A DNA stretch of 64,000 nucleotides from Hyphomicrobiales bacterium (GTDB lineage: Bacteria; Pseudomonadota; Alphaproteobacteria; Rhizobiales; Xanthobacteraceae). Both the position numbers and the translations under genes were made by a program. Below are positions 1-64,000 of the stretch, piece after piece. How positions within the stretch are numbered: the first letter of the stretch is position 1; each line of letters starts with the position of its first letter. The notes beneath the pieces are model-generated. The model ran no database searches. It worked only from the letters and a program-made list of their open reading frames with translations, and was not told the DNA's origin. The stretch is from positions 62,001-126,000 of the forward strand of contig JAFKKH010000007.1 of NCBI GenBank assembly GCA_017305665.1, in the 5' to 3' direction.

Positions 1-1
1 G

Positions 2-301
2 ATGTATACGGGTATGCGCATCGACGCGGCGGAAGCCGCGCGGATCGGTCTGGTCGATCGCGTCGTCCCCGATGCCGAACTGTGGTCAGCGACCATGGAG
101 ATCGCTGCCACGATTGCCGGCAACGCGCCGCTGGCGGTGCAGGCCGCCAAGATCACCATCGCCGATGTGCTGAAAGATCCGTCCGCACGCGACATGGATG
201 CGGTCAGGCGGATCGGCACCGCCTGCATGGACAGCGAGGATTTTCGCGAAGGCCGCCGCGCCTTCATGGAGAAGCGCAAGCCGCGCTTCTCCGGACGCTG
301 A
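2..301 (+). CDS. Enoyl-CoA hydratase/isomerase, C-terminal fragment cut by the window edge
   Basis: The frame is open from the window edge and covers about the last 99 residues of a crotonase-family protein. The visible part has the family's C-terminal pattern: a GLVDRVVP turn, the NAPLAVQAAK helix, and the ending EDFREGRRAFMEKRKPRFSGR with the usual EGxxAFxEKRxPxFxG signature. The catalytic oxyanion-hole half lies upstream of the window, so the substrate cannot be inferred. The ATG at base 2 is almost certainly internal. It converges on the alcohol dehydrogenase downstream with only 10 bp between them. Confidence 0.85.
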   Translation: MYTGMRIDAAEAARIGLVDRVVPDAELWSATMEIAATIAGNAPLAVQAAKITIADVLKDPSARDMDAVRRIGTACMDSEDFREGRRAFMEKRKPRFSGR

Positions 302-311
302 CGGCAATAAC

Positions 312-1367
312 CTAGGGCGTCAGGATCGCGCGGCCGACCAGCTTGCCCTTCTGCAGATCGAGCAGCGCCTGATTGGCGCCATTGAGCGGCACCGGCGTCA
401 CCGGGATCGGCGGCACCTTCTTGGTACGGACCAGATCCAGCAGTTCCTCGGTTTCGCGCAGGTTGCCGACGTAGCTGCCCTGGATGGTGATGGCCTTGAT
501 CGGGATCAGCGGCAGCGCCCACGGCGCACCGCCGCCGAACAGCCCGACGATCACCAGCTTGCCGCCCTTGGTCAGACAATCAAATCCAAGTTGCGCGGTC
601 TGCGCATTGCCGACGAGATCGATCACCGAGCGCACCGGCCCACCGGCCTTCGCCGCGATCTGCGCCAGCGCGTCGGGCGCCGCGCCATCGACCGAGCCGA
701 GCGCGCCGGCCTTCTCGGCGGCCTCACGCTTGCGCGCGTCGATATCGACCACGATCGCGCCCTTGCCGCCCATCGCTTTCAGAAGCGACACCGCCATCAG
801 CCCGAGACCTCCGGCCCCGAAGATGACGATGGGATTGGCGAAATCGCTCTCGACCTTCTTCAACGCGCTGTAGGTGGTCACGCCCGAGCAGGCGTAGGGC
901 GCCGCCGCCACCGGATCGAGTCCCTTCAGGTTGATGAGATAGCGCGGATGCGGCACCGTCATATGGTCGGCGTAGCCGCCATCGCAGTAGACGCCGAGCG
1001 AGCGCGGGGTCAAACACATGTTCTCGTCGCCCGCGAGGCAGGTCGCACACTTGCCGCAGCCGATCCACGGATAGACCAGCGCGACATCGCCGACCTTGAT
1101 GTTGCCTTTGGCATCGGGTCCGAGCGCGATGACTTCTCCCACGGTCTCGTGGCCCATGGTGCGCGGCAGCGATACGCCGCGATCCTTGAGCGACAGCGGC
1201 TTGCGGCCATGGCCGAGGTCGTAGCCGCCTTCCCAGATGTGCAGGTCGCTGTGGCAGACGCCGGCTGCCCTGACCTTGATCACCACCTGCGTGCCCGCCG
1301 GCTGCGGGGTCGGTTCATCCACCTCGGTGAGAGGAGCGTTGAATTCAGTGACCTTGAAACTCTTCAT
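312..1367 (-). CDS. Zinc-dependent alcohol dehydrogenase (MDR family)
   Basis: This 351-residue protein has the full medium-chain dehydrogenase layout. The catalytic zinc site is C38-H-S-D plus the GHE motif. The structural zinc loop is CGKCATCLAGDENMC (four Cys). The NAD(P)-binding Rossmann turn is GAGGLGLMA. It should oxidise an alcohol to an aldehyde, or the reverse, in the cytoplasm. The gene is divergent from the flavin monooxygenase at 1551, with a 183-bp shared promoter region. Its place beside an enoyl-CoA hydratase and ring-cleavage genes suggests a catabolic alcohol intermediate, but the substrate is unknown. Confidence 0.9.
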   Translation of the reverse strand: MKSFKVTEFNAPLTEVDEPTPQPAGTQVVIKVRAAGVCHSDLHIWEGGYDLGHGRKPLSLKDRGVSLPRTMGHETVGEVIALGPDAKGNIKVGDVALVYPWIGCGKCATCLAGDENMCLTPRSLGVYCDGGYADHMTVPHPRYLINLKGLDPVAAAPYACSGVTTYSALKKVESDFANPIVIFGAGGLGLMAVSLLKAMGGKGAIVVDIDARKREAAEKAGALGSVDGAAPDALAQIAAKAGGPVRSVIDLVGNAQTAQLGFDCLTKGGKLVIVGLFGGGAPWALPLIPIKAITIQGSYVGNLRETEELLDLVRTKKVPPIPVTPVPLNGANQALLDLQKGKLVGRAILTP

Positions 1368-1408
1368 GGCGTAACTCCCACGGCGTGTTTTTCGAGACTG
1401 TCCCGTTA

Positions 1409-1425
1409 TCGGAGGCCGCCTCCGA
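1409..1425. promoter_or_regulatory. Inverted repeat in the divergent promoter region
   Basis: TCGGAGG-CCG-CCTCCGA is a perfect 7-bp dyad with a 3-bp spacer. It lies between the divergent dehydrogenase (start 1367) and monooxygenase (start 1551). A role as an operator is inferred from position only. GC-rich dyads of this length can occur by chance. Confidence 0.35.
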
Positions 1426-1550
1426 AATGTCCAGAGGCAGCGCCGAAGAGCGGAAGTCGACCGGGAAATACGCCCTCCCTCAACCCGCTAATTTGTCGTA
1501 CAGACGTTCGCGACAGGCACACCTTGAATGTTTTGCAAAAGGATCTTGCT

Positions 1551-2921
1551 GTGGCCCGGGAAATACGCCTCAACGCTTTCGTCATGAACTGTGTCGCCCA
1601 CCAATCCCCCGGGCTCTGGACTCATCCGCGCGACCGCTCCAGCGACTACAACCGTCTGCCCTATTGGCTCGACCTCGCACGCATTCTCGAGCGAGGCCGC
1701 TTCGACGGTATGTTTTTGGCGGACGTGCTCGGTACCTATGATGTATTCGGCGGCTCGCCCGATGCGGCACTGCGCAACGCGGCGCAGGTCCCGGTCAATG
1801 ATCCCATGATGCTGATCTCCGCGATGGCCGCGGTGACGCAGAATCTCGGCTTCGGCGTCACCTGCACGCTCTCTTACGAGCCGCCCTTCCCGTTCGCGCG
1901 ACGGATGTCGACGCTCGATCATCTCACCGAAGGACGGATCGGCTGGAACATCGTGACCGGCTATCTCAATAGTGCCGCGAAAGGCATGGGCAAAAGTGGA
2001 CAGACCGCCCACGACGCGCGCTACGACGTCGCCGACGAGTACATGGAGGTGGTCTACAAGCTGTGGGAAGGAAGCTGGGACGACGACGCCGTGCTGCGCG
2101 ACCGCGCGCGCGGCATCTTCACCGATCCGGCAAAAGTTCATCGCGTGCATCATGACAGCGACGATTACAAGGTCGACGGCATCCATCTCAGCGAGCCCTC
2201 GCCCCAGCGCACACCGGTACTCTACCAGGCTGGCACATCGCCGCGCGGACGGGAGTTCGCAGCCAGACACGCCGAATGCGTGTTCATGTCGGGACCGTCA
2301 GCCAAGGTGATCGGGCCGCGCGTCGCGGCAATCCGCGCGCTCGCACCCAAGTACGGACGAAAGCCATCGGACATCCTGATGTTCAGCATGATGACCGTGA
2401 TCCTGGGCAAGACGCAGCAGGAAGCGGAGGCGAAGCACGCGGAGTATCGCCGCCATGTCAGTCATGAAGGCGCACTGACGTTGATGTCCGGCTGGACCGG
2501 CGTGGACTTTTCAGGCCTCGCGCTCGACCAGAAGGTTGAGCACGTCCAAAACGAAGCCGGCCGTTCGGCGATGGACAACGTCACGCGCGCCGATCCTGAT
2601 CGTGTGTGGACCGTGCGAGAGGTGGCGGAGCATGTCGGCATCGGCGGCGCCGGCCCCGTGGTCGTCGGCACGCCGCAATCGGTAGCCGATGCTATCGAAC
2701 AATGGGTCGCGCAGACCGACGTCGACGGCCTCAACCTCTGTTACACCGTAACGCCGGAATGTTTTGAGGATGTCAGCGATTTGCTGGTGCCCGAACTCAC
2801 CGCGCGCGGTCTCTATAAAAAGACCTATCAGCCCGGCACCTTGCGCGAAAAGCTGTTCGGCGCAGGTCATGCACGGCTCGATGCGACGCACATCGCCGAC
2901 ACGTTCCGGCACAAGGGTTGA
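1551..2921 (+). CDS. LLM-class flavin-dependent monooxygenase (NtaA/SnaA/DszA type)
   Basis: The 456-residue product matches the NtaA/SnaA/DszA group of FMNH2-dependent monooxygenases. It starts with the family-typical REIRLNAFVMNCVAHQSPG and WTHPRDRSSDY, then FDGMFLADVLG, then LTEGRIGWNIVTGYLNSAA. These enzymes need reduced flavin from a separate reductase and attack aminopolycarboxylates, sulfones or heteroaromatics. The start is the GTG at 1551, preceded by AAGGA 7 bp upstream. The frame stays open far upstream, but that part does not resemble the family and overlaps the dehydrogenase. No flavin reductase is adjacent; one lies at 28988. The substrate is unknown. Confidence 0.88.
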   Translation: MAREIRLNAFVMNCVAHQSPGLWTHPRDRSSDYNRLPYWLDLARILERGRFDGMFLADVLGTYDVFGGSPDAALRNAAQVPVNDPMMLISAMAAVTQNLGFGVTCTLSYEPPFPFARRMSTLDHLTEGRIGWNIVTGYLNSAAKGMGKSGQTAHDARYDVADEYMEVVYKLWEGSWDDDAVLRDRARGIFTDPAKVHRVHHDSDDYKVDGIHLSEPSPQRTPVLYQAGTSPRGREFAARHAECVFMSGPSAKVIGPRVAAIRALAPKYGRKPSDILMFSMMTVILGKTQQEAEAKHAEYRRHVSHEGALTLMSGWTGVDFSGLALDQKVEHVQNEAGRSAMDNVTRADPDRVWTVREVAEHVGIGGAGPVVVGTPQSVADAIEQWVAQTDVDGLNLCYTVTPECFEDVSDLLVPELTARGLYKKTYQPGTLREKLFGAGHARLDATHIADTFRHKG

Positions 2922-2942
2922 TCGTCGCCCTGGGCACGCCGT

Positions 2943-3908
2943 TCACTTCACATGCGGCAGCACCGGCGGCGTGCCGTGGGTGTGGAAGGACTCGATGGTC
3001 TTGAGGCCCCAGGCCTGCCCCTTCTTGCGCTCCTCCTCGGTCCACACGATCGGCTTCCAGTCCGGCGCGAGAATGAGGCGCGCACCGGCATTGGCAACCT
3101 CGACGCGGTTGCCGCCGGGCTCGTAGACATAGAGGAAGAATGTCTGCTGGATCGCATGCTTGTGCGGGCCGGTCTCGATGAACACGCCATTCTCCAGAAA
3201 GATATCGGCGGCACGCAGGATATCCTCGCGACTGTCCAGCGCGTAGGTGACGTGGTGGAAGCGGCCTGTGGTGCCCGAATGATCGCGTGAATAGGCGAAG
3301 TCGTAGCTTTTGTTCGACATCGTCATCCACATCGCCGCCTCGGTGCCGTCGTTCAGCACAATCTGTTCGGTGAGCCGGCAGCCGAGATAGGTCTCGAAGA
3401 AGATACGGTTGGCCTTGATGTCCACCGCGAGGCAGTTGAGATGATCGAGCCGCCGCACGTTGATGCCGCGCGCCGGAAAGCGCTGCGCCTGGTTCTTCAG
3501 CGCCGGCTTCAGGTCGGGCGGCGCCTGATACCATTCGGTCTCGTAATAGAGTTCGACGATGTGGCCGTCGGGATCGCGACAGCGGAATGCCGGGCCGTGG
3601 CCGAGATCGCCTTCGGTCCAGCCGATTTCGAACCCGGAGCCTTTGAGCGCGGCAACCCGCCGCTCCAGCGCCTGCGGACTGCGCGCCCGCAGCGCCATGT
3701 GCTCCATGCCCGACGTCTTCGAGGCCGTGAGCTTCAGCGAATAGCGCTCATAGTCGTCCCAGCCGCGCAGGTAGACCGACTCGCCCTTGCGGCCGCTGAT
3801 GGTCATACCCATGACGTCGACGAAGAACTTCAGGCTTTCGTCTGGCTTAGGCGTCAGCAATTCCATATGGCCGAGATGAGCCAGATCATAGATGGGCTCA
3901 GGAGTCAT
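2943..3908 (-). CDS. Extradiol (catechol 2,3-type) dioxygenase, VOC superfamily
   Basis: This 321-residue two-domain vicinal-oxygen-chelate protein has the size and layout of catechol 2,3-dioxygenase. The expected Fe(II) ligands are visible in the C-terminal domain: H156 (RRLDHLNCL), a His of the FHHVTYAL motif (218/219) and E270 (GGNRVEV). It should open a catechol-like ring next to the diol. It is the distal gene of a leftward set with galB and galD homologues. Its ring-fission product probably carries an oxalo and a carboxyl group. Gallate dioxygenases proper belong to the unrelated LigAB fold, so this is not GalA. Confidence 0.88.
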   Translation of the reverse strand: MTPEPIYDLAHLGHMELLTPKPDESLKFFVDVMGMTISGRKGESVYLRGWDDYERYSLKLTASKTSGMEHMALRARSPQALERRVAALKGSGFEIGWTEGDLGHGPAFRCRDPDGHIVELYYETEWYQAPPDLKPALKNQAQRFPARGINVRRLDHLNCLAVDIKANRIFFETYLGCRLTEQIVLNDGTEAAMWMTMSNKSYDFAYSRDHSGTTGRFHHVTYALDSREDILRAADIFLENGVFIETGPHKHAIQQTFFLYVYEPGGNRVEVANAGARLILAPDWKPIVWTEEERKKGQAWGLKTIESFHTHGTPPVLPHVK

Positions 3909-3947
3909 AGCGGGACACTTTCATTGCGCGGCACCAGCGCCGCACGA

Positions 3948-4673
3948 TCAGGAGAATTCTTCCAGCACCATGGGGAACAGCCGCTGATAAGCCTCGCCAT
4001 AGGTCATGGGCTTGCCGGTGTTGCGGCCACCCTGCATGCCACGATTGAGCGCGACGCGGGTGTAGTATTCCCACAGATGCTTCTGCGCGGCGAGAATCTC
4101 GAACGCCTTGCGCTTCTGCTCCCAGACTTCATCGATATTGACGATGACGTTCGGCTTGAAATCGCACTGCTCGGGCTGGTGCGGTTCGAACAGGAACACC
4201 GGCGGCGCGCTGTAGGCCCGCGTCGGGTCCGGCTTGTGGCCGGCGGCCTGTGCGATGATGCGGGCCTCCTGCGCGAGCCGCGCAGCCTCGGGGTGATCGA
4301 CGTTGTAGGGATCGTGCAAGGCGTGAGTCAGGATGAACGACGGCTTCAATTCGTGGTTGATGTCGATCAGCCGGTCGAGCATCGCGGGCGTGCTGCGCAG
4401 CGGATAATCGCCGGCGTCGAAGAATTCGATCTCCGCACCGAGCAAATCCGCCGCCCGCTGCGCTTCGTCCTTCCGCTGCGCCTTGACGTCGCCCATCTTC
4501 ACGCCTGCGACCTTCCAGGCGAACTGGCTCTCGCCGCGCTCGCCATAGGACAGGCAGACGATCTTGAGGCGGTAACCCTTTTTGGCGTGCAGCGCGATGG
4601 CGCCGCCGGCGCGCCAGACGAAATCGCCGGGATGGGCGGACACGACAAGACCGGTCTTGCTGGAAGCAGCCAT
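3948..4673 (-). CDS. galB: 4-oxalomesaconate hydratase-like protein (PIG-L/LmbE fold)
   Basis: The 241-residue protein has the zinc PIG-L signature in the variant AHPGDFVWRAGGA (H14, D17) and a distal histidine in HDPYNVDHPEA. GalB of the Pseudomonas putida gallate pathway is a hydratase that re-uses this deacetylase fold, and the adjacent galD homologue supports that role: water addition to 4-oxalomesaconate. I chose the ATG at 4673. A TTG at 4689-4691 is possible but has no better ribosome site. The product would pass to an aldolase that is not in this window. Confidence 0.8.
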   Translation of the reverse strand: MAASSKTGLVVSAHPGDFVWRAGGAIALHAKKGYRLKIVCLSYGERGESQFAWKVAGVKMGDVKAQRKDEAQRAADLLGAEIEFFDAGDYPLRSTPAMLDRLIDINHELKPSFILTHALHDPYNVDHPEAARLAQEARIIAQAAGHKPDPTRAYSAPPVFLFEPHQPEQCDFKPNVIVNIDEVWEQKRKAFEILAAQKHLWEYYTRVALNRGMQGGRNTGKPMTYGEAYQRLFPMVLEEFS

Positions 4674-4705
4674 GAAACTCACATCTCCCAATGCAGCATG
4701 AAAGG

Positions 4706-5824
4706 TTATTCCGCGGCCTGCCGCGTGGCATCAAGCGACCAGCCGGAGGCCGCGCGCGACGACACGAACACGGTGCCATCAAACAGCTTTCGTGCGGTGC
4801 GCACCAACCCCGCGCGCTTGATGACCGGCATTCCAGCGCCGTCCTCGACTTCAAGACGTACCGTGAACTCACCTGTCGGATGCTCGACCGAGAACGTCTT
4901 GACCGGGCCGTCCGGCACCTTTGCGATGCGGGCGCCGGGCGATCCCGGCAGCACGCAAGCGGTCGCAACCGACACTGCGGCGAACACGCCGATCGAGGCA
5001 TGGCATTCGTGCGGGATGAAGCTGCGGGTCGCGACGTGGCCGCCCGCTTGCGGCGGCGCCAGCAGCGCGATCTTGGGAACGACTTTTGCAGAGACATCGC
5101 CAAGATTCATCAGCGGACCCGCCGCAAGGCGAATGCGCTCGATGCGCGCCTTGAGTTCAGTGTCCGCATTGAGTTGGTCGCGCGGCTCGTAGCCGGTGAC
5201 CCCGACATCGGATGCAGCCATGACGATGACCGGCATGCCGTTATCGATCAGGGTGACATCGACGCCCTCGACGCGATCGATGGTGTTTCCAGTCGGCAAC
5301 AAGGAGCCGCAAACCGAGCCTGCGGCGTCGAGAAAATCAACCGCGATCATCGCGGCCGTTCCGGGCACGCCGTCGATGCGGGTATCGCCCTCGTAGCTCA
5401 CGACGCCGTTCGGGGTCTGTACCAGAAGATCGGCAACAGTGCCGGTGTTGACGGTGCGGACGCGGACGCGCGTGGCGGGATAGGTGGCCTTGATCAGACC
5501 ACGCTCGATCGCAAACGGCGCGACGCCGGACAGGATGTTACCGCAGTTCGGCGTGGTATCGACCGCCGCCTTGTCCACCACAACCTGCGCGAACAGGAAA
5601 TCGACATCGATGCCGGGTTCGGCCGAGCGTGAGACGATCGCGACCTTGCTGGTCAGCGGATGCGCGCCGCCGATGCCATCGATCTGGCGGGGATCAGGCG
5701 AGCCCAACGCGCCAAGCAGGATGCGGTCGCGGCTCTCGGTATCGGAGGGCAGATCGGTTGCGAGAAAATAGGCACCCTTTGAGGTGCCGCCCCGCATCAG
5801 CATGCAGGGGATGCCGGTTTGCAT
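4706..5824 (-). CDS. galD: 4-oxalomesaconate tautomerase (PrpF family)
   Basis: This 372-residue PrpF-type isomerase begins GIPCMLMRGGTSKGAYFL, the signature N-terminus of the family. It keeps the catalytic cysteine segment PNCGNILSG near residue 95. GalD interconverts keto and enol forms of 4-oxalomesaconate before the GalB hydration. The gene is first in the leftward set galD-galB-dioxygenase, with 32 bp to galB. The promoter region holds a strong dyad at 5897-5916. Identification of the pair is good, but the aromatic substrate feeding it is not known. Confidence 0.85.
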   Translation of the reverse strand: MQTGIPCMLMRGGTSKGAYFLATDLPSDTESRDRILLGALGSPDPRQIDGIGGAHPLTSKVAIVSRSAEPGIDVDFLFAQVVVDKAAVDTTPNCGNILSGVAPFAIERGLIKATYPATRVRVRTVNTGTVADLLVQTPNGVVSYEGDTRIDGVPGTAAMIAVDFLDAAGSVCGSLLPTGNTIDRVEGVDVTLIDNGMPVIVMAASDVGVTGYEPRDQLNADTELKARIERIRLAAGPLMNLGDVSAKVVPKIALLAPPQAGGHVATRSFIPHECHASIGVFAAVSVATACVLPGSPGARIAKVPDGPVKTFSVEHPTGEFTVRLEVEDGAGMPVIKRAGLVRTARKLFDGTVFVSSRAASGWSLDATRQAAE

Positions 5825-5896
5825 GAAATCCTCCCGCGGCTATTGGCTCGATTAGAGCACAGGCCACGGGGATTGAAAACAATACGCTCCACATCA

Positions 5897-5916
5897 GAGT
5901 TTCCGGATGGAAACTC
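5897..5916. promoter_or_regulatory. Operator-like inverted repeat upstream of galD
   Basis: GAGTTTCC-GGAT-GGAAACTC is a perfect 8-bp dyad with a 4-bp spacer, 73 bp upstream of the galD start. The only gene it can serve is galD, because the gene on the other side ends here. The spacing resembles IclR-family operators, which often govern aromatic ring-cleavage operons, but no such regulator is in the window. Confidence 0.5.
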
Positions 5917-5937
5917 GAATTGCGGAACACGCGTGTC

Positions 5938-6711
5938 TTAACGCTCGGCGAAAGCCTTCTCGACCACGAACTGGCCGGGCTCGCCATGGTTGCCTTCGAT
6001 GAAACCGCGGCGCGTCAGCAACTCGTGGGTATCCTTGAGCAGCGCCGGACTGCCGCAGATCATGACGCGATCATGGGCGGCATCGAGCGACGCCAGGTTG
6101 ATGTCGGCGAACAGCTTGCCCGATTCCATCAGGTCGGTAATGCGGCCGCGGTTGCGGAACGGATCGCGTGTCACGGTCGGGTAGTAGATTAACTGACTGC
6201 GGACGAGCTCGCCGATCAGTTCGTCGTTCGGCAGCTTCTCGGTGATCATCTCGCCGTAGGCGAGCTCGGCGACGCGGCGGCAGCCGTGCAGCAGCACCAC
6301 CTTCTCGAAGCGATCATAGGTCTCGGGATCCTTGATGACGCTGAGGAACGGCGCGAGACCTGTGCCAGTGCCGATCAGGTAAAGATTGCGGCCATCCTCG
6401 AGGTTGTCGATCACGAGCGTGCCGGTGGCCTTGCGGCTGACGATGACCTCATCACCCTCTTTCAGATGCTGAAGGTGCGAGGTCAGCGGCCCATCCGGCA
6501 CCTTGATCGAAAAGAACTCCAGCCGATCCTCGTAATTCGCGCTGGCGACGCTGTATGCGCGCAGCAGCGGCTTCTCGTTGATCTTGAGTCCGATCATCGT
6601 GAACTCGCCGTTACGAAAGCGGAACGTCGGATCGCGGGTGGTGGTGAAGGAAAACAGCGTGTCGGTCCAGTGATGAACGCTGAGAACGCTTTCCTGATTG
6701 AAATTGCTCAT
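5938..6711 (-). CDS. fpr: Ferredoxin--NADP+ reductase (bacterial subclass I)
   Basis: The 257-residue flavoprotein shows the FAD motif RAYS (51-54), the NADP motif GTGTGLAPF (114-122), a CGSP motif near 218 and the C-terminal extension VVEKAFAER typical of proteobacterial Fpr. It passes electrons between NADPH and ferredoxin or flavodoxin. The start is MSNFNQ at 6711, because the upstream extension runs toward the promoter. It is divergent from enamidase across a shared palindromic operator. The context suggests it supplies low-potential electrons to the 6-hydroxynicotinate reductase. No ferredoxin gene is seen in the window. Confidence 0.9.
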   Translation of the reverse strand: MSNFNQESVLSVHHWTDTLFSFTTTRDPTFRFRNGEFTMIGLKINEKPLLRAYSVASANYEDRLEFFSIKVPDGPLTSHLQHLKEGDEVIVSRKATGTLVIDNLEDGRNLYLIGTGTGLAPFLSVIKDPETYDRFEKVVLLHGCRRVAELAYGEMITEKLPNDELIGELVRSQLIYYPTVTRDPFRNRGRITDLMESGKLFADINLASLDAAHDRVMICGSPALLKDTHELLTRRGFIEGNHGEPGQFVVEKAFAER

Positions 6712-6793
6712 GCCATCGATTCCAGGTTCGGCGCATCCGGGCATCGCCGGGGCTAGTTGCGGAATTTGCGGCGGGGCTGCATTGTGCCGCTCA

Positions 6794-6829
6794 ATTCATT
6801 TGTATACGTTCGTTAGTATACAAATGAAT
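6794..6829. promoter_or_regulatory. Double GTATAC operator between fpr and enamidase
   Basis: ATTCATTTGTATAC and its exact reverse complement flank an 8-bp spacer (arms 6794-6807 and 6816-6829). The element also reads as two overlapping sites, TTTGTATACGTT (6799-6810) and TTAGTATACAAA (6813-6824), with 14 bp between centres. It lies midway between the divergent starts at 6711 and 6913. Related palindromes occur at 17541 and 17697 beside the reductase and nicA. This is the pattern of a dimeric MarR or GntR regulator. Confidence 0.7.
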
Positions 6830-6912
6830 AATCCTTCTTGATCCCGACGTCAAGGCGGGGTGAAGTTGGCCGGTCCACGCCAGCCAAGGCATTGAGAAAA
6901 AGGAACAAATCC

Positions 6913-8115
6913 ATGGCTCACGACGCTCCCCAAGGCCCCTCCGGTCCCACCAAGCTCGTCGTCCGCAACATCGGCCTGCTGCTCAGCGGCGCCATGGAAA
7001 AGCCGATCCTCGACGCCGACACCATCGTTGCCGAGAACGGCAAAATCACCGCGATCGGGCGTGCCAAGGACGTCGATCAGGAGGGTGCGACGACGATCGT
7101 CGACGCCAACGGCACGACAGTCACGCCGGGGTTGATCGACAGCCACGTGCATCCGGTGGCGGGCGACTGGACGCCGCGGCAGAACCAGATCGGCTGGATC
7201 GACAGCTTCCTGCATGGCGGCGTCACCACGATGATCTCGGCGGGTGAAGTCCACATGCCGGGTCGGCCAAGAGACGTGGTCGGACTCAAGGCGATGGCAA
7301 TCTTCGCTCAGCGCGCGTTCTGGACGCTGCGCCCGGGTGGCGTGAAAGTGCACGCCGGCGCACCGGTGATCGAGACCGAAATGGTGGAAGACGATTTCAA
7401 GGAACTCGCCGCCGCCGGCGTCAAGCTGCTCGGCGAGGTCGGCCTCGGCGGCGTCAAGGACGGCCCCACCGCACGCAAAATGGTCGGATGGGCACGCAAG
7501 TACGGCATTCAGAGCACGATCCATACCGGCGGTCCCTCGATCCCCGGCTCCGGGCTGATCGATGCCGACGTGGTGCTCGAAGCCGATACCGACGTGGTCG
7601 GCCACATCAATGGCGGTCACACCGCCCTGCCCGATGGCCAGATCCGCTGCATCTGCGAGGGCTGCAAACGTGGCCTCGAACTCGTGCACAACGGCAATGA
7701 GCGCTCCGCGCTCTACACGCTGCGCATTGCCAAGGAGATGAACGATCTCAGCCGCGTCATTCTCGGCACCGACGCGCCCGCGGGCTCCGGCGTGCAACCG
7801 CTCGGCATCCTGCGCATGGTGTCGCTGCTGTCGTCACTCGGCGAGGTTCCCGCCGAGACTGCCTTCTGCTTCGCCACCGGCAACACGGCCCGAATGCGCG
7901 CGCTCGACTGCGGACTGATCGAAGTGGGCCGCTCCGCCGACTTCGTCATCATGGACAAGGCGCAGCATTCGGCAGGCAAGAACATCCTCGACAGCATTCA
8001 ACTCGGCGACCTGCCCGGCATCGGCATGACCATCATCGATGGCATCGTCCGCACCCAGCGCAGCCGCAACACGCCGCCCGCCGGCAAAGTGCCGACGATC
8101 ATCCTGGGGCACTGA
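6913..8115 (+). CDS. ena: Enamidase (1,4,5,6-tetrahydro-6-oxonicotinate hydrolase)
   Basis: The 400-residue cyclic amidohydrolase has the metal motif IDSHVHP (H78, H80), a glutamate in LLGEVGLGG, histidines in TIHTGG and GHINGGHT, and an aspartate in LGTDAPAGS. The whole sequence resembles the Eubacterium barkeri Fe-Zn enamidase, which opens the ring of tetrahydro-6-oxonicotinate to give ammonia and 2-formylglutarate. The start at 6913 has AAGGA 8 bp upstream. It leads a rightward pair with the hydrolase at 8235. The reductase that makes its substrate is encoded at 16003-17472. Confidence 0.85.
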   Translation: MAHDAPQGPSGPTKLVVRNIGLLLSGAMEKPILDADTIVAENGKITAIGRAKDVDQEGATTIVDANGTTVTPGLIDSHVHPVAGDWTPRQNQIGWIDSFLHGGVTTMISAGEVHMPGRPRDVVGLKAMAIFAQRAFWTLRPGGVKVHAGAPVIETEMVEDDFKELAAAGVKLLGEVGLGGVKDGPTARKMVGWARKYGIQSTIHTGGPSIPGSGLIDADVVLEADTDVVGHINGGHTALPDGQIRCICEGCKRGLELVHNGNERSALYTLRIAKEMNDLSRVILGTDAPAGSGVQPLGILRMVSLLSSLGEVPAETAFCFATGNTARMRALDCGLIEVGRSADFVIMDKAQHSAGKNILDSIQLGDLPGIGMTIIDGIVRTQRSRNTPPAGKVPTIILGH

Positions 8116-8132
8116 ACCGACCCTTCCGGCAA

Positions 8133-8162
8133 GCAATCCGGCTATTCCCATGTCCGGATTGC
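8133..8162. repeat. Stem-loop between enamidase and hydrolase genes
   Basis: GCAATCCGG and CCGGATTGC form a perfect 9-bp stem with a 12-nt loop, just downstream of the enamidase stop. No T-run follows, so it is not a standard terminator. It may stabilise the enamidase message or attenuate the hydrolase gene. Confidence 0.4.
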
Positions 8163-8234
8163 GTCGCCTCACCAGTGATGACAATGATGTCGACCGAACC
8201 TGAACTCATCAGGGCCAAAAAATCGGGAGGCATC

Positions 8235-9197
8235 ATGACCGCACCGCTTGATCCAGCGATCGCCGAGATCATTCCAAAACTCCCGCTGCGCGATCCTCCG
8301 ACCATGACGCCGAAAAGCGCGCGGGATTCGCTTCGCGCATTGGCGGATGCACGCGCCGCCATCCCGCCGCCGCCAGTTGCGAGCGTTGCCGACATCAAGG
8401 TCAATGGAGCCTCCGGATCGCTGGACGCGCGCGTCTATCGCAATGGGCAAGGCAAAGCGCCGACCGTCGTGTTCTTCCACGGCGGTGGCTGGGTGGCCGG
8501 CGATCTCGAAACCCATGACCGACAGGCGCGACTGCTCGTCATCGAAACCGGGGCGGTTGTCATCTCCGTCGATTACCGGCGGCCGCCGGAAACGCGCTTT
8601 CCCGGCGCGTTCGAGGATTGCTTCGCCGCCATGCGCGACGTGATCGCGCGGATCGGCGAATTCGGCGGCGATCTCGCCCGTGTCGGGGTCGCCGGCGACA
8701 GCGCCGGCGGCAATCTCGCAGCAACCGTTGCACTCGCCTGCCGCGATGCCGGAATCAAGCTTGCCGGCCAGATGCTGGTCTATCCCGTTACCGATGTCGT
8801 CGGAAATTTTGCCGATGTCAAAGAGAACGCGCGATTTCCGTCACGACAGGACAACGCCGAAGGTTACTTCCTCTCCCGTGCCGTGATGGAATGGTTCACT
8901 GGTCATTATCTCGCAGACATGACTCACGGCACCGACTGGCGCGCCTCGCCGCTGCGCGCCAAAAATCTCGCCGGTGTGGCGCCGGCGGTCGTCTGCACCG
9001 CGTGGTTCGATCCATTGCGCGACGAAGGCAAGGCGTACGCCGATGCGCTCAAGGCCGCCGGCGTGCCCACGACCTATCATGACGGTCTCGGTCTTATTCA
9101 CGGCTATTTCGGACTGGGTGACGCGGCGGCCGCGGCAAAGAGCGAAGCGCAGCGCGTGCGGGCGGATTTCAAGGCACTGCTCGACCGCGGGGCTTGA
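8235..9197 (+). CDS. Alpha/beta hydrolase of the hormone-sensitive-lipase family
   Basis: The 320-residue protein has the HSL oxyanion motif HGGGW (82-86), the nucleophile elbow GDSAGGN (S156), an aspartate at D259 and a catalytic histidine at H289 (LIHGYF). The ATG at 8235 follows GGGAGG. It lies 119 bp after enamidase on the same strand, so it probably belongs to nicotinate catabolism. Candidate roles are ester or amide hydrolysis, or removal of the formyl group from 2-formylglutarate. The last is only an idea, prompted by the alpha/beta-hydrolase deformylase NicD of the Pseudomonas pathway. Confidence 0.85.
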   Translation: MTAPLDPAIAEIIPKLPLRDPPTMTPKSARDSLRALADARAAIPPPPVASVADIKVNGASGSLDARVYRNGQGKAPTVVFFHGGGWVAGDLETHDRQARLLVIETGAVVISVDYRRPPETRFPGAFEDCFAAMRDVIARIGEFGGDLARVGVAGDSAGGNLAATVALACRDAGIKLAGQMLVYPVTDVVGNFADVKENARFPSRQDNAEGYFLSRAVMEWFTGHYLADMTHGTDWRASPLRAKNLAGVAPAVVCTAWFDPLRDEGKAYADALKAAGVPTTYHDGLGLIHGYFGLGDAAAAAKSEAQRVRADFKALLDRGA

Positions 9198-9227
9198 TAC
9201 GCCGTCGAATTTTTAGAGAAAGGCTGC

Positions 9228-9707
9228 CTACCGCAACTTGTTCAGGAGCGCGACCAACGTCTCGCGCTCTCTTGCATCCAGCGGCGCCAGTGTTTCACGC
9301 GTGATCGCAAACGCATTCGGCGCAGCCTTCTCCGCCATCTGCTGGCCGGCGCGCGTCAGGCTGACAAGCAGGCGGCGGCCATCGGTCGGATCGGCACTGG
9401 TCTCGGTCAATCCACGCGCCGTCAAGCGGTCGATCACGCCCTTGATGGTGGCTACATCCATCGCGGTCAGCCGCCCAAGCTGGTTCTGCGAGCACGGGCC
9501 GACTTCCGCGAGCTTCGACAGGGCCGCCCACTGGGTCGGCGTCAGATTGTTGCCGATCGCGTTGGCAAAGATCGCGGAATGGCGCTGCGATACCTGACGC
9601 AGGATGAAGCCAACCTGCTCGTCCAGGATATAGGACAGCCTCGAGCCTCTTTTCGGCGCAGCCGTTCTGTTTGCAGTCGCAGCCTTCACGGACGGCGCCT
9701 TGGCCAT
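9228..9707 (-). CDS. MarR-family transcriptional regulator
   Basis: The 159-residue protein has a winged helix-turn-helix typical of MarR (LTPTQWAALSKLAEVGPCSQ, then TAMDVATIKGVIDRLTARGL, then the wing DPTDGRRLLVSLT). A Lys/Arg-rich N-terminal extension of about 20 residues precedes it. It is the last gene of the leftward nicotinate operon, 30 bp after livF. NicR, the nicotinate-pathway repressor of Pseudomonas putida, is also a MarR protein. This one is the most local candidate for binding the GTATAC palindromes at 6794, 17541 and 17697. The binding itself is inferred. Confidence 0.88.
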   Translation of the reverse strand: MAKAPSVKAATANRTAAPKRGSRLSYILDEQVGFILRQVSQRHSAIFANAIGNNLTPTQWAALSKLAEVGPCSQNQLGRLTAMDVATIKGVIDRLTARGLTETSADPTDGRRLLVSLTRAGQQMAEKAAPNAFAITRETLAPLDARERETLVALLNKLR

Positions 9708-9737
9708 GTCAATTCCCCTGCGATCGAATCGCTTCAG

Positions 9738-10442
9738 CTATACCGCGAGATGCGCATCGCGAATATCGGGACGCGATTCGAGCTCTTTCATGGTGCCGCT
9801 GAAACAAATACGGCCACGCTCGATGATATAAGCGCGGTCGGAGATCAGATTGGCGAAATGCAGATTCTGCTCCGACACGACGATACTGACACCTTCCTTC
9901 TTCATGGTCATGATCGCCTCGACCATCTGCTCGACGATTTTCGGCGACAGACCTTCCGACGGTTCGTCCAGCAGCACCAGCGAAGGATTTCCCATCAGGG
10001 TGCGCGCGATGGTGAGCATCTGCTGCTCGCCGCCGCTCATGCGGCCGCCGGGACGGTTGCGCATTTCGCCGAGATTCGGAAATAACGTGAATAGCTTGTC
10101 GCGCGTCCACTGCGGCGCGTTGGGACGCGGCGGCTGGCGACCAACCTCGAGATTTTCTTCCACCGTCAGGTCGGTGAAGATGCGGCGCTCCTCCGGAACG
10201 TAACCGAGCCCGCTGCGCACGATGGCATGGGTCGGTTCCGCGGACACGTCCCTGCCCTCGAACACGATCCGCCCTTCGCGCTGCTCGACAAGACCGACGA
10301 TGGAGCGGAAAGTAGTCGACTTGCCGGCGCCGTTACGGCCGAGAAGCGCGACCACTTCGCCATTCCCGACCTCGAGCGCCACGTCGAACAGGATATGCGC
10401 GGGCCCATAAAAACTGTTGAGCCCCTGAACCGAGAGCTTCAT
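9738..10442 (-). CDS. livF: Branched-chain-type ABC transporter ATPase (LivF)
   Basis: The 234-residue ATPase has Walker A GRNGAGKST, the signature MSGGEQQM and Walker B LVLLDEPSEGL, in the order and length of LivF. Its start overlaps the livG stop by 4 bp (ATGA). With livG, livHM and livK it makes a complete HAAT-family importer. The operon context suggests that nicotinate or a related pyridine carboxylate is the cargo rather than an amino acid. Confidence 0.92.
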   Translation of the reverse strand: MKLSVQGLNSFYGPAHILFDVALEVGNGEVVALLGRNGAGKSTTFRSIVGLVEQREGRIVFEGRDVSAEPTHAIVRSGLGYVPEERRIFTDLTVEENLEVGRQPPRPNAPQWTRDKLFTLFPNLGEMRNRPGGRMSGGEQQMLTIARTLMGNPSLVLLDEPSEGLSPKIVEQMVEAIMTMKKEGVSIVVSEQNLHFANLISDRAYIIERGRICFSGTMKELESRPDIRDAHLAV

Positions 10443-11230
10443 GCCGGCGCTCCATCGCGATGGCGCGCGTCATAAACCAGACCTTCGCCGAGATAGATCG
10501 CCCGCACCTGCGGATCGCGCCGCACCTCTTCCGGGACGCCCTCCGCGATCAGGCTGCCGCGATTGAGCACCAGGATACGGTCGGCGTGCTCGAACACCAC
10601 ATCCATATCATGCTCCGTGAAGAGGACGCCGATCGATTGCTCGCGCGCGATCCGCGCCGTCAGCCGCATCAGTTCGACGCGCTCGCGCGGCGCCATGCCG
10701 GCTGTCGGCTCGTCCATCAAAAGCAACTTCGGCTGGTTGGCGAGCGCAATCGCCAGTTCCAACCGCTTCAGGTCGCCATAAGCGAGCTCGCCGCAGGGCC
10801 GGTCGGCGTAGCCGTTCATGCCGACGAGATCGAGCAACCGCTCCGCTTCGTCACGAGCCAGCTTTGGCGCCGACGACCACATGTCGAACAGCCGGGAATG
10901 GTGCGAGACCAGCGCAACCTGGACATTCTCGCGCACCGTCATGGTGGGAAAGGTCGCCGTGATCTGGAAGGTGCGACCGACACCGAGCCGCCAGACCGCA
11001 CGCGGTTTCTCGCCGGTGGTATCGCGGCCCAACAGGCGCACCCGCCCGCCGCCCGGCGTGACCTGGCCATTGAGCATGTTGAAACAGGTGCTCTTGCCCG
11101 CGCCGTTCGGTCCGATGAGCGCCAGGATCTCTCCGGCGCTCAACGAGAACGACACGTCACGAACCGCATGTACCCCGCCATAGGATTTGGTGAGGCCCTC
11201 GACAACGAGTAGGACAGGCGCGGCGCTCAT
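10439..11230 (-). CDS. livG: Branched-chain-type ABC transporter ATPase (LivG)
   Basis: The 263-residue ATPase has Walker A GPNGAGKST, the LivG-typical signature ELAYGDLKRLELA and Walker B LLLMDEPTAGM, followed by the H-loop TEHDMDVVF. It overlaps livHM upstream and livF downstream by 4 bp each, so the subunits are translationally coupled. It energises the same importer as livF. Confidence 0.92.
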   Translation of the reverse strand: MSAAPVLLVVEGLTKSYGGVHAVRDVSFSLSAGEILALIGPNGAGKSTCFNMLNGQVTPGGGRVRLLGRDTTGEKPRAVWRLGVGRTFQITATFPTMTVRENVQVALVSHHSRLFDMWSSAPKLARDEAERLLDLVGMNGYADRPCGELAYGDLKRLELAIALANQPKLLLMDEPTAGMAPRERVELMRLTARIAREQSIGVLFTEHDMDVVFEHADRILVLNRGSLIAEGVPEEVRRDPQVRAIYLGEGLVYDARHRDGAPA

Positions 11231-13110
11231 TCGGCACTCTCGACACGTGAAGCAAGCATGGCGGACTTGGTTGATCGACCCCGCCGCGCCTGAAGTGTCT
11301 CGATCATGCCGACGATGCCCTTGGGCATCGCCACCACGATCAACACGATCACCGCGCCAAGCACGAGCTTGGACAGGTCGGTGTGGCTGACCAGCCAGAT
11401 GTTCAGCGCCTTGTAGACGATCGCGCCCACAATCGCTCCGGAAATCGTCTCGACTCCGCCGAGCAGCACCATGACCAGCGCATCGACCGAGAGCGAGATG
11501 CCGACGTTATCGGGAAACACGCTGCCCTTGAGAAACGCGAACAGCGCGCCGCCGATTCCCGCGGCCGTGCCGGCGATCACGAACGCCGTCCACTGGATGC
11601 GCTTGTTGTCGATGCCGATGGCTTCGCTGCGCAGCGCGGAATCGCGGGTCGCGCGCAGCGCGTAACCAAACGGCGAAAACGTCATGGCCCGAAGTGCGGC
11701 CACCACGAGCACTGCGACGCCGAGCGACAGCCAGTAGAACGCAGCCGCGCCCGAAGCCCACGCCGCCGGCCAAACGCCAAGAATGCCATTGTCACCGCCG
11801 GTGACGCTGACCCACTGGAACGCAATCGACCAGACGATCTGCGCGAAAGCCAGCGTCAGCATGGCGAAATAAACGCCGGACAGTTGCACGGCGAAGAAGC
11901 CGAACACCGCTGCGCCGAGCAGACCGAGCAGCGGCCCGATCAGCAAACAGACGATCATCGGCAGGCCTGCCATCTTGGCCAGGAACGCCACGCCATAGGC
12001 ACCGAGACCGAAATAGGCGGCGTGCCCGAACGACGCCAAGCCACCCACCGACATCAGGAAATGCAGGCTGGCGGCGAAGATGACGAAAATCGCGATCTCC
12101 GATGCAACAGTCAGTACGTACGTGCCACCGAACAACGGCAAGGCCGCTGCGACGATCAGGACACCGATCATCGCGACACGCTCGTTTGCGCTGAGCGGAC
12201 GCCATGGCTGTACCGTTAATCCCGGCGTCTTGCGCGCGGGTGCCTCCGGCTTTCCGAACAGGCCCCACGGTCGCACGATCAGCACCACGGCCATAACGAG
12301 AAAAACAAGGATGATCGAAATCTTCGGAAAGATCAGAATGCCGAACGCATTCAGTTCGGACACCAGCACCGCCGCGACAAAGGCGCCGATGATACTGCCG
12401 AGGCCGCCGATCACCACCACGACAAAGACGTCGACGATGACGCTAAGATCCATGGCGTGATTGGCGGCATCGCGTGGAATCCGCAACGCGCCGCCGAACG
12501 CAGCAAGAAAGACACCGAGCGCGAACACGCTGGTGAACAGCCACTTCTGATTGACCCCAAGCGCCGCCACCATGTCGCGATCCTGCGTGGCGGCGCGGAC
12601 CAGCACGCCCCAGCGGGTGCGCCGGAACAGCAGCCAGAGGATGCCGAGAACGATCGGACTCAGCACGATCAGAAACAGGTCGTAGGACGGCACCTGCTGG
12701 CCGAAGAAATCCACCGCGCCGCGCAAGCCCGGCGCACGGCGGCCGAGCAGATCGTCCGGCCCCCAGATCAGGATGACGAGATCCTCGATCATCAGCGTCA
12801 GCCCGAACGTCGCGAGCAACTGAAACAGCTCGGGCGAGCGATAAATCCGGCGCAGCAGGATCATTTCGATGAGGACGCCGAACACCGCGACCGCGAGCGA
12901 TGCAAGCAGGATTCCGCCCCAGAAGCCGAGGGCGCCGGACAACCGCTCCGTCAGCGTATAGGCGACAAAGGCGCCGAGCATATAGAACGCGCCGTGGGCG
13001 AAGTTGACGATCCGTGTCACACCGAAAATGATCGACAGGCCCGACGCGACCAGGAACAGCGAAGCCGCACTGGCGAGACCGGTCAGGAACTGAACGACGT
13101 AAAAGGCCAT
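11227..13110 (-). CDS. livHM: Fused branched-chain-type ABC permease (LivH-LivM)
   Basis: The 627-residue membrane protein contains a LivH domain (about residues 1-295) followed by a LivM domain (about 320-610) in one chain. The linker is short and hydrophilic and includes PEAPARKTPG. The LivM half has FASLHFLMSVGGLASFGHAAYFGLGAYG, a family signature. Separate LivH and LivM proteins are the norm in enterics; the fusion fixes their 1:1 ratio. I chose the ATG at 13110 over a TTG at 13116. A long hairpin separates it from livK. Confidence 0.9.
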   Translation of the reverse strand: MAFYVVQFLTGLASAASLFLVASGLSIIFGVTRIVNFAHGAFYMLGAFVAYTLTERLSGALGFWGGILLASLAVAVFGVLIEMILLRRIYRSPELFQLLATFGLTLMIEDLVILIWGPDDLLGRRAPGLRGAVDFFGQQVPSYDLFLIVLSPIVLGILWLLFRRTRWGVLVRAATQDRDMVAALGVNQKWLFTSVFALGVFLAAFGGALRIPRDAANHAMDLSVIVDVFVVVVIGGLGSIIGAFVAAVLVSELNAFGILIFPKISIILVFLVMAVVLIVRPWGLFGKPEAPARKTPGLTVQPWRPLSANERVAMIGVLIVAAALPLFGGTYVLTVASEIAIFVIFAASLHFLMSVGGLASFGHAAYFGLGAYGVAFLAKMAGLPMIVCLLIGPLLGLLGAAVFGFFAVQLSGVYFAMLTLAFAQIVWSIAFQWVSVTGGDNGILGVWPAAWASGAAAFYWLSLGVAVLVVAALRAMTFSPFGYALRATRDSALRSEAIGIDNKRIQWTAFVIAGTAAGIGGALFAFLKGSVFPDNVGISLSVDALVMVLLGGVETISGAIVGAIVYKALNIWLVSHTDLSKLVLGAVIVLIVVAMPKGIVGMIETLQARRGRSTKSAMLASRVESAE

Positions 13111-13130
13111 CTGCAATCCGCTTAAGAAAG

Positions 13131-13162
13131 TCTGCCGCGGACGCCCATGCGTCCGCGGCAGA
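13131..13162 (-). terminator. Intercistronic hairpin between livK and livHM
   Basis: TCTGCCGCGGACGC and its exact reverse complement form a 14-bp stem with a CCAT loop. Reading leftward, it follows the livK stop and is trailed by CTTTCTTAAG, which is only moderately T-rich. It looks like a leaky terminator or an mRNA 3' stabiliser that would make more binding protein than permease. Confidence 0.6.
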
Positions 13163-13167
13163 TCACG

Positions 13168-14385
13168 TCAGCTCTTCGGCCGAAGCTTTTCGACCTCGGC
13201 ATCGCTCGGCAGATAATCCGCACCGTTGCGATAGACCGAATCCACCATCACGCCTTTGCCGTCCTTGACCGCGGTCTTGCCGACGAAGGCACCAAGCGTG
13301 GACTGATGGTCGATCTTGCGGAAAGTGATTTCGCCGAACGGCGACGGCAGCTTGATGCCCTCAGCCGCCGCGATCAGCTTCTCCGGATCGGTGGAGTTGG
13401 CCTTCGCCAGGATCGCCGCTGCGGCCTTGATCGTCTCATAGCCGACGATCGAGCCGAGCCGCGGGTAGTCCTTGTACTTGTCCTGATAAGCCTTGAGGAA
13501 AGCCGCGTGCTCCGGCGTCTTGATATCGTACCAGGGATAGCCCGTGACGATCCAACCGGTCGGCGCCTCGTCCTTCAATGCGTCGAGATATTCAGGCTCG
13601 CCGGTGAGGAAGCTCACCACCGCGCGGTTCTTGAACAGGCCGCGGGTGTTGCCCTCGCGAACGAACTTCACGAGATCGCCGCCGAACTCCACGTTCAAGA
13701 TCGCATCCGGATTGGCCTGCGCCAGCGCCTGCACCACCGGACCGGCATCGATCTTGCCGAGCGGCGGCCACTGCGCCTCGACCCACTGAATATCGGGACG
13801 CTTTGCCGACAGCAATTTCTTGAACACGCCAACCGCCGACTGGCCGTATTCATAGTTCGGCGCAACCGTCGCCCACTTCTTGGCCGGCAGCTTGGCGGCT
13901 TCTTCCACCAGCATCGCGGCCTGCATGTAGTTCGACGGGCGCAGGCGGAAGGTATACTTGTTGCCCTTCTCCCAGGTGATCGCGTCGGTCAGCGGTTCGG
14001 CTGCAAGGAAGAACACCTTCTTCTGCTTGGCGAAGTCGCTGACGGCGAGGCCGATATTGGACAGGAACGTGCCCGCCAGCATCGCCACGCCTTCCTTCGA
14101 GACCAGTTCGTTGGCGGCGGTCTGCGCATCAGCGGGCTTGCCCGCGTCATCCTTGGAAATCACGACGAGCTTCTTGCCGTTGACGCCGCCCTTGGCGTTG
14201 ACTTCCTCGACCGCGAGTTGCCAACCCTTGCGGTACGGTTCGGTAAAGGCCGGCAGCAACGAATAGCTGTTGATCTCTCCGATCTTGATCTCGTCCTGTG
14301 CCATGGCGCCGGTTGCCGCGCTGCTGAGCATGACGCCCAGCCCCGCAGCCAACAGCCCATTCAAGAACCACTTGCCTTGTCGCAT
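13168..14385 (-). CDS. livK: ABC transporter periplasmic binding protein (LivK type)
   Basis: The 405-residue protein begins with a signal peptide ending ...ATGAMA and continues QDEIKIGEINSYSLLPAFTEPYRKGWQLAVEEVNAKGGVNGKKL, the start of a type I periplasmic binding fold. The start has GGAGGAGG upstream. It belongs to the same leftward operon as livHM-livG-livF. The ligand is probably nicotinate or a hydroxylated derivative, judged from the operon only. Confidence 0.9.
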   Translation of the reverse strand: MRQGKWFLNGLLAAGLGVMLSSAATGAMAQDEIKIGEINSYSLLPAFTEPYRKGWQLAVEEVNAKGGVNGKKLVVISKDDAGKPADAQTAANELVSKEGVAMLAGTFLSNIGLAVSDFAKQKKVFFLAAEPLTDAITWEKGNKYTFRLRPSNYMQAAMLVEEAAKLPAKKWATVAPNYEYGQSAVGVFKKLLSAKRPDIQWVEAQWPPLGKIDAGPVVQALAQANPDAILNVEFGGDLVKFVREGNTRGLFKNRAVVSFLTGEPEYLDALKDEAPTGWIVTGYPWYDIKTPEHAAFLKAYQDKYKDYPRLGSIVGYETIKAAAAILAKANSTDPEKLIAAAEGIKLPSPFGEITFRKIDHQSTLGAFVGKTAVKDGKGVMVDSVYRNGADYLPSDAEVEKLRPKS

Positions 14386-14433
14386 CCCAGTCCTCCTCCA
14401 ATGTTACCGAGAGCTGATGCCCTCTGTCGTTTG

Positions 14434-14459
14434 CTGTCCCGTCCCTCTTTACGGGACAG
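14434..14459. repeat. Stem-loop between DUF1185 gene and livK
   Basis: CTGTCCCGT and ACGGGACAG pair over 9 bp around an 8-nt loop in the 105-bp gap between the two genes. No T-run follows in the leftward direction. It may mark a processing or attenuation point between the enzyme genes and the transporter genes of the operon. Confidence 0.4.
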
Positions 14460-14490
14460 TTTCATTCACCGCCACTGCGGAACGCCGCGA

Positions 14491-15075
14491 TCAGCGCAGT
14501 CCGTCTTCTCCCTTGATTTCGTTGACGGTCAGACCACCGACTCGCGCCAACGGCCGGCCACTGTCGGTGACCGCCACGGCAACCATGATCTCATTGGCGC
14601 GGGGCGCGTCATTGATCTGCACCTCCATACCGTCAAAATGACTACGGACGAAAGCCGCGTCCTTGTGACCGAGCGGAATGTCCAGAGTGGTTCCCATGGC
14701 ACCACGTTTCTTCGACGACGGAATCAGCGCAGCTCCCTTGCTCAGAACCTTGCGCACCGGCGTCCCCATTTTCGGATGCAAGATCGCTGCCGCATGCTCG
14801 AGTTCGCCGTTCTCCCCAACTGCCGCCGCCTTGCCGTAGCTTTGCGCCTTGCTGCCGTCGATCCCAAGCGCTGCAACCGCCTTTTTGGTCAACAGATCGC
14901 CCAATTCTTCGCCAATGGCGATCAGCGGCGCGAGATCCTCGACATATTTTCCCGCGAACGGATTTTCGATTACCGCAATCGCCGCCGCGCGACGGGTCGG
15001 CGGCGAAACGTCGCGGCCAGCCTCAATCCGGGTTTCTTCGACCACAGTTACCACCTTGCGGATCACGGCACCCAT
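14491..15075 (-). CDS. DUF1185 / 'amino acid synthesis' family protein, function unknown
   Basis: The 194-residue protein belongs to the Pfam AA_synth family, recognisable from IRKVVTVVEETRIEAGRDV at the start and the ASVIENPFAG-like segment AAIAVIENPFAGKYVEDLAPL. The ATG at 15075 has AAGGAG 8 bp upstream; a GTG at 15084 would sit too close to that site. No catalytic role is established for the family. It lies between UPF0280 and the transporter in the nicotinate operon, which argues for a step or accessory function in ring reduction or in handling the C6 product. Confidence 0.8.
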   Translation of the reverse strand: MGAVIRKVVTVVEETRIEAGRDVSPPTRRAAAIAVIENPFAGKYVEDLAPLIAIGEELGDLLTKKAVAALGIDGSKAQSYGKAAAVGENGELEHAAAILHPKMGTPVRKVLSKGAALIPSSKKRGAMGTTLDIPLGHKDAAFVRSHFDGMEVQINDAPRANEIMVAVAVTDSGRPLARVGGLTVNEIKGEDGLR

Positions 15076-15094
15076 CGCGAACACTCCTTGCCCA

Positions 15095-16006
15095 TCATGC
15101 GTTCATCATCTCATGCGATCGTTCCGGCAGCACGCGACGCTGTGCCACGGCGGACACGACATCCCTGAGTGCTACCGTAACCGTCTCGCCCTGCAAATGC
15201 AGCGAAACACCATCGATCAGCCCCTCGGCGAGCAGCGCACGACCTTTGCAGGCGCCCGACTCGAGCGCGATCATGACCTCGCTCTGCGACAATGCTCCGA
15301 CATCTTGCGTCACAAGGCGAACGCCGAGGTCGCTGTCGGGCTGAAGTTCGTTCGCGGGCACGCGCGCAATTCGGGGATGCCCGGGCAGATCGACGGCATT
15401 GGCAATGACCGTGGCCGCGGCATCAGCCTGCGCCGCGGTCGACGCGAGAACCGTCACCGCATCGGCAATGCCCAAAGAGAAGCTGCGGCCGTGCGATCCG
15501 CTGGTGGCAATGCCGCGAGAGGAATCGCCAGTTTCAATGCGCGTCGTGCCGATCAGCGTCGGCCTATCGGGACGGTCCACCAGACCCACCCTGAAATATT
15601 CGCCAGACGAAAGATGCAGCGCGATGTCGCCGCCGTTGTTGACATAGGCGCGCGACAGGTTCGCTGCCTGCGTCATCGCACCCAGGATTTCCTCGGCGAC
15701 AGCACCAGCCACCGCAGCCATCGGCGTGATGAAAGTCTCGGCGCTGAACGGCGCCACTGCCGCATACATGCGCCGCGCCACAACGCCCTTCAACGCGCAT
15801 CGATCCGGATAAGCCTGCCGGCGCAACTCCGGCAGTTCGGCGCACAATTCGTCGAGCAAACCGGTGAACCGCCGCACCGCCGCTTCATAAGCCGCCTGCA
15901 CGTCCGCGTCAGCACCCTGCGCCTCCACGATCAGATCGATCGGACCGTCCTGCAGGTGCAACCGCCTGCCGTCCGCGAGCCATCCGATCTGCGGGCACTG
16001 CCTCAT
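15095..16006 (-). CDS. UPF0280 family protein, ApbE-like; possible flavin transferase
   Basis: The 303-residue protein is a UPF0280 member. Motifs shared with ApbE flavin transferases can be seen: YVNNGGDIAL (ApbE-type GGD loop, about residue 130), GIATSGSH (ATSG) and ADAAAT near the end of the helix ASTAAQADAAAT. Its start overlaps the reductase stop by 4 bp (ATGA), so the two are translated together. The E. barkeri 6-hydroxynicotinate reductase is reported to carry covalently bound flavin. I infer that this protein attaches it. The family has no proven activity that I know of. Confidence 0.82.
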   Translation of the reverse strand: MRQCPQIGWLADGRRLHLQDGPIDLIVEAQGADADVQAAYEAAVRRFTGLLDELCAELPELRRQAYPDRCALKGVVARRMYAAVAPFSAETFITPMAAVAGAVAEEILGAMTQAANLSRAYVNNGGDIALHLSSGEYFRVGLVDRPDRPTLIGTTRIETGDSSRGIATSGSHGRSFSLGIADAVTVLASTAAQADAAATVIANAVDLPGHPRIARVPANELQPDSDLGVRLVTQDVGALSQSEVMIALESGACKGRALLAEGLIDGVSLHLQGETVTVALRDVVSAVAQRRVLPERSHEMMNA

Positions 16007-17472
16007 GCGCGCGACCTCGGCTCGGTCAGTTGCGGCGGAGACTGCCGAACCTCGGTGTTGTTGTCTTTCAGCGAAGACAGCGGCTGCACGTAGTCCATGT
16101 GGCCGCCCAGCGCGGCATAATCCGATAGCTTCAGCGTGAACTCGATCGGCGCGACCAGCGCCGGCGTCGGAACGTAACCGAACGCGCCTTCAGGAACGCG
16201 CGTCACATCGACCATGAAGGTGATGCCGCCGCCGGGCCACACATAGACCGGCGCACCGCCGCAGGTCACCGACGTCAGCGCGTCCTTGACCGAGCGCGTC
16301 AAACGCACCGGGTTGTCCGTGACGCCGGCGCGTAGCGATCCGCCAGCGCCGCCCATAAACAGCACCGTGCACAACGCCGGTTCGCAGTTTTCCTGTATTC
16401 GTTCTACAGACGATTGAAGCGCAGGCGGCATCGGCTTCTCGATCGGCTTCAGGGATTCATCGAGTTCGAAATAGGCCGCATGTTCGCCTGTCGTCGAAAC
16501 CATCAGCATCCGCAAACCTGGCTGCGCCTCCTTCGGGTTGAACGGTCCAAGGATCGAGAGCGGATCGGCGATATTGGTGCCGCCCCAACCCGTTCCGGGA
16601 TCGGCCACCTGAAAATAGCGTCCAGGTGTCGAACGGCGTCCCTTCATCTTGATGCCGGTATCGGGAATATCGAGCAGTTTGCCGGCCTGGTGCTCGGACA
16701 ACACGCCGGTGATGTGGTCGTCGACCACAACGACTTCGTCGACCTTACCCTGCCATTGTTTCGCAAACATCCCGATCGTCGCGGAACCGCAGCCGACTCG
16801 CATGCGCTCCTCGGCCATGCCGTTGACAACAGGTGGATACCCGGCCTGGACGATCACCGTCGCGCCGCCATCGATGGTCATTTCCACCGGCTTGCCGTTG
16901 GACAGGTCCATCAGCGCGTCGCAGGTGACCCGGCCTTCCTTCTTCGAACCGCCGGTCAGATGGTGGACGCCGCCAAGCGACAGCATCTGCGATCCATATT
17001 CGCCGGTGGTGACATGACCGATTGCTTCGCCCTGTACCCGCACCGCCGCGGTTTCGGGGCCAAGATAACGGTCGGTGTCGATCTTCACCTTGACGCCGCA
17101 GTAGCTGAAGATGCCCTCGGTCACGACCGTGACCATATCGACGCCATCGACTTGCGATGACACGATGAACGGAGCGGGCTTGTAATCGGGATAGGTGGTA
17201 CCTGCGCCGATGGCTGTGACGAAGACGCTTGGCTCGTGGACGATCTTGCCGTCCCAATCGCCGCTGGCCTGAAACGGCACCAACCGTCCGCCGTGGGAGA
17301 CCGTTCGCTCCAGCACCACGTGGGGATCGACGCGAACCAATTCGCCGTTATGATTGGCATAACGATCGCACGCGCCCGCAGCGCCCGGCTTGATGTAGCA
17401 CATGACCGGACAGGCATCGCAGCGGATCTTGTCCGTCTGACCCGCAGCAGCAGAGGTTGTGTCATCCATCAT
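16003..17472 (-). CDS. hnr: 6-hydroxynicotinate reductase
   Basis: The 489-residue iron-sulfur protein starts with a four-cysteine cluster motif, C18-x2-C21-x3-C25-x9-C35 (RCDACPVMCYIKPG). Long conserved segments follow, including GIFSYCGVKVKID, HHLTGGSKKEGRVTCDAL and VWPGGGITFMVDV. It resembles the E. barkeri enzyme that reduces 6-hydroxynicotinate to tetrahydro-6-oxonicotinate with reduced ferredoxin. DGGAT (201-205) resembles the GAT core of ApbE flavinylation sites, though the usual Ser/Thr before GAT is Gly. I start at 17472; 17469 is equally possible. The frame is open to 17616, but that stretch contains an operator. Confidence 0.82.
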   Translation of the reverse strand: MMDDTTSAAAGQTDKIRCDACPVMCYIKPGAAGACDRYANHNGELVRVDPHVVLERTVSHGGRLVPFQASGDWDGKIVHEPSVFVTAIGAGTTYPDYKPAPFIVSSQVDGVDMVTVVTEGIFSYCGVKVKIDTDRYLGPETAAVRVQGEAIGHVTTGEYGSQMLSLGGVHHLTGGSKKEGRVTCDALMDLSNGKPVEMTIDGGATVIVQAGYPPVVNGMAEERMRVGCGSATIGMFAKQWQGKVDEVVVVDDHITGVLSEHQAGKLLDIPDTGIKMKGRRSTPGRYFQVADPGTGWGGTNIADPLSILGPFNPKEAQPGLRMLMVSTTGEHAAYFELDESLKPIEKPMPPALQSSVERIQENCEPALCTVLFMGGAGGSLRAGVTDNPVRLTRSVKDALTSVTCGGAPVYVWPGGGITFMVDVTRVPEGAFGYVPTPALVAPIEFTLKLSDYAALGGHMDYVQPLSSLKDNNTEVRQSPPQLTEPRSRA

Positions 17473-17540
17473 GAACGCATCCACGAGCCGGGACGAAGTG
17501 ACGGACCGGAATAAATTTGCAATCCGCAGCCGGCACTTCA

Positions 17541-17552
17541 TTCGTATACGAA
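17541..17552. promoter_or_regulatory. GTATAC operator near hnr
   Basis: TTCGTATACGAA is a perfect 12-bp palindrome 69 bp upstream of the hnr start. It shares the GTATAC core and the TT/AA ends with the sites at 6799, 6813 and 17697. Confidence 0.6.
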
Positions 17553-17696
17553 CGATGTTGCGCGCAGACGCGAAGCCTGTCAAGCGGACGGCCGTAGCGA
17601 ACCGGACCTGCCGCATAAAGGTTCAATCGCCCGCCCTCGTGTTCATAAATCGTACGACCACCGGTGTCGGGTGATCGATTGTCGCTGACGCTTGCA

Positions 17697-17712
17697 CGTT
17701 TGTATACAAACG
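17697..17712. promoter_or_regulatory. GTATAC operator near nicA
   Basis: CGTTTGTATACAAACG is a perfect 16-bp palindrome centred about 63 bp upstream of the nicA start. It is the longest single copy of the motif in the window and probably the reference site for the regulator. Confidence 0.65.
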
Positions 17713-17767
17713 GTATCGTTGGCAATGCCTGCCGACGTTTTGCAATGCAGCAGACCGGATCGCAACG

Positions 17768-18259
17768 ATGAGCCCCTCCAAACCTTCTACGCGTCTCACC
17801 GTGAATGGAAAGGTCCGTGATGTTGACGCTTCGCCCGACACAGCGCTGCTCTATGTGCTCCGCAACGATCTCGAACTGAACGGGCCGAAGTATGGCTGCG
17901 GCCTCGGCGAATGCGGCGCGTGCACCGTCATCATCGACGGTGTTGCGGCGCGGTCATGCGTGATCCCGATCGGCGGCTGCGAGAACCGCGATGTGCTGAC
18001 ACTGGAAGGTCTGGGCTCCCGCGAACACCCTGATCCCGTGCAGAGCGCCTTCATCGAAGAACAGGCCGCGCAGTGCGGCTACTGCCTCAACGGCATGATC
18101 ATGTCCATCAAGGCACTGCTGTTGAGAAATCCGCAACCTTCGGAAGTGGAGATCGCGGAGGCGCTGAAATACAACCTCTGTCGTTGCGGCGCCCATGTGG
18201 AAATCATGCGCGCCGCGATGCGTGCAGCCGGGCGCACCCTCGAGAGCCTTGCGCAATGA
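17768..18259 (+). CDS. nicA: Nicotinate dehydrogenase small subunit, two [2Fe-2S] clusters
   Basis: The 163-residue protein is a xanthine-dehydrogenase-family iron-sulfur subunit. The plant-type cluster uses C44, C49, C52 and C64 (GCGLGECGAC). The second uses C103, C106, C138 and C140 (CGYC and CRC). It carries electrons from the molybdenum site of NicB to the haems. Together they hydroxylate nicotinate at C6. The nicB start overlaps its stop by 4 bp. NicA of Pseudomonas putida has the same size and layout. The ribosome site is weak. Confidence 0.92.
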   Translation: MSPSKPSTRLTVNGKVRDVDASPDTALLYVLRNDLELNGPKYGCGLGECGACTVIIDGVAARSCVIPIGGCENRDVLTLEGLGSREHPDPVQSAFIEEQAAQCGYCLNGMIMSIKALLLRNPQPSEVEIAEALKYNLCRCGAHVEIMRAAMRAAGRTLESLAQ

Positions 18260-21200
18260 CGCCATCGTCCCTCGGCTCCGGCAACAAATTTTCCGGATCG
18301 CTCTCGGTGGTTCATCCCGCGGGCACCGTCACCAGCACCGGAATCTTCGAGACCTTCATCAAGATCGCGGCGGACGGCGTTATTACTGCGTTCAACGGTC
18401 ATGTCGATCTCGGCACCGGCATCCGCACCGCGCTCGCGCAGATCGTAGCCGACGAACTCGACGTCTCGTTCGCGCGCGTGGTCGTCGTGCTCGGCGACAC
18501 CTCCAGCACGCCAGACCAGGGACCGACCATCGCCAGCGAGACTATCCAGGTCACGGCCGTGCCATTGCGGAAGGCGGCGGCGCAGGCGCGGCAGTATCTG
18601 GTGCAACTAGCCGCCAAACGGCTCGAGTTGCCCGAGAGCAAATTGACCGTCGACGACGGACTGATTCGCACCCATGACAACCGCAGCCTGAGCTATGGTG
18701 AGTTGATCGGAAACGACGTCATCCGCCTCGAACTCGCGGACGATGTCGTGGTGAAAACCGCGGATTCCTATCGGATCGTCGGGCAGTCCGTGCCGCGGGT
18801 CGATCTTCCCGCCAAGGCGACCGGCGAACTCGTCTATGTGCATGACGTCCGCGTGCCCGGCATGCTGCACGGTCGCGTGGTCCGCCCGCCGTATGCCGGC
18901 GTCGACGCCGGTGATTTCGTCGGCACCAGCCTGATCGCGATCGACGAGTCCTCCGTCAAGGATATTCCAGGTCTCGTCGCCGTGGTGCGGATCGGCGACT
19001 TCGTCGGCGTGGTCGCCGAGCGCGAGGAAAACGCCATCAAGGCGGCGGCACAGATCAAGGTGACGTGGAAGCCGACGCCCACGCTGCCCGATCTCGACGA
19101 CATCCAGAACGCGTTGCGTACCAATCCGTCGACGCCACGCACGCTGCTCGACAAGGGCGATGTCGATAGCGGGATTGCCGCGGCAGACAAGCCGATGAAG
19201 CGGACCTACGTCTGGCCTTATCAGATGCACGCCTCGATCGGACCATCGTGTGCGGTCGCCGACTGGCAGGCGGGGCAGGTGCGCGTCTGGTCCGGCACCC
19301 AGAATCCACACGCTCTTCGCGCAGATCTCGCGCGGCTGCTGTCCCGTCCGGAAACCGAGATCGATCTGATCCGGATGGAAGCCGCCGGTTGCTACGGGCG
19401 CAACTGCGCCGACGATGTCACCGCCGATGCGGTGCTGCTATCACGCGCGGTCGGAAAACCCGTGCGCGTACAACTCACCCGCGAACAGGAACATGCCTGG
19501 GAGCCGAAGGGCGCCGCGCAACTGATTGACGTCGATGGCGGCCTGCGCGCCGACGGCAGTGTCGCGGCTTATGATTTTGCCACGCGCTATCCGTCCAATG
19601 CCGCGCCGACGCTGGCGTTGCTGCTCACGGGCATGGTGTCCCCGACGCCGGCGGTTCTGCAGATGGGCGACCGCACCGCAATTCCGCCCTACGACTACGA
19701 TGCGATGCGTGTCGTGGCGCACGACATGCCGCCGATCGTACGCGCGTCGTGGCTACGCGGCGTGTCGGCGCTGCCGAACACCTTTGCACACGAGTCCTAT
19801 ATCGACGAACTCGCTACCGAAGCGGGCGTCGACCCCATCGAATACCGGCTGCGCTACCTGAAAGACCCGCGCGCGATCGACCTCGTCAAGGCCGTCGCCG
19901 AACGCGCAGAGTGGACGCCGCGTCCGGTGTGGACGCCGCCTGAACCGGACGGCGACGTGGTCCACGGACGCGGTTTCGCTTATGCGCTCTATGTGCATGG
20001 TCCGTTTCCGGGCAAACCGGCGGCATGGTCGGCATGGGTGACCGATGTCGCCGTCGACAAATCGACCGGCGAAGTCAGCGTGACACGCGTCGTCGCAGGC
20101 CAGGACTCCGGCCTGATGATCAATCCGGACGGCGTCCGCCATCAGATCCATGGCAACGTCATCCAGTCCACCAGCCGCGCGCTGATGGAAGAAGTCGCGT
20201 TCGAGCCATCGTCGGTCGCGAGCCGCGAATGGGGCGCCTATCCCATCGTCAAATTTCCCGACGTGCCCAAGATCGACGTGCTGATGCTGCCGCGCGCCGA
20301 TCAGCCACCAATGGGCGTCGGCGAATCCGCCTCGGTGCCGAGCGCGGCCGCGATCGCCAACGCTATCTTCGATGCGATCGGCGTGCGCTTTCGCGAGCCG
20401 CCGTTCACGCCGGAGAAAATCAGGGCCGGTCTCGGACGCGTGGCGCCAGCGCCGACGCATATTTTGCCAGTACCGCCGCTTCCGCCAACGCGAACGCAGA
20501 AGAGCCCTTTCGCAAAGCCGCTCGGCATCGTCTCCGGAATCGCGGCGCTATGCGCCGCCGCCATCGGCCTTGCCGCTGCTGTTCTGCCGGGACGTGCGAT
20601 CGCGCCGATCGCGCGCCCGGATGCGTCGACCTACTCCGCCGCGACCATCGCACGCGGCGCACAACTCGCGGCGCTCGGCGATTGCGCCGTGTGCCACACG
20701 GCTCTGAACGGAATCACGAACGCCGGCGGGCGGCCGCTGGAGACACCGTTCGGCACGATCTACGCGACCAATATCACGCCAGACCTCGAAACCGGCATTG
20801 GCGCATGGTCGTATCCAGCCTTCGAACGTGCCATGCGTGAGGGCCTTCATCGCGACGGGCGGCAGCTCTATCCAGCCTTCCCCTATAACCACTTTGCGAA
20901 GACCACAGACGCGGACTTGCAGGCGCTCTATGCCTACCTGATGGCGCAGGCGCCGATACGTGCAGTCAATCGCGAGACGGCGCTGCCCTTCCCCTTCAAT
21001 GTGCGGCCACTGATGGCGGGGTGGAATGCGCTATTCCATAACAACAGCGAATTCACGCCCGACACGACGAAGTCCGAGCTGTGGAATCGCGGCGCCTATC
21101 TGGTGGAAGGCCTCGGCCATTGCGGCGCGTGCCACACGCCGCGCAATGCGCTTGGCGCGGAAAAGGATGCGAAGGCCTATCTCGCCGGCGGATTCGCCGA

Positions 21201-21810
21201 AGGGTGGGAAGCCCCGCCGCTGACATCGCTGTCGCACGCGCCGATTCCCTGGAGCGAGAGCGAGTTGTTCGCGTACCTGCGCACCGGCCACTCCCGCTTC
21301 CATGGCGTGGCGGCAGGACCGATGGGCCCGGTCGTGAAAGAACTGGCCGCACTGCCGGACAATGACATCAAAGCGATGGCGCACTACCTCGCCTCGTTCA
21401 ACATAGCCGTCGGTCACGATCAACAGCAGGCCCTCGCCGTGCAACTGGAGACGGCGACCCTGTCGCTTGACTACTCCGCGCCTCAGACCGGTGCCCGCAT
21501 CTATGAGGGCGCTTGCGCCGTCTGCCACGCCGTGGGCGGTCCGCAACTGTTCGGCAGCCGGCCGTCATTGGCGCTCAACAGCAACCTGCACAGCGCGACG
21601 CCAGACAACCTGATCCAGGTGATCCTGCACGGCATCGACACTCCGGTCTCCAGCGACCTTGGCTATATGCCAGCGTTCAAGGGCAGCCTGAATGCCGAGC
21701 AGGTCGCCGATCTCGTGATTTACCTCCGCCGGCAGTTCGCGCCCGGCAAGCCGGCCTGGAACGAAGTGGAAACGGCGGTCCGGAAAGTCATGCTGGCAAC
21801 GCCGGACTGA
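18256..21810 (+). CDS. nicB: Nicotinate dehydrogenase large subunit, molybdopterin plus tri-haem cytochrome c
   Basis: The 1184-residue protein joins a molybdenum hydroxylase domain (about 20-740, active-site glutamate E690 in MGVGES) to a cytochrome c region with three CxxCH sites at 810, 956 and 1087. A hydrophobic helix (about 756-780) lies between the two parts and could be a membrane anchor. This is the NicB architecture of Pseudomonas, in which electrons from nicotinate go through haem c to the respiratory chain, not to NAD. The haems need periplasmic maturation, so the topology of the molybdenum half is an open point. Confidence 0.92.
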   Translation: MTPSSLGSGNKFSGSLSVVHPAGTVTSTGIFETFIKIAADGVITAFNGHVDLGTGIRTALAQIVADELDVSFARVVVVLGDTSSTPDQGPTIASETIQVTAVPLRKAAAQARQYLVQLAAKRLELPESKLTVDDGLIRTHDNRSLSYGELIGNDVIRLELADDVVVKTADSYRIVGQSVPRVDLPAKATGELVYVHDVRVPGMLHGRVVRPPYAGVDAGDFVGTSLIAIDESSVKDIPGLVAVVRIGDFVGVVAEREENAIKAAAQIKVTWKPTPTLPDLDDIQNALRTNPSTPRTLLDKGDVDSGIAAADKPMKRTYVWPYQMHASIGPSCAVADWQAGQVRVWSGTQNPHALRADLARLLSRPETEIDLIRMEAAGCYGRNCADDVTADAVLLSRAVGKPVRVQLTREQEHAWEPKGAAQLIDVDGGLRADGSVAAYDFATRYPSNAAPTLALLLTGMVSPTPAVLQMGDRTAIPPYDYDAMRVVAHDMPPIVRASWLRGVSALPNTFAHESYIDELATEAGVDPIEYRLRYLKDPRAIDLVKAVAERAEWTPRPVWTPPEPDGDVVHGRGFAYALYVHGPFPGKPAAWSAWVTDVAVDKSTGEVSVTRVVAGQDSGLMINPDGVRHQIHGNVIQSTSRALMEEVAFEPSSVASREWGAYPIVKFPDVPKIDVLMLPRADQPPMGVGESASVPSAAAIANAIFDAIGVRFREPPFTPEKIRAGLGRVAPAPTHILPVPPLPPTRTQKSPFAKPLGIVSGIAALCAAAIGLAAAVLPGRAIAPIARPDASTYSAATIARGAQLAALGDCAVCHTALNGITNAGGRPLETPFGTIYATNITPDLETGIGAWSYPAFERAMREGLHRDGRQLYPAFPYNHFAKTTDADLQALYAYLMAQAPIRAVNRETALPFPFNVRPLMAGWNALFHNNSEFTPDTTKSELWNRGAYLVEGLGHCGACHTPRNALGAEKDAKAYLAGGFAEGWEAPPLTSLSHAPIPWSESELFAYLRTGHSRFHGVAAGPMGPVVKELAALPDNDIKAMAHYLASFNIAVGHDQQQALAVQLETATLSLDYSAPQTGARIYEGACAVCHAVGGPQLFGSRPSLALNSNLHSATPDNLIQVILHGIDTPVSSDLGYMPAFKGSLNAEQVADLVIYLRRQFAPGKPAWNEVETAVRKVMLATPD

Positions 21811-21870
21811 CCCTCCGGCACTGGCGTTCCCACACTTTGCAAACGGCCGGCCGCACGATACTTTAGTGGC

Positions 21871-23175
21871 ATGACCGTTACCGATATCGCGACGCGAACC
21901 TACAATCACGGCTGGCGCCTCGACCCCATCGTGCGCAGCCTGCTGGATACCGATTTTTACAAGCTGCTGATGATGCAGATGATCCGGGAATTCTATCCGG
22001 ACGAGCATGTGACCTTTTCGGTCATCAATCGCAGCCGTCGTGTCCGCCTCGCCGAAGTCATCGACGAAGGCGAGTTGCGCGCGCAACTCGACCATGCACG
22101 CAGTATCGGCTTCAGCAAGAAGGAGCTGATCTGGCTCGCCGGTAACACGTTCTACGGCAAGACCCAGATGTTTTCGCCGGACTTCATCAACTGGCTCACG
22201 ACCTTCCGGCTGCCTGAATACGAGTTGCGCAAGGTCGACGGCCAATACGAACTGCATTTTCATGGTCCATGGACCCACACCACCATGTGGGAAATTCCGG
22301 CGCTCGCCATCCTGAACGAGTTGCGCTCGCGGCAGGCGATGAAAGGCCAGGGCCGCTTCGCGCTTGATGTTCTCTATGCACGCGCCAAGGCCAAGCTGTG
22401 GACCAAGGTCGAGCGGCTGCAAAAGCTGGATGGTCTGCGGCTGTCGGACTTCGGTACTCGGCGGCGGCACGGTTTTCTCTGGCAACGCTGGTGCGTCGAG
22501 GCGGTGAAGGAAGGACTCGGGTCGGCATTCACCGGCACATCCAACGTCCTGCTCGCCATGGACAGCGATCTTGAAGCGATCGGCACCAACGCGCATGAGC
22601 TTCCGATGGTGGCCGCAGCGCTAGCCAACGACGACACAGAATTGCGCTGGGCGCCCTATCGCATTCTCGACCAGTGGCGGCACACTTATGGCGGCAACCT
22701 GCTGATCGCCCTGCCCGATGCGTTCGGCACCAAGGCTTTCCTGCGCGACGCGCCGGAATGGGTGGCCGACTGGACCGGCTTCCGCCCCGACAGCCTGCCG
22801 CCGATCGCAGCCGGCGAAGAAATCATCAAGTGGTGGAAGATGAAGGGCCGCGATCCCCGGGAAAAGCTGCTGGTGTTTTCCGACGGCATGGACGCCGACT
22901 CGATCGAGGAGACGCATCGGCATTTTGCCGGCCGCGTGCGGGTCAGCTTCGGCTGGGGCACCAACCTGACCAACGACTTCGTGGGATGTTCTCCTGACGG
23001 CGGGGCCGACCTCGATCCGATCTCGATCGTCTGCAAGGTGACGGCGGTCAACGGCCGGCCAGCCGTCAAACTCTCGGACAATCCGGAAAAGGCGACAGGC
23101 GAACCGTCGGAGATCGAACGCTACCTACGGGTGTTCGGCGATGCCGGCCGTGTCCGTGCCGCGGTGCACGTCTGA
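21871..23175 (+). CDS. pncB: Nicotinate phosphoribosyltransferase
   Basis: The 434-residue enzyme makes nicotinate mononucleotide from nicotinate and PRPP with [18 protein letters not shown] at the start and [20 protein letters not shown] in the middle are family signatures. [10 protein letters not shown] holds the histidine equivalent to the phosphorylated one of Salmonella PncB. It lies 60 bp after nicB on the same strand, so NAD salvage and catabolism of the same molecule are probably expressed together. Confidence 0.93.
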
Positions 23176-23197
23176 TACGAGAGCGCTGAACTCGTTC

Positions 23198-24856
23198 TCA
23201 CACCTTGCCGTCGATCATCACTTCGATGAGTTTTGCGCCGGGCCGGTTGAAGGCGGACGTCAGCTTGCCGTCGAGATCCTTGGGGTCGTCGATGCGGATC
23301 GCCTTGAGACCGAGAGCCTTGGCGATCCCGGAAAAATCCACCGGCGGATCGACAAAATCCATGCCGATGTAGTTGTCGTCCTTGTGGAAGGCGAGCAGGC
23401 GCTGCTTGATGATCCGATAGCCGCCGTTATTGGCGATCACGACATTCAACGGCAGCTTATGATGCGCGGCAGTCCATAGCGACTGGATCGAATACATCGC
23501 GCTGCCGTCGCCGGAATAGCACACCACGGGCCGATCCGGATTGGCGAGACTGACGCCGACCGATGCCGGCAAGCCCCAACCGATGCCGCCCGAGGCGAGT
23601 GCATGATAGCCGTAACGGTCGCGATGCGCGCGCAGCGCGGGAATCGCGCGCGAGGAGGTCAGCCCTTCATCGACAAGAATGGCATTGTCCGGCATCGCAT
23701 CGATCACCTTCAGCGCCAGCCAGTCCGGATTGATCGGCGTCTTGCTGCCCGCCTTCGTGATCTCCTCGACGAGCTTGGCCCGTCGCGCTGTCCAGTTGGC
23801 TGCCTTTAGCTTCGCAAGCCCATCCCGCGCACGTGTCTCGAGCGCCTTTCCGCCAGCCGATTTGAGCGCGGGAATCAGCGCCAGCAGCGTTTCCTTGACG
23901 TCAGCCTTGAGTGCGATATCGACGGGATAATTCTTGCCGATATCCCAATCGATGAGCCCAACCTGCGCGATCGACAGGCCCGCCGGCAACGGATCGATCT
24001 CGCTGTAGACGGACATCCGCAGCGGATCGGAGCCGAGCACGATCATCAGATCGTAGCCGCCCAGCGTCTCGCGCACGTTCTTCTGATCGCGAGACAAGGG
24101 GCCCATGTAGCATGGGCTCTCGGACAGGAAGTGTGCGCCATAGGCGACCGACTGCTGGAACGCCGGGCAGCCCAGCATCTCGGCCAGTTGCGCCGCCTCG
24201 TTCAGCGCATCGCTTTTGACGATTTCGTCGCCAACCACGATGACCGGATTGCGGGCGCGCAGAATTCGATCCGCAAGCGTGGACACCGCGCCGTCGGACG
24301 GCCGGACGCGTGTATCGACCCGCGTCGATTTGCCGAGTTCGATGCCAGCTTCGGCGTTCAGGATATCGCCCGGCAACGAGATGAAAACCGGGCCCGTCGG
24401 CGGCGTGGTCGCGATCTTCGCGGCGCGCCGCACGATGCGCGGCAGGTCTTCCAAACGCGTCACCTCCACGGCCCACTTCACCAGCGGCTCGGCGATCCGC
24501 ACCAGGGGGTCGTACAGCAGCGGCTCCATCAGACCATGACCCTGCTCCTGCTGGCCGGCGGTCAGGATCATCGGGGTGCCCGTGAACTTTGCATTGTAGA
24601 GCGAACCCATTGCATTGCCGAGCCCGGGCGCAACATGGACGTTGCAGGCGACCAGCCGGCCGGAAGCGCGGCTATAGCCATCGGCGATTGCGACGACGAG
24701 GCTTTCCTGCATCGCCATCACGTAAGTGAGGTCGGGATGCTCCTTGAGCGCATGCATGATCGGCAGTTCGGTCGTTCCCGGATTACCGAACAGATGCGTA
24801 ATGCCCTCGTCCTTGAGCAACGCCAGAAATGCCGAACGTCCGGTGATCCGATTCAT
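23198..24856 (-). CDS. Thiamine-diphosphate-dependent decarboxylase-like enzyme (benzoylformate decarboxylase group)
   Basis: The 552-residue protein has three TPP-enzyme domains. GNPGTTELP supplies the cofactor-activating glutamate. NVHVAPGLGNAMG contains a histidine aligned with H70 of benzoylformate decarboxylase. The Mg/TPP motif is GDGSAMYSIQ through NNGGYR. The second active-site histidine of that enzyme seems to be missing (DPLRMSVYSE in that area). It probably decarboxylates or ligates a 2-oxo acid. The ATG at 24856 has GGGAGGG upstream. It converges on pncB and no pathway is certain. Confidence 0.82.
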   Translation of the reverse strand: MNRITGRSAFLALLKDEGITHLFGNPGTTELPIMHALKEHPDLTYVMAMQESLVVAIADGYSRASGRLVACNVHVAPGLGNAMGSLYNAKFTGTPMILTAGQQEQGHGLMEPLLYDPLVRIAEPLVKWAVEVTRLEDLPRIVRRAAKIATTPPTGPVFISLPGDILNAEAGIELGKSTRVDTRVRPSDGAVSTLADRILRARNPVIVVGDEIVKSDALNEAAQLAEMLGCPAFQQSVAYGAHFLSESPCYMGPLSRDQKNVRETLGGYDLMIVLGSDPLRMSVYSEIDPLPAGLSIAQVGLIDWDIGKNYPVDIALKADVKETLLALIPALKSAGGKALETRARDGLAKLKAANWTARRAKLVEEITKAGSKTPINPDWLALKVIDAMPDNAILVDEGLTSSRAIPALRAHRDRYGYHALASGGIGWGLPASVGVSLANPDRPVVCYSGDGSAMYSIQSLWTAAHHKLPLNVVIANNGGYRIIKQRLLAFHKDDNYIGMDFVDPPVDFSGIAKALGLKAIRIDDPKDLDGKLTSAFNRPGAKLIEVMIDGKV

Positions 24857-24980
24857 GCAAACCCTCCCGTCCCGCCACGATGCGCGGGTTTGCGCCATCA
24901 TCACCATTCACAGAGGCGACGCAATGGAGCCTGCTCATGGCAGCGTTGCGGGAACGGTGACGGAGATATCCTTTGATACA

Positions 24981-25064
24981 TCATGCCCAACTTTATGCCG
25001 GGCATCCACGTCTTGGCCACGCGTCAAAGACGCGTGGATGGCCGAAATAAGTCCGGCCATGACG
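24981..25064. repeat. Intergenic palindromic repeat, Bradyrhizobiaceae type
   Basis: The 84-bp element contains CCACGCGTC-AAA-GACGCGTGG (25017-25037), flanked by GCCGGGCATCCACGTCTT on the left and GTGGATGGCCG...CCGGCCATGACG on the right. From memory, elements of this form are scattered in many copies through Bradyrhizobium and Rhodopseudomonas genomes. It lies between the TPP enzyme and serA, where it may also act as a transcript end. Confidence 0.6.
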
Positions 25065-25075
25065 ACTGACTCCGC

Positions 25076-26320
25076 TCAGTTCTCGTAAACCAGCCGCGCG
25101 CGAATGGTACCGTCGAGCGCCCTGATCTCGTCGAGGATGTCTTCGCCAATGTTGTCGGGCTCTTCCGCATCGACAACAACGTAGCCGATCTCGCTGTCGG
25201 TCTGCAGATACTGCGCGGCGATGTTGATGTCACGCTGCAGGAACACCTCATTCAATCGCCGCAGCACCCCCGGAACGTTGCGATGCACGTGGATGAACCG
25301 CGCACCGACCGGACGGGTCGGCAATTGCACCTGCGGAAAATTCACCGCGCCCATGGTTGATCCGCTATCGGAATAATCGATCAGCTTGCGAGCGACTTCC
25401 TTGCCGATCCGGTCTTGCGCCTCCTCGGTCGAGCCGCCGATGTGAGGCGTCAGGATGACGTTCTTCAATCCCTGAAGCGGCGAGGTGAATCGATCCGCAT
25501 TCGACGCCGGCTCGACCGGAAACACATCGACCGCCGCACCGGCGAGGTGTCCGTCGCGCAACGCGGCTGCGAGGGCTTCAAGATCGACCACCGTACCACG
25601 GCTGTTGTTGATCAGGTAGGCACCCGGCTTCATGGCGCGGATTTCCGCCGCTCCGATCATGCCGGCGGTCGCGGGTGTCTCGGGCACATGCAGGCTTACG
25701 ACGTCGCTGTGCGCCAGCAGTTCATGCAAGGTATCGATCGGCTCGGTGTTGCCATGGCGCAGCCTGTCGGTGTGATCGTAGTAGATCACCCGCATGCCCA
25801 TCGCCTCGGCAAGCGTCGACAGCTGAGATCCGATATTGCCGTAGCCCACAATGCCGAGCGTCTTGCCGCGTACTTCACGGCTGTCCGTCGCGGACTTGTC
25901 CCAGCCGCCATCATGCGCGGCGATCGAGCGCGGCAAAATCCGGCGCAGCAGCATGACGATCTCGCCGATCACCAGTTCCGCGACGCTTCGCGTATTGGAG
26001 AACGGCGCATTGAACACCGGAACGCCTTGCGCCCGCGCGGCATTCAGATCGACCTGATTGGTTCCGACGCTGAAGCAGCCGACGGCGATCAGCCGGTCCG
26101 CCGCGGCGAAAATCTCAGGCGTGAGTTGCGTGCGCGACCGGATGCCGAGGATGTGAACCCCCTTCACGGCCTCACGCAGCGTACCAGCATCCAGCGCCTT
26201 GGGCAGTCGCTCGAGATTGGAATAGCCCGTCGTGTGGAACAACTCGACGGCGCTGTCATTCACGCCTTCGAGCAACAGAACCCTGATCTTGTCCTTGGCC
26301 AGAGAAAATTTGGCTGCCAT
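25076..26320 (-). CDS. serA: D-3-phosphoglycerate dehydrogenase with ACT domain
   Basis: The 414-residue protein catalyses the first step of serine synthesis. The NAD fold shows GIVGYGNIGSQLSTLAEAMGM. The catalytic residues appear in NNSRGTVVD (Arg), HVPETPAT and LTPHIGGSTEEAQ (His). A C-terminal ACT domain (about 340-414) binds serine as inhibitor in the E. coli enzyme, whose length is almost the same. It is monocistronic as far as can be seen and looks like a housekeeping gene inside the catabolic island. Confidence 0.92.
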   Translation of the reverse strand: MAAKFSLAKDKIRVLLLEGVNDSAVELFHTTGYSNLERLPKALDAGTLREAVKGVHILGIRSRTQLTPEIFAAADRLIAVGCFSVGTNQVDLNAARAQGVPVFNAPFSNTRSVAELVIGEIVMLLRRILPRSIAAHDGGWDKSATDSREVRGKTLGIVGYGNIGSQLSTLAEAMGMRVIYYDHTDRLRHGNTEPIDTLHELLAHSDVVSLHVPETPATAGMIGAAEIRAMKPGAYLINNSRGTVVDLEALAAALRDGHLAGAAVDVFPVEPASNADRFTSPLQGLKNVILTPHIGGSTEEAQDRIGKEVARKLIDYSDSGSTMGAVNFPQVQLPTRPVGARFIHVHRNVPGVLRRLNEVFLQRDINIAAQYLQTDSEIGYVVVDAEEPDNIGEDILDEIRALDGTIRARLVYEN

Positions 26321-26373
26321 GTGTTTTTCCGATTATCGACGTTTCCCAGATGTGCGCCATGTCGGACGCACCT

Positions 26374-27657
26374 TCAATGGGGCAAATCAGGATGCCAGCC
26401 CAAGACGGCCAGCATCACGAAAAAGCCGATAACGTAGGCAACCGCGACAGGCCACCCCTTCCTGACCCACAATCCCACTGACTTCGCCTCCGGATACATG
26501 TTCGACAGCGCCACACCCGCCGACGAGCCGAACCAGATCATCGAGCCGCCGAAACCAACTGCGTAGGCAAGATAGCCCCAGTCGTAGCCGCCCTGTTTCA
26601 GAGCGAGCGCCGTCAAGGGGATGTTGTCGAACACCGCGGAGACGAAACCGAGACCCAGCGCCGTATGCCAGGATGCTGCCGGCAGCCGCTCCACCGGCAT
26701 CATCGAGGCGGCGGTGACAAGGGACAGCAGAAAGATCGTTCCCTTGAAGGTCTCCGGCATGACCTTCCAGTCCGGCATGCGCAGCGGCGCTGTCACCAGG
26801 ATGGCAGCCCACACCGCCAGCCCCAGCAGCGGAACGCTATCAAGCAGCGAAGGATATTTCACGTTGGCCGTGATGTTGACGACCAGCGCGGCGGCGAGAA
26901 TCAGAACCACGATGAAGACACGGGCACGGTCCACCCGCAGGCCGCTTGGCGGATTCTTGACGATGGGCGAGTACCGTTGCTGAAAGATCGCCGCCGGGAT
27001 GGCGAAGACCGCCATCGCCACGACCGCAGCAATATAGGCTTCCACCACGCTGAGCGGGCTGACGCCATCGATCCACATCATCGTCGTCGTGGTGTCGCCG
27101 ACAACGCTGCCCGATCCACCAGCGTTTGACGCTGCGACGATCGCTGCGAGATAGCCGATATGCACCTTGCCACGAAAGACATGCCGCGCCACCGTGCCGC
27201 CGATCAGTGCCGCGGCGATGTTGTCGAGAAAGCTCGATATGACGAAAACAAGGACCAGCAGGACCGCGCCGCCCTTCCAGTCGTCAGGCAGCAGCGCCGG
27301 CATTTCGTCCGGAATTCGGCTTTCCTCGAAATGCCGCGATAAAAGAGCGAAACCCATCAGTAACAGGAACAGGTTGGTCAGCATGACCCACTCGTGTTCC
27401 ATATGATGACCAAATCCGGTGAATCCCGTCCCGAATTTGAATCCGGTGAACCCGATCTTGTAACCGATGATGACGGCGAGTCCCGTCAGAGCAATCGGCA
27501 GCGTATGGTGATGAAACAGCGCAATCCCGAGCAAAATTAGCGCGAACAGGATGAAATCGAGGGGAATTCCAAGGATCAAAACCGGATCGACCACGATGAC
27601 CTCAATTAACAAAAATGACCGGCGGGACCACGGAATCGTGCTCAACAGAAAACCCAC
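26374..27657 (-). CDS. Ion antiporter-like membrane protein (sodium:proton antiporter, IT superfamily)
   Basis: The roughly 412-427-residue protein has about eleven hydrophobic segments. Two repeated discontinuous motifs sit in its halves: SSFLDNIAAALIGG and SAVFDNIPLTALAL. Such paired DN motifs mark the ion-transporter/NhaD-like superfamily. It likely exchanges Na+ or an organic anion at the inner membrane. The start is unclear: GTG at 27657 or TTG at 27612, neither with a good ribosome site. It is divergent from the OYE gene. Confidence 0.75.
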   Translation of the reverse strand: MGFLLSTIPWSRRSFLLIEVIVVDPVLILGIPLDFILFALILLGIALFHHHTLPIALTGLAVIIGYKIGFTGFKFGTGFTGFGHHMEHEWVMLTNLFLLLMGFALLSRHFEESRIPDEMPALLPDDWKGGAVLLVLVFVISSFLDNIAAALIGGTVARHVFRGKVHIGYLAAIVAASNAGGSGSVVGDTTTTMMWIDGVSPLSVVEAYIAAVVAMAVFAIPAAIFQQRYSPIVKNPPSGLRVDRARVFIVVLILAAALVVNITANVKYPSLLDSVPLLGLAVWAAILVTAPLRMPDWKVMPETFKGTIFLLSLVTAASMMPVERLPAASWHTALGLGFVSAVFDNIPLTALALKQGGYDWGYLAYAVGFGGSMIWFGSSAGVALSNMYPEAKSVGLWVRKGWPVAVAYVIGFFVMLAVLGWHPDLPH

Positions 27658-27729
27658 GCCGCATCGAAGACCGCTGCAGCCGGATCGTCACAAGGCATTC
27701 GATCGGCTTTTGCCCCTCTGACCCCGTGG

Positions 27730-27745
27730 GGTATGATCCCATACC
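27730..27745. promoter_or_regulatory. Dyad in the divergent region before the OYE gene
   Basis: GGTATG-ATCC-CATACC is a perfect 6-bp dyad 59 bp upstream of the OYE start, in the gap shared with the antiporter gene. It is operator-like by position; no regulator gene is adjacent. Confidence 0.35.
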
Positions 27746-27803
27746 GCCCGAAAAACATCCATGGATAAGGACACTATCCAAAGTCAATTGAGGCAAAAGT
27801 CCC

Positions 27804-28976
27804 ATGTCCCACATCCGGCTATTTTCCCCGCTGACGATCCGTGGCGTCGAGTTGCGCAACCGTATCGTCGTGCCGCCGATGCATCAGTATTCGGCGGTCA
27901 GGGGATTTCCGACCGACTGGCATCTGATGAATGCCGGCAAATTCGCCGCCGGCGGCGCCGGCCTTGTCGTCGTGGAATCGACGAAAGTCGAACGGCGGGG
28001 CTGCGGCACGGTCGGTGACCTCGGTATCTGGGACGACAAGTTCGTCGAGCCGCTGAAGCGGGTCGCGGGCTTCATCAAGCAGCAGAATGCAGTCGCGGGA
28101 ATCCAGCTCGGCCACTCCGGCCGCAAGGCACGGGCCAACCGCCCCTGGGAGGGTGATCGCCCGCTGCAGCGGACCGCCGACATCGACGACTGGGACGACT
28201 GGACGCCGGTGGCGCCGAGCGCCATTGCACATAGCGAGAAATGGCCGGTCCCCCGCGCGCTGGACCGCCGCGAGGTCAAGGATCTGGTGCAGGCCTGGGG
28301 CCAAGCGGCCCGGCGAGCACACGACGCGGGGTTTGACGTGCTGGAGCTTCATGGCGCGCACGGCTATCTGGTGCACGAATTCCTGTCCGAACGGTCCAAC
28401 CAGCGCACCGACGAATACGGCGGTTCGGAAGCCAACCGGATGCGGTTCATTATCGAAGTTACCGAGGGGGTCCGGTCGTATTGGCCCGACCACAAGCCGC
28501 TATTCGTTCGCTTGTCCGTCGAAGACAATGCCGGCTGGGGACCGGAGCAAAGCGCGCGCCTTGCGAAAATTCTGAAAGCCAAGGGTGTCGATGTGATCGA
28601 CTGTTCATCGGGCGGCATTACCGACGTCGCGCCGATCCTCGGCAAGGAAATCAAATACAGTTATCAGGTGCCGCTCTCCGATTACGTCCGGCGCCACGCC
28701 GATATCATGACGATGGCGGTCGGGTTGATCATCCATGGCGATCAGGCCGAACAGATTCTGCGCGACGGCCAGGCCGACCTGATCGCGGTCGGTCGCGAGA
28801 TCCTCAACAATCCGAACTGGCCGATGGACGCCGCACTGAAGCTGGGGGTCGACGGTCCATTCCGGAACGTGCCGCCGCAATTCGGCTACTGGCTCGGCAC
28901 GCGTGCCAAGCGCGGCTTCGGCACACGGCCATCGACCTGGCAGAACGGTCTCGAGGAAGAGCAGAAGGCCCTTTGA
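27804..28976 (+). CDS. NADH:flavin oxidoreductase, Old Yellow Enzyme family
   Basis: The 390-residue FMN barrel has the OYE start LFSPLTIRGVELRNRIVVPPMHQYSA, the substrate-binding pair in ELHGAHGYLVHEFLS (H-x2-H) and RTDEYGGS, and the FMN phosphate site near AVGLI and AVGREI. It should reduce an activated C=C bond with NAD(P)H. It is the YqjM-like (thermophilic-type) subgroup by its length and motifs. It converges on a flavin reductase and monooxygenase pair, which suggests a shared terpenoid, alicyclic or aromatic substrate. Confidence 0.9.
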   Translation: MSHIRLFSPLTIRGVELRNRIVVPPMHQYSAVRGFPTDWHLMNAGKFAAGGAGLVVVESTKVERRGCGTVGDLGIWDDKFVEPLKRVAGFIKQQNAVAGIQLGHSGRKARANRPWEGDRPLQRTADIDDWDDWTPVAPSAIAHSEKWPVPRALDRREVKDLVQAWGQAARRAHDAGFDVLELHGAHGYLVHEFLSERSNQRTDEYGGSEANRMRFIIEVTEGVRSYWPDHKPLFVRLSVEDNAGWGPEQSARLAKILKAKGVDVIDCSSGGITDVAPILGKEIKYSYQVPLSDYVRRHADIMTMAVGLIIHGDQAEQILRDGQADLIAVGREILNNPNWPMDAALKLGVDGPFRNVPPQFGYWLGTRAKRGFGTRPSTWQNGLEEEQKAL

Positions 28977-28987
28977 GCCGACGGAGT

Positions 28988-29533
28988 TCACCCCTCCTCT
29001 ATGAAACGGCCATAGCCGCCTCGCGCGAACAGCAGCGCCTCCGACCTGTCGTAGCGATAGTTCTCCACCGCACCGAGGAAGATGACGTGATCGCCGCCAT
29101 AGTAGCGATCGACGGTGCGGCACTGGAAATTCGCCACGCTGCCGGGCAGAAGCGGCGCGCCGCCGAGACCGGGCGTCCACTGCACGCCTTCAAATTTGTC
29201 ACCCGAGGATTGGGCAAATCTGGACGCCAGCGCCCGCTGCGATGCACCGAGCACGTTGACCGCGAAGTGGCTGGCGTTCTGGAATGCGCTCATGCTCTGG
29301 GAGTAAATCACGAGACTCCACAGCACCAGTGGCGGGTTCAGCGATACAGACGCAAACGAATTGCAGGTCAGCCCATACGGTTTTCCAGCGGCGTCAACGG
29401 CCGTGATGATGGTGACACCGGTTGCGTAGGTCCCTAACGCATTGCGGAAATCGCGCGGGTCGATAGCCGACTGGTTGCTCGCCAGTTCGTTGGCCGGGTC
29501 CGGCACCTCGGGAAATTCTGGATCGTCCGCCAT
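28988..29533 (-). CDS. Flavin reductase (NADH:FMN/FAD oxidoreductase component)
   Basis: The 181-residue protein has the flavin-reductase fold signatures RDFRNALGTYATGVTIITA, GLTCNSFASVSLNPPLVLWSL and DHVIFLGAVENY. It supplies reduced flavin to the oxygenase encoded 10 bp upstream in the same operon. The ATG at 29533 is preferred over a TTG one codon earlier. It could also feed the NtaA-type monooxygenase at 1551, which has no reductase of its own nearby. Confidence 0.9.
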   Translation of the reverse strand: MADDPEFPEVPDPANELASNQSAIDPRDFRNALGTYATGVTIITAVDAAGKPYGLTCNSFASVSLNPPLVLWSLVIYSQSMSAFQNASHFAVNVLGASQRALASRFAQSSGDKFEGVQWTPGLGGAPLLPGSVANFQCRTVDRYYGGDHVIFLGAVENYRYDRSEALLFARGGYGRFIEEG

Positions 29534-29542
29534 CAAACGATC

Positions 29543-30742
29543 TCACAGAGTCAGGTTCTGGGATGGCAGGTCGAGCGCGACCCGACCGTAATTGGTGCCC
29601 GCCGCGTCGAAATTGAATGCGAGATGGGAGTTGATTGCATTCGCATCCCGGAACTGGCGCTGCAGCGGCGCTCCGGCAAATAAACCTCTCGCGCCGCTCG
29701 CGGCAAACAGGAGCGATACCGCCTCGGTACACAGGTTCACCGCATAAGCCCCGTCGCGCCGCCATCGGGTCTTTACCGCCATGTCCGGGATATGGCCGCG
29801 ACGCGCGTCCACCATCGCCTCGAGACAAGCCGACCGCATGATGAGACGCGCGGCATCGATTTTCGCCGACGCTTCCGCAATCTTGATTTGGGTGGACTGG
29901 AGATCGCCGAGCTTGGCACGGCTATAGGTGGTTGCGCGATGGCGAGCCACCTCGATGTAGTCGTCGAGACAGGCTTGTGCGTTGCCGAGCGCCACGCCTG
30001 ATAACACGAAGGGAAACAGCGCGAACACGGGCAGCGTGTAGAGAGGGTTTGGATTGACAATGCTCCCCGGCGACGGTCCGCCGTCGATCTCGGCAACCGA
30101 AACGGTCATCGCATCGGCAACAAAGACATCATCGACGGCGATATCGTTCGAGCCCGTCCCCTTCAGGCCGGTGACATTCCACATGTCGATGATCCTGTAG
30201 TCCTGGCGGGGCACCAGAAAGACGCGATATTCGATCCCATCCGCTTCATCGTCGGATGACACGATACCCGCGAGCATGTTCCACGCGCAGGAATCCACCC
30301 CGGACGAAAACGGCCAGCGGCCTTGCAGGCGATAGCCGCCTGTGACCTTTCGGGCGCGGCCTGCGGGAAATACAAAGGATGACGCGATCAGGGCGTTGAC
30401 GTCCCTGCCCCAGACGATGTCCTGTGCCCGGTCATCGAACATGCCGAGCATCCAGTGATGGCTCGCCAGGTTGGCAAGCGTCCAGGCGGTGGATGCATCG
30501 GCTGTCGCGATCACCTCGGCGAAATCGACCAGTGCCACATAGTCGAACTCAGAGCCTCCGATCCGCTTGGGCTGCAGGATGCGGAACAGTCCCGCCGCAT
30601 GCAAATCCTTCTCGGTCTCTGGCGGAAGCCGGCGCAATTCCTCGGTCTTCGCAGCCCGGTCGCGCAGAACAGGCACGAGGGCCCGCGCCCGCGTAAGCAT
30701 GGCGGCATAGCCCTCATCCGATTTGAAAACGAGTTTCGACAT
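29543..30742 (-). CDS. Flavin-dependent monooxygenase, acyl-CoA-dehydrogenase fold (HpaH/HsaA type)
   Basis: The 399-residue protein has the fold of acyl-CoA dehydrogenases but matches the two-component hydroxylases. Signs are WPFSSGVDSCAWN, TGLKGTGSNDIAVDDVFVAD and the C-terminal HLAFNFDAAGTNYG. These use reduced flavin made by a partner to hydroxylate phenols or to attack heteroatoms. The flavin reductase downstream is that partner. I chose MSKLVFK at 30742, since the family starts near there. It is divergent from the P450 gene. Confidence 0.88.
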   Translation of the reverse strand: MSKLVFKSDEGYAAMLTRARALVPVLRDRAAKTEELRRLPPETEKDLHAAGLFRILQPKRIGGSEFDYVALVDFAEVIATADASTAWTLANLASHHWMLGMFDDRAQDIVWGRDVNALIASSFVFPAGRARKVTGGYRLQGRWPFSSGVDSCAWNMLAGIVSSDDEADGIEYRVFLVPRQDYRIIDMWNVTGLKGTGSNDIAVDDVFVADAMTVSVAEIDGGPSPGSIVNPNPLYTLPVFALFPFVLSGVALGNAQACLDDYIEVARHRATTYSRAKLGDLQSTQIKIAEASAKIDAARLIMRSACLEAMVDARRGHIPDMAVKTRWRRDGAYAVNLCTEAVSLLFAASGARGLFAGAPLQRQFRDANAINSHLAFNFDAAGTNYGRVALDLPSQNLTL

Positions 30743-30918
30743 CAAGCAGTCCTTGCCGTCTCCACAACCCGATTGCACCGCGGAACGTCAGCAAAGCACA
30801 AAAACAAGCAATCGGCAGCAGCATCCTTGACTGTTAGCGGACTTGAAAAGCGTGGTGCCATCGCGTCAAATGACCCGGAGCGGATTTGTGTGATGTCCGA
30901 ACCCGAAAGCAACCTGTC

Positions 30919-32097
30919 GTGACGACTGCTCCCCGCATCGATATCGATTTGCCGGCGTTCTGGAACGATCCCTACCCCGTGCTGGCCGAATTGCGTCGCG
31001 ATGCACCCATCGCCTTCATTCCACAACTCGGCAGCACGATCTTCTGCCGGCGTGACGACATCTTCATTTCGGAGAAACAGATCGACATCTTCAGCTCGCA
31101 TCAGCCGCTAGGACTGATGAACAAGCTGATGGGCCACAACATGATGCGCAAGGACGGCGATGCGCACATGTCTGAACGCGCCACGATCTTTCCTGCGGTA
31201 TCGCCCAAGACCGTCAAATCGCACTGGAGCATGCAATTCCAGGCTCATGCGGATCGCATCATCGACAGTCTCGAGCCCGGCCGGCCCATCGACTTCTGCA
31301 AAAAATTCGCTCTGCCCTTCTCCGCGGAATGCCTGAAGTCCATCACCGGCCTGACAAGCATGCGGTTCGAGGACATGGACGCGTGGTCGCAAGCCATGAT
31401 CGACGGTATCGCCAACTACGCGGGCGTTCCCGAGATCGAGGCGCGATGTCACGCCGCGACGGCCGGCATCGATGCGGCGATCGACGACATGGTTCCGGTT
31501 CTGTCGAAGCAGCCGGACCAAAGTCTGCTCGGCGTGATGCTGAAGGCCGGCATGCCGATGGAGAGCATCAGGGCCAATATCAAGCTCGCGATCAGTGGCG
31601 GCCAGAACGAACCCCGCGACGCGATTTCGGGCACGGTGTGGGCGCTATTGACCCATCCCGATCAACTTGCCGAGGTGCTGGCAGGGCAATATCCGTGGAT
31701 GCAGGTATTCGAGGAATATGCCCGCTGGATCTCGCCGATCGGCATGTCGCCGCGGCGCATCGCCAAGCCGTGGACAATCCGGGACATCGATTTCGAAACG
31801 GAGGACCGGATTTTCTTCATGTTCGGATCGGCCAACCGCGACGAGCAATATTTCGAACGTCCCGATGCCTTCGATCTGAGCCGCGATGCCTCGAAGAGCA
31901 TCGCATTCGGTGCCGGTCCACACTTCTGCGCCGGCGCGTGGGCCTCGCGATCGATGGTCGCCGATGTCGGGCTGCCGACTATTTTCCGGCGGCTTCGCAA
32001 TCTTCGGCTGGTGGAAGGCGAAGCCGTCCGGATCGGCGGCTGGGCCTTCCGCGGCCTGCTCAATCTTCCCGTGGTGTGGGATGCGACGGACCGCTGA
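30919..32097 (+). CDS. Cytochrome P450 with unusual I-helix
   Basis: The 392-residue bacterial P450 has the haem loop FGAGPHFCAGAW (Cys337) and a K-helix ExxR in EEYARWISP-type context. The I-helix reads ISGGQNEPRD (225-234), where most P450s have AGxDT. The acid-alcohol pair used to deliver protons to oxygen is therefore replaced by Asn230-Glu231. The start is the GTG at 30919. No ferredoxin or reductase partner gene is next to it. Redox partners would have to come from elsewhere, possibly the Fpr at 5938. Confidence 0.88.
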   Translation: MTTAPRIDIDLPAFWNDPYPVLAELRRDAPIAFIPQLGSTIFCRRDDIFISEKQIDIFSSHQPLGLMNKLMGHNMMRKDGDAHMSERATIFPAVSPKTVKSHWSMQFQAHADRIIDSLEPGRPIDFCKKFALPFSAECLKSITGLTSMRFEDMDAWSQAMIDGIANYAGVPEIEARCHAATAGIDAAIDDMVPVLSKQPDQSLLGVMLKAGMPMESIRANIKLAISGGQNEPRDAISGTVWALLTHPDQLAEVLAGQYPWMQVFEEYARWISPIGMSPRRIAKPWTIRDIDFETEDRIFFMFGSANRDEQYFERPDAFDLSRDASKSIAFGAGPHFCAGAWASRSMVADVGLPTIFRRLRNLRLVEGEAVRIGGWAFRGLLNLPVVWDATDR

Positions 32098-32106
32098 ATA
32101 AGCGTC

Positions 32107-32382
32107 TTACTGCTCCGCGACCTTGCGCGATTGCGCGGCCATGCCTTTGTCGAGTTCGACGCGACAGCCCGGGCTGAGCTGGCTACGGTTCTTGACCATG
32201 CAGGCGGTGATCCGGCTGATGTTGGGGATTTCGGAGCTGCACAGGCGGAACGCGTCACCGGTGCACTGGCGCTGCGCTTCGGCGGTGAAGGCGAAGCTCG
32301 GGCTCGACAGCGCCGCAAGGGAGATCGCGACAGCCAATGTCGCGGCGAACTGACGGACGGTCTTGGTGCGAACGATGGTCAT
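32107..32382 (-). CDS. Small secreted cysteine-rich protein, function unknown
   Basis: The 91-residue product has a signal peptide (TLAVAISLAALSSPSFAF). The mature part has four cysteines, spaced C-x7-C and C-x11-C, as in cysteine-rich (GLG1-type) repeats. The ATG at 32382 follows GAGGAG with good spacing, which excludes the longer reading from 32475. It ends 9 bp from the P450 stop on the other strand. It is probably periplasmic and disulfide-bonded. I cannot assign a role. Confidence 0.75.
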   Translation of the reverse strand: MTIVRTKTVRQFAATLAVAISLAALSSPSFAFTAEAQRQCTGDAFRLCSSEIPNISRITACMVKNRSQLSPGCRVELDKGMAAQSRKVAEQ

Positions 32383-32556
32383 CTGAAGCTCCTCGGGTTG
32401 GCCGTAAAATCCGCGGCCGTTGTTTGATGTCCCACCTTGGATCATCGGCAACGAGGAAACTGTGACGTGGGTCACTAAGTAAAATTACAAGCAATATCAA
32501 TGGATTGAGATCATCACGCGTCACACGCAAATTCAGCGCGATGGGCACAAAAAGAT

Positions 32557-32582
32557 AAGGGCTCCGGTTTGCCGGAGCCCTT
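32557..32582 (-). terminator. Rho-independent terminator of the TRAP operon
   Basis: AAGGGCTCCGG and CCGGAGCCCTT form an 11-bp stem with a 4-nt loop. On the minus strand it is followed by ATCTTTTTG. It lies 24 bp after the stop of the TRAP binding-protein gene, as expected for the operon end. Confidence 0.85.
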
Positions 32583-32605
32583 GAATTGTCCTGAGCACAG
32601 GAACG

Positions 32606-33607
32606 TCAGCCCTTGCGATGCTTCTCAACGATATCGCGGAATTTCTTGACGTTGTCGGCGCCGGCATAATCCGCGATGCGCTTGTAGGCCGGATCCATCT
32701 TGGCGCGGAACGGCGCCAGATCAGGACGCGTGACCAGCATCCCTGCCTTCTCAAGCTTCGCGATCTGATCCGTCTCCGCGTCCGCAATCAGCCTGCGCAT
32801 CAATTCGCCCGACGTTTTGCTCTCCTCGCGGAAGATCGTCTGCTGTTCCGGCGTCAGACGCTTCCAGGTGTTCACGCCGACGGTGTGGATCATGTTGTTG
32901 TAGATGTGACGGGTGAGCGCGAGATGCTTCTGCACTTCGGCGATCTTGTTGAAGTAGATCACCGCGATCGGATTCTCTTCGCCGTCGACCACCTTCTGCG
33001 AGAGCGCGAGATAAAGCTCGGGGAAGGCAATCGCCTGCACCACCGCGCCAAGCGCCTCCATCGACGCCTGGATCTGCAATTCCGGCGGCGTGCGGATCTT
33101 CAGCCCCTTTACATCATCGGGCGCATTGATCGGATGCACGCTATTGGTGAGATTGCGGAAGCCATATTCCCAGTTGCGCAGCAGGATGAAGCCTTGCTTC
33201 TCCGCAAGCGGACGGAACCAATCCATTGTGGGGCCGTCGAGGATTGGGAACGCCTCTTCTGGACCGTTGAAGATGAACGGCAGCTCCATCGCCGCAAACG
33301 CCTTGTCGTACTTGTCGAGCTGACCCTGCGTCGGCAGTCCCATGTCGATGGTACCGAGCTTGATCTGCTGCGCCTGCTCCGGCGGACCGCCAAGCTGATT
33401 GTTGGGGAAGATCGCGATCTTGAGCGCGCCGTTGGTGCGCTTCTCGACATTGGCGGCGAATTGCTTGGCGGCGATATTGGCCGGGTGATTTTCGTCGGCG
33501 AAGTGCGCGAAGCGAAGCGTGGTGACCGCCGCGCGCGCAATGTAGGGCGCGGCCAGCGTCAAGCTGGCGACTCCCGCGCCTGTTTTCAGAAATGATCGTC
33601 GATCCAT
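32606..33607 (-). CDS. TRAP transporter solute-binding protein (DctP type)
   Basis: The 333-residue protein starts with a twin-arginine signal (MDRRSFLKTGAG) cleaved after ARA, so it is exported folded. The body has the DctP pattern LRFAHFADENHPANIAAKQFAANVEKRT and the arginine-containing segment LKIRTPPELQ that binds carboxylates. The ATG at 33607 follows GAGGAGGAAAG. It lies 47 bp after the fused permease. The ligand is likely an organic acid, not identified. Confidence 0.9.
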   Translation of the reverse strand: MDRRSFLKTGAGVASLTLAAPYIARAAVTTLRFAHFADENHPANIAAKQFAANVEKRTNGALKIAIFPNNQLGGPPEQAQQIKLGTIDMGLPTQGQLDKYDKAFAAMELPFIFNGPEEAFPILDGPTMDWFRPLAEKQGFILLRNWEYGFRNLTNSVHPINAPDDVKGLKIRTPPELQIQASMEALGAVVQAIAFPELYLALSQKVVDGEENPIAVIYFNKIAEVQKHLALTRHIYNNMIHTVGVNTWKRLTPEQQTIFREESKTSGELMRRLIADAETDQIAKLEKAGMLVTRPDLAPFRAKMDPAYKRIADYAGADNVKKFRDIVEKHRKG

Positions 33608-33654
33608 ACTTTCCTCCTCGAGGGTCTTATGTCCGCGATACCACGGACGGTTCG

Positions 33655-35541
33655 TTATCCGCGAAATCCGAAATAGTGCGGCAGAAACAGCGTCAGCCAC
33701 GGGAAGAAGGCGACAATCAGCAGGCCACCAATCAGCACCACGAGATAAGGCAGCATCGCCCGTGACGCCGTCTCGATATTGCAACGCATGACCGCGCAGC
33801 AGACATAGAAGCCGACACCCGCGAACGGCATGAAGCCGCCGATCCCCATGGCGATGATCAGGACCAGCGCGTAGTGCAACTCGCTCAAGCCGAGCTTGCC
33901 GGCGATTGGCAACAGCAGCGGCGCCAGCACGTTGAGCGACGGCAATCCTTCGAGCAGCACGCCGACCAGAATGAGCAGAACGATCGAGCAGACCATGAAG
34001 ATCGTTGCGCTATCGCCGACCGATTGAAGCAAGGCCACCAACCGCTGCGGCAGCAGCGCGACCGTCAACGTCCAAGAGAAGCTCGAAGCAGCCGCGAAAA
34101 TGAACAACAGCACACCGGTCAGCGCGGCAGTATCGATCACGATACGCATGAAGCTTTGCAGCGTAAGCTCGCGATAGACCAACGCCGACAGCAGGATTCC
34201 ATAGACCACGGCGAGCGCCGCGATCTCGGTCGGCGTGGCGATGCCAAACAGAATGCCGGCCATCAAAAGGCCCGGCATCAGCAGCGGCAAGATAGCTCCG
34301 ACGCCGGCACGCGCGATCGTCCGCACGTCGGCGCGCGGCAGGCGCGATGCGCTGCCGGCCCGCACGTAGATCATCACCATCAGGCACACGGCCATCACGG
34401 CTGCCGGAATGATGCCACCGATGAACATGGCACCCAGCGAGACGTTGGTGATCGAACCCACGATCAGCATGGCGATGCTGGGTGGTACGGTCTCGCCCAT
34501 CACGGCGGACGCAGCGAGAACAGCGGCGCCTTCAGCCGCGCCGTGTCGTTCGGTCAATTCGTCCCGCATCACCGTACCGACCGCCGCGACATCGGCAGGC
34601 TTCGAGCCGGACAAGCCCGAGACCAGATACATGCTGCCGACCGTGACCTGTAGCAGGCCGCCGCGCATGTGACCGACCAGCGCATGAATGAACTGCACTA
34701 AGCGGACGCTGATTCCGCCGCGCTCCATCACGAGGCCGGCCAGGATGAAGAACGGCACGGCCAGCAGGATGAAGTTGCCGGTGCCGTTGACCATGGTCTG
34801 CGGCAAAACAACCAACGAGGCGGCGCCGGTCCCCCACAGGTAAGTCGCGGTGGCCAGCAGCAGCACAAAACCCACGGGCACGCCGGCGAGGATCGCGACG
34901 AAGAACAGCGACAGCGCGGCGATGATCGCAGCATCGTCGCCAAGCAGCGGCAGCCAGATATCGCGGGTCAGTGCGGCAACGCAGATCACGAGCGCAAAGC
35001 CAAGACCAACACCGATGGCCATACGGCCATGGTCGCGTTTCAGGTTCACCGCGGCATAGATCATGAGCAGGACAAGACCGATCGGCAGCGGCAGGGCAAT
35101 CAACGCCGCCGGCAATTGCAGGATCGGCGTCAGTTCGTCCCAGCTCGAGGCAATGAATTCGAGCGAGGTGACAAAAGTAATGGCCGAGACAAAGAGAACA
35201 ACCACGTCGGCAAGCGCCAGGCACCCGCGCTCGCCACGCTGAGGCAGCCGGCTGAGAACGACCCGGACGAATGCATGATCGCGCCGGCGGTAGGCGACCG
35301 CACCGCCGATGAATGCCAAAATCGAAAGGGCCAGCCGCGCAGCTTCGTCGGTCCAAAGAAAGGAATGAGCAAAGAAAAGGCGATCCGCGACGTTGGCGAT
35401 CACCAGACCGAGTTCGACCAGCAGGGCGACCACGACCGCCATCTCGGCCGACCTATCGAGCCATCGCAACGCTGCAATTTCACCGCGCCGCGACGGAGCG
35501 GCCGCATGGCCCGGAACGCCCTGCGCTCCGGCAGCCAGCAT
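33655..35541 (-). CDS. TRAP transporter permease, fused small and large subunits (DctQ-DctM)
   Basis: The roughly 628-residue membrane protein combines a four-helix DctQ domain (about 25-185) with a DctM domain (about 200-620). Signatures are WTDEAARLALSILAFIGG for DctQ and SGLSGSKPADVAAVGTVM with GETVPPSIAMLIVGS for DctM. Transport is driven by the sodium or proton gradient. I used the ATG at 35541; a GTG at 35577 is also possible. GntR and SDR genes lie just upstream and are probably linked to the same substrate. Confidence 0.9.
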   Translation of the reverse strand: MLAAGAQGVPGHAAAPSRRGEIAALRWLDRSAEMAVVVALLVELGLVIANVADRLFFAHSFLWTDEAARLALSILAFIGGAVAYRRRDHAFVRVVLSRLPQRGERGCLALADVVVLFVSAITFVTSLEFIASSWDELTPILQLPAALIALPLPIGLVLLMIYAAVNLKRDHGRMAIGVGLGFALVICVAALTRDIWLPLLGDDAAIIAALSLFFVAILAGVPVGFVLLLATATYLWGTGAASLVVLPQTMVNGTGNFILLAVPFFILAGLVMERGGISVRLVQFIHALVGHMRGGLLQVTVGSMYLVSGLSGSKPADVAAVGTVMRDELTERHGAAEGAAVLAASAVMGETVPPSIAMLIVGSITNVSLGAMFIGGIIPAAVMAVCLMVMIYVRAGSASRLPRADVRTIARAGVGAILPLLMPGLLMAGILFGIATPTEIAALAVVYGILLSALVYRELTLQSFMRIVIDTAALTGVLLFIFAAASSFSWTLTVALLPQRLVALLQSVGDSATIFMVCSIVLLILVGVLLEGLPSLNVLAPLLLPIAGKLGLSELHYALVLIIAMGIGGFMPFAGVGFYVCCAVMRCNIETASRAMLPYLVVLIGGLLIVAFFPWLTLFLPHYFGFRG

Positions 35542-35660
35542 GACGTCTGCGTCACCTGCCTGGGTCACGCCGCGCACCTGCAGATATGGCTGTCAACGAA
35601 CCGCTTCATGTTATTTTCTCCCGTTCGCGCAGCCTGTTTCCGGCCGCGTCGTGTTTGTTG

Positions 35661-36392
35661 TCATGGTTCGAAAAAATCGGGATTGATGTTTTGCGTCGCC
35701 GAAATGTCGCGCAGCAGACGCTCAAGGTGGGCCTCCATCGCAGATCGCGCCTGCGCCGGATCGCGCGCTTCGATTCCCGCGAGGATGGCTTCGTGTTCTC
35801 CAATCGCGCGCGCGATCCGCCCCTCCTGGGGCAGCGTCAGCCGGCGGTACCGGTCGACATGAACCTTGACCTGTTGAATGAGTGCCCAGATTCCGGGATG
35901 CCGCGCGACTTCGGCGACCGTCGCATGGAACAGCTCGTCGGCCTGATGAAACGCATCGTTGTCGGAAGCCGCGTTGGCTTCGCGCTGACGCTCCAGGATC
36001 GCATGCAGCGCCATCACCTGGCTTGAGGTCGCGCGCTCGGCGGCGAGACGCGCGGTGGTTTCCTCCAGCGCCTTGCGAACGAGAATGGCTTCGGGAAGCG
36101 CCGCCATTGGTATCCGCGATACGCAGATTCCGGATTGCGGAAAAATATCGACAAGGCCGTCGTCAGCCAGTTTCAGAATGGCTTCGCGCACCGGCGTCCT
36201 GCTCACACCATTGGCAAGTGCGATCTCGGCCTCCGAAACGATATCGCCGGGTTTTCTCTGCAGCGAAATCAACTCGCCACGAAGCAGCTGATAAATCCGT
36301 GCGGCGGCGGTGGCGCTGCGTGGCCGCGCGCCACGGCGCAGCCGCGCCGCAGTCATCGCCTTGTCGCTGGCTTTCCCCGCGCGCACCGGCAT
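35661..36392 (-). CDS. GntR-family regulator with FCD effector domain
   Basis: The 243-residue protein has an N-terminal winged helix (about 28-90, GDIVSEAEIALANGVSRTPVREAILKLADDGLVDIFPQSGICVS) and an all-helical FCD domain with metal-ligand histidines in HQADELFHATVAEVARH and GEHEAILAGIEARD. FadR/VanR-type members bind short palindromes and respond to carboxylic acids. The gene is divergent from the SDR and lies just before the TRAP genes. The start at 36392 is an ATG. Confidence 0.9.
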   Translation of the reverse strand: MPVRAGKASDKAMTAARLRRGARPRSATAAARIYQLLRGELISLQRKPGDIVSEAEIALANGVSRTPVREAILKLADDGLVDIFPQSGICVSRIPMAALPEAILVRKALEETTARLAAERATSSQVMALHAILERQREANAASDNDAFHQADELFHATVAEVARHPGIWALIQQVKVHVDRYRRLTLPQEGRIARAIGEHEAILAGIEARDPAQARSAMEAHLERLLRDISATQNINPDFFEP

Positions 36393-36410
36393 TCAAAGCT
36401 TCCATCTCAA

Positions 36411-36430
36411 CTAATATATTAGTATACAAA
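36411..36430. promoter_or_regulatory. Overlapping palindromes between gntR and the SDR gene
   Basis: CTAATATATTAG (36411-36422) is a perfect palindrome. It overlaps TTAGTATACAAA (36419-36430), one base away from the TTTGTATACAAA consensus seen in the nicotinate block. A further 8-bp inverted repeat, GCTCGCCT / AGGCGAGC (36431-36438 and 36474-36481), frames the rest of the gap. The first two are likely sites for the divergent GntR protein. Confidence 0.55.
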
Positions 36431-36510
36431 GCTCGCCTTCAACAAATCAAGCCAATTGCGCGGGTTTTGTCTGAGGCGAGCACCCAATTGATTGCGCGAG
36501 GAAAACCACG

Positions 36511-37314
36511 ATGACCGACTACCGCAAACTGTTCGATCTCACCGGCAAGACCGCGGTTGTCCTTGGCGCAGCCGCTGGGATTGGGAAGTCGTCGGCGGAA
36601 GCGTTGGCGGCGCTGGGCGCCAAGGTTGTATGTGCCGACCGCAGCAAAGAAGGAGCCGAGGCGACCGCTGCCGGGATTCGCGAACGCGGTGGCATAGCGG
36701 ACGGCGTCGCATGTGATGCTGCGCAACGGTCCGATGTCGTCGCTCTCGCTGAAACCGTCAGAGCAAAGTTTCCGCGGCTGGACATCGCCGTCACTACGCC
36801 GGGTCTCAACATCCGCAAGACCATTCTCGACTACACCGACGAAGACCTCGACCGCGTCCTCACTCTCAACATCAAGGGGACGGTGTGGTTCTTTCAAGCG
36901 TTCGGCGGGATCATGGTCAAGCAGAAAGGCGGCAGCATCATCGCATGCTCGTCGGTTCGTGCCGTTACGATCGAGCCGGGGCTTGCGGTTTACGGTTCGA
37001 CCAAAGCCGCGATCAGTCTGCTGGTGAAGGGTTTTGCCTCGGAAGTCGGCCGCAACGGCGTTCGCGTCAACGCGATCGCGCCGAGCATCGCGGAAACAAC
37101 CCTGACCGAACCGTTCAAGCAACGGCCGGATATCTACAACCTCTATGCAGCGCACACCGTCTTCAACCGTTGGAGCAGTTCCGACGAAGTCGCGACCGCC
37201 GTCGCCTATCTCGCGTCCGACGCGGCAAGCTATGTCAGCGGCAGCACCTTGTTCGTCGACGGCGGATGGACCGGAATCGACGGCCCGCCGACCGGGCTGA
37301 CAAAGCTCTCCTGA
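36511..37314 (+). CDS. Short-chain dehydrogenase/reductase
   Basis: The 267-residue SDR has the cofactor motif LGAAAGIGKS (a variant of TGxxxGIG), the catalytic serine in IACSSVRA and the Y-x3-K pair in VYGSTKAA. It probably oxidises a secondary alcohol of the compound imported by the neighbouring TRAP system. GAGG precedes the ATG. The acid residue in VVCADRS after the second strand favours NAD over NADP. Confidence 0.88.
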   Translation: MTDYRKLFDLTGKTAVVLGAAAGIGKSSAEALAALGAKVVCADRSKEGAEATAAGIRERGGIADGVACDAAQRSDVVALAETVRAKFPRLDIAVTTPGLNIRKTILDYTDEDLDRVLTLNIKGTVWFFQAFGGIMVKQKGGSIIACSSVRAVTIEPGLAVYGSTKAAISLLVKGFASEVGRNGVRVNAIAPSIAETTLTEPFKQRPDIYNLYAAHTVFNRWSSSDEVATAVAYLASDAASYVSGSTLFVDGGWTGIDGPPTGLTKLS

Positions 37315-37685
37315 TCGCTCGTGCTTTGAACGTATTGCGACCGGGGCGCGGATTTTAGCGCCTCGGCTTGCCCAACTGCATGGTCGACGCGTCATGCGTT
37401 GACGCGCCGTGCCCCATTGTGATGCGCTCCTGCGCAAAATATCGCCAAATTCGGCCGCATAAATGCGATGAAGCTGGGTTTGTCAGCCCTTCCATCAGAT
37501 CAGGAATGGTGGCTCGTGGAGCGAGTTACATACAAGAGGCGGATTCCTGCATATTATTCGCAAAATCCGAATCGCGTCACTTGCGCGACCGCGTAACCAG
37601 CCGCCGACCTCGCCGCATCCGAACAGACGATTCCAGGCTTGACCCCATCGTCACTTCCCGCATCGTTTCAACAGGCAGCACAGCC
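37315..37685. other. Intergenic gap before the MscS gene
   Basis: This 371-bp gap has no supported gene. It holds a perfect 7-bp dyad CGCGTCA-TGCGT-TGACGCG (37388-37406) without a T-run. It also holds a degenerate EcfG-like promoter, GGAAT-N16-AGTT (37503-37527), about 160 bp before the next start. Both are weak signals. Confidence 0.35.
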
Positions 37686-40172
37686 ATGAAGATCATTCGC
37701 GCGGCCGCATTTCTGATCGCTCTGCTGTCGTGGATGCCGCTTCACGCCGCAACGCCTGCGCCCGCAAACGCCAAGGCCGCGAGCCCGGTAGCCACGGCCC
37801 CCGTTCCGCCTCCGCCTGCAGAAGATCTGCCCGCCGTCGAAGCCCCTCAGTTTCCGCAAGCGCAATCCAAGCTCGACGAATGGAAGCAGACGCTCGATCA
37901 GGTCGAAGGGGCGCTGCATAGCCGCACGATCGACGATGCCACGTTGAATGATCTTCGGGACCGGACCTCAGCGACGCAGAGCGGCGCACGTGATCTGATC
38001 CTGGGGGTTACGCCACGGCTCGATGCCGCAACCGCGCGGGCGGCCGAGCTGGCACCAAATCCCAAAGCCACGACAAAACAATCATCCGACGTCAAGCTCG
38101 AGCGTGCCAAGTTGCTTGCCGAAATTGCAGCCCGGCAGGATCTCATTCAGCAAGCCAAGCTTATCAACGTGCGCGCCCAGCAATCGCTCGACACGATCTC
38201 CGATCGGCGGCGCACGATGTTCGCCAATTCGGTACTGCAACGCTCCGCCAGTCTGATCAATCCAACATTCTGGGTCACGGTCGCAACCGCGGTACCCTCT
38301 GCGACCGGCCATCTGATCGATCTTCTCTCAGGTTGGGGCCGCCTGCTGATCTCCCAGCCCCTTCGTGCGATTTCGGGACTGGCGATCGCAGCGATCGTGG
38401 TGCTGGGGTTCTTCCTGTCGCCGGGACGGAACTGGTGGTCGCGCTGGACGACACGGGACCCCGACGTAACAGATCCTCGTCCCCTGCGGAAAGCGGGTTC
38501 GGCCGCCGCCATCGTGCTGGTGAGCACGGCGCTGACAGGCGTCGCATTACTTGTACTCTACCAGGCGCTGATAGCGCTCGGAGTTTTGCCCAGCGACGTC
38601 AATCCGGTTGTTCGCGCATTCTTCTTCACCATCACCTTCGGTGTCTTCTTTGTCCGCCTGACGACCGCAGTGCTTGCGCCGGGGCGCCCAAGTTGGCGCC
38701 TGATCGAACTGGAGGACAACGCCGCCGAGCACATCACGCCCTTCTCCGTCCTGCTGGCGGTAGTCGCCGGTTTCGGTGCCGTGCTGGATGCGACCAATCT
38801 TGCGATCGCAGCACCCGCTGAACTTTCGGTAGCGAGCCAGGGTGTCGTTGCCATCGCAAAGGCGCTGCTTTTCATGGGCGTGCTGCGCATTGCAGCAGGT
38901 AACGATGCCGACGACGAAGCTGCCCCGCCTCCGAAAAAGTCCGCATGGCACCTGCTGATTCCGGTCGGCTGGGCTATGGCCGCCGCCGCGGTCCTCGGCC
39001 CGCTCGCCGGCTATGTGGCATTCGGCCGGTTCCTCTCGATCGAAATGATCGTGATCGTCAGCGTGCTGATGACCTTCGTGCTGCTGAGCCAGTTCGCCGC
39101 GGCCTTGATCGCAGCAACGTTTGCCTTTCATGGCGCGATTGGCCGCTTCTTGCGTCAAACGGCGGGTCTCGGCGGCGCGGCCGTACGCCAGATCGCTGCG
39201 GTCCTGGGCGGCCTTGTTCAACTTTCCCTGATCGGGCTTGCTGCTTTCATCGTTCTCACGACGTGGGGGGTCCATTCCGACGATGTCGTCGGCTCGATGT
39301 CGTCGGCATTCTTCAGCTTCACGGTCGGCAACATCACCATTTCGCCGTCCGCAATTCTCGGCGCGATCGCTGTCCTCATCATCGGGATCATCGCCACCCG
39401 TGCCGTTCAACGGTGGCTGGAGGAACGCTTTCTCCCGGAGACCAATCTCGACACTGGCGTTCGCAGTTCGATCGGCACCGGCGCGGGTTATATCGGCGTT
39501 ATTCTTGCCGCGCTGATTGCGCTGTCCTATGTCGGCCTCAATCTGCAGAACGTCGCCATCGTAGCCGGCGCATTGTCGGTCGGCATCGGCTTCGGGCTGC
39601 AATCCATCATCAACAATTTCGTCTCGGGCCTCATCCTGCTTGTGGAGCGTCCGATCAAGGTCGGTGACCGCATCGAGGTGGGCGCCCGCATGGGCGTGGT
39701 GAAGCGCATCAACGTACGCGCCACCGAGATCGCGACGTACGACAACCTCTCGGTGATCGTACCGAATGCCGACCTGATCAGCGGACAGGTCGTAAACTGG
39801 ATGCACGGCAGCTATTCGGCGCGCCTGTCGGTGGCGGTCGGCACCTCCTACGAAGCCGACCCGGACAAGGTCATCGCCATTCTTCTCGAGATCGTCGCGC
39901 AGAATCCGCGCGCGCTAAAATCACCGGAGCCGTTTGCCATTCTCAACAACTTTGGCGCCGACGCGCTCGAATTCATGGTGTTCTTTCACGTCGCACATAT
40001 TGGCGTCGACGCCGGTGCCTCCAATGAGATTCGTCTCGAGATTCTCAAGCGCTTCCGCAAGGAAGGGATCGATATTCCGTACCCTCAGCGGAATTTGTAT
40101 GTACGGGATCTGGATCGCATCGAGAATCTCGTGCGTGAACTGAGCGGGGCTCGACGTTCCGGCACGCCATAG
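37686..40172 (+). CDS. Mechanosensitive channel, MscS family with DUF3772 N-terminus
   Basis: The 828-residue protein starts with a signal peptide (MKIIRAAAFLIALLSWMPLHA), then a periplasmic coiled DUF3772-type region (about 55-200), then about ten membrane helices and the MscS core. The core begins VGIGFGLQSIINNFVSGLILLVERPIKVGDRIEVG (near 640) and ends with the cytoplasmic beta and alpha/beta domains. It releases solutes under hypo-osmotic shock. The ATG at 37686 fits the signal peptide; the longer open frame upstream does not resemble protein. Confidence 0.9.
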   Translation: MKIIRAAAFLIALLSWMPLHAATPAPANAKAASPVATAPVPPPPAEDLPAVEAPQFPQAQSKLDEWKQTLDQVEGALHSRTIDDATLNDLRDRTSATQSGARDLILGVTPRLDAATARAAELAPNPKATTKQSSDVKLERAKLLAEIAARQDLIQQAKLINVRAQQSLDTISDRRRTMFANSVLQRSASLINPTFWVTVATAVPSATGHLIDLLSGWGRLLISQPLRAISGLAIAAIVVLGFFLSPGRNWWSRWTTRDPDVTDPRPLRKAGSAAAIVLVSTALTGVALLVLYQALIALGVLPSDVNPVVRAFFFTITFGVFFVRLTTAVLAPGRPSWRLIELEDNAAEHITPFSVLLAVVAGFGAVLDATNLAIAAPAELSVASQGVVAIAKALLFMGVLRIAAGNDADDEAAPPPKKSAWHLLIPVGWAMAAAAVLGPLAGYVAFGRFLSIEMIVIVSVLMTFVLLSQFAAALIAATFAFHGAIGRFLRQTAGLGGAAVRQIAAVLGGLVQLSLIGLAAFIVLTTWGVHSDDVVGSMSSAFFSFTVGNITISPSAILGAIAVLIIGIIATRAVQRWLEERFLPETNLDTGVRSSIGTGAGYIGVILAALIALSYVGLNLQNVAIVAGALSVGIGFGLQSIINNFVSGLILLVERPIKVGDRIEVGARMGVVKRINVRATEIATYDNLSVIVPNADLISGQVVNWMHGSYSARLSVAVGTSYEADPDKVIAILLEIVAQNPRALKSPEPFAILNNFGADALEFMVFFHVAHIGVDAGASNEIRLEILKRFRKEGIDIPYPQRNLYVRDLDRIENLVRELSGARRSGTP

Positions 40173-40221
40173 CGATGTCGTCAGACGGGCGTTTTCGAGA
40201 GTGCGGATTTACGCCGCTGGC

Positions 40222-41349
40222 TCAGACGGTCCGGTATTGTTCGATCGACGCGAGATCAGGCTCGATGCCAAGCCCGGACGCATCGCCGAGCGTCACCGTG
40301 CCATCCACGACATCGGAGACCGGACCGCAAAATCGGTCACGCAGGGGATTGTCGTTGGAGTCGATTTCAAGCAACCCCTCGCCGCCGACGCCCGCCAGCA
40401 GATGGGCCGACGCCAACAGGCCGATGCCGCCGCCCAGATAATGCGGACAGAACGTCTTGCCGGCCGTCAGAATATCGCGCGCGATGCCGGCGCAGACGCT
40501 GAGCCCGCCCCATTTCGCGATGTCGGGTTGAACCACCCCGAGCACATCATCGCCGAGCGCCTGCGCAAAGCCCGCGCGGCTTGCAATGTTCTCTCCCGCC
40601 GCGAGCGGCATCGGCAGGGCGCGATGCACGTCCTGCCACTCGCCCCAGGGCCGGTCGGCACGGATCGGCTCCTCGAGCCAGGCCAGGTCGAACTCGGCAA
40701 AATGCTGCGCGATCTCAACCGCCTGCGCGGCTGACCAGGCCTGATTGGCATCAGCCGCCAACACACCATTGCCCGCCAGACCGCGCAGCACGGCGAGATT
40801 GGCACGGTCCGAGTCGCGCTCGAACCCGACCTTCAGTTTCAGCGCTCGATGGCCGCGACGCAGCGCCGCCTCGGCCGTCTGCAGTGCGCCCGTGGGATTG
40901 ATGCCGCTGGCGTAAACCTTGATCGTCGCGCTCTGACCGCCCAGCAGTTTCCAGAGCGGCACTCGTTGCCGCCGTGCAACCATATCCGATACCGCGAGAT
41001 CGATACCCGCGATCGCCTGCGCAAACGGTCCTCTCTCTCCCGATTGTAGTGCGAGAATCGATGTGCCTTGCGTCAGTTTCTCGAAAATCTCGGACGGTCC
41101 GGCGAAGCTGGCCCCCAGGATCGCCGGACCCAGCACCTCATTGACGAGACGCGCGCGATGCTCGGCTCCCGGTGACGGAAAATTCGACCAGACTTCACCC
41201 CAGCCGGCATGACCGTCGGCGTCCTCAACGCGAACGAAGACTGCGGGGCGGTTCAACATCCGCCCAAACGACGTCACGACAGGCGTGGATAGCGGATAGC
41301 GATAGCACAGGGCTTGAACGCTGCGGATGGTGAAGGGAGGCTGCGCCAT
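40222..41349 (-). CDS. Mandelate racemase/muconate-lactonizing enzyme family protein
   Basis: The 375-residue enolase-superfamily enzyme has a KxK base motif (LKLKVG) and metal ligands in AADANQAW, AWLEEPI and LAAGENI. A later acid-lysine pair is in QPDIAKWGG and a histidine in CPHYLGGG. It abstracts a proton next to a carboxylate. Racemisation, cycloisomerisation or dehydration are all possible. The MFS gene 90 bp upstream may import its substrate. Confidence 0.85.
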   Translation of the reverse strand: MAQPPFTIRSVQALCYRYPLSTPVVTSFGRMLNRPAVFVRVEDADGHAGWGEVWSNFPSPGAEHRARLVNEVLGPAILGASFAGPSEIFEKLTQGTSILALQSGERGPFAQAIAGIDLAVSDMVARRQRVPLWKLLGGQSATIKVYASGINPTGALQTAEAALRRGHRALKLKVGFERDSDRANLAVLRGLAGNGVLAADANQAWSAAQAVEIAQHFAEFDLAWLEEPIRADRPWGEWQDVHRALPMPLAAGENIASRAGFAQALGDDVLGVVQPDIAKWGGLSVCAGIARDILTAGKTFCPHYLGGGIGLLASAHLLAGVGGEGLLEIDSNDNPLRDRFCGPVSDVVDGTVTLGDASGLGIEPDLASIEQYRTV

Positions 41350-41438
41350 CGAGAGAATCCGGAGCGCCTGCGGGGAGTAACGGCGCCTCTTGTGTGATGA
41401 TTTTACAGTTATGTTACATATGACTTCAGGGGTTGCAA

Positions 41439-42743
41439 TCACGCCCGGCGCCGGTCCGGCGTCTTCGGTCCGACCGACTGCGCGATGGCGAGACGGGTCT
41501 CGGGCATGATGGCCGCGATCAGCAACAGGCCCAGACACGCGATAGCGGCCATTTCCATGAAGGCAATACGGTGACCAAAGTGATCGCTCACATAGCCGGC
41601 GACGGCGGTGCTTAACGAAGCGCCTATTCCGGTCGCGGTACCGACGATGCCTTGTGCCAGATTGAAATGACCGGAACCGAACGCAACGTCGGCTGCAATC
41701 AGCGGGATCATGACGCCGAAAACCGCGGCCGTCAGCCCGTCCAGCACCTGCACCGCAACGAGAAGCGCGGGATCTTCGACAACTGAAAACAGCAATCCAC
41801 GAACGGCCAGCGCCGCGAAGGCAATCATGAGCAGCGGACGGCGTCCCCACGCCTGTGCCTTGCGGCCGACCGTTGGAGACATCAGGGCGACGATCGCTTG
41901 CGGAACGATGATGCAGAGCGCAATCAGCACCGGCGCCCATTGACTCGAGCGCGCGGTCACGATGCCGGCCATCAACGGAAGCATCGCGGCATTGGCAAAC
42001 TGCAGCAGGAACACCGCGCAGGCGAAAATCAGCAGCGGCCGCTGACCCAGCAGATGAAAGATGCTGGTCGCGTGAGGGTCCGGCTCAGCACGGGTGATGG
42101 CGCCATGGGCCTGCTCCGGATCGATCTCACGATCGCGAATGGATGCCAACGAAAACAGCGTCGCCGTCGCGAACAGGAAACTCACCACGAACACTGCGCG
42201 GCTCGACAAGAAGTAGCCGACTGCGCCCATCACCGCCGCCGCCACGCCGTTGCCAAGCGACGCAAAGCGGGCGTTGCGGCCCAGTCGCTCGCCGATCGCG
42301 GCAGGGCCGACGAGACCGAGACTGATGGCGGCAATCGCGGGGCCGAGCACGCAACTCGCCGCCGCATGCAGGAGCGCGGCGAGCGCAATGATTGGAAAGA
42401 TCGGCCAAGCCGCGTAAGCGAGCGCGCTGACGCCGATGGTGGCAACCGCGAGCCCAGCCACGAAACGCTCCGAGCGCGCGGCATCGATGATGGCGCCGCC
42501 CGGCATCTGACCGATCAGGCCGACGATGCCGCCGATCGACAGGATCAGGCCGATCTCGGCCTGCGTCCACTTCTGGGTGGTGAGATAGACCGCAACGAAC
42601 GGGCCGAAGCCGGTTTGCACGTCGGCCAGGAAGAAGATGAACCAGTCGAGGCCGCGCTGGCTTTGTCGGGAGGGATGCTCCTCGTGTGTGTCGGCTGCCT
42701 GCTGCGCACTCGCCTCCGCCGCGGACGCCTGATCGTGGCGCAC
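41439..42743 (-). CDS. MFS transporter
   Basis: The roughly 434-residue protein has 12 predicted membrane helices. The MFS loop is visible as GQMPGGAIIDAARSERF between helices 2 and 3, with a matching SPTVGRKAQAWGRRPLL in the second half. The start is uncertain: the GTG at 42743 has no ribosome site. It precedes the MR/MLE gene on the same strand and may export or import a sugar acid. Confidence 0.82.
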   Translation of the reverse strand: MRHDQASAAEASAQQAADTHEEHPSRQSQRGLDWFIFFLADVQTGFGPFVAVYLTTQKWTQAEIGLILSIGGIVGLIGQMPGGAIIDAARSERFVAGLAVATIGVSALAYAAWPIFPIIALAALLHAAASCVLGPAIAAISLGLVGPAAIGERLGRNARFASLGNGVAAAVMGAVGYFLSSRAVFVVSFLFATATLFSLASIRDREIDPEQAHGAITRAEPDPHATSIFHLLGQRPLLIFACAVFLLQFANAAMLPLMAGIVTARSSQWAPVLIALCIIVPQAIVALMSPTVGRKAQAWGRRPLLMIAFAALAVRGLLFSVVEDPALLVAVQVLDGLTAAVFGVMIPLIAADVAFGSGHFNLAQGIVGTATGIGASLSTAVAGYVSDHFGHRIAFMEMAAIACLGLLLIAAIMPETRLAIAQSVGPKTPDRRRA

Positions 42744-42803
42744 GCTATCGGGGTCACGCGGTCGTCGCGACAGAAGTGCAAACAGATCGAATCTCCCTTG
42801 AGG

Positions 42804-43313
42804 TCAATGATCAAAGCGCAGGGGCTGCAACGTTCCCGACGCGCCCAGCACCACGACAGGCGCGCCTTCCTTGTATTCGGGCGCCGCCTTCACCTGGTCC
42901 TGCGTCAGGTCGAGGGTGATGCTGTCGGACTTGCCCTTCACGCCGCCGAAATGCAGCGCGCTCCAGTCGACGACGATTTTCCGGCTGCCGACGCCGAGAA
43001 ATCCGCCGAAATCGATCACCGCCGCGCGAACCGCACCCGCTCGATCCACGATCACATCGACGATCCGCCCCATGTTCTGACCGCTTGTGCTGCGCACATC
43101 CCGGCCCAGGACGCCGTGGGCGTCGGCCGGACCGATCACGGTGATCGACGGCGGCGGAGCGGCCTCCTTGGCCGCAGGTTTGGCGGCGTCCGGCGTCTGG
43201 GCAGGCGCCGGATTTGCTTGCGGCGAACCTGTGTCATCGGCCGCCACATGTGTGGCGGCGAAGATCAGGGCGGAACTCAAAAAAACGGCACTCTTCCAGC
43301 CTTGCTTGGACAT
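42804..43313 (-). CDS. Secreted PRC-barrel domain protein
   Basis: The 169-residue protein has a signal peptide (SAVFLSSALIFAATHVAA), a Pro/Ala-rich linker and a PRC-barrel domain (about 62-140, GVLGRDVRSTSGQNMGRIVDVIVDRAGAVRAAVIDFGGFLGVGSRKIVVDW). Such proteins in rhizobia are often induced by general stress. A canonical EcfG-type promoter lies directly upstream (43367-43391), leaving a 5' leader of about 45 nt. Confidence 0.87.
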   Translation of the reverse strand: MSKQGWKSAVFLSSALIFAATHVAADDTGSPQANPAPAQTPDAAKPAAKEAAPPPSITVIGPADAHGVLGRDVRSTSGQNMGRIVDVIVDRAGAVRAAVIDFGGFLGVGSRKIVVDWSALHFGGVKGKSDSITLDLTQDQVKAAPEYKEGAPVVVLGASGTLQPLRFDH

Positions 43314-43366
43314 CGGTCCTCACTGCCAAAACGTTTCGACACACCACGCACGGTGGCAATTTCACG

Positions 43367-43391
43367 AACGGTCTCATGTCGCGCGCGTTCC
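43367..43391 (-). promoter_or_regulatory. EcfG-type general-stress promoter of the PRC-barrel gene
   Basis: On the minus strand the sequence reads GGAAC (43391-43387), 16 bp, CGTT (43370-43367). This matches the alphaproteobacterial EcfG consensus GGAAC-N16/17-CGTT exactly. The start codon is at 43313. Confidence 0.7.
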
Positions 43392-43429
43392 GGCACTCAC
43401 CGATCGTCGGACGCGCGAAATGACTCGCC

Positions 43430-45634
43430 TTAACGGGTCAGCACGATCGATACCCGAATGTGGCCGCGCGTACGCAACACCTCGAGCGATACGTCGTCGT
43501 CGTGCCGGCGCAAGCGCAGGTCCACACTGGATTCGCCAAGGCACAAATCGCGCAGGATCACCTCGTTGAGAAACGCCGGCAGCCGCGGATTATGCAATCT
43601 GATCTCGCTTGCCGCGGCATCGAATTCCAATCCGAGCGCCGCTTCCAGAAGCGTGAACGGCGTCGCACTCGCCCATGCCTGCGGCGAGCACGCCACCGGA
43701 TACAGCGTAGGGCCGCGCCGCGGTTCGCGGCGGAAACCGCAGAACAGTTCCGGCAATCGGCGGAAATCCATATAGCTCGCGGCATCGAACAGTCCCTTGA
43801 AGACATGTTCGACTGAATGCTTGAGACCATATCTGGCGAGGCCAAGCGCGATCAGCGCGTTGTCGTGCGGCCAGATCGATCCATTGTGATAGGACATCGG
43901 ATTGTAGCGCGCTTCGCCGGCCGCCACCGTGCGGATTCCCCATCCGGTGAAAAACGCCGGCCGCATCAGATCGGCGGCGACCATTCGCGCCCGCTCTCCG
44001 CAAGCGATCCCGGTAAACAGAAGTTGCCCGGCATTCGACGTCCGCACCTTGCAGGGCCGTTTCATTCCGTCCAGCGCCAGCGCGTACGTACCGAGCTCCG
44101 GCACCCAGAACGCATCCTCGAACCGGGCAGCCAGACGCTCGGCCGCGCGCTCGAGCGCACGGGCCCGATCGATCATACCGAGCCGGCGCGCGCATCGCGC
44201 CGCCAGACGCTTGCCGGCAAATACGTAACCTTGCACTTCAGCCAGCGCGATGTTGCCGTCGGCAAGTTTGCCGTCGGCGTGAAAGATCGCGTCGAACGAA
44301 TCCTTCCAACCCTGGTTGGCGAGTCCCTGCTCGGTCGCGCGCCGATATTCGACGAAGCCGTCGCCGTCCGGATCGCCGGGACCGTCGATCCAGCCCAGCG
44401 CCGCCTCGATCGCCGGCCACAACTCGCGCAGAGTCGATTCGTCGCCGGTCCGCTCGACATAGAGGCCGGCCAGCAGAACGAACAACGGCGTCGAGTCTAC
44501 GCTGCCATAATATTGGGCGAACGGCACCTCGTGCAGCGCGGCCATCTCGCCGCCACGCATCTCATGCAGAATCTTGCCGGGCGCAGCGTCTGCGCGCGGA
44601 TCGACGACCTTGGCCTGAAATGCCGCCAGTCGTCTCAGCACCCCGCGCGCAACGCCCGGATCGATCCACAGCATCTGTAGTGCGGTGATCAACCCGTCAC
44701 GGCCGAACGTCGTTGAATACCAGGGAATCCCGGCATACGGATAACGACCGTGCGGCGTTTCCGTCATCAGGATGTTCAGATCCGCCATCGCCTGGCACAA
44801 CACCTCGTTGAAGATGTTGTTCGACGTTTCGACACTTGTCGCGCCGGACCACGCGCGCCGCATTTCCCGGCGATGCGCCAGCAGTCCCCGATAAAACGGA
44901 ATCGCGGGTTCCGCCGCCGGCTTGTTGCAGGAAATGGCGACGAATATGGCGGTCGCCTGCTGCGGAGCCAGTTCGAGATGATAGGTCGCGCTGTTGACGG
45001 CGAGGCGCGTCGGCCGCGGATCGAAATGCAGGCGCGACGTCCGCACGACATCGTCGAGCCCGAGATAGGACAGAATGACATCCGCAGGGCCCGACAACTC
45101 GCTGGTGCCAACGCCGCGGCGGACGCGACGCTCGCCACGCACCTCGAACAGATCGGCAAAATCATTATCGAACAGCACGGAGAGATTGAAGCGCGCGGTC
45201 CGGTCGCCATGATTCTGGATGCCGATCCTCTGATAGGCACTCCCGCGCCACAGGAAGATCGTTCGCACGATGTGGATCGTATCCTTCTGGAAAACGATCC
45301 GGTCGCCGTCGTAGATATCCGGATTGGTGAGATCGACCGTCAGTCCGGAATTGTCGTTGCGCAGATTGGAGCCGAGCAGCAAGGGCTGCATGTCGTTGAG
45401 CACGAGTTCAAGCCGCGCCAGGTAGCGCGTATCGGTGTTGAACAGCCCGTCGGGCCCTCCCGCGGAAGCGCCGATGTCGCCGTGGCTGTCGAGCACGACG
45501 AACGTATCGTCGTGTTTCAGCGTGCGGCGTGGACGGGCCGACGGCCCGGTCATCGGAATGTAGAACGGCGATTCCGAAAGCACATCGGCCGATTGCGTGA
45601 TGGTGATCTGGGCCGTGGCCTTGATTGGCGTCAT
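43430..45634 (-). CDS. Glycogen-debranching-type amylo-alpha-1,6-glucosidase
   Basis: The 734-residue protein has an N-terminal GDE_N-bis domain (about 35-235, DTFVVLDSHGDIG and LFNTDTRYLARLELVLN) and a C-terminal (alpha/alpha)6 barrel (about 270-700). The barrel has GIPWYSTTFGRDGLITALQ, DSTPLFVLL, QGWKDSFDA and YHNGSIWPHDNALIA, with the likely catalytic acids at GRDG and KDS. It acts on branch points of glycogen or a related glucan. It is in one leftward series with the ABC exporter and lies near a glycosyltransferase. Confidence 0.88.
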   Translation of the reverse strand: MTPIKATAQITITQSADVLSESPFYIPMTGPSARPRRTLKHDDTFVVLDSHGDIGASAGGPDGLFNTDTRYLARLELVLNDMQPLLLGSNLRNDNSGLTVDLTNPDIYDGDRIVFQKDTIHIVRTIFLWRGSAYQRIGIQNHGDRTARFNLSVLFDNDFADLFEVRGERRVRRGVGTSELSGPADVILSYLGLDDVVRTSRLHFDPRPTRLAVNSATYHLELAPQQATAIFVAISCNKPAAEPAIPFYRGLLAHRREMRRAWSGATSVETSNNIFNEVLCQAMADLNILMTETPHGRYPYAGIPWYSTTFGRDGLITALQMLWIDPGVARGVLRRLAAFQAKVVDPRADAAPGKILHEMRGGEMAALHEVPFAQYYGSVDSTPLFVLLAGLYVERTGDESTLRELWPAIEAALGWIDGPGDPDGDGFVEYRRATEQGLANQGWKDSFDAIFHADGKLADGNIALAEVQGYVFAGKRLAARCARRLGMIDRARALERAAERLAARFEDAFWVPELGTYALALDGMKRPCKVRTSNAGQLLFTGIACGERARMVAADLMRPAFFTGWGIRTVAAGEARYNPMSYHNGSIWPHDNALIALGLARYGLKHSVEHVFKGLFDAASYMDFRRLPELFCGFRREPRRGPTLYPVACSPQAWASATPFTLLEAALGLEFDAAASEIRLHNPRLPAFLNEVILRDLCLGESSVDLRLRRHDDDVSLEVLRTRGHIRVSIVLTR

Positions 45635-45700
45635 CTGACCTCCGTCGGATTCCCCACCGCTCCGATTAGCACCCGACGCAACGAACAGATCACCTCACGT

Positions 45701-47467
45701 TCAGGCCGCATGAACAGAGGAAAGACGGCTCATCTCCTTGACGACGAGTTGCCGGTAATGACCATCTTTCCGCATCAGGCGGTCAGGCTGACCATCCTCG
45801 ACGATCTTTCCGTTCTTGAGCACGACCACGCGATCGAAATTACGCAGAGTGGCAAGTCGATGCGCGATCGCAATGACGGTGCGGCCACGCATCAGACGAC
45901 CAAGCGCCTCGCGGATGGCTTCTTCCGATTCACTGTCCAGCGCCGCCGTTGCCTCGTCAAGCAGCAAAATCGGCGCATCCTTGAGGAAGGCGCGCGCGAT
46001 GGCGATTCGCTGCCGCTGACCTCCCGAAAGCTTGACGCCGCGATCGCCGACCATGGTCGCAAGCCCATCCGGCATATTCTCGACGAAATCGCAACGCGCC
46101 GCGATCGCCGCACGAAGCACCTCGTTATCGGTCGCCGTCGGACGCCCGTAGCGGATGTTTTCCAGAATCGAGCGGTGGAACAGCGAAATATCTTGCGGCA
46201 CCACCGAGATCGCGCCGCGCAGACTCTGCTGCGTCACCCGCGCGATATCCTGCCCATCGATCGTGATGCTGCCCTCTTCCGGATCGTAGAACCGTTGCAA
46301 CAGCACGAACAACGTGGATTTGCCGCCGCCGGATTCTCCGACCAATCCCACGCGCTGGCCCGGCTGCAGGCGAAGGCTGAATCGCTCGAACACGGGCTGA
46401 CCGCCGGGATATCCGAACGAAATATTGTTGAATGCGATGGCGGCGCCGTTCTTCTGTAGCGGCTCCGCTTCCGGATGATCCGTCAGTTCGTGCGGCACCA
46501 GCAGAGTCGCGACAGCTTCCGACAGCCGCGCGACGTGCTGAGTGACATCGACAAGAGCGACGGCGAGATCCCGGGTCGCATGCAGGATCGACAGCCCGAG
46601 CGTGCAAACCAGGACGACGTCGCCGGTGCTGGCCCCGCCACGCTGCCAGAGCGCGATGGCCCAAGCCAGCAACGACAGCGCCAGAACAACCGTGATCGCG
46701 GCGTGAATCAGCCTGAGCTTCTCGAGATAGCGAAGGCTGCGGCCCCGCGCAGTCAGTTCCCGGCCGACGGTGGCATCAAACCGGTCGTGTTCGTGGTCGA
46801 TTCCGCAGAATGCCCTGACAAGCGGCATGTTGTTGACGACATCGACCATCTCGCCGTCGACCGCTGCGGCCTTGTCGGCGTAGTCGTCGTGCAGCGGTTT
46901 GCCAGCCGCCGCCATCTTGAACATGGCAAAGACCATCACCCCGGCGACCACCATCAGTCCCGACGCCATTGATGGGCTGACGGTTCCAATTAGCGCGATC
47001 GCGGCGACGGTTGCGATACAGGGAGGCAACACGTTCCACACGAACATGTTTTCAACAGTGAATACGGCGTTGGACGTCGCCGTGATCCGGCTCGTCAGCA
47101 TGCCCGGCATCCGGTCGGCAAAGTAGCTCGGCGCATGACCAGTCAAGTGCCGGAAAATATCGCGGCGCAAATCGCCGGTCACGCCGACGAAGGTGAAGCT
47201 CGCAACCCAACTCGCGATCCGCCACAGAAAATTATCGGCGGCAACCAGCGACATGAGAAAAATGAATGCCAGCCATACCATCCCGCTACCCGTCGGACCC
47301 TCGGCGAGCGCATCGACGAGAGACTTCACGCCATATTGCGTGCCCACGGAACACGCCACCGCTGCAACGACGCATAGCAGAATGACTGCGTGAGCCGCTG
47401 ATCGCTGGCGAAAATATCGCATGACGAATGCGAAAGGCCGGTTTGCGTATCCTGAAAGATCGTCCAT
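45701..47467 (-). CDS. ABC exporter, fused membrane and ATPase domains
   Basis: The 588-residue half-transporter has six membrane helices (about 20-310) and one nucleotide-binding domain with Walker A GESGGGKST, Q-loop VPQDISLF, signature LSGGQRQR, Walker B PILLLDEATAALD and H-loop AHRLAT. It would work as a homodimer, exporting a lipid, glucan or drug-like molecule. I start at MDDLSGYA (47467). It is divergent from the glycosyltransferase across a 318-bp region. Confidence 0.88.
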   Translation of the reverse strand: MDDLSGYANRPFAFVMRYFRQRSAAHAVILLCVVAAVACSVGTQYGVKSLVDALAEGPTGSGMVWLAFIFLMSLVAADNFLWRIASWVASFTFVGVTGDLRRDIFRHLTGHAPSYFADRMPGMLTSRITATSNAVFTVENMFVWNVLPPCIATVAAIALIGTVSPSMASGLMVVAGVMVFAMFKMAAAGKPLHDDYADKAAAVDGEMVDVVNNMPLVRAFCGIDHEHDRFDATVGRELTARGRSLRYLEKLRLIHAAITVVLALSLLAWAIALWQRGGASTGDVVLVCTLGLSILHATRDLAVALVDVTQHVARLSEAVATLLVPHELTDHPEAEPLQKNGAAIAFNNISFGYPGGQPVFERFSLRLQPGQRVGLVGESGGGKSTLFVLLQRFYDPEEGSITIDGQDIARVTQQSLRGAISVVPQDISLFHRSILENIRYGRPTATDNEVLRAAIAARCDFVENMPDGLATMVGDRGVKLSGGQRQRIAIARAFLKDAPILLLDEATAALDSESEEAIREALGRLMRGRTVIAIAHRLATLRNFDRVVVLKNGKIVEDGQPDRLMRKDGHYRQLVVKEMSRLSSVHAA

Positions 47468-47785
47468 GCGTCCACCGAGGCGATTGAGAGGAAAGAAAGA
47501 TTCCGTGAGGCGTGGCTTGCCCTTATCTGGTTCAACTGCCGCACAAGTCCCACACAAAAGCCGTCAATGCGCAGCAACTTCGTTGCAAAGACCGCATAGC
47601 TGTCTGGAAGAGTGAGATGGCATCACCAAGACGACAGTGTGACGTTGTGGAAGAAGTTCGTTCAAGAAGGGAACCTCGCAAATCCAAAAACGTTCCCGAT
47701 CCTGACGAGCCGGCGCCCTTCTGTTGGCTTCAAGACAAACCCGACACCAACGCCGAAACAAAACAACATGACAGGAGGCGCTAGA
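47468..47785. promoter_or_regulatory. Divergent region between ABC exporter and glycosyltransferase
   Basis: The 318-bp gap has no convincing small gene. Its clearest content is the EcfG-like element at 47670-47694. The flanks make this a near-palindrome, GGGAACC...CGTTCCC, so a reverse-strand GGAAC-N16-GGTT also exists and could serve the exporter. Confidence 0.5.
47670..47694 (+). promoter_or_regulatory. EcfG-type general-stress promoter of the glycosyltransferase gene
   Basis: GGAAC (47670-47674), 16 bp, CGTT (47691-47694) matches the EcfG consensus exactly. It would give a 5' leader of about 80 nt before the ATG at 47786. Confidence 0.7.
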
Positions 47786-48853
47786 ATGCGCATCGCGCAG
47801 GTTGCTCCGCTAACGGAGGCTGTTCCGCCGAAACTCTATGGCGGCACTGAACGCGTAGTTCACTGGTTGACCGAGGAACTGGTCGCGCTCGGACACGATG
47901 TGACGCTTTTCGCAAGCGGAGATTCGCACACCTCGGCCCGACTCGAGGCGACATGGCCGAAGGCGCTGCGTCTCGACGGCGCCGTCCGCGATCCGAATGC
48001 ACTGCACATGGTGATGCTGGAGCGGGTTCGCCGGAGATGCGACGACGAGGAGTTCGATTTCCTCCATTTCCATCTGGACTACTATCCGTTCTCGCTGTTT
48101 TCGCGACAGCCGACACCGTTCGTGACGACACTGCATGGGCGTCTCGATCTGCCGGAACATCAGCCCGTGTTCACGACGTTTTCCTCGATCCCGGTGGTCT
48201 CGATCTCCAATGCGCAACGCCGTCCGGTTCCGCAGGCGAACTGGCTGCGCACGATCCACCACGGTCTTCCGGTAAATCTGCTGACGCCGCAGCCAACCAG
48301 GCCGAGCTATCTTGCCGTGCTTGGCCGAATCGCGCCTGAAAAGGGCGTCGACCGCGCCATCAAGATTGCCATCCGATGCGGCATTCCGCTCAAGATCGCA
48401 GCGAAGGTCGACCGCGCCGATCAGGAATATTACGATGAGTTGATCAAGCCGATGATGGATCACCCATTGGTCGAATTCATCGGTGAGATCAGCGATCATG
48501 AGAAGCCGGACTTCCTGAGCGGCGCGATCGGACTGCTGGTGCCGATCGACTGGCCCGAACCGTTCGGCCTCGTCATGATCGAGGCCATGGCGTGCGGAAC
48601 GCCGGTCATCGCCTATAACCGCGGCTCCGTTCCCGAAATCGTCGAGGATGGCGTGACAGGCTTCATTGTCGAGGACGAGATCAGCGCCGTATCCTCCGTC
48701 GACCGACTGGCCTCGCTCAGTCGCGCGAATATCCGCAAGGAGTTCGAGACCCGCTTCACCGCGCGACGCATGGCGCTGGACTATCTCGATGCCTATCGCG
48801 ACCTGATCGAGGCGGCGACGCCGAAGATCAAGCTGGTCAGCAGCGCAGAATAA
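47786..48853 (+). CDS. Glycosyltransferase family 4
   Basis: The 355-residue GT-B enzyme has the donor-side motif EPFGLVMIEAMACGTPVIAY (E-x7-E), followed by GSVPEIVEDGVTGF. The nucleotide-sugar site begins LGRIAPEKGVDRAI. The N-terminus MRIAQVAPLTEAVPPKLYGGTERVVHWL is typical of GT4. AGGAGG precedes the ATG at 47786. With the debranching enzyme and exporter it suggests glucan or exopolysaccharide handling under stress. Confidence 0.9.
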   Translation: MRIAQVAPLTEAVPPKLYGGTERVVHWLTEELVALGHDVTLFASGDSHTSARLEATWPKALRLDGAVRDPNALHMVMLERVRRRCDDEEFDFLHFHLDYYPFSLFSRQPTPFVTTLHGRLDLPEHQPVFTTFSSIPVVSISNAQRRPVPQANWLRTIHHGLPVNLLTPQPTRPSYLAVLGRIAPEKGVDRAIKIAIRCGIPLKIAAKVDRADQEYYDELIKPMMDHPLVEFIGEISDHEKPDFLSGAIGLLVPIDWPEPFGLVMIEAMACGTPVIAYNRGSVPEIVEDGVTGFIVEDEISAVSSVDRLASLSRANIRKEFETRFTARRMALDYLDAYRDLIEAATPKIKLVSSAE

Positions 48854-49161
48854 GACTTCAGGCAGTCAATGCCCGACATCAACCGGGGTCTGGCCAAGCC
48901 GGACCCCGGTTGTTGTTTGTGCGCGCTGGATAAGATGCCGCGCAAGCGGCGCTTTTGATCAGGAGACGGCAGTTCGCCCGAACACGCCGATCCCTGATCG
49001 TGCTTTGAGCTTCGACGACCTCAGCCCGCGAGCCGTGGCGCCGCCGATGAATGTGGACAGGGCGCGCACCGCCTGTGATATCATGTGTCCCTATCAGGCG
49101 GGCGTAGTCGCGCCACTTGGGACCGCTCTGCCCTGTCCGCAGACATCTTGAGGCAGACATC
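48854..49161. other. Intergenic gap before the small membrane protein
   Basis: The 308-bp gap contains the glycosyltransferase terminator and, nearer the next gene, a bulged dyad CCGCCTG / CAGGCGG (49069-49101). No further gene is supported. Confidence 0.4.
48881..48911 (+). terminator. Terminator of the glycosyltransferase gene
   Basis: AACCGGGGTC and GACCCCGGTT pair perfectly over 10 bp, and the stem can extend inward through TGG/CCG. GTTGTTTGTG follows on the plus strand. It begins 27 bp after the stop codon. Confidence 0.75.
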
Positions 49162-49464
49162 ATGCGCAATCCAGGCCGCGGTCAAATCGCGATCGTTGTC
49201 GTTCTGATCGCCCTGCTGGCGCTGGTCATCGTATGGGCGGTCTCCATCTGGAGCTCCAGCGCCGGCGTGGAGATGGGAAAGCATGGGTGGATTGCCCTCA
49301 TCCTCGGAACGGTCTTCTCCCTCGTCATCGGGTGCGGACTGATGGCTTTGATGTTTTTCAGCAGCCGAAGCGGATACGACGAGGTGGCCGATCCGTTGCG
49401 GCACGCACACGATCAGGATGAATCCACGCGGCGAGAGGGGCCGGACGACAGAACCTCATCCTAG
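49162..49464 (+). CDS. Small two-helix membrane protein, function unknown
   Basis: The 100-residue protein has two hydrophobic helices (about 8-28 and 42-66) and a charged C-terminal tail (DQDESTRREGPDD). It has no recognisable domain. The codons look typical of the region and the ATG at 49162 begins a plausible N-terminus. It converges on the aldolase gene. Confidence 0.65.
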   Translation: MRNPGRGQIAIVVVLIALLALVIVWAVSIWSSSAGVEMGKHGWIALILGTVFSLVIGCGLMALMFFSSRSGYDEVADPLRHAHDQDESTRREGPDDRTSS

Positions 49465-49553
49465 GGCTGCTCCTGTCACCGGCCTATATCGACCCCGGCC
49501 ACACATCCTGAGGGACCGGCGGCCGCCAAACAACGGCCCCCGGTTTGTCCTCG

Positions 49554-50591
49554 TCAGTAGGCGCGCGCGAAGTCGCCTTCCCGCTTGATCTCGCCAAAGG
49601 CGGGAAACTGCGGCGCCCATGCCGCGGCGCTCGCTGCCGTCAAACGATTGAGACGCTCGAGAACGCCGAGCCCGTCCTTGCGCAGGCTGGCGGCGACCGC
49701 CGTCCGATCCGGGAAATGCTTGACGACGGCATCGAGCCAGATGGTGCGGCCCGCGAGAAACCCGCCGGCGCCGGCGGCATAGGCGAAATCCAGCACGCGC
49801 TCGAATTTCTCCGGCGCGGCGCCGCCCGACAGCAGCACCCACGGAATGCCGCGCTCGCGGCAAATCTCACCGATCGCATCGAATTCGCGCTGGGCGGCTT
49901 GCGCCGCCGCGCTGCCGTCACGGGCCGGCAAGCTGTTGGCGGCAAGCGGACTCTCGAGCTTCAGCAGATCGACGCCGTATTCCGGCTTGGCGAACTCGCG
50001 CACACTTTCGATCACGAGCGACGGCAGCTTTCCGGGCGACTCGACATAGTCGGCGGTGTGATTGGCGCTGCCAAGGAACGGATAGACCAGCAATTCGAGG
50101 ACGTAGGGAATGTCGTGGCGCGCGCAGTCGCGGCCGATCTCGCGCACGAAGCGCTTCTGATGCTCGTTGATCGCGGGCTCCGCATCCGGACGATACCAGG
50201 CCAGCACCTTGACCGCGTCAGCGCCCATCGCGCGGATCTTGTCCACGCTCCAGTCGGTAATGGCGCGCGACTTGCGGCCGCCGGCGGTTTCCTCCACGCG
50301 ATGCTCTTCGAGCGTGACGATCAGGCCGCAGCGCGGCGGCAGCACGTCGATCGCGGCCGGCACCGCGAAATTGGGATCGAACAGCATCGAACTGCAATGG
50401 GGCGACAGCGCCTCCACCAGCAGGCGTTTGGCCACGGTGACGTCGGCGTATTCGACCTGATCCTTTGCAATGCCGCGTGCGCGCGCGATCGCCTCGAACA
50501 GCGGCGGCCGCTGGTCGAGCGCAACCATGCGGAAATGGCCGTTTTCATCGGCGAGACGGGCAAGCCCGCGATTTTTTCCTATTGTTCTCAC
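49554..50591 (-). CDS. LacD/YihT-like class I aldolase (ketose phosphate aldolase)
   Basis: The 345-residue protein resembles tagatose-1,6-bisphosphate aldolase LacD. It has AVKVLAWYRPDAE, IPYVLELLVYPF and GVDLLKLESPLA, whose lysine aligns with the Schiff-base residue. LacD, fructose-type and sulfofructose-1-phosphate aldolases (YihT) belong here. The GTG start at 50591 overlaps the kinase stop (GTGA). It is the last gene of the sugar operon and should cleave the phosphorylated ketose made by the kinase. Confidence 0.85.
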   Translation of the reverse strand: MRTIGKNRGLARLADENGHFRMVALDQRPPLFEAIARARGIAKDQVEYADVTVAKRLLVEALSPHCSSMLFDPNFAVPAAIDVLPPRCGLIVTLEEHRVEETAGGRKSRAITDWSVDKIRAMGADAVKVLAWYRPDAEPAINEHQKRFVREIGRDCARHDIPYVLELLVYPFLGSANHTADYVESPGKLPSLVIESVREFAKPEYGVDLLKLESPLAANSLPARDGSAAAQAAQREFDAIGEICRERGIPWVLLSGGAAPEKFERVLDFAYAAGAGGFLAGRTIWLDAVVKHFPDRTAVAASLRKDGLGVLERLNRLTAASAAAWAPQFPAFGEIKREGDFARAY

Positions 50592-51541
50592 TGGTTCGTC
50601 CTCATGAAGGCAAGACAGTCTCGGGTGGAGGGAATTCCGGCGCGCCCACCGGCGTGCAGGCATTTCAGCGCGGCAGTCGCCGCGGCAAATCGCATGGCAT
50701 CGCCGGTCGCAAGACCAGCGCCGAGCGCGAAAGCATAAGCGCCGTGGAAGACGTCTCCGGCGCCGGTGGTGTCGACGGCGTCGACCGGATAGGCCGGCTG
50801 CTTGTGCAGCCTGCCGTTCTCGTACCAGCTTACGCCCTCGTGCCCGCGCGTGACCGCCACGACGCAGCAATTGAAGCGCATGAGCTTGGCAAGCGCCGCA
50901 TCGTCGGCCGTGCCCGCGAAAGCGGCGATTGCGGGCTCGGAAAACACCGCATGATCAGTAAGCGGCAGCAGACGCTCGAAGACTTCGGCATCGGCGACAT
51001 CGCCATCGAGAACGGTCGGAATGCCTCGTGCCCGCGCCGCAGTGAACAGCGCCACGGCGCCTTCCGGCCAGCGCGGATCGGCGAGCACCGCGGACGCGCG
51101 CGCCACGTTCGCGATCGGCAGCCAATCGGCTTCCGCCGGAAAGTGGCCGCGGAAATTCACGATCTGACGTTCGCCCATCCGATCGACGATCACGCCGGAC
51201 ACCGACGACCGTCCATCCGCGAACAGCCTGAAATTGTCGACGTCGATGCCTTCGGCCGACAATGACGCATGCATCTCGCGGCCGGCGGCATCATCGCCGC
51301 CCCTGCCCCAGAACGCCGCCGCACCGCCGAGCCGGGCAACGGCGACAGCCGCATTGGCCGCCATGCCGCCGCCGAGCGTGGCATAGTCGAGACTCCTGAT
51401 CTTCTCGCTCCTCGCCATCAGCCGCTCGACACGCCAGATCTGATCGAGCGCCGACAGCCCGAGACAAATGACACGAACGCGCCCGGCACCGGACTCGAGG
51501 TCGTCGAGAGCCTTCCCGGAACTGGAATTGGCGCCATCCAT
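50588..51541 (-). CDS. PfkB-family sugar kinase
   Basis: The 317-residue kinase has the two PfkB signatures, GGGMAANAAVAVARLGG near the start and DTTGAGDVFHGAYAFAL near the end, with the catalytic aspartate in GAGD. It phosphorylates a sugar or ketose with ATP. The start is the ATG at 51541 (TGATG junction with the ATPase gene) or a GTG at 51544. Paired with a LacD/YihT-like aldolase, it points to a ketose or sulfoketose as substrate. Confidence 0.87.
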   Translation of the reverse strand: MDGANSSSGKALDDLESGAGRVRVICLGLSALDQIWRVERLMARSEKIRSLDYATLGGGMAANAAVAVARLGGAAAFWGRGGDDAAGREMHASLSAEGIDVDNFRLFADGRSSVSGVIVDRMGERQIVNFRGHFPAEADWLPIANVARASAVLADPRWPEGAVALFTAARARGIPTVLDGDVADAEVFERLLPLTDHAVFSEPAIAAFAGTADDAALAKLMRFNCCVVAVTRGHEGVSWYENGRLHKQPAYPVDAVDTTGAGDVFHGAYAFALGAGLATGDAMRFAAATAALKCLHAGGRAGIPSTRDCLAFMRTNQ

Positions 51542-52614
51542 CACCGCAACACCTTGCCGCTTTCGGGCTCGAACAGGTGAATGCGGCCCGGCTGCGAACG
51601 AAGCGTGATGCGATCACCGACTTTCGGCCGCAATGACGGTTCGACCCGGGCAATGGCTGAAGCGCCTGCAAGATCGAAATGGATCAACGTGTCGGAGCCC
51701 AGCGGCTCCACGAGCTTGACGGTGACCGTGGTTCCGTTTGTCGCGCCGTCCGCCACCACAAAATGCTCCGGCCGAATGCCGAGCACCGCTTTGCCCGCCC
51801 GCCGCATCAGGACGGCATTCTCCGCGTCGATCAACGCGGCGCTGCCGTCCTGCGCAAAGACCGCCTGTTCGCCGCGCCATTCCACCGGAAAGAAATTCAT
51901 CGCCGGCGAGCCGATGAAGCCCGCGACGAACTGGTTCGATGGCCGCTCGTAGACCGTTTCCGGCGTGTCGTATTGCTGAACCATGCCGTTCTGCAGCACC
52001 ACGATGCGATCGGCCATGGTCATGGCTTCGATCTGATCGTGGGTCACGAAGACCATGGTGGTCTTCAATTCCTGCGACAGCGCCTTGATCTCGGCGCGCA
52101 CCTGCCCGCGAAGCTTGGCGTCGAGGTTGGAGAGCGGCTCGTCGAACAGGAAGGCCTTCGGATTGCGCACGATGGCGCGCCCCATCGCCACGCGCTGACG
52201 CTGACCGCCGGACAATTCCTTCGGCTTGCGGTCCAGATACGGCTCGATATGCAACAGCGCCGCGGCGCGCTTCACGCGCTTGTCGATCTCGGCCTTCGGC
52301 ACGCCACGCAACTCCAGCGCGAACGACATGTTGTCGTAGACGCGCATGTGCGGATAGAGCGCATAGTCCTGAAACACCATCGCGATGTCGCGCTGCGCCG
52401 CTGGAATGCCGTTGACGCGCCGGTCCCCGATGAAAAGCTCGCCGGACGTGATCGGCTCGAGGCCCGCGATGATCCGCAGCAAGGTCGACTTCCCGCAGCC
52501 GGACGGACCGACGAAGACAACGAACTCATGATCCGCGATCTCGAGATCGAGATCGGGGATTACGGTGAGGTTGCCGTATCGCTTGACCAGGTTGCGGATG
52601 GAAATGGAGGCCAT
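51541..52614 (-). CDS. Sugar ABC transporter ATPase (UgpC/MsmX type)
   Basis: The 357-residue ATPase has Walker A GPSGCGKST, signature LSGGQRQR, Walker B FLFDEPLSNLDAKLR and a TOBE regulatory domain after residue 235. It drives the importer formed by the two permeases and binding protein of this operon. The ATG at 52614 starts MASISIRNLVKRYG, the usual family beginning. Confidence 0.92.
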   Translation of the reverse strand: MASISIRNLVKRYGNLTVIPDLDLEIADHEFVVFVGPSGCGKSTLLRIIAGLEPITSGELFIGDRRVNGIPAAQRDIAMVFQDYALYPHMRVYDNMSFALELRGVPKAEIDKRVKRAAALLHIEPYLDRKPKELSGGQRQRVAMGRAIVRNPKAFLFDEPLSNLDAKLRGQVRAEIKALSQELKTTMVFVTHDQIEAMTMADRIVVLQNGMVQQYDTPETVYERPSNQFVAGFIGSPAMNFFPVEWRGEQAVFAQDGSAALIDAENAVLMRRAGKAVLGIRPEHFVVADGATNGTTVTVKLVEPLGSDTLIHFDLAGASAIARVEPSLRPKVGDRITLRSQPGRIHLFEPESGKVLR

Positions 52615-52619
52615 GATCG

Positions 52620-53636
52620 CTAGTCCAGCGCCAGCACGGGCTTGATCAATTCGCCGCGGGCGAACCGCGCGAAATTGTCCGGAAGACCGGAGAGACCGAA
52701 CTCGCCATCGACGAGCACACGATACTCGTCCTTGTAACGGCGCAGCAGTTTGATGTTCGGCGCGAAATCCCCGATCGGGAAATAGAAGGTACGGATCATG
52801 TAGAAATCCTTGCGCCGGAACACCTTGCCTTCCTCGATCACCCAGGGCGCGGCGTTCTCCCCGACCAGCACCAGCGCGCCGCGTGGCAGCACCAGCTCGA
52901 TGCCGAGATTGCGCGCGGCGTGCGCGCCGGAGCATTCGACGATCAGCGCGAAACGTTTCGAAGTGTTGCCGACCGGATGCGCCTTCGCGCCGAACGACTG
53001 CGCAATCGCAAGGCGCGCGGCGTTGGGATCGGCAACATAGATGTCGTCGTAACCGTGGCTTTTCAGTGCAAGCACCACGCCGAGGCCGACCGGCCCGGCG
53101 CCCATCACCAGCACCGGCCCGGATTCGGATGGCGGCACGATGCGGCCGGCAAAGCGCACGGCATGGGCCGACGTACCGATGGTATCGAGCAGCAGCGGCG
53201 CAAGGCTGTCCTCGATATCATCGGGCACCGGGAGCAGACAGTTCTCCGGCACCGGGAGATATTCGGCATAGCCGCCCGGCCTGTTCCAACCGATCAGGCT
53301 CGAGACCTCCAGACACATCTGGGTGTCGCCACGGCAGCACGCGGCGCAATGATCGCAATGCAGGGGAATATAGATAGCGCAGCGGCGGCCGTGCATGGGA
53401 TGGCCGGGCTGCTCGACTACGCCGAAGATCTCGTGTCCCGCGGTGAATTCGGCGCCCTTGTGCCAGAGCTTGAAGTCCGATCCGCACAGCGCGGTGCGCG
53501 ACACCTTCACCAGCACCTCGCCCGACGCGACCTCCGGAATCGCGACACGCTCGATGGTGATGCGATCGTTGCCGTGAAATACCGCGCCTTGCATGACGGC
53601 ATTGGTCAGTCGAGAAACATTCGTCACTGTATTCAT
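52620..53636 (-). CDS. Zinc-dependent (polyol-type) alcohol dehydrogenase
   Basis: The 338-residue MDR enzyme has a catalytic zinc site (CGSDFKLWHKGAEFTAGHE), a structural zinc loop (CDHCAACCRGDTQMC) and the Rossmann turn GAGPVGLGV. An aspartate in YVADPNAARL favours NAD. It overlaps the permease gene by 4 bp. In the operon it would oxidise an imported polyol to a ketose before phosphorylation. Confidence 0.88.
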   Translation of the reverse strand: MNTVTNVSRLTNAVMQGAVFHGNDRITIERVAIPEVASGEVLVKVSRTALCGSDFKLWHKGAEFTAGHEIFGVVEQPGHPMHGRRCAIYIPLHCDHCAACCRGDTQMCLEVSSLIGWNRPGGYAEYLPVPENCLLPVPDDIEDSLAPLLLDTIGTSAHAVRFAGRIVPPSESGPVLVMGAGPVGLGVVLALKSHGYDDIYVADPNAARLAIAQSFGAKAHPVGNTSKRFALIVECSGAHAARNLGIELVLPRGALVLVGENAAPWVIEEGKVFRRKDFYMIRTFYFPIGDFAPNIKLLRRYKDEYRVLVDGEFGLSGLPDNFARFARGELIKPVLALD

Positions 53637-54460
53637 CCCTTTACCGCACCGAGCGTGAGCCCGGCGACCAGCCAGCGCTGCACCAGCGTCGCCAGCAGCA
53701 GCGGCGGCAGCGCGATCAGAGTCGCCGCCGCCATCAATGCGCCCCACTGGGTCGATCCTTCGCCGACGAAATTGAAAGCGGCCGCAATCAGCGTCTTGGT
53801 GTCGCCGTTCGACAGCACTAGCGCGAACAGGAAGTAATTCCAGGAGAACACGAAAGCCAGAATGGCCGAGACCGCGATGCCCGAACCCACCAGCGGAATG
53901 GCGATCCGCCACAGGATACGGGTCACGCTGCAGCCATCGACCTGTGCGGCCTCGAAGACGCTGCGGGGAATGCTGTCGAACGACGGCAGCAGCACCCAGA
54001 TCACGATGGGCAGCGTGATCACGGCATGACTGAGGATCAGCGCGGTATAGGAGCCGATCAGATCGACTTGCCGGAACATGACATACCACGGCAGCAGGAA
54101 CAGCGTGCCCGGCGCCATGCGCGCGGCGAGCGTCAGGATCGCAGGCCACGAAATCCGCGTCCACGAGACGGCAAAGGCGGCGGGAATTCCGAACAGAAGG
54201 CCGAGGCTGGTAGAGCCGACGGTGACGATCAGGCTGTTGATCGCGTAGTTGAAGAACGGCGTCGTCTTCGTGAGCTCGATGTAGTTCTGGATCGTGGGCG
54301 AGAAGATCACGGTCGGCGGATAGGCGGTGACCTCGAACGATGGCTTGAACGAGGACATCACCATCCACGCTGTCGGCGTCAGGATGATGATTCCGGCAAC
54401 GACGAGTTGAAGGGTGTTCAACCAGCGGATCCAGCGATCGGTCGTTTGCGCGTCAGACAT
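53633..54460 (-). CDS. Sugar ABC permease, MalG/UgpE type
   Basis: The 275-residue protein has six hydrophobic segments. The EAA loop that docks the ATPase reads VFEAAQVDGCSVTRILWRIAIPLVGS. It is the second of two permeases and ends within the start of the dehydrogenase gene. Confidence 0.9.
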   Translation of the reverse strand: MSDAQTTDRWIRWLNTLQLVVAGIIILTPTAWMVMSSFKPSFEVTAYPPTVIFSPTIQNYIELTKTTPFFNYAINSLIVTVGSTSLGLLFGIPAAFAVSWTRISWPAILTLAARMAPGTLFLLPWYVMFRQVDLIGSYTALILSHAVITLPIVIWVLLPSFDSIPRSVFEAAQVDGCSVTRILWRIAIPLVGSGIAVSAILAFVFSWNYFLFALVLSNGDTKTLIAAAFNFVGEGSTQWGALMAAATLIALPPLLLATLVQRWLVAGLTLGAVKG

Positions 54461-54469
54461 CGTGTCGCC

Positions 54470-55357
54470 TCACCATGCCACCGCGCCGCGCAGGCGATTG
54501 AAGGCGAGGACCGCGCCGAACACGATCGCGGTGAGCGTCAGCATCAGCGCACTGGCGTAACCGATGTTGAAGAACTCGAATCCGACCCGGAAGCCATAGA
54601 TATTGAGCGTGTTCGAGGCATTGCCGGGGCCGCCCTGGGTCGTGATGTAGATGATATCGAAGAACCGCAGCAGATCGACGCTGCGCAGGATAGCAGCGGT
54701 GACGATGGTCGGCAGCAGCAGCGGCAGCGTGATGCGCTGGAACGTCTTGAGCGGCGATGCGCCATCGATCTGGGCAGCCTCATAAACGCTTGGCGGCAAC
54801 GACTGCAACCCGCCGAGCACGATTAGCGCGACATAGGGCGTCCACTGCCAGGTATCGACCAGCGCGATGGTCGGGATCACCAGCGTCGGTGACGCCAGCC
54901 AATCGGACGGCGGCAATCCGATCGACTGCAGGATGTAGTTGGCCGCGCCGAGCGACGGATCGAGAATCACCAGCCACATCATGCCGGCGACCACCGGCGG
55001 CATCATGAACGGCGAAATGAACAACGACCGCACCAGACCGTGCAGACGCTTGGCGTGAAACAGGACCAATGCAAGCCAGACGCCGAGGACGAGTTGCAGC
55101 ACCAGCGACAGCACATAGAGTGCGATCGTCACCCAGAGCCCGTGCCAGAATTCGTAGTCGGTCAGAAGCTTCGAGTAGTTCGCCAGACCGACGAACGATT
55201 GCTTGCCGGTCGAGGAAAAGCTCTGAAACCCCAGCCAGACCGTATAGACCACCGGAAACGCGATCATCCCGACGGTGAAAATCACCGCGGGCGCCGACAG
55301 GGCCGACAACTCCAGTCGTTGCCGATCCTGCGTCAGGGTCGCTGTGGCCTGAGACAT
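54470..55357 (-). CDS. Sugar ABC permease, MalF/UgpA type
   Basis: The 295-residue protein has six membrane segments. The EAA loop is YEAAQIDGASPLKTFQRITLPLLLP. It pairs with the downstream permease, 9 bp away. A hairpin separates it from the upstream binding-protein gene. Confidence 0.9.
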   Translation of the reverse strand: MSQATATLTQDRQRLELSALSAPAVIFTVGMIAFPVVYTVWLGFQSFSSTGKQSFVGLANYSKLLTDYEFWHGLWVTIALYVLSLVLQLVLGVWLALVLFHAKRLHGLVRSLFISPFMMPPVVAGMMWLVILDPSLGAANYILQSIGLPPSDWLASPTLVIPTIALVDTWQWTPYVALIVLGGLQSLPPSVYEAAQIDGASPLKTFQRITLPLLLPTIVTAAILRSVDLLRFFDIIYITTQGGPGNASNTLNIYGFRVGFEFFNIGYASALMLTLTAIVFGAVLAFNRLRGAVAW

Positions 55358-55389
55358 ACGCGGAGCGTCCGGTACGAGTGCAATTTTGA

Positions 55390-55420
55390 TCTGGCGCCGA
55401 CGTGATCCGCCGGCGCCAGA
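55390..55420 (-). terminator. Intercistronic hairpin between binding-protein and permease genes
   Basis: TCTGGCGCCG and CGGCGCCAGA form a perfect 10-bp stem around 11 nt, 7 bp after the binding-protein stop. Reading leftward, TCAAAATTG follows, a poor T-run. It probably stabilises the upstream message and limits read-through to the permeases, like the hairpin at 13131. Confidence 0.55.
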
Positions 55421-55427
55421 CCGCCGG

Positions 55428-56723
55428 TTACTTCTGGGCGATCAGGGCGTCGAGGGCCTTGTCCGCATCGGCGCAGGCCTGATCGACGGTCTTCTGCTTC
55501 AGGATCAAATCCTGCACCGCCTGCCCAATGAACTCGCGTGACTGCGGATTGGCGACGATGGGATATCCAACCTCGGAGGAGCCCTTGGTGGCGAGCACGT
55601 CAAGCGCCGCCTGCCATTCCTTGCGCACCGGCGCCTCGTCGATCCACTTGCGATATTCTGGATCCTTCGCAACGGCGGGCCGCGGCGGCGCGATGCCCTG
55701 CAGGGCCATGCGCTTCTGGATCTCCGGGCTCGTGGCCCACTGCACGAAATACCACGCGGCTTCCTGCTGCTTGCTGTGCGCGGAGATGGTCAGACCCCAG
55801 CCGATCGCAGTCGGGACCTGACCGGCCTCACCGGCCGGGAACGGCGCAAGGCCGGTGTCCTTGAGACGCGCGCCGCCATCCATCACCGTGCGCAGTTCGT
55901 TCGAGGATTCGAACGACAGCGCGGAACGGCCGCTGCGATAGAGCGCCGAAATCTGCGGGAAGCTGTAGTTGACGACACCGGGAGGACCATAATCGCGCAG
56001 CAGGCCGCTATAGGTCTCCAACGCCTCCTTGCCCTTGGGCGAGCAGAGGTTCGACTTGCCATTGGCCATGTAGCTGCCGCCGATGTTGTGCAGCATGTTG
56101 CTGAAGGTATAGGCGACCGCCGGCTTCAGGCCGCGCGACACGAACGGCGTGATCGAGGAGTCGCACGCCTTCAGCTTCTTCGCCGCCGCCTGCACATCCT
56201 TGATGGTCTTGGGGACCTCGACGCCGCATTTCTTCAGAATGTCGGTGCGGTAATAGAGGATCGGGCCTTCGATGTTCATCGGCATGCTGGTCAGCTTGCC
56301 GTTGAACGTGCCCGCCTTGAGCAGCGCCTGGCTGAGACCGGCGAAATCATAATTTCCGGCGACGTTCTTCGTCATCGGCGTCAGGTCGGCATACCAGCCG
56401 GCGGCGGCGAACTGCTCGCCCTCGCGCGACGGCAGCGTCATGAACACGTCGACCTCGTCGCTGTGCGCGTTCATGACCGTGACGAGGCGCTGGCGCATCT
56501 GCTGTTCCTGATAGGTGTCAACCTTCAGGGTCATGCCGGTGAGCTTTTCGAAATCCGCCTTCTGGGTCAGCAGCGCCTGCGAGATCGGGTTGCTGTTGGC
56601 GAGAAAGGTGATGGTCTTGCCCTGAAACTTCTTCCAGTTGAAGTCGGCGCCGTGCGCCTGCGAGAGGGTCGCGGCCGCAAGAATGGGAATCGCCACGTGG
56701 GCCATAAGGGTTTTGGCGGTCAT
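55428..56723 (-). CDS. Sugar ABC transporter binding protein (family 1)
   Basis: The 431-residue protein begins with a signal peptide (VAIPILAAATLSQAHG) and has the maltose-binding fold: KTITFLANSNPISQALLTQKADFEKLTGMTLKV and WGLTISAHSKQQEAAWYFVQWATSPEIQKRMA. It leads the leftward sugar operon and is preceded by a LacI-type operator. The ligand is unknown, though the dehydrogenase downstream suggests a polyol. Confidence 0.9.
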   Translation of the reverse strand: MTAKTLMAHVAIPILAAATLSQAHGADFNWKKFQGKTITFLANSNPISQALLTQKADFEKLTGMTLKVDTYQEQQMRQRLVTVMNAHSDEVDVFMTLPSREGEQFAAAGWYADLTPMTKNVAGNYDFAGLSQALLKAGTFNGKLTSMPMNIEGPILYYRTDILKKCGVEVPKTIKDVQAAAKKLKACDSSITPFVSRGLKPAVAYTFSNMLHNIGGSYMANGKSNLCSPKGKEALETYSGLLRDYGPPGVVNYSFPQISALYRSGRSALSFESSNELRTVMDGGARLKDTGLAPFPAGEAGQVPTAIGWGLTISAHSKQQEAAWYFVQWATSPEIQKRMALQGIAPPRPAVAKDPEYRKWIDEAPVRKEWQAALDVLATKGSSEVGYPIVANPQSREFIGQAVQDLILKQKTVDQACADADKALDALIAQK

Positions 56724-56763
56724 GCACTGTCCTCCCTGACTGACTTGCTTGTGAGCATTGTTT

Positions 56764-56777
56764 TGAAAACGGTTACA
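56764..56777. promoter_or_regulatory. LacI-type operator near the binding-protein gene
   Basis: TGAAAACGGTTACA is a pseudo-palindrome with the central CG and the TGxAAxCGxTTxCA frame of LacI/GalR operators. It lies 41 bp upstream of the start at 56723, where it could block transcription. Confidence 0.6.
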
Positions 56778-56869
56778 TAGTAGGCCGCAGGTCGAAGCTG
56801 TCAAGCAACCGGTATTTTCCACGATTTCCATATATCGGATGGACTTTTCACTGCATATGGGTCAGTATT

Positions 56870-56881
56870 TGTAACGTTACA
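56870..56881. promoter_or_regulatory. LacI-type operator near the lacI-family gene
   Basis: TGTAACGTTACA is a perfect 12-bp palindrome with central CG, 20 bp before the regulator's start. With the site at 56764 it would allow looping or joint control of both divergent transcripts. Confidence 0.65.
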
Positions 56882-56900
56882 TTCAGACATCGGCTTTCCG

Positions 56901-57929
56901 TTGTTCGCAACCAGACCATCGAAACAGGGCATTCGCGCGGTGGCGGCTCGCGCCGGCGTCTCCACCGCGTCGGTCTCGCGCGCGATCAACAATCCGGAAT
57001 CGGTCAGCGCGGCGCTGCGCGCGCGCATCACGGAAGCGATCGAGGCGGTCGGCTACATTCCGCATGCGCCGGCGCAGCTTCTGTCGTCGCGCCGCTCGCG
57101 CACGCTCGGCGCGATCGTGCCGACCATCGACAACACGATGTTCGCGCGTGGCATCGCCGCGCTGCAAAAGTATCTGTCGTCGGTCGGCTACATGCTGTTC
57201 CTGACCACGAGCGGCTACGACCTCGATGTCGAATTGCAGCAGGCCCGTAATCTCATCAGCCGCGGCGTCGATGGCCTAGTCCTGCGCGGCGACTGCCATC
57301 ACGACGCGCTGCGCAAGCTGTTGGCCGACAACGCGATGCCGTTCGTCAATGTCGGCATCTACCAACCCGACCGCCCCTACCCTTGCGTCGGCACCAACAA
57401 CGAAGCCGCGGCCTATCGCGCGGCCGCCCACCTCGTCGAACTCGGTCATCGCCGCATCGGAATCGTCTCCGCGCTCCAGCGCAACAACGACAGGGCCAGC
57501 GCTCGCGTCTCGGGCTTTCGCCGTGCGCTGACTGAGGCCGGCATCGCCATGCCGCCGCAATGGCACGTCGAGGTCCCCTATACGCTGGACGACGCCCGCG
57601 AGGCCGCGCGCTACCTCATGAGCCTCAGCGAACGGCCGACCGCGGTGGTGTGCGGCAACGACGTCATCGCCTACGGCGTGCTGCTGGAAGCCGAGCGCAG
57701 CGGCTTCTCGATTCCGCGCGATCTCTCGGTGGTCGGCTTCGACGATCTCGACTGGAGTCGCCATCTGCGGCCGAGCCTGACCACCATTCACGTTCCGACC
57801 GACGAAACCTGGCAACGGGCCGGCGAATATCTGGTCCGGCGCCTCGCCGGCGAACAGGCCATCATGCATCACGAGGTGGATCATTCCCTCGTGGTCCGGG
57901 AGTCGACGGCTCCGCCAACCCGCGCCTGA
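56901..57929 (+). CDS. LacI-family transcriptional regulator
   Basis: The 342-residue regulator has an N-terminal helix-turn-helix (AVAARAGVSTASVSRAINN) and hinge helix (AQLLSSRRSRTLGAIVP), then a periplasmic-binding-like effector domain. It begins at TTG 56901; no in-frame ATG lies closer to the helix. It is divergent from the sugar operon and probably represses it until the sugar is bound. Confidence 0.88.
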   Translation: MFATRPSKQGIRAVAARAGVSTASVSRAINNPESVSAALRARITEAIEAVGYIPHAPAQLLSSRRSRTLGAIVPTIDNTMFARGIAALQKYLSSVGYMLFLTTSGYDLDVELQQARNLISRGVDGLVLRGDCHHDALRKLLADNAMPFVNVGIYQPDRPYPCVGTNNEAAAYRAAAHLVELGHRRIGIVSALQRNNDRASARVSGFRRALTEAGIAMPPQWHVEVPYTLDDAREAARYLMSLSERPTAVVCGNDVIAYGVLLEAERSGFSIPRDLSVVGFDDLDWSRHLRPSLTTIHVPTDETWQRAGEYLVRRLAGEQAIMHHEVDHSLVVRESTAPPTRA

Positions 57930-57943
57930 AAGGAATCACGAAA

Positions 57944-58684
57944 ATGTCTCGCAACACGCCCTTCTCACTCGCCCCCGGATTCCATGCCGTGGTGATCGGC
58001 GGGGCCGGCGATATCGGTGCCGCGATCAGCAACCTGTTCTGCGACCTCGGCGCCACCGTGACGGCGACAGGTGCCAACGACACTGACCTGGCGCGCACGC
58101 TCTTGAAGCCGCGCGAGGGCCTGCGGCTCGCGACGCTTGATGTCACCGATGACGACGCGGTCGCTTCGTTCGCGCAGCAGCACGCGCGCGTCGATGCGCT
58201 GGTGAACTGCGCCGGCATCCTGGCGCGCGACAAGGAATACGAGATTGCGACCTTCATGAAGGTACTCGACGTCAACCTGACGGGCACCTTCCGAACCTGC
58301 ATGAGCTTCCAGCCGCTGCTGGCGAAGACCAAGGGGGCGATCGTCAACATCGCGTCGATGAACGCCACGTTGGCATTGCCGCGAATCCCCGCCTACTGCG
58401 CCAGCAAAGGCGGCGTGGTGATGCTGACCAAGGCGCTGGCGCTCGCCTGGGCCGACGACGGCATCCGCGTCAACGCGGTGGCGCCCGGCTACATCGAGAC
58501 CGCGATCAACGCGGCGGGGCGCACCGATCGCGCTCACTACCAGCGGATCGCCGACCGCACCGCATTCAAGCGATGGGGCCAGCCCGAGGACATCGCCGGC
58601 GCCGTGACCTTCCTGTGCATGCCGGCTTCGCAATACGCCACCGGGACGGTGGTCGCCGTCGACGGCGGATTCCTGGCCGGCTGA
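57944..58684 (+). CDS. Short-chain dehydrogenase/reductase
   Basis: The 246-residue SDR has the cofactor loop GGAGDIGAA (variant of TGxxxGIG), the NCAG motif, the catalytic serine in NIASMNA and AYCASKGG with the Y-x3-K pair. AAAGGA precedes the ATG at 57944. It follows the regulator by 14 bp, so the two form a rightward operon that acts on the sugar or polyol handled by the divergent genes. Confidence 0.87.
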   Translation: MSRNTPFSLAPGFHAVVIGGAGDIGAAISNLFCDLGATVTATGANDTDLARTLLKPREGLRLATLDVTDDDAVASFAQQHARVDALVNCAGILARDKEYEIATFMKVLDVNLTGTFRTCMSFQPLLAKTKGAIVNIASMNATLALPRIPAYCASKGGVVMLTKALALAWADDGIRVNAVAPGYIETAINAAGRTDRAHYQRIADRTAFKRWGQPEDIAGAVTFLCMPASQYATGTVVAVDGGFLAG

Positions 58685-58738
58685 CATTTTTTTCTCGCGC
58701 GGATTTTCTGTCTCGCGCGAAATCGGGCAGCGACGAGC

Positions 58739-60250
58739 TTACGCCTGCCCGTGCGCCGCCTTGACGGCAGGCCGGTCGATGTCGCCGCCCGTGGTCTTCG
58801 GCAACTTGTCGACGAACACGACAATCTTCGGCCGTTTGTAGCGCGCGATCAGACCACCCGCGAAGTCGATGATCTCGTCAGCGCTTGTCGTCCTGGACGG
58901 ATGCAGCACGCAGATCGCCTTGATCGCCTCGCCCCATTGCGGGTCGGGTACGCCGATCACCACGACATCGGCGATCGACGGGTGCTGGCGGATCGCGTTC
59001 TCGACCTCGGCCGGATAGACATTTTCGCCGCCGGTCTTGATCAACTCCTTTTCCGGCATGCGGCCACCATACCAGAGATAGCCGTCGGCATCGAAATGGC
59101 CCATGTCGCCGGTATGATGCCAGCCATTCCGGAACGTGATCGCCGTGTCGGCTTGCAGATTCCAGTATCCCTTGAAGACTGCCGGACCGCGCATCACGAT
59201 CTCGCCGACCTGACCGGCCGCCTTGGGACGATCGTCGCCGTCGACCACGGCCATGCTGCGCCAGAACAGCGGCCGGCCCGCGGACTTCGGACGATCCCGA
59301 TACGGCGACAGTGTCGCCAGTCCCGACGTCTCCGATTGACCGAACGTCGCCCAGAACCTTGCATCGGGATATTCGCTTTCGAACCGCTCGATGGTGGCCG
59401 GCGCATCCAGCCCCGTCACGACACGCAACGACGACAACTGTCCGGGTTGGGCCTGATCCAGGATACTGCCCAGCATCGGCGCGAACTCGGACATGACGGT
59501 GATTTTTTCGGCGGCGATATCGCGCGCGGCTTGCCCGGCATCGAATTTCGCGGCGATGACGCTGGCGCCGCCGGCCTGTTGCACCGTCAGCATCAGGCCG
59601 AGACCTGCCACATGAAACAGCGGGAGCACGCCGAGACTGACATCGCGCTCGTCAAGCTGCCACGCCTGAACCACCGAGCTTTGCGCCGTCAGCAGGCCCG
59701 CCTGCGACAACAGCGCACCGCGCGCACGGCCGCCGACGGCGGCGGTGTGGATGATGACGAAGCCCGCGTCGGCATCGAATGGCGCATGAGGGAGATCGCC
59801 GCCTGATTCCGACACTTGCGAGAAAGGCAGCAGTCCGGGGTGCGCAGCGCCGACGCCGAAATAGTGTCGCGCCGAGGGTAGCGATCCCTTCAGCGCAACG
59901 ACCGCATCGTGATAGCCGTCGCCCGCAACGACGACGACGGGCGCACCGTCGGCAAGAACGAACCCGATCTCCTCCGGGCTCAGACGATAATTGACCGGAA
60001 GCAGGATCGCACCGAGCAACGCTACCGCACCGATCAGATCGACCATCTCGAGCGAATTCTGCGACAGGATCGCGACACGATCGCCGGGCGTCACGCCGAG
60101 GCGCGCCAGACCGCCCGCCAGCCGTTCGACGCGCTGCAAGTAATCGAGGTGAGTCACACGCTTTCCCTCGAAGATGAAAGCTGTGCGATCGGGAAAGCAT
60201 TCGGCATTGCGCCGATAGACATCGCCAAACGTGTAATTTCTCAAAGCCAT
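58739..60250 (-). CDS. Acyl-CoA synthetase-like AMP-binding protein with altered catalytic motifs
   Basis: The 503-residue protein has the ANL fold: FGQSETSGLATLSPY (A5), WHHTGDMGHFDADGYLWYGGRMPEKELIKTGGENVYPAEVE (A7-A8). Two key motifs differ. The phosphate loop usually written SGTTGxPKG reads TAAVGGRARG (169-178). The A10 lysine in GKI is aspartate (D490 in TTGGDIDRP). Normal adenylation depends on that lysine. It may have low or altered activity, or use another residue. It leads a group of acyl-CoA genes. The start at 60250 follows GAGGGG. Confidence 0.85.
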   Translation of the reverse strand: MALRNYTFGDVYRRNAECFPDRTAFIFEGKRVTHLDYLQRVERLAGGLARLGVTPGDRVAILSQNSLEMVDLIGAVALLGAILLPVNYRLSPEEIGFVLADGAPVVVVAGDGYHDAVVALKGSLPSARHYFGVGAAHPGLLPFSQVSESGGDLPHAPFDADAGFVIIHTAAVGGRARGALLSQAGLLTAQSSVVQAWQLDERDVSLGVLPLFHVAGLGLMLTVQQAGGASVIAAKFDAGQAARDIAAEKITVMSEFAPMLGSILDQAQPGQLSSLRVVTGLDAPATIERFESEYPDARFWATFGQSETSGLATLSPYRDRPKSAGRPLFWRSMAVVDGDDRPKAAGQVGEIVMRGPAVFKGYWNLQADTAITFRNGWHHTGDMGHFDADGYLWYGGRMPEKELIKTGGENVYPAEVENAIRQHPSIADVVVIGVPDPQWGEAIKAICVLHPSRTTSADEIIDFAGGLIARYKRPKIVVFVDKLPKTTGGDIDRPAVKAAHGQA

Positions 60251-60321
60251 CACATCGCCCCTCGAAATACCTGTGACCCACTTCGGTCGAGACAAGCCTT
60301 CCTGCCCGTCACGCACGCCGT

Positions 60322-61089
60322 TCAGCCGTGCATGGTCAATCCACCCGATACGCTGATCGTTTGCCCGGTGATGTAAGCGGCGTCGTCACTGAGCAGAAAC
60401 GCGATCATGCCGGGATAATCTTCGGGCTGGCCGAGGCGACGCAATGGAATCGCACGCGCCAGTCCTTCGGCGATCTTGCCGCCGGCAGGCGACGTCTTGG
60501 TGAAGGCGTCGAACAACGGCGTGTCGGTCGGGCCGGGACACACCACATTCAGAATGACGTTCTTCCGCGCCAATTCGCGAGCCACCGTCTTGGTGAACGA
60601 GATCAAGCCGCCCTTGCATGCCGAATAGACCGCCTCGCCGGACGAGCCGACACGGCCAGCATCGGACGCCACATTCACCACCCGGCCAAAGCCGCGTTCG
60701 ACCATGCGCCTGACCACGACGTGATGCAGGTTGAGCGGCCCATAAAGGTTGATACCGATGACCTTGTCCCAGAACGCGCGATCGGTTTCCAGAAAAGGAA
60801 TCGGGATATCCCAGCCGGCGACGTTGGCGAGCAGTTCGACCGGTCCGGCCGCGGCCTCGAATTTGTCGGCCGCAGCAGCCACTGCGTCCCGATCGGTGAT
60901 GTCGACCTGAAAGGCAAGGACACGGCCAGGCTTTCCGGCGCAGAGACGGACAGTCTCCTCGGCTCCCGCGAGGTTCTGGTCGAATACGCCGACGATGCAG
61001 CCTTCGTCAGCCAACCGAAGCGTGGTCGCTCGCCCGATCCCGCTGGCGCCACCGGTCAGGACGACGCATCGCCCGTCAAGTCCGCGCAT
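60322..61089 (-). CDS. Short-chain dehydrogenase/reductase (3-oxoacyl/hydroxyacyl type)
   Basis: The 255-residue SDR has TGGASGIGRA, NVAG, NVASDAGRVGSS with the catalytic serine, and YSACKGG with the Y-x3-K pair. It ends PEDYPGMIAFLLSDDAAYITGQTISVSGG, the common C-terminal pattern. Between a CoA ligase and an enoyl-CoA hydratase it is likely a 3-hydroxyacyl-CoA or cyclic alcohol dehydrogenase. Confidence 0.88.
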   Translation of the reverse strand: MRGLDGRCVVLTGGASGIGRATTLRLADEGCIVGVFDQNLAGAEETVRLCAGKPGRVLAFQVDITDRDAVAAAADKFEAAAGPVELLANVAGWDIPIPFLETDRAFWDKVIGINLYGPLNLHHVVVRRMVERGFGRVVNVASDAGRVGSSGEAVYSACKGGLISFTKTVARELARKNVILNVVCPGPTDTPLFDAFTKTSPAGGKIAEGLARAIPLRRLGQPEDYPGMIAFLLSDDAAYITGQTISVSGGLTMHG

Positions 61090-61195
61090 ATCAACCTCCC
61101 GTTTTCTTTCTCGTCGCGCCTCTCTGGCGCCGTTGATGGATTGTTTCGTGCCGCCGGAACAACGTCAACATCCGCAGCCGCGGCAAACCGTTTCA

Positions 61196-61996
61196 CTATC
61201 GTCCCTGGAAATTCGGCGTACGCTTTTCGCGGAAGGCCTTGATGCCCTCCCTTGCATCGGCCGTCTTCGAGATCGCGGCAAGCGTTTGGGCCTCGTCCTC
61301 CAGCTGACTTTCAAACGAGCGGTGCGGCGCCTGCAGGAACAGCCGCTTGATCCCGCCGTAAGCCTCCGTCGGACCGGCGGCCAGTTCACGGGCAATCCGC
61401 TCCGCTTCCGCCATCACATCGGCGTCGTCGACCACGAGGTCGACCAGACCGGCCGACTGCGCCGTGGTCGCATCCAGCGTCTCCCCGAGCAAAAAGAAAC
61501 GCTTGGCGCGTGCCGGTCCCATCCGCGCCGTCAGCGTCATCGTCGAGCCGGTGTCCGGGCTGAAACCGATCCTGGCAAACGCCGACGCGGTCCGGACCGA
61601 TTTTCCAATCACCACCAGATCGGCCGCGGCCATCAGCGAAACGCTTCCTCCCGCCACATGGCCATGAACGGCGGCCACGACAGGCGCGCGCATTCGCGTC
61701 ATCCGCACCATCGCGGCGTGAAGATCAGCCGTCCAGTTCTTGATCATCACGGGCAGCCCGTCTCCCTGCCGTTCGAATGCCGCGATGTCGCCGCCGACGC
61801 TGAACAGCTTGCCGCGGGCCGAAATCAAGACGGCGCGCACGTCTTCGCGCTCGCTCAACTCCGCTATGGCGAGGTTGAGCTCCCGGCAAAAGACGCCGTC
61901 GACGGGGTTGCCCCGATCGGGCTGATTGAGAACAATATGGGCGAGGCCATCCACCACGTCGCAGGTGAAACTCGTCGTCGGTATTGCCAGACTCAT
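61196..61996 (-). CDS. Enoyl-CoA hydratase/isomerase family protein
   Basis: The 266-residue crotonase has the oxyanion-hole segments GKLFSVGGDIAAF and HGHVAGGSVSLMAAADLV and the C-terminal DAREGIKAFREKRTPNFQGR. The second catalytic glutamate seems absent, since GFSPDTGSTMTL holds Asp in that stretch. This suggests an isomerase rather than a hydratase. GGAG precedes the ATG at 61996. Confidence 0.88.
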   Translation of the reverse strand: MSLAIPTTSFTCDVVDGLAHIVLNQPDRGNPVDGVFCRELNLAIAELSEREDVRAVLISARGKLFSVGGDIAAFERQGDGLPVMIKNWTADLHAAMVRMTRMRAPVVAAVHGHVAGGSVSLMAAADLVVIGKSVRTASAFARIGFSPDTGSTMTLTARMGPARAKRFFLLGETLDATTAQSAGLVDLVVDDADVMAEAERIARELAAGPTEAYGGIKRLFLQAPHRSFESQLEDEAQTLAAISKTADAREGIKAFREKRTPNFQGR

Positions 61997-62150
61997 TCTC
62001 AGCTCCACCGTTGTTTACCGCTCACCCTATTGGTCGGTTCTCATGGTCGCGTCAGCTACCGTTCGCGTCGGCGGTTGACGAAGTCTTTCGGCTGCGCCAA
62101 TAATCGCGCGCATCAACGCGCTCGAACATCAATCCGGCACGGCGGTCTTT

Positions 62151-62858
62151 TTGGTTTCCAAACCCCAGAAGCGCATTTCCAAATCCAAGCGAAGCGCGCG
62201 TCCGCGACCGGCTCCGACATCGAAACGCAAGGGAGCGTCGCCGGGCCAGGCGGCGCGCGCCGCTGCCCCCATTTCCAAATCGGAAAGGTCGCGCGATTCG
62301 ATCCTGGGCGCCGCGGCCAAGCTGTTTCGCCGCCAGGGCTACTCCGCGACCACGCTGCGCCAGATCGCAGCCATGGCTGAAATCAAGGCGGGCAGCGTCT
62401 ACTACTATTTCGACTCCAAGGAACAGATCCTCAACGAGGTTCTGGACCTCGGACTGTCCGCCGTGTTCGACGCCGTCAAGAAGGCCCTGCGCGACGCCGG
62501 CGAGGTTTCGCACCGCCGCCGTATCGGGCTGGCGATCGAGGCGCACCTGTCGGCGCTGCTCGAAGCCAGCGATTTCACGTCCGCCAATATTCTCATCTAC
62601 GGCCAGTTGCCCGAAGCCCTGAAGAAGACGCATCGCCCGCTGCGCAGGGCCTACGCAAAGTACTGGGACAAGCTTTTCCTCGATGCACGCCGCGCCGGAG
62701 AAATTCGCGCCGATATCGAGATCGTGCCGTTGCGGATCTTCGTGCTGGGCGCACTGAACTGGACCATCGAATGGTTCAGTCTCGACAGCAAGGATGCCGT
62801 CGTCAAACTGGCCCGCCGCACCGAACTCCTGATCTTCGACGGCGTCAAGAAAGCCTAG
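62151..62858 (+). CDS. TetR-family transcriptional regulator
   Basis: The roughly 235-residue protein has a basic N-terminal tail of about 45 residues and a TetR helix-turn-helix (RDSILGAAAKLFRRQGYSATTLRQIAAMAEIKAGSVYYYFDSKEQIL). The C-terminal domain would bind an acyl-CoA or acid. The only upstream start is TTG at 62151, so the true start may be later. It sits between two enoyl-CoA hydratase genes and probably controls the block. Confidence 0.85.
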   Translation: MVSKPQKRISKSKRSARPRPAPTSKRKGASPGQAARAAAPISKSERSRDSILGAAAKLFRRQGYSATTLRQIAAMAEIKAGSVYYYFDSKEQILNEVLDLGLSAVFDAVKKALRDAGEVSHRRRIGLAIEAHLSALLEASDFTSANILIYGQLPEALKKTHRPLRRAYAKYWDKLFLDARRAGEIRADIEIVPLRIFVLGALNWTIEWFSLDSKDAVVKLARRTELLIFDGVKKA

Positions 62859-62888
62859 CGCACAAGACCTTCCCCGAGGCTGTGGCAT

Positions 62889-63674
62889 CTATTTGCCCTG
62901 CCAGACAGGTTTGCGCTTTTCGGCAAACGCTTTCGGACCCTCGATGGCATCGAGGCTGGCATAGGTTTCGACGTGAAGCCGGGCCGCCTCGACCAATCCG
63001 TCCGCACACCCGAGATCCATTGCCGCGAGCACGCTCGCCTTGGCCGCCTTGACGGACAGCGGCGCGCCTTCGACGATTCCGCGCGCCAGTTGCTGCGCTC
63101 GCGCGCGAACAGCATCAGGCGTATCTTCCAGATAGTTCAGAAAGCCATGCTCGGCGAGCCGTTCGATCGGCATCGTCTCGCCGGTCAGGACGAGCTCCAT
63201 GAGCAGCGGCTGCGGCAGCATCCACAACAACGGCACGGCCCACGGCGAACCGCGCCCCATCTTGACTTCGGTGATGCCGGCGCGCGTGCCGCGAAGGCCG
63301 ACCCGCAGATCGGACTTGATGGACAGCAACATGCCGCCTGCCATCAACGAGCCGGTCATCGCGGCGATGATCGGCTTCGACACCTTGCGCATCGCGGTCT
63401 GCATCGGGTCACGCATCAGGGTCAGGATGTCGACACCATCCCGCGCCCGGATTTCGGCCGCCTGCTTGAGATCGAGTCCGGCCGAAAACACGCCGCAATC
63501 GGTCGAGGTGAGGATTACCACCCTGGCCTGTGGATCGTTCTCGACGCGCTCCCATGCGTCGGTCAGGGCGTTCATCGCCTCCACCGACAGCGCGTTCTTG
63601 CGTTCGGGCCGATCGATCGTCACAGTCACGACGCCATCATCCAGCGCATAACGGACGGGTTCATGCTCGGACAT
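62889..63674 (-). CDS. Enoyl-CoA hydratase/isomerase family protein
   Basis: The 261-residue crotonase has RKNALSVEAMNALTDAWERV, the oxyanion segments CGVFSAGLDLKQA and TGSLMAGGMLLSIKSDL and the ending EGPKAFAEKRKPVWQGK. The usual glutamates are replaced in part (VKMGRGSPW). The ATG at 63674 uses GGAAG 9 bp upstream; the longer open frame would run through an operator. It is divergent from the SDR at the window end. Confidence 0.88.
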   Translation of the reverse strand: MSEHEPVRYALDDGVVTVTIDRPERKNALSVEAMNALTDAWERVENDPQARVVILTSTDCGVFSAGLDLKQAAEIRARDGVDILTLMRDPMQTAMRKVSKPIIAAMTGSLMAGGMLLSIKSDLRVGLRGTRAGITEVKMGRGSPWAVPLLWMLPQPLLMELVLTGETMPIERLAEHGFLNYLEDTPDAVRARAQQLARGIVEGAPLSVKAAKASVLAAMDLGCADGLVEAARLHVETYASLDAIEGPKAFAEKRKPVWQGK

Positions 63675-63694
63675 CGTCTTCATCTTCCGGAAAT

Positions 63695-63712
63695 TTCTAA
63701 CATCTGTTAGAA
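63695..63712. promoter_or_regulatory. Palindromic operator between hydratase and SDR genes
   Basis: TTCTAACATCTGTTAGAA is an 8-bp perfect dyad with a 2-bp spacer, 20 bp before the hydratase start at 63674. Its form fits a TetR-family site, and the TetR gene at 62151 is the nearest candidate. Confidence 0.6.
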
Positions 63713-63761
63713 TACTCTCGAACCGCCCGAATACAACCACTATTCAACGAGCAGGATGATC

Positions 63762-64000
63762 ATGCAGCCAATGCCCGCCATGCGCTTCGCCGCGGACCTT
63801 CTGAAGGGCCAGGTCGCGCTCGTCACCGGAGGCGGAACCGGAATGGGCCGTGCCACCGCGATCGAAATGGCGCGCTGCGGCGCGGACGTGGTGGTGCTGG
63901 GTCGCCGCGCCGAGCCGATCGGGGATTGCGCGAACGTCATTCGCGAACTCGGTCGCAAGGCCGTCGCGATCTCCACCGACATCCGCCTGCCCGAGCAGAT
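63762..64000 (+). CDS. Short-chain dehydrogenase/reductase, N-terminal part (2,4-dienoyl-CoA reductase-like), runs off the window
   Basis: The open frame starts at ATG 63762 with AGGA 5 bp upstream and continues past the window end. The 79 visible residues contain ALVTGGGTGMGRATAIEMARCGADVVVLGRR, an NADP-favouring Rossmann start, resembling bacterial 2,4-dienoyl-CoA or trans-2-enoyl-CoA reductases. It probably works with the acyl-CoA genes on its left. Confidence 0.8.
   Translation, partial: MQPMPAMRFAADLLKGQVALVTGGGTGMGRATAIEMARCGADVVVLGRRAEPIGDCANVIRELGRKAVAISTDIRLPEQ

Follow-up and report, generated by a model that had tools for sequence, protein, structure and literature searches.

In Pseudomonas putida, nicotinate is reportedly degraded by the products of the nic cluster through the oxidative nicC/nicX route. 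Eubacterium barkeri ferments nicotinate; its hydroxylase is said to be a selenium/FAD enzyme, and its 6-hydroxynicotinate reductase (Hnr) reportedly bears a covalent flavin. A further cluster was described in Azorhizobium and three Bradyrhizobiaceae strains in a 2012 PLoS One paper, and the route published there, as given in the accessible parts of that paper, leads through 1,4,5,6-tetrahydro-6-oxonicotinate (THON) and then glutarate (PMC3511419). According to the same parts, SG-6C degraded nicotinate in growth tests, 6-hydroxynicotinate appeared transiently, and the paper cites Kitts (1989, 1992) for the aerobic route of Azorhizobium and Alhapel (2006) for the cluster of E. barkeri.

Here, we compare these systems with a gene block at positions 5938-23175 of a 64,000-nucleotide stretch of bacterial DNA (the window), whose nearest named kin are Bradyrhizobiaceae. 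The pathway has already been described in close relatives, and the cluster is not new. Sequence comparison across relatives draws attention to two helper genes that have received little study and suggests a swappable ring-opening step.

Gene content and comparison with described clusters

Family-profile and PDB searches identified genes for Fpr, an enamidase (Ena), a MarR-family regulator, an ABC importer, NicA, a tri-haem NicB and PncB in the block, and Hnr was recognized through its relatives (Table 1). All of these genes had been named in the initial annotation, and each was found where it had been placed. The further genes of the block encode a UPF0280 protein, a DUF1185 protein and an alpha/beta hydrolase; the initial annotation named a Pseudomonas half and an E. 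barkeri half only and listed none of these three, of which UPF0280 and DUF1185 are conserved.

Table 1. Genes of the nicotinate block, with positions in the window and the number of Bradyrhizobiaceae hnr loci (of 81) that carry each gene
Product	Position	Strand	Evidence	Loci
Fpr, ferredoxin-NADP reductase	5938..6744	-	PF00175 (NAD) and PF00970 (FAD), both above cut-off	35/81
Enamidase (Ena)	6838..8115	+	2vun, E. barkeri enamidase, E 7.3e-109, residues 38-420 of 425	45/81
Hormone-sensitive-lipase-type alpha/beta hydrolase, encoded after ena	8175..9197	+	PF07859, 228.9 bits	3/81
MarR-family regulator	9228..9707	-	PF12802 and PF01047	75/81
ABC importer ATPase, LivF/UrtE type	9738..10442	-	family profiles	75/81
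ABC importer ATPase, LivG/UrtD type	10439..11230	-	family profiles	76/81
Fused ABC permeases, UrtB/LivH-like then UrtC/LivM-like	11227..13116	-	PF02653 in two stretches	77/81
Importer periplasmic substrate-binding protein	13168..14385	-	PF13458, 237.5 bits	78/81
DUF1185/PF06684 protein	14491..15084	-	PF06684, 249.6 bits; PDB 2qtp, E 4e-87	79/81
UPF0280 protein, ApbE-like fold	15095..16006	-	NF003322, 412.6 bits, cut-off 290	
Hnr, 6-hydroxynicotinate reductase	16003..17616	-	identified through relatives	
NicA, 2x[2Fe-2S] subunit of nicotinate dehydrogenase	17768..18259	+	PF01799 and PF00111	79/81
NicB, Mo-cofactor subunit of nicotinate dehydrogenase, three haem c sites	18256..21810	+	PF20256, PF02738 and PF00034	77/81
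PncB, nicotinate phosphoribosyltransferase (NAD salvage)	21871..23175	+	NF003704, 508 bits, and TIGR01514, 298 bits, both above cut-off	48/81

The gene set is not due to chance, because its order is seen again in Bradyrhizobiaceae loci, with hnr followed in turn by UPF0280, the binding protein, the permease, the ATPases and marR. The counts for ena, fpr and pncB are probably too low, since these loci extend at most 10 kb beyond hnr.

The type of the hydroxylase was judged by its domains and by comparison with annotated Neorhizobium proteins, to which NicA is 62% and NicB 56% identical. As in the P. putida type, a small subunit with two [2Fe-2S] clusters is combined with a large molybdenum subunit carrying C-terminal c-type haems (three CxxCH motifs, which lie at residue 810, residue 956 and residue 1087), and no FAD subunit is encoded in the block. 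The nicA and nicB genes overlap in the sequence ATGA. A NicAB-type respiratory hydroxylase is common to the window and the P. putida nic cluster. After 6-hydroxynicotinate, however, the route encoded in the window would be reductive, whereas the nicC/nicX route is oxidative. The earlier statement that nicC/nicX-type genes are missing holds as far as family scans can tell: matches to the nicC, nicX, nicD, nicE and nicF families are absent from the block.

With the E. barkeri fermentation cluster, the window shares homologues of Hnr and Ena. Its hydroxylase is the haem-linked NicAB, in contrast to the selenium/FAD enzyme of E. barkeri, and family scans recognized none of the genes of the methyleneglutarate branch in the block. 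The cluster of Azorhizobium caulinodans, Bradyrhizobium, Rhodopseudomonas and SG-6C is like that of the window: according to the legend of Figure 4 in PMC3511419, it comprises the first three steps, the ABC importer and two conserved unknown proteins, and it comes from the same family of organisms. As far as this legend describes the cluster, the alpha/beta hydrolase after ena is the only difference found. This gene is an accessory insertion, with homologues of about 41-45% identity in the few loci that have one. The idea of a hybrid between NicAB and an E. barkeri-type branch is therefore borne out in its gene assignments but not in its novelty, as the same cluster had been published (PMC3511419).

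The genes of a reductive THON pathway, i.e., a nicotinate hydroxylase, Hnr (by its relatives only) and an enamidase, are all found in the block. We read it as an Azorhizobium/Bradyrhizobiaceae-type aerobic reductive nicotinate pathway with presumed helper roles for UPF0280 and DUF1185, and assign this reading a probability of roughly 0.9. Homology, gene order and co-occurrence support the pathway, and it is from these that we infer the reactions in the host and both helper roles.

Proposed route

Nicotinate would be brought in by the ABC importer (9738-14385, minus strand), which is of the urea/branched-chain type with fused permeases; the UrtB and UrtC models each match one half of the fused protein. 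NicAB would then convert nicotinate and water to 6-hydroxynicotinate, delivering the electrons to the respiratory chain by way of its three haems. The ring would next be reduced to THON by Hnr, with electrons that may originate from NADPH and travel via Fpr and probably a ferredoxin. Fpr is likely to re-reduce the electron carrier that serves Hnr; it scored 162.6 bits against NF008178, under the cut-off of 390, and fpr also lies near hnr in four of the 51 loci fetched from other families (L150, L151, L152 and L197). Hydrolysis of THON by Ena would yield ammonia and 2-formylglutarate. The initial annotation had predicted the same course from nicotinate to 2-formylglutarate, and it fits both the homologies and the pathway outlined in the accessible parts of PMC3511419. 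By analogy, 2-formylglutarate is expected to be decarboxylated and oxidized to glutarate, as opposed to the fermentation in E. barkeri. MarR probably senses a pathway intermediate, and PncB would divert part of the nicotinate to NAD.

Two neighboring genes were considered and rejected. The TPP enzyme at 23198-24907, a candidate for the 2-formylglutarate decarboxylase, is benzoylformate-decarboxylase-like below the cut-off, and the presence of a homologue in only one of the 81 relatives' loci (32% identity) counts against a role in the pathway. The PrpF protein at 4706-5824 was considered as an E. barkeri-type methylitaconate isomerase, but it is a 4-oxalomesaconate tautomerase (539 bits, cut-off 440), and its gene is located near that of a catechol 2,3-dioxygenase.

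Hnr and its neighbor UPF0280

Searches of Pfam and NCBIfam with Hnr gave nothing at E 0.001, and the PDB offered only a match at chance level (E 0.6). Seventeen of 26 plasmid-encoded relatives are named 6-hydroxynicotinate reductase in their records, and one Bradyrhizobiaceae Hnr is 42% identical to the E. barkeri enzyme according to the accessible parts of PMC3511419. The likely start is Met49, at position 17472. Eight cysteines are invariant in an alignment of 90 homologues (of 119 matches, after removal of late-starting, short or identical sequences), which suggests two Fe-S clusters. Structure prediction with AlphaFold and 35 near relatives reached a pLDDT of only 38. No Hnr relatives were found among 28 pattern matches in viral contigs.

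The start of the UPF0280 gene overlaps the stop of hnr. UPF0280 was present in 44 of 44 genomes with Hnr (289 surveyed), in 18 of 18 (249 surveyed) and in 14 of 15 (170 surveyed); a cut Hnr occurs without UPF0280 in G632, and UPF0280 occurs without Hnr in G591. Among 131 hnr loci, the gene is on the same strand as hnr in 129 and at most 300 bp away in 128, and the two loci lacking it are cut contigs.

The predicted model of UPF0280 (pLDDT 88) has an ApbE-like fold. In Foldseek, it matched 2o34 (DVU1097), a COG2122 protein, with an E-value of 4e-10, followed by FmnB and ApbE entries (E 7e-6 to 1e-3; probability 1.00, with modest TM scores of 0.31-0.51). The Ser of TSG and the Asp and Thr of AD-x3-T in the ApbE active site are kept. 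Unlike ApbE and FmnB, however, UPF0280 stays under the PF02424 cut-off (21.9 vs. 25.6 bits) and lacks a conserved His in the stretch matched by eye to HIxDP, which we take to be the ApbE motif with the base His. Moreover, its gene is part of a catabolic operon, and the ApbE target motif D-x-x-[S/T]-G-A-[S/T] occurs in none of the 90 Hnr sequences. His17, His131 and His210 of UPF0280 are kept in 90-98% of 109 aligned sequences (of 118 matches, filtered in the same way). A search for an ordinary PF02424 ApbE found none in the host genome and one in seven of 14 control genomes; an equally distant ApbE relative could be missed, because this search did not list UPF0280 itself.

We infer that UPF0280 matures Hnr. 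It is predicted to be a dedicated partner required by Hnr, most likely in cofactor assembly, and this prediction is weaker than that of the pathway. UPF0280 could instead be a stable subunit of the reductase, either structural or flavin-carrying, as overlapping genes and near-perfect co-occurrence would be equally expected in that case; yet E. barkeri Hnr was reportedly purified as one kind of polypeptide. ApbE-fold proteins are able to bind FAD (title of 3pnd), but UPF0280 is encoded about 14 kb from hnr in G624 and on other contigs in G541 and G662, which is less usual for a subunit, though possible. On balance, we consider a subunit rather unlikely. A role in sulfur or Fe-S assembly on Hnr appears equally doubtful. 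It would agree with the two clusters suggested by the Hnr cysteines, but cells possess general Fe-S machinery, and the UPF0280 clade has a single invariant cysteine (Cys55 in 45 near relatives, kept in 78% of the wider set). Also in favor of such a role, homocysteine synthesis in Desulfovibrio requires the related COG2122, for which a persulfide role was suggested, according to the accessible parts of PMC5764234.

Regarding the predicted maturation role, the ApbE review PMC12052999 contains no mention of "hydroxynicotin". The name "UPF0280" was not found in the literature searched, a weak negative, as subscription papers lie mostly outside it.

Ring opening

Ena aligns with 2vun over 383 residues, including the HVH, GEVG, HTGG, HING and DAP stretches. 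The listed reading frame starts with TTG, and a later ATG at 6913 is the likelier start.

DUF1185 matched 57 of 289 genomes; 39 of these belong to the 44 that have Hnr, and the other 18 lack it, a looser linkage than that of UPF0280. In the tree, the DUF1185 clade of the window occurs mainly with Ena (20 of 24, a count that leaves L001, L007 and L026 unlabeled for Ena); ena was not found in these three Bradyrhizobiaceae loci as fetched. The paper on the structure of the family inferred a function in amino-acid metabolism, in its accessible parts partly from an adjoining branched-chain-type importer (PMC2954203). In this cluster, such an importer is presumably the nicotinate importer. The DUF1185 clade of the window is a likely enamidase partner and would probably act with Ena at ring opening or just after.

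The Hnr loci of other families encode an enamidase or a HyuAB lactamase, and both together were found in none of the 51 fetched loci. On the Hnr tree, which omits two short sequences (L156 and L188), there are at least five changes between enamidase and HyuAB, and this number stayed the same when L001, L007 and L026 were left unlabeled. No pairing of HyuAB with nicotinate appeared in paper titles among the matches listed. Likewise, no paper was found that joins hnr or nicotinate catabolism, hydantoinase and UPF0280/DUF375, again a weak negative given that the search left out most subscription papers.

As a tentative and rather speculative extension, Hnr maturation may require UPF0280, an ApbE fold without the catalytic base, to install the covalent flavin by a new route, and around a fixed Hnr-UPF0280 core the ring opener may be swapped between a metal-dependent enamidase with DUF1185 and an ATP-dependent HyuAB lactamase.

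Discussion

It is very improbable that the block serves mainly another pyridine, such as 6-chloronicotinate or a substituted nicotinate, with nicotinate being incidental: SG-6C, a relative, degrades 6-chloronicotinate via the same 6-hydroxynicotinate step and the esterase-like hydrolase after ena could take an ester, but NicAB and PncB are nicotinate enzymes, family scans recognized no chlorohydrolase-like gene among those of the block, and SG-6C uses nicotinate as sole carbon source (accessible parts of PMC3511419).

The host, a soil bacterium, probably degrades nicotinic acid (vitamin B3) by oxidation followed by reduction and hydrolysis of the ring. Such a pathway is ordinary for the family, and the value added here is a testable context for two protein families whose function is unknown or disputed. 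UPF0280 is now predicted to act as a maturation factor of Hnr, and the DUF1185 clade of the window is a likely enamidase partner. If HyuAB does replace the enamidase in other families, it would represent a second way to open tetrahydro-6-oxonicotinate.

Gene content of the nicotinate block

All genes that the initial annotation had named between 5938 and 23175 were found where it had placed them, by family models, a PDB match or relatives. Three genes were missing from its list: UPF0280, DUF1185 (PF06684) and an alpha/beta hydrolase. The Hnr of the window (6-hydroxynicotinate reductase) matched neither a model in the family libraries nor a solved relative in the PDB, and its identity therefore comes from the published clusters and from annotated plasmid relatives. 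Indeed, 17 of 26 plasmid Hnr matches are annotated as 6-hydroxynicotinate reductase; at the remaining nine the site is unannotated, lacks a feature or is labelled "hypothetical protein". The source genome contains a single Hnr, and the start of UPF0280 overlaps the hnr stop (ATGA).

Features of the window and of related hnr loci (window coordinates unless a locus, L, is named)
Feature	Position	Strand	Remarks
Zn alcohol dehydrogenase	312-1367	-	
Catechol 2,3-dioxygenase	2943-3908	-	
PIG-L protein	3948-4691	-	
4-Oxalomesaconate tautomerase	4706-5824	-	
Enamidase (ena)	6838-8115		PDB 2vun (solved E. barkeri enamidase), 383 residues, E 7e-109
Alpha/beta hydrolase	8175-9197		after ena; family model; rare among relatives (3/81 loci)
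DUF1185/PF06684	14491-15084		between hnr and importer; 249.6 bits; nearest solved protein 2qtp
UPF0280	15095-16006		between hnr and importer; NF003322, 412.6 bits (cut-off 290)
Hnr	16003-17616		probable start 17472; named via relatives and literature
NicB	ATG start 18256		ATGA overlap with nicA; three CxxCH motifs
NicA			both 2Fe-2S domains present (family models)
Fpr, MarR, PncB			clear from family models
ABC importer			urea/branched-chain type, permeases fused; clear from family models
P450-like gene	30886-32097		
TRAP transporter	33655-35577		
Mandelate-racemase-type enolase	40222-41940		
Glycogen-debranching-like gene	43430-45634		
AMP-binding enzyme	58739-60316		
FAD-type molybdenum hydroxylase	L151 10392-13975; most of L154-L200		beside hnr, replacing NicAB
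HyuA genes	L150 17632-21425; L153 17002-20837; 17 of L154-L200		near hnr, enamidase-free loci, mostly with HyuB

A separate aromatic cluster lies upstream of the block (312-5824, minus strand), of which only the dioxygenase is closely matched in Bradyrhizobiaceae loci (16/81, about 93% identical). To the right, 23198-28976 holds genes for a TPP enzyme, SerA, an NhaD-like antiporter and an old-yellow-enzyme; the TPP enzyme (1/81, at 32%) and SerA (0/81) are not part of the relatives' clusters. ABC transporter genes also occur within 30886-60316.

The pathway in relatives

The closest Hnr genes, among 80 kept of 255 relatives, are from Afipia (81-87%) and Bradyrhizobium; the best (94%) is from a MAG named to phylum only. 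In these 80 loci and the window's own, we counted nicA in 79, nicB in 77, UPF0280 in 80, the binding protein in 78, MarR in 75 and DUF1185 in 79. The counts for ena (45/81), fpr (35/81) and pncB (48/81) are probably too low, since the loci end at most 10 kb beyond hnr.

With the E. barkeri cluster as BLAST query, the same cluster has been reported in strain SG-6C, Azorhizobium caulinodans, Bradyrhizobium japonicum and Rhodopseudomonas palustris (PMC3511419). According to that source, SG-6C degrades nicotinate supplied as the only carbon source, 6-hydroxynicotinate appearing transiently, and the continuation via glutarate is known from Azorhizobium. A single route through 1,4,5,6-tetrahydro-6-oxonicotinate (THON) is described for both E. 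barkeri and Azorhizobium (PMC9304392). Thus, the gene set of the "hybrid" pathway proposed initially, NicAB feeding an E. barkeri-type reductive branch, is confirmed, and the predicted route fits the published one, but the pathway is already in print, and the block is an unexceptional example.

UPF0280 accompanies Hnr across genomes

A class sample of 289 genomes gave 44 with Hnr and 47 with UPF0280. Every Hnr genome carries UPF0280 (E 1.7e-21 or better), whereas the three UPF0280 matches outside this group are weak (E 7e-4 to 1e-5). In a phylum sample of 249 genomes both occur in the identical 18, four of which (G000, G028, G037, G066) are shared with the class sample. In 170 genomes from the order of G475, one of these 18, each was found in 15 genomes (UPF0280 over the cut-off) and both in 14. 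The exceptions are G632 (78% complete), with a cut Hnr and no UPF0280 over the cut-off, and G591 (97% complete), with UPF0280 only; two more genomes, G612 and G669, have UPF0280 matches under the cut-off.

Of 131 loci, 129 have UPF0280 on the hnr strand, and in 128 it lies no more than 300 bp from hnr. The two loci lacking UPF0280 (L167, L188) are cut contigs, with UPF0280 pieces on other contigs of those genomes. Three genomes (G541, G624, G662) keep both genes although they lie apart, which argues for a functional tie rather than mere adjacency.

A possible role of UPF0280

The flavin of E. barkeri Hnr is reportedly attached covalently. For this reason our favoured reading, at a probability of roughly 0.4, is that UPF0280 follows its own route in attaching the cofactor to Hnr. 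A UPF0280 model (pLDDT 88) matched DVU1097, a COG2122 protein, ahead of the flavin transferases FmnB and ApbE; the TM-scores were modest (0.31-0.51). The alignment retains the TSG serine and AD-x3-T site. The base of ApbE is a histidine (PMC12052999); it has no counterpart in the corresponding UPF0280 segment, as judged by eye. Elsewhere, 90-98% of 109 sequences share His17, His131 and His210, so that an alternative base is possible. The ApbE target motif occurs in none of 90 Hnr sequences. A search that was positive in 7 of 14 controls, but did not list UPF0280 itself, detected no PF02424 ApbE in the source genome.

Two readings rival cofactor attachment closely. UPF0280 could be a subunit, or it might have an Fe-S or sulfur role by analogy with COG2122 (PMC5764234). 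Eight cysteines, sufficient in number for two Fe-S clusters, are invariant across the 90 Hnr sequences.

Exchange of hydroxylase and putative ring-opening modules

Outside the window's family we compared 51 loci (4 plasmid, 43 class-sample and 4 more). The Hnr-UPF0280 pair is constant (49/51; both misses are cut contigs). The hydroxylase is mostly an FAD-type molybdenum enzyme (ndhFAD 40, nicB 2). In L156 (G028 contig 1, 2969799-2971195; single-contig genome) Hnr consists of two overlapping pieces in different frames, a frameshift or a split gene.

Enamidase was found in 13 of the 51 loci, HyuA in 19 and HyuB in 16; enamidase and HyuA never occur together. HyuA is absent from the window and from all 81 Bradyrhizobiaceae loci. 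Genome-wide (limit E 1e-60), 19 of the 289 genomes encode a strong enamidase (at least 66% identity), and 18 of these also carry Hnr. None of these 18 has HyuA at the fetched locus (three loci <15 kb), and none of the 16 Hnr genomes with HyuA there has a strong enamidase (that of G104 is at 41%). The remaining 10 Hnr genomes lack both, 6 of these with loci <15 kb. The exclusion gave a Fisher p of 1.5e-5, uncorrected for kinship. On a quick Hnr tree of 60 rows (27 labelled enamidase, 18 HyuA(B), 15 none), placing the labels takes 8 changes, of which well-supported branches force at least 5. Three Bradyrhizobiaceae rows without a seen ena were left unlabelled; labelling them as enamidase gave identical numbers.

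THON, the Hnr product and enamidase substrate in the proposed route, is a six-membered lactam. Relatives of HyuA include N-methylhydantoinase and 5-oxoprolinase, which open lactams with ATP (PMC8453981). We therefore predict that HyuAB stands in for enamidase as an ATP-dependent replacement; possibly, it acts on a different substrate in those clusters.

DUF1185 and the predictions added

Of the 289 genomes, 57 have a DUF1185 match; these comprise 39 of the 44 with Hnr and 18 without, so that DUF1185 is less tied to Hnr than UPF0280. A quick tree with several open forks and long rows gave two clades. The window's clade (24 rows) comprises 20 enamidase loci or genomes, 2 HyuAB loci and 2 (L007, L026) whose fetched locus lacks ena; the other is mixed (31 rows: 15 enamidase, 9 HyuA(B), 7 none). 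By hand count, the strong enamidase lies within 8 kb of DUF1185 in 16 of 19 genomes, and weaker relatives lie beside it in G060, G202 and G210 contig 1.

The trigonelline route may pass a formyl-dicarboxylate, as may that of nicotinate, and our guess, because of this shared intermediate, is that DUF1185 has a role in its decarboxylation. TgnF, a DUF1185 relative, belongs to trigonelline degradation (PMC7913881). According to the same source, another relative, HcdD of the hydroxycoumarin pathway, had no demonstrable effect, which does not favour this role. The DUF1185 structure paper (PDB 2qtp/3byq) inferred amino-acid metabolism, partly from an adjoining branched-chain-type importer; the one in the window's cluster presumably serves nicotinate.

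What the block adds to the known pathway are the predictions on UPF0280, DUF1185 and HyuAB, which raise its interest somewhat.
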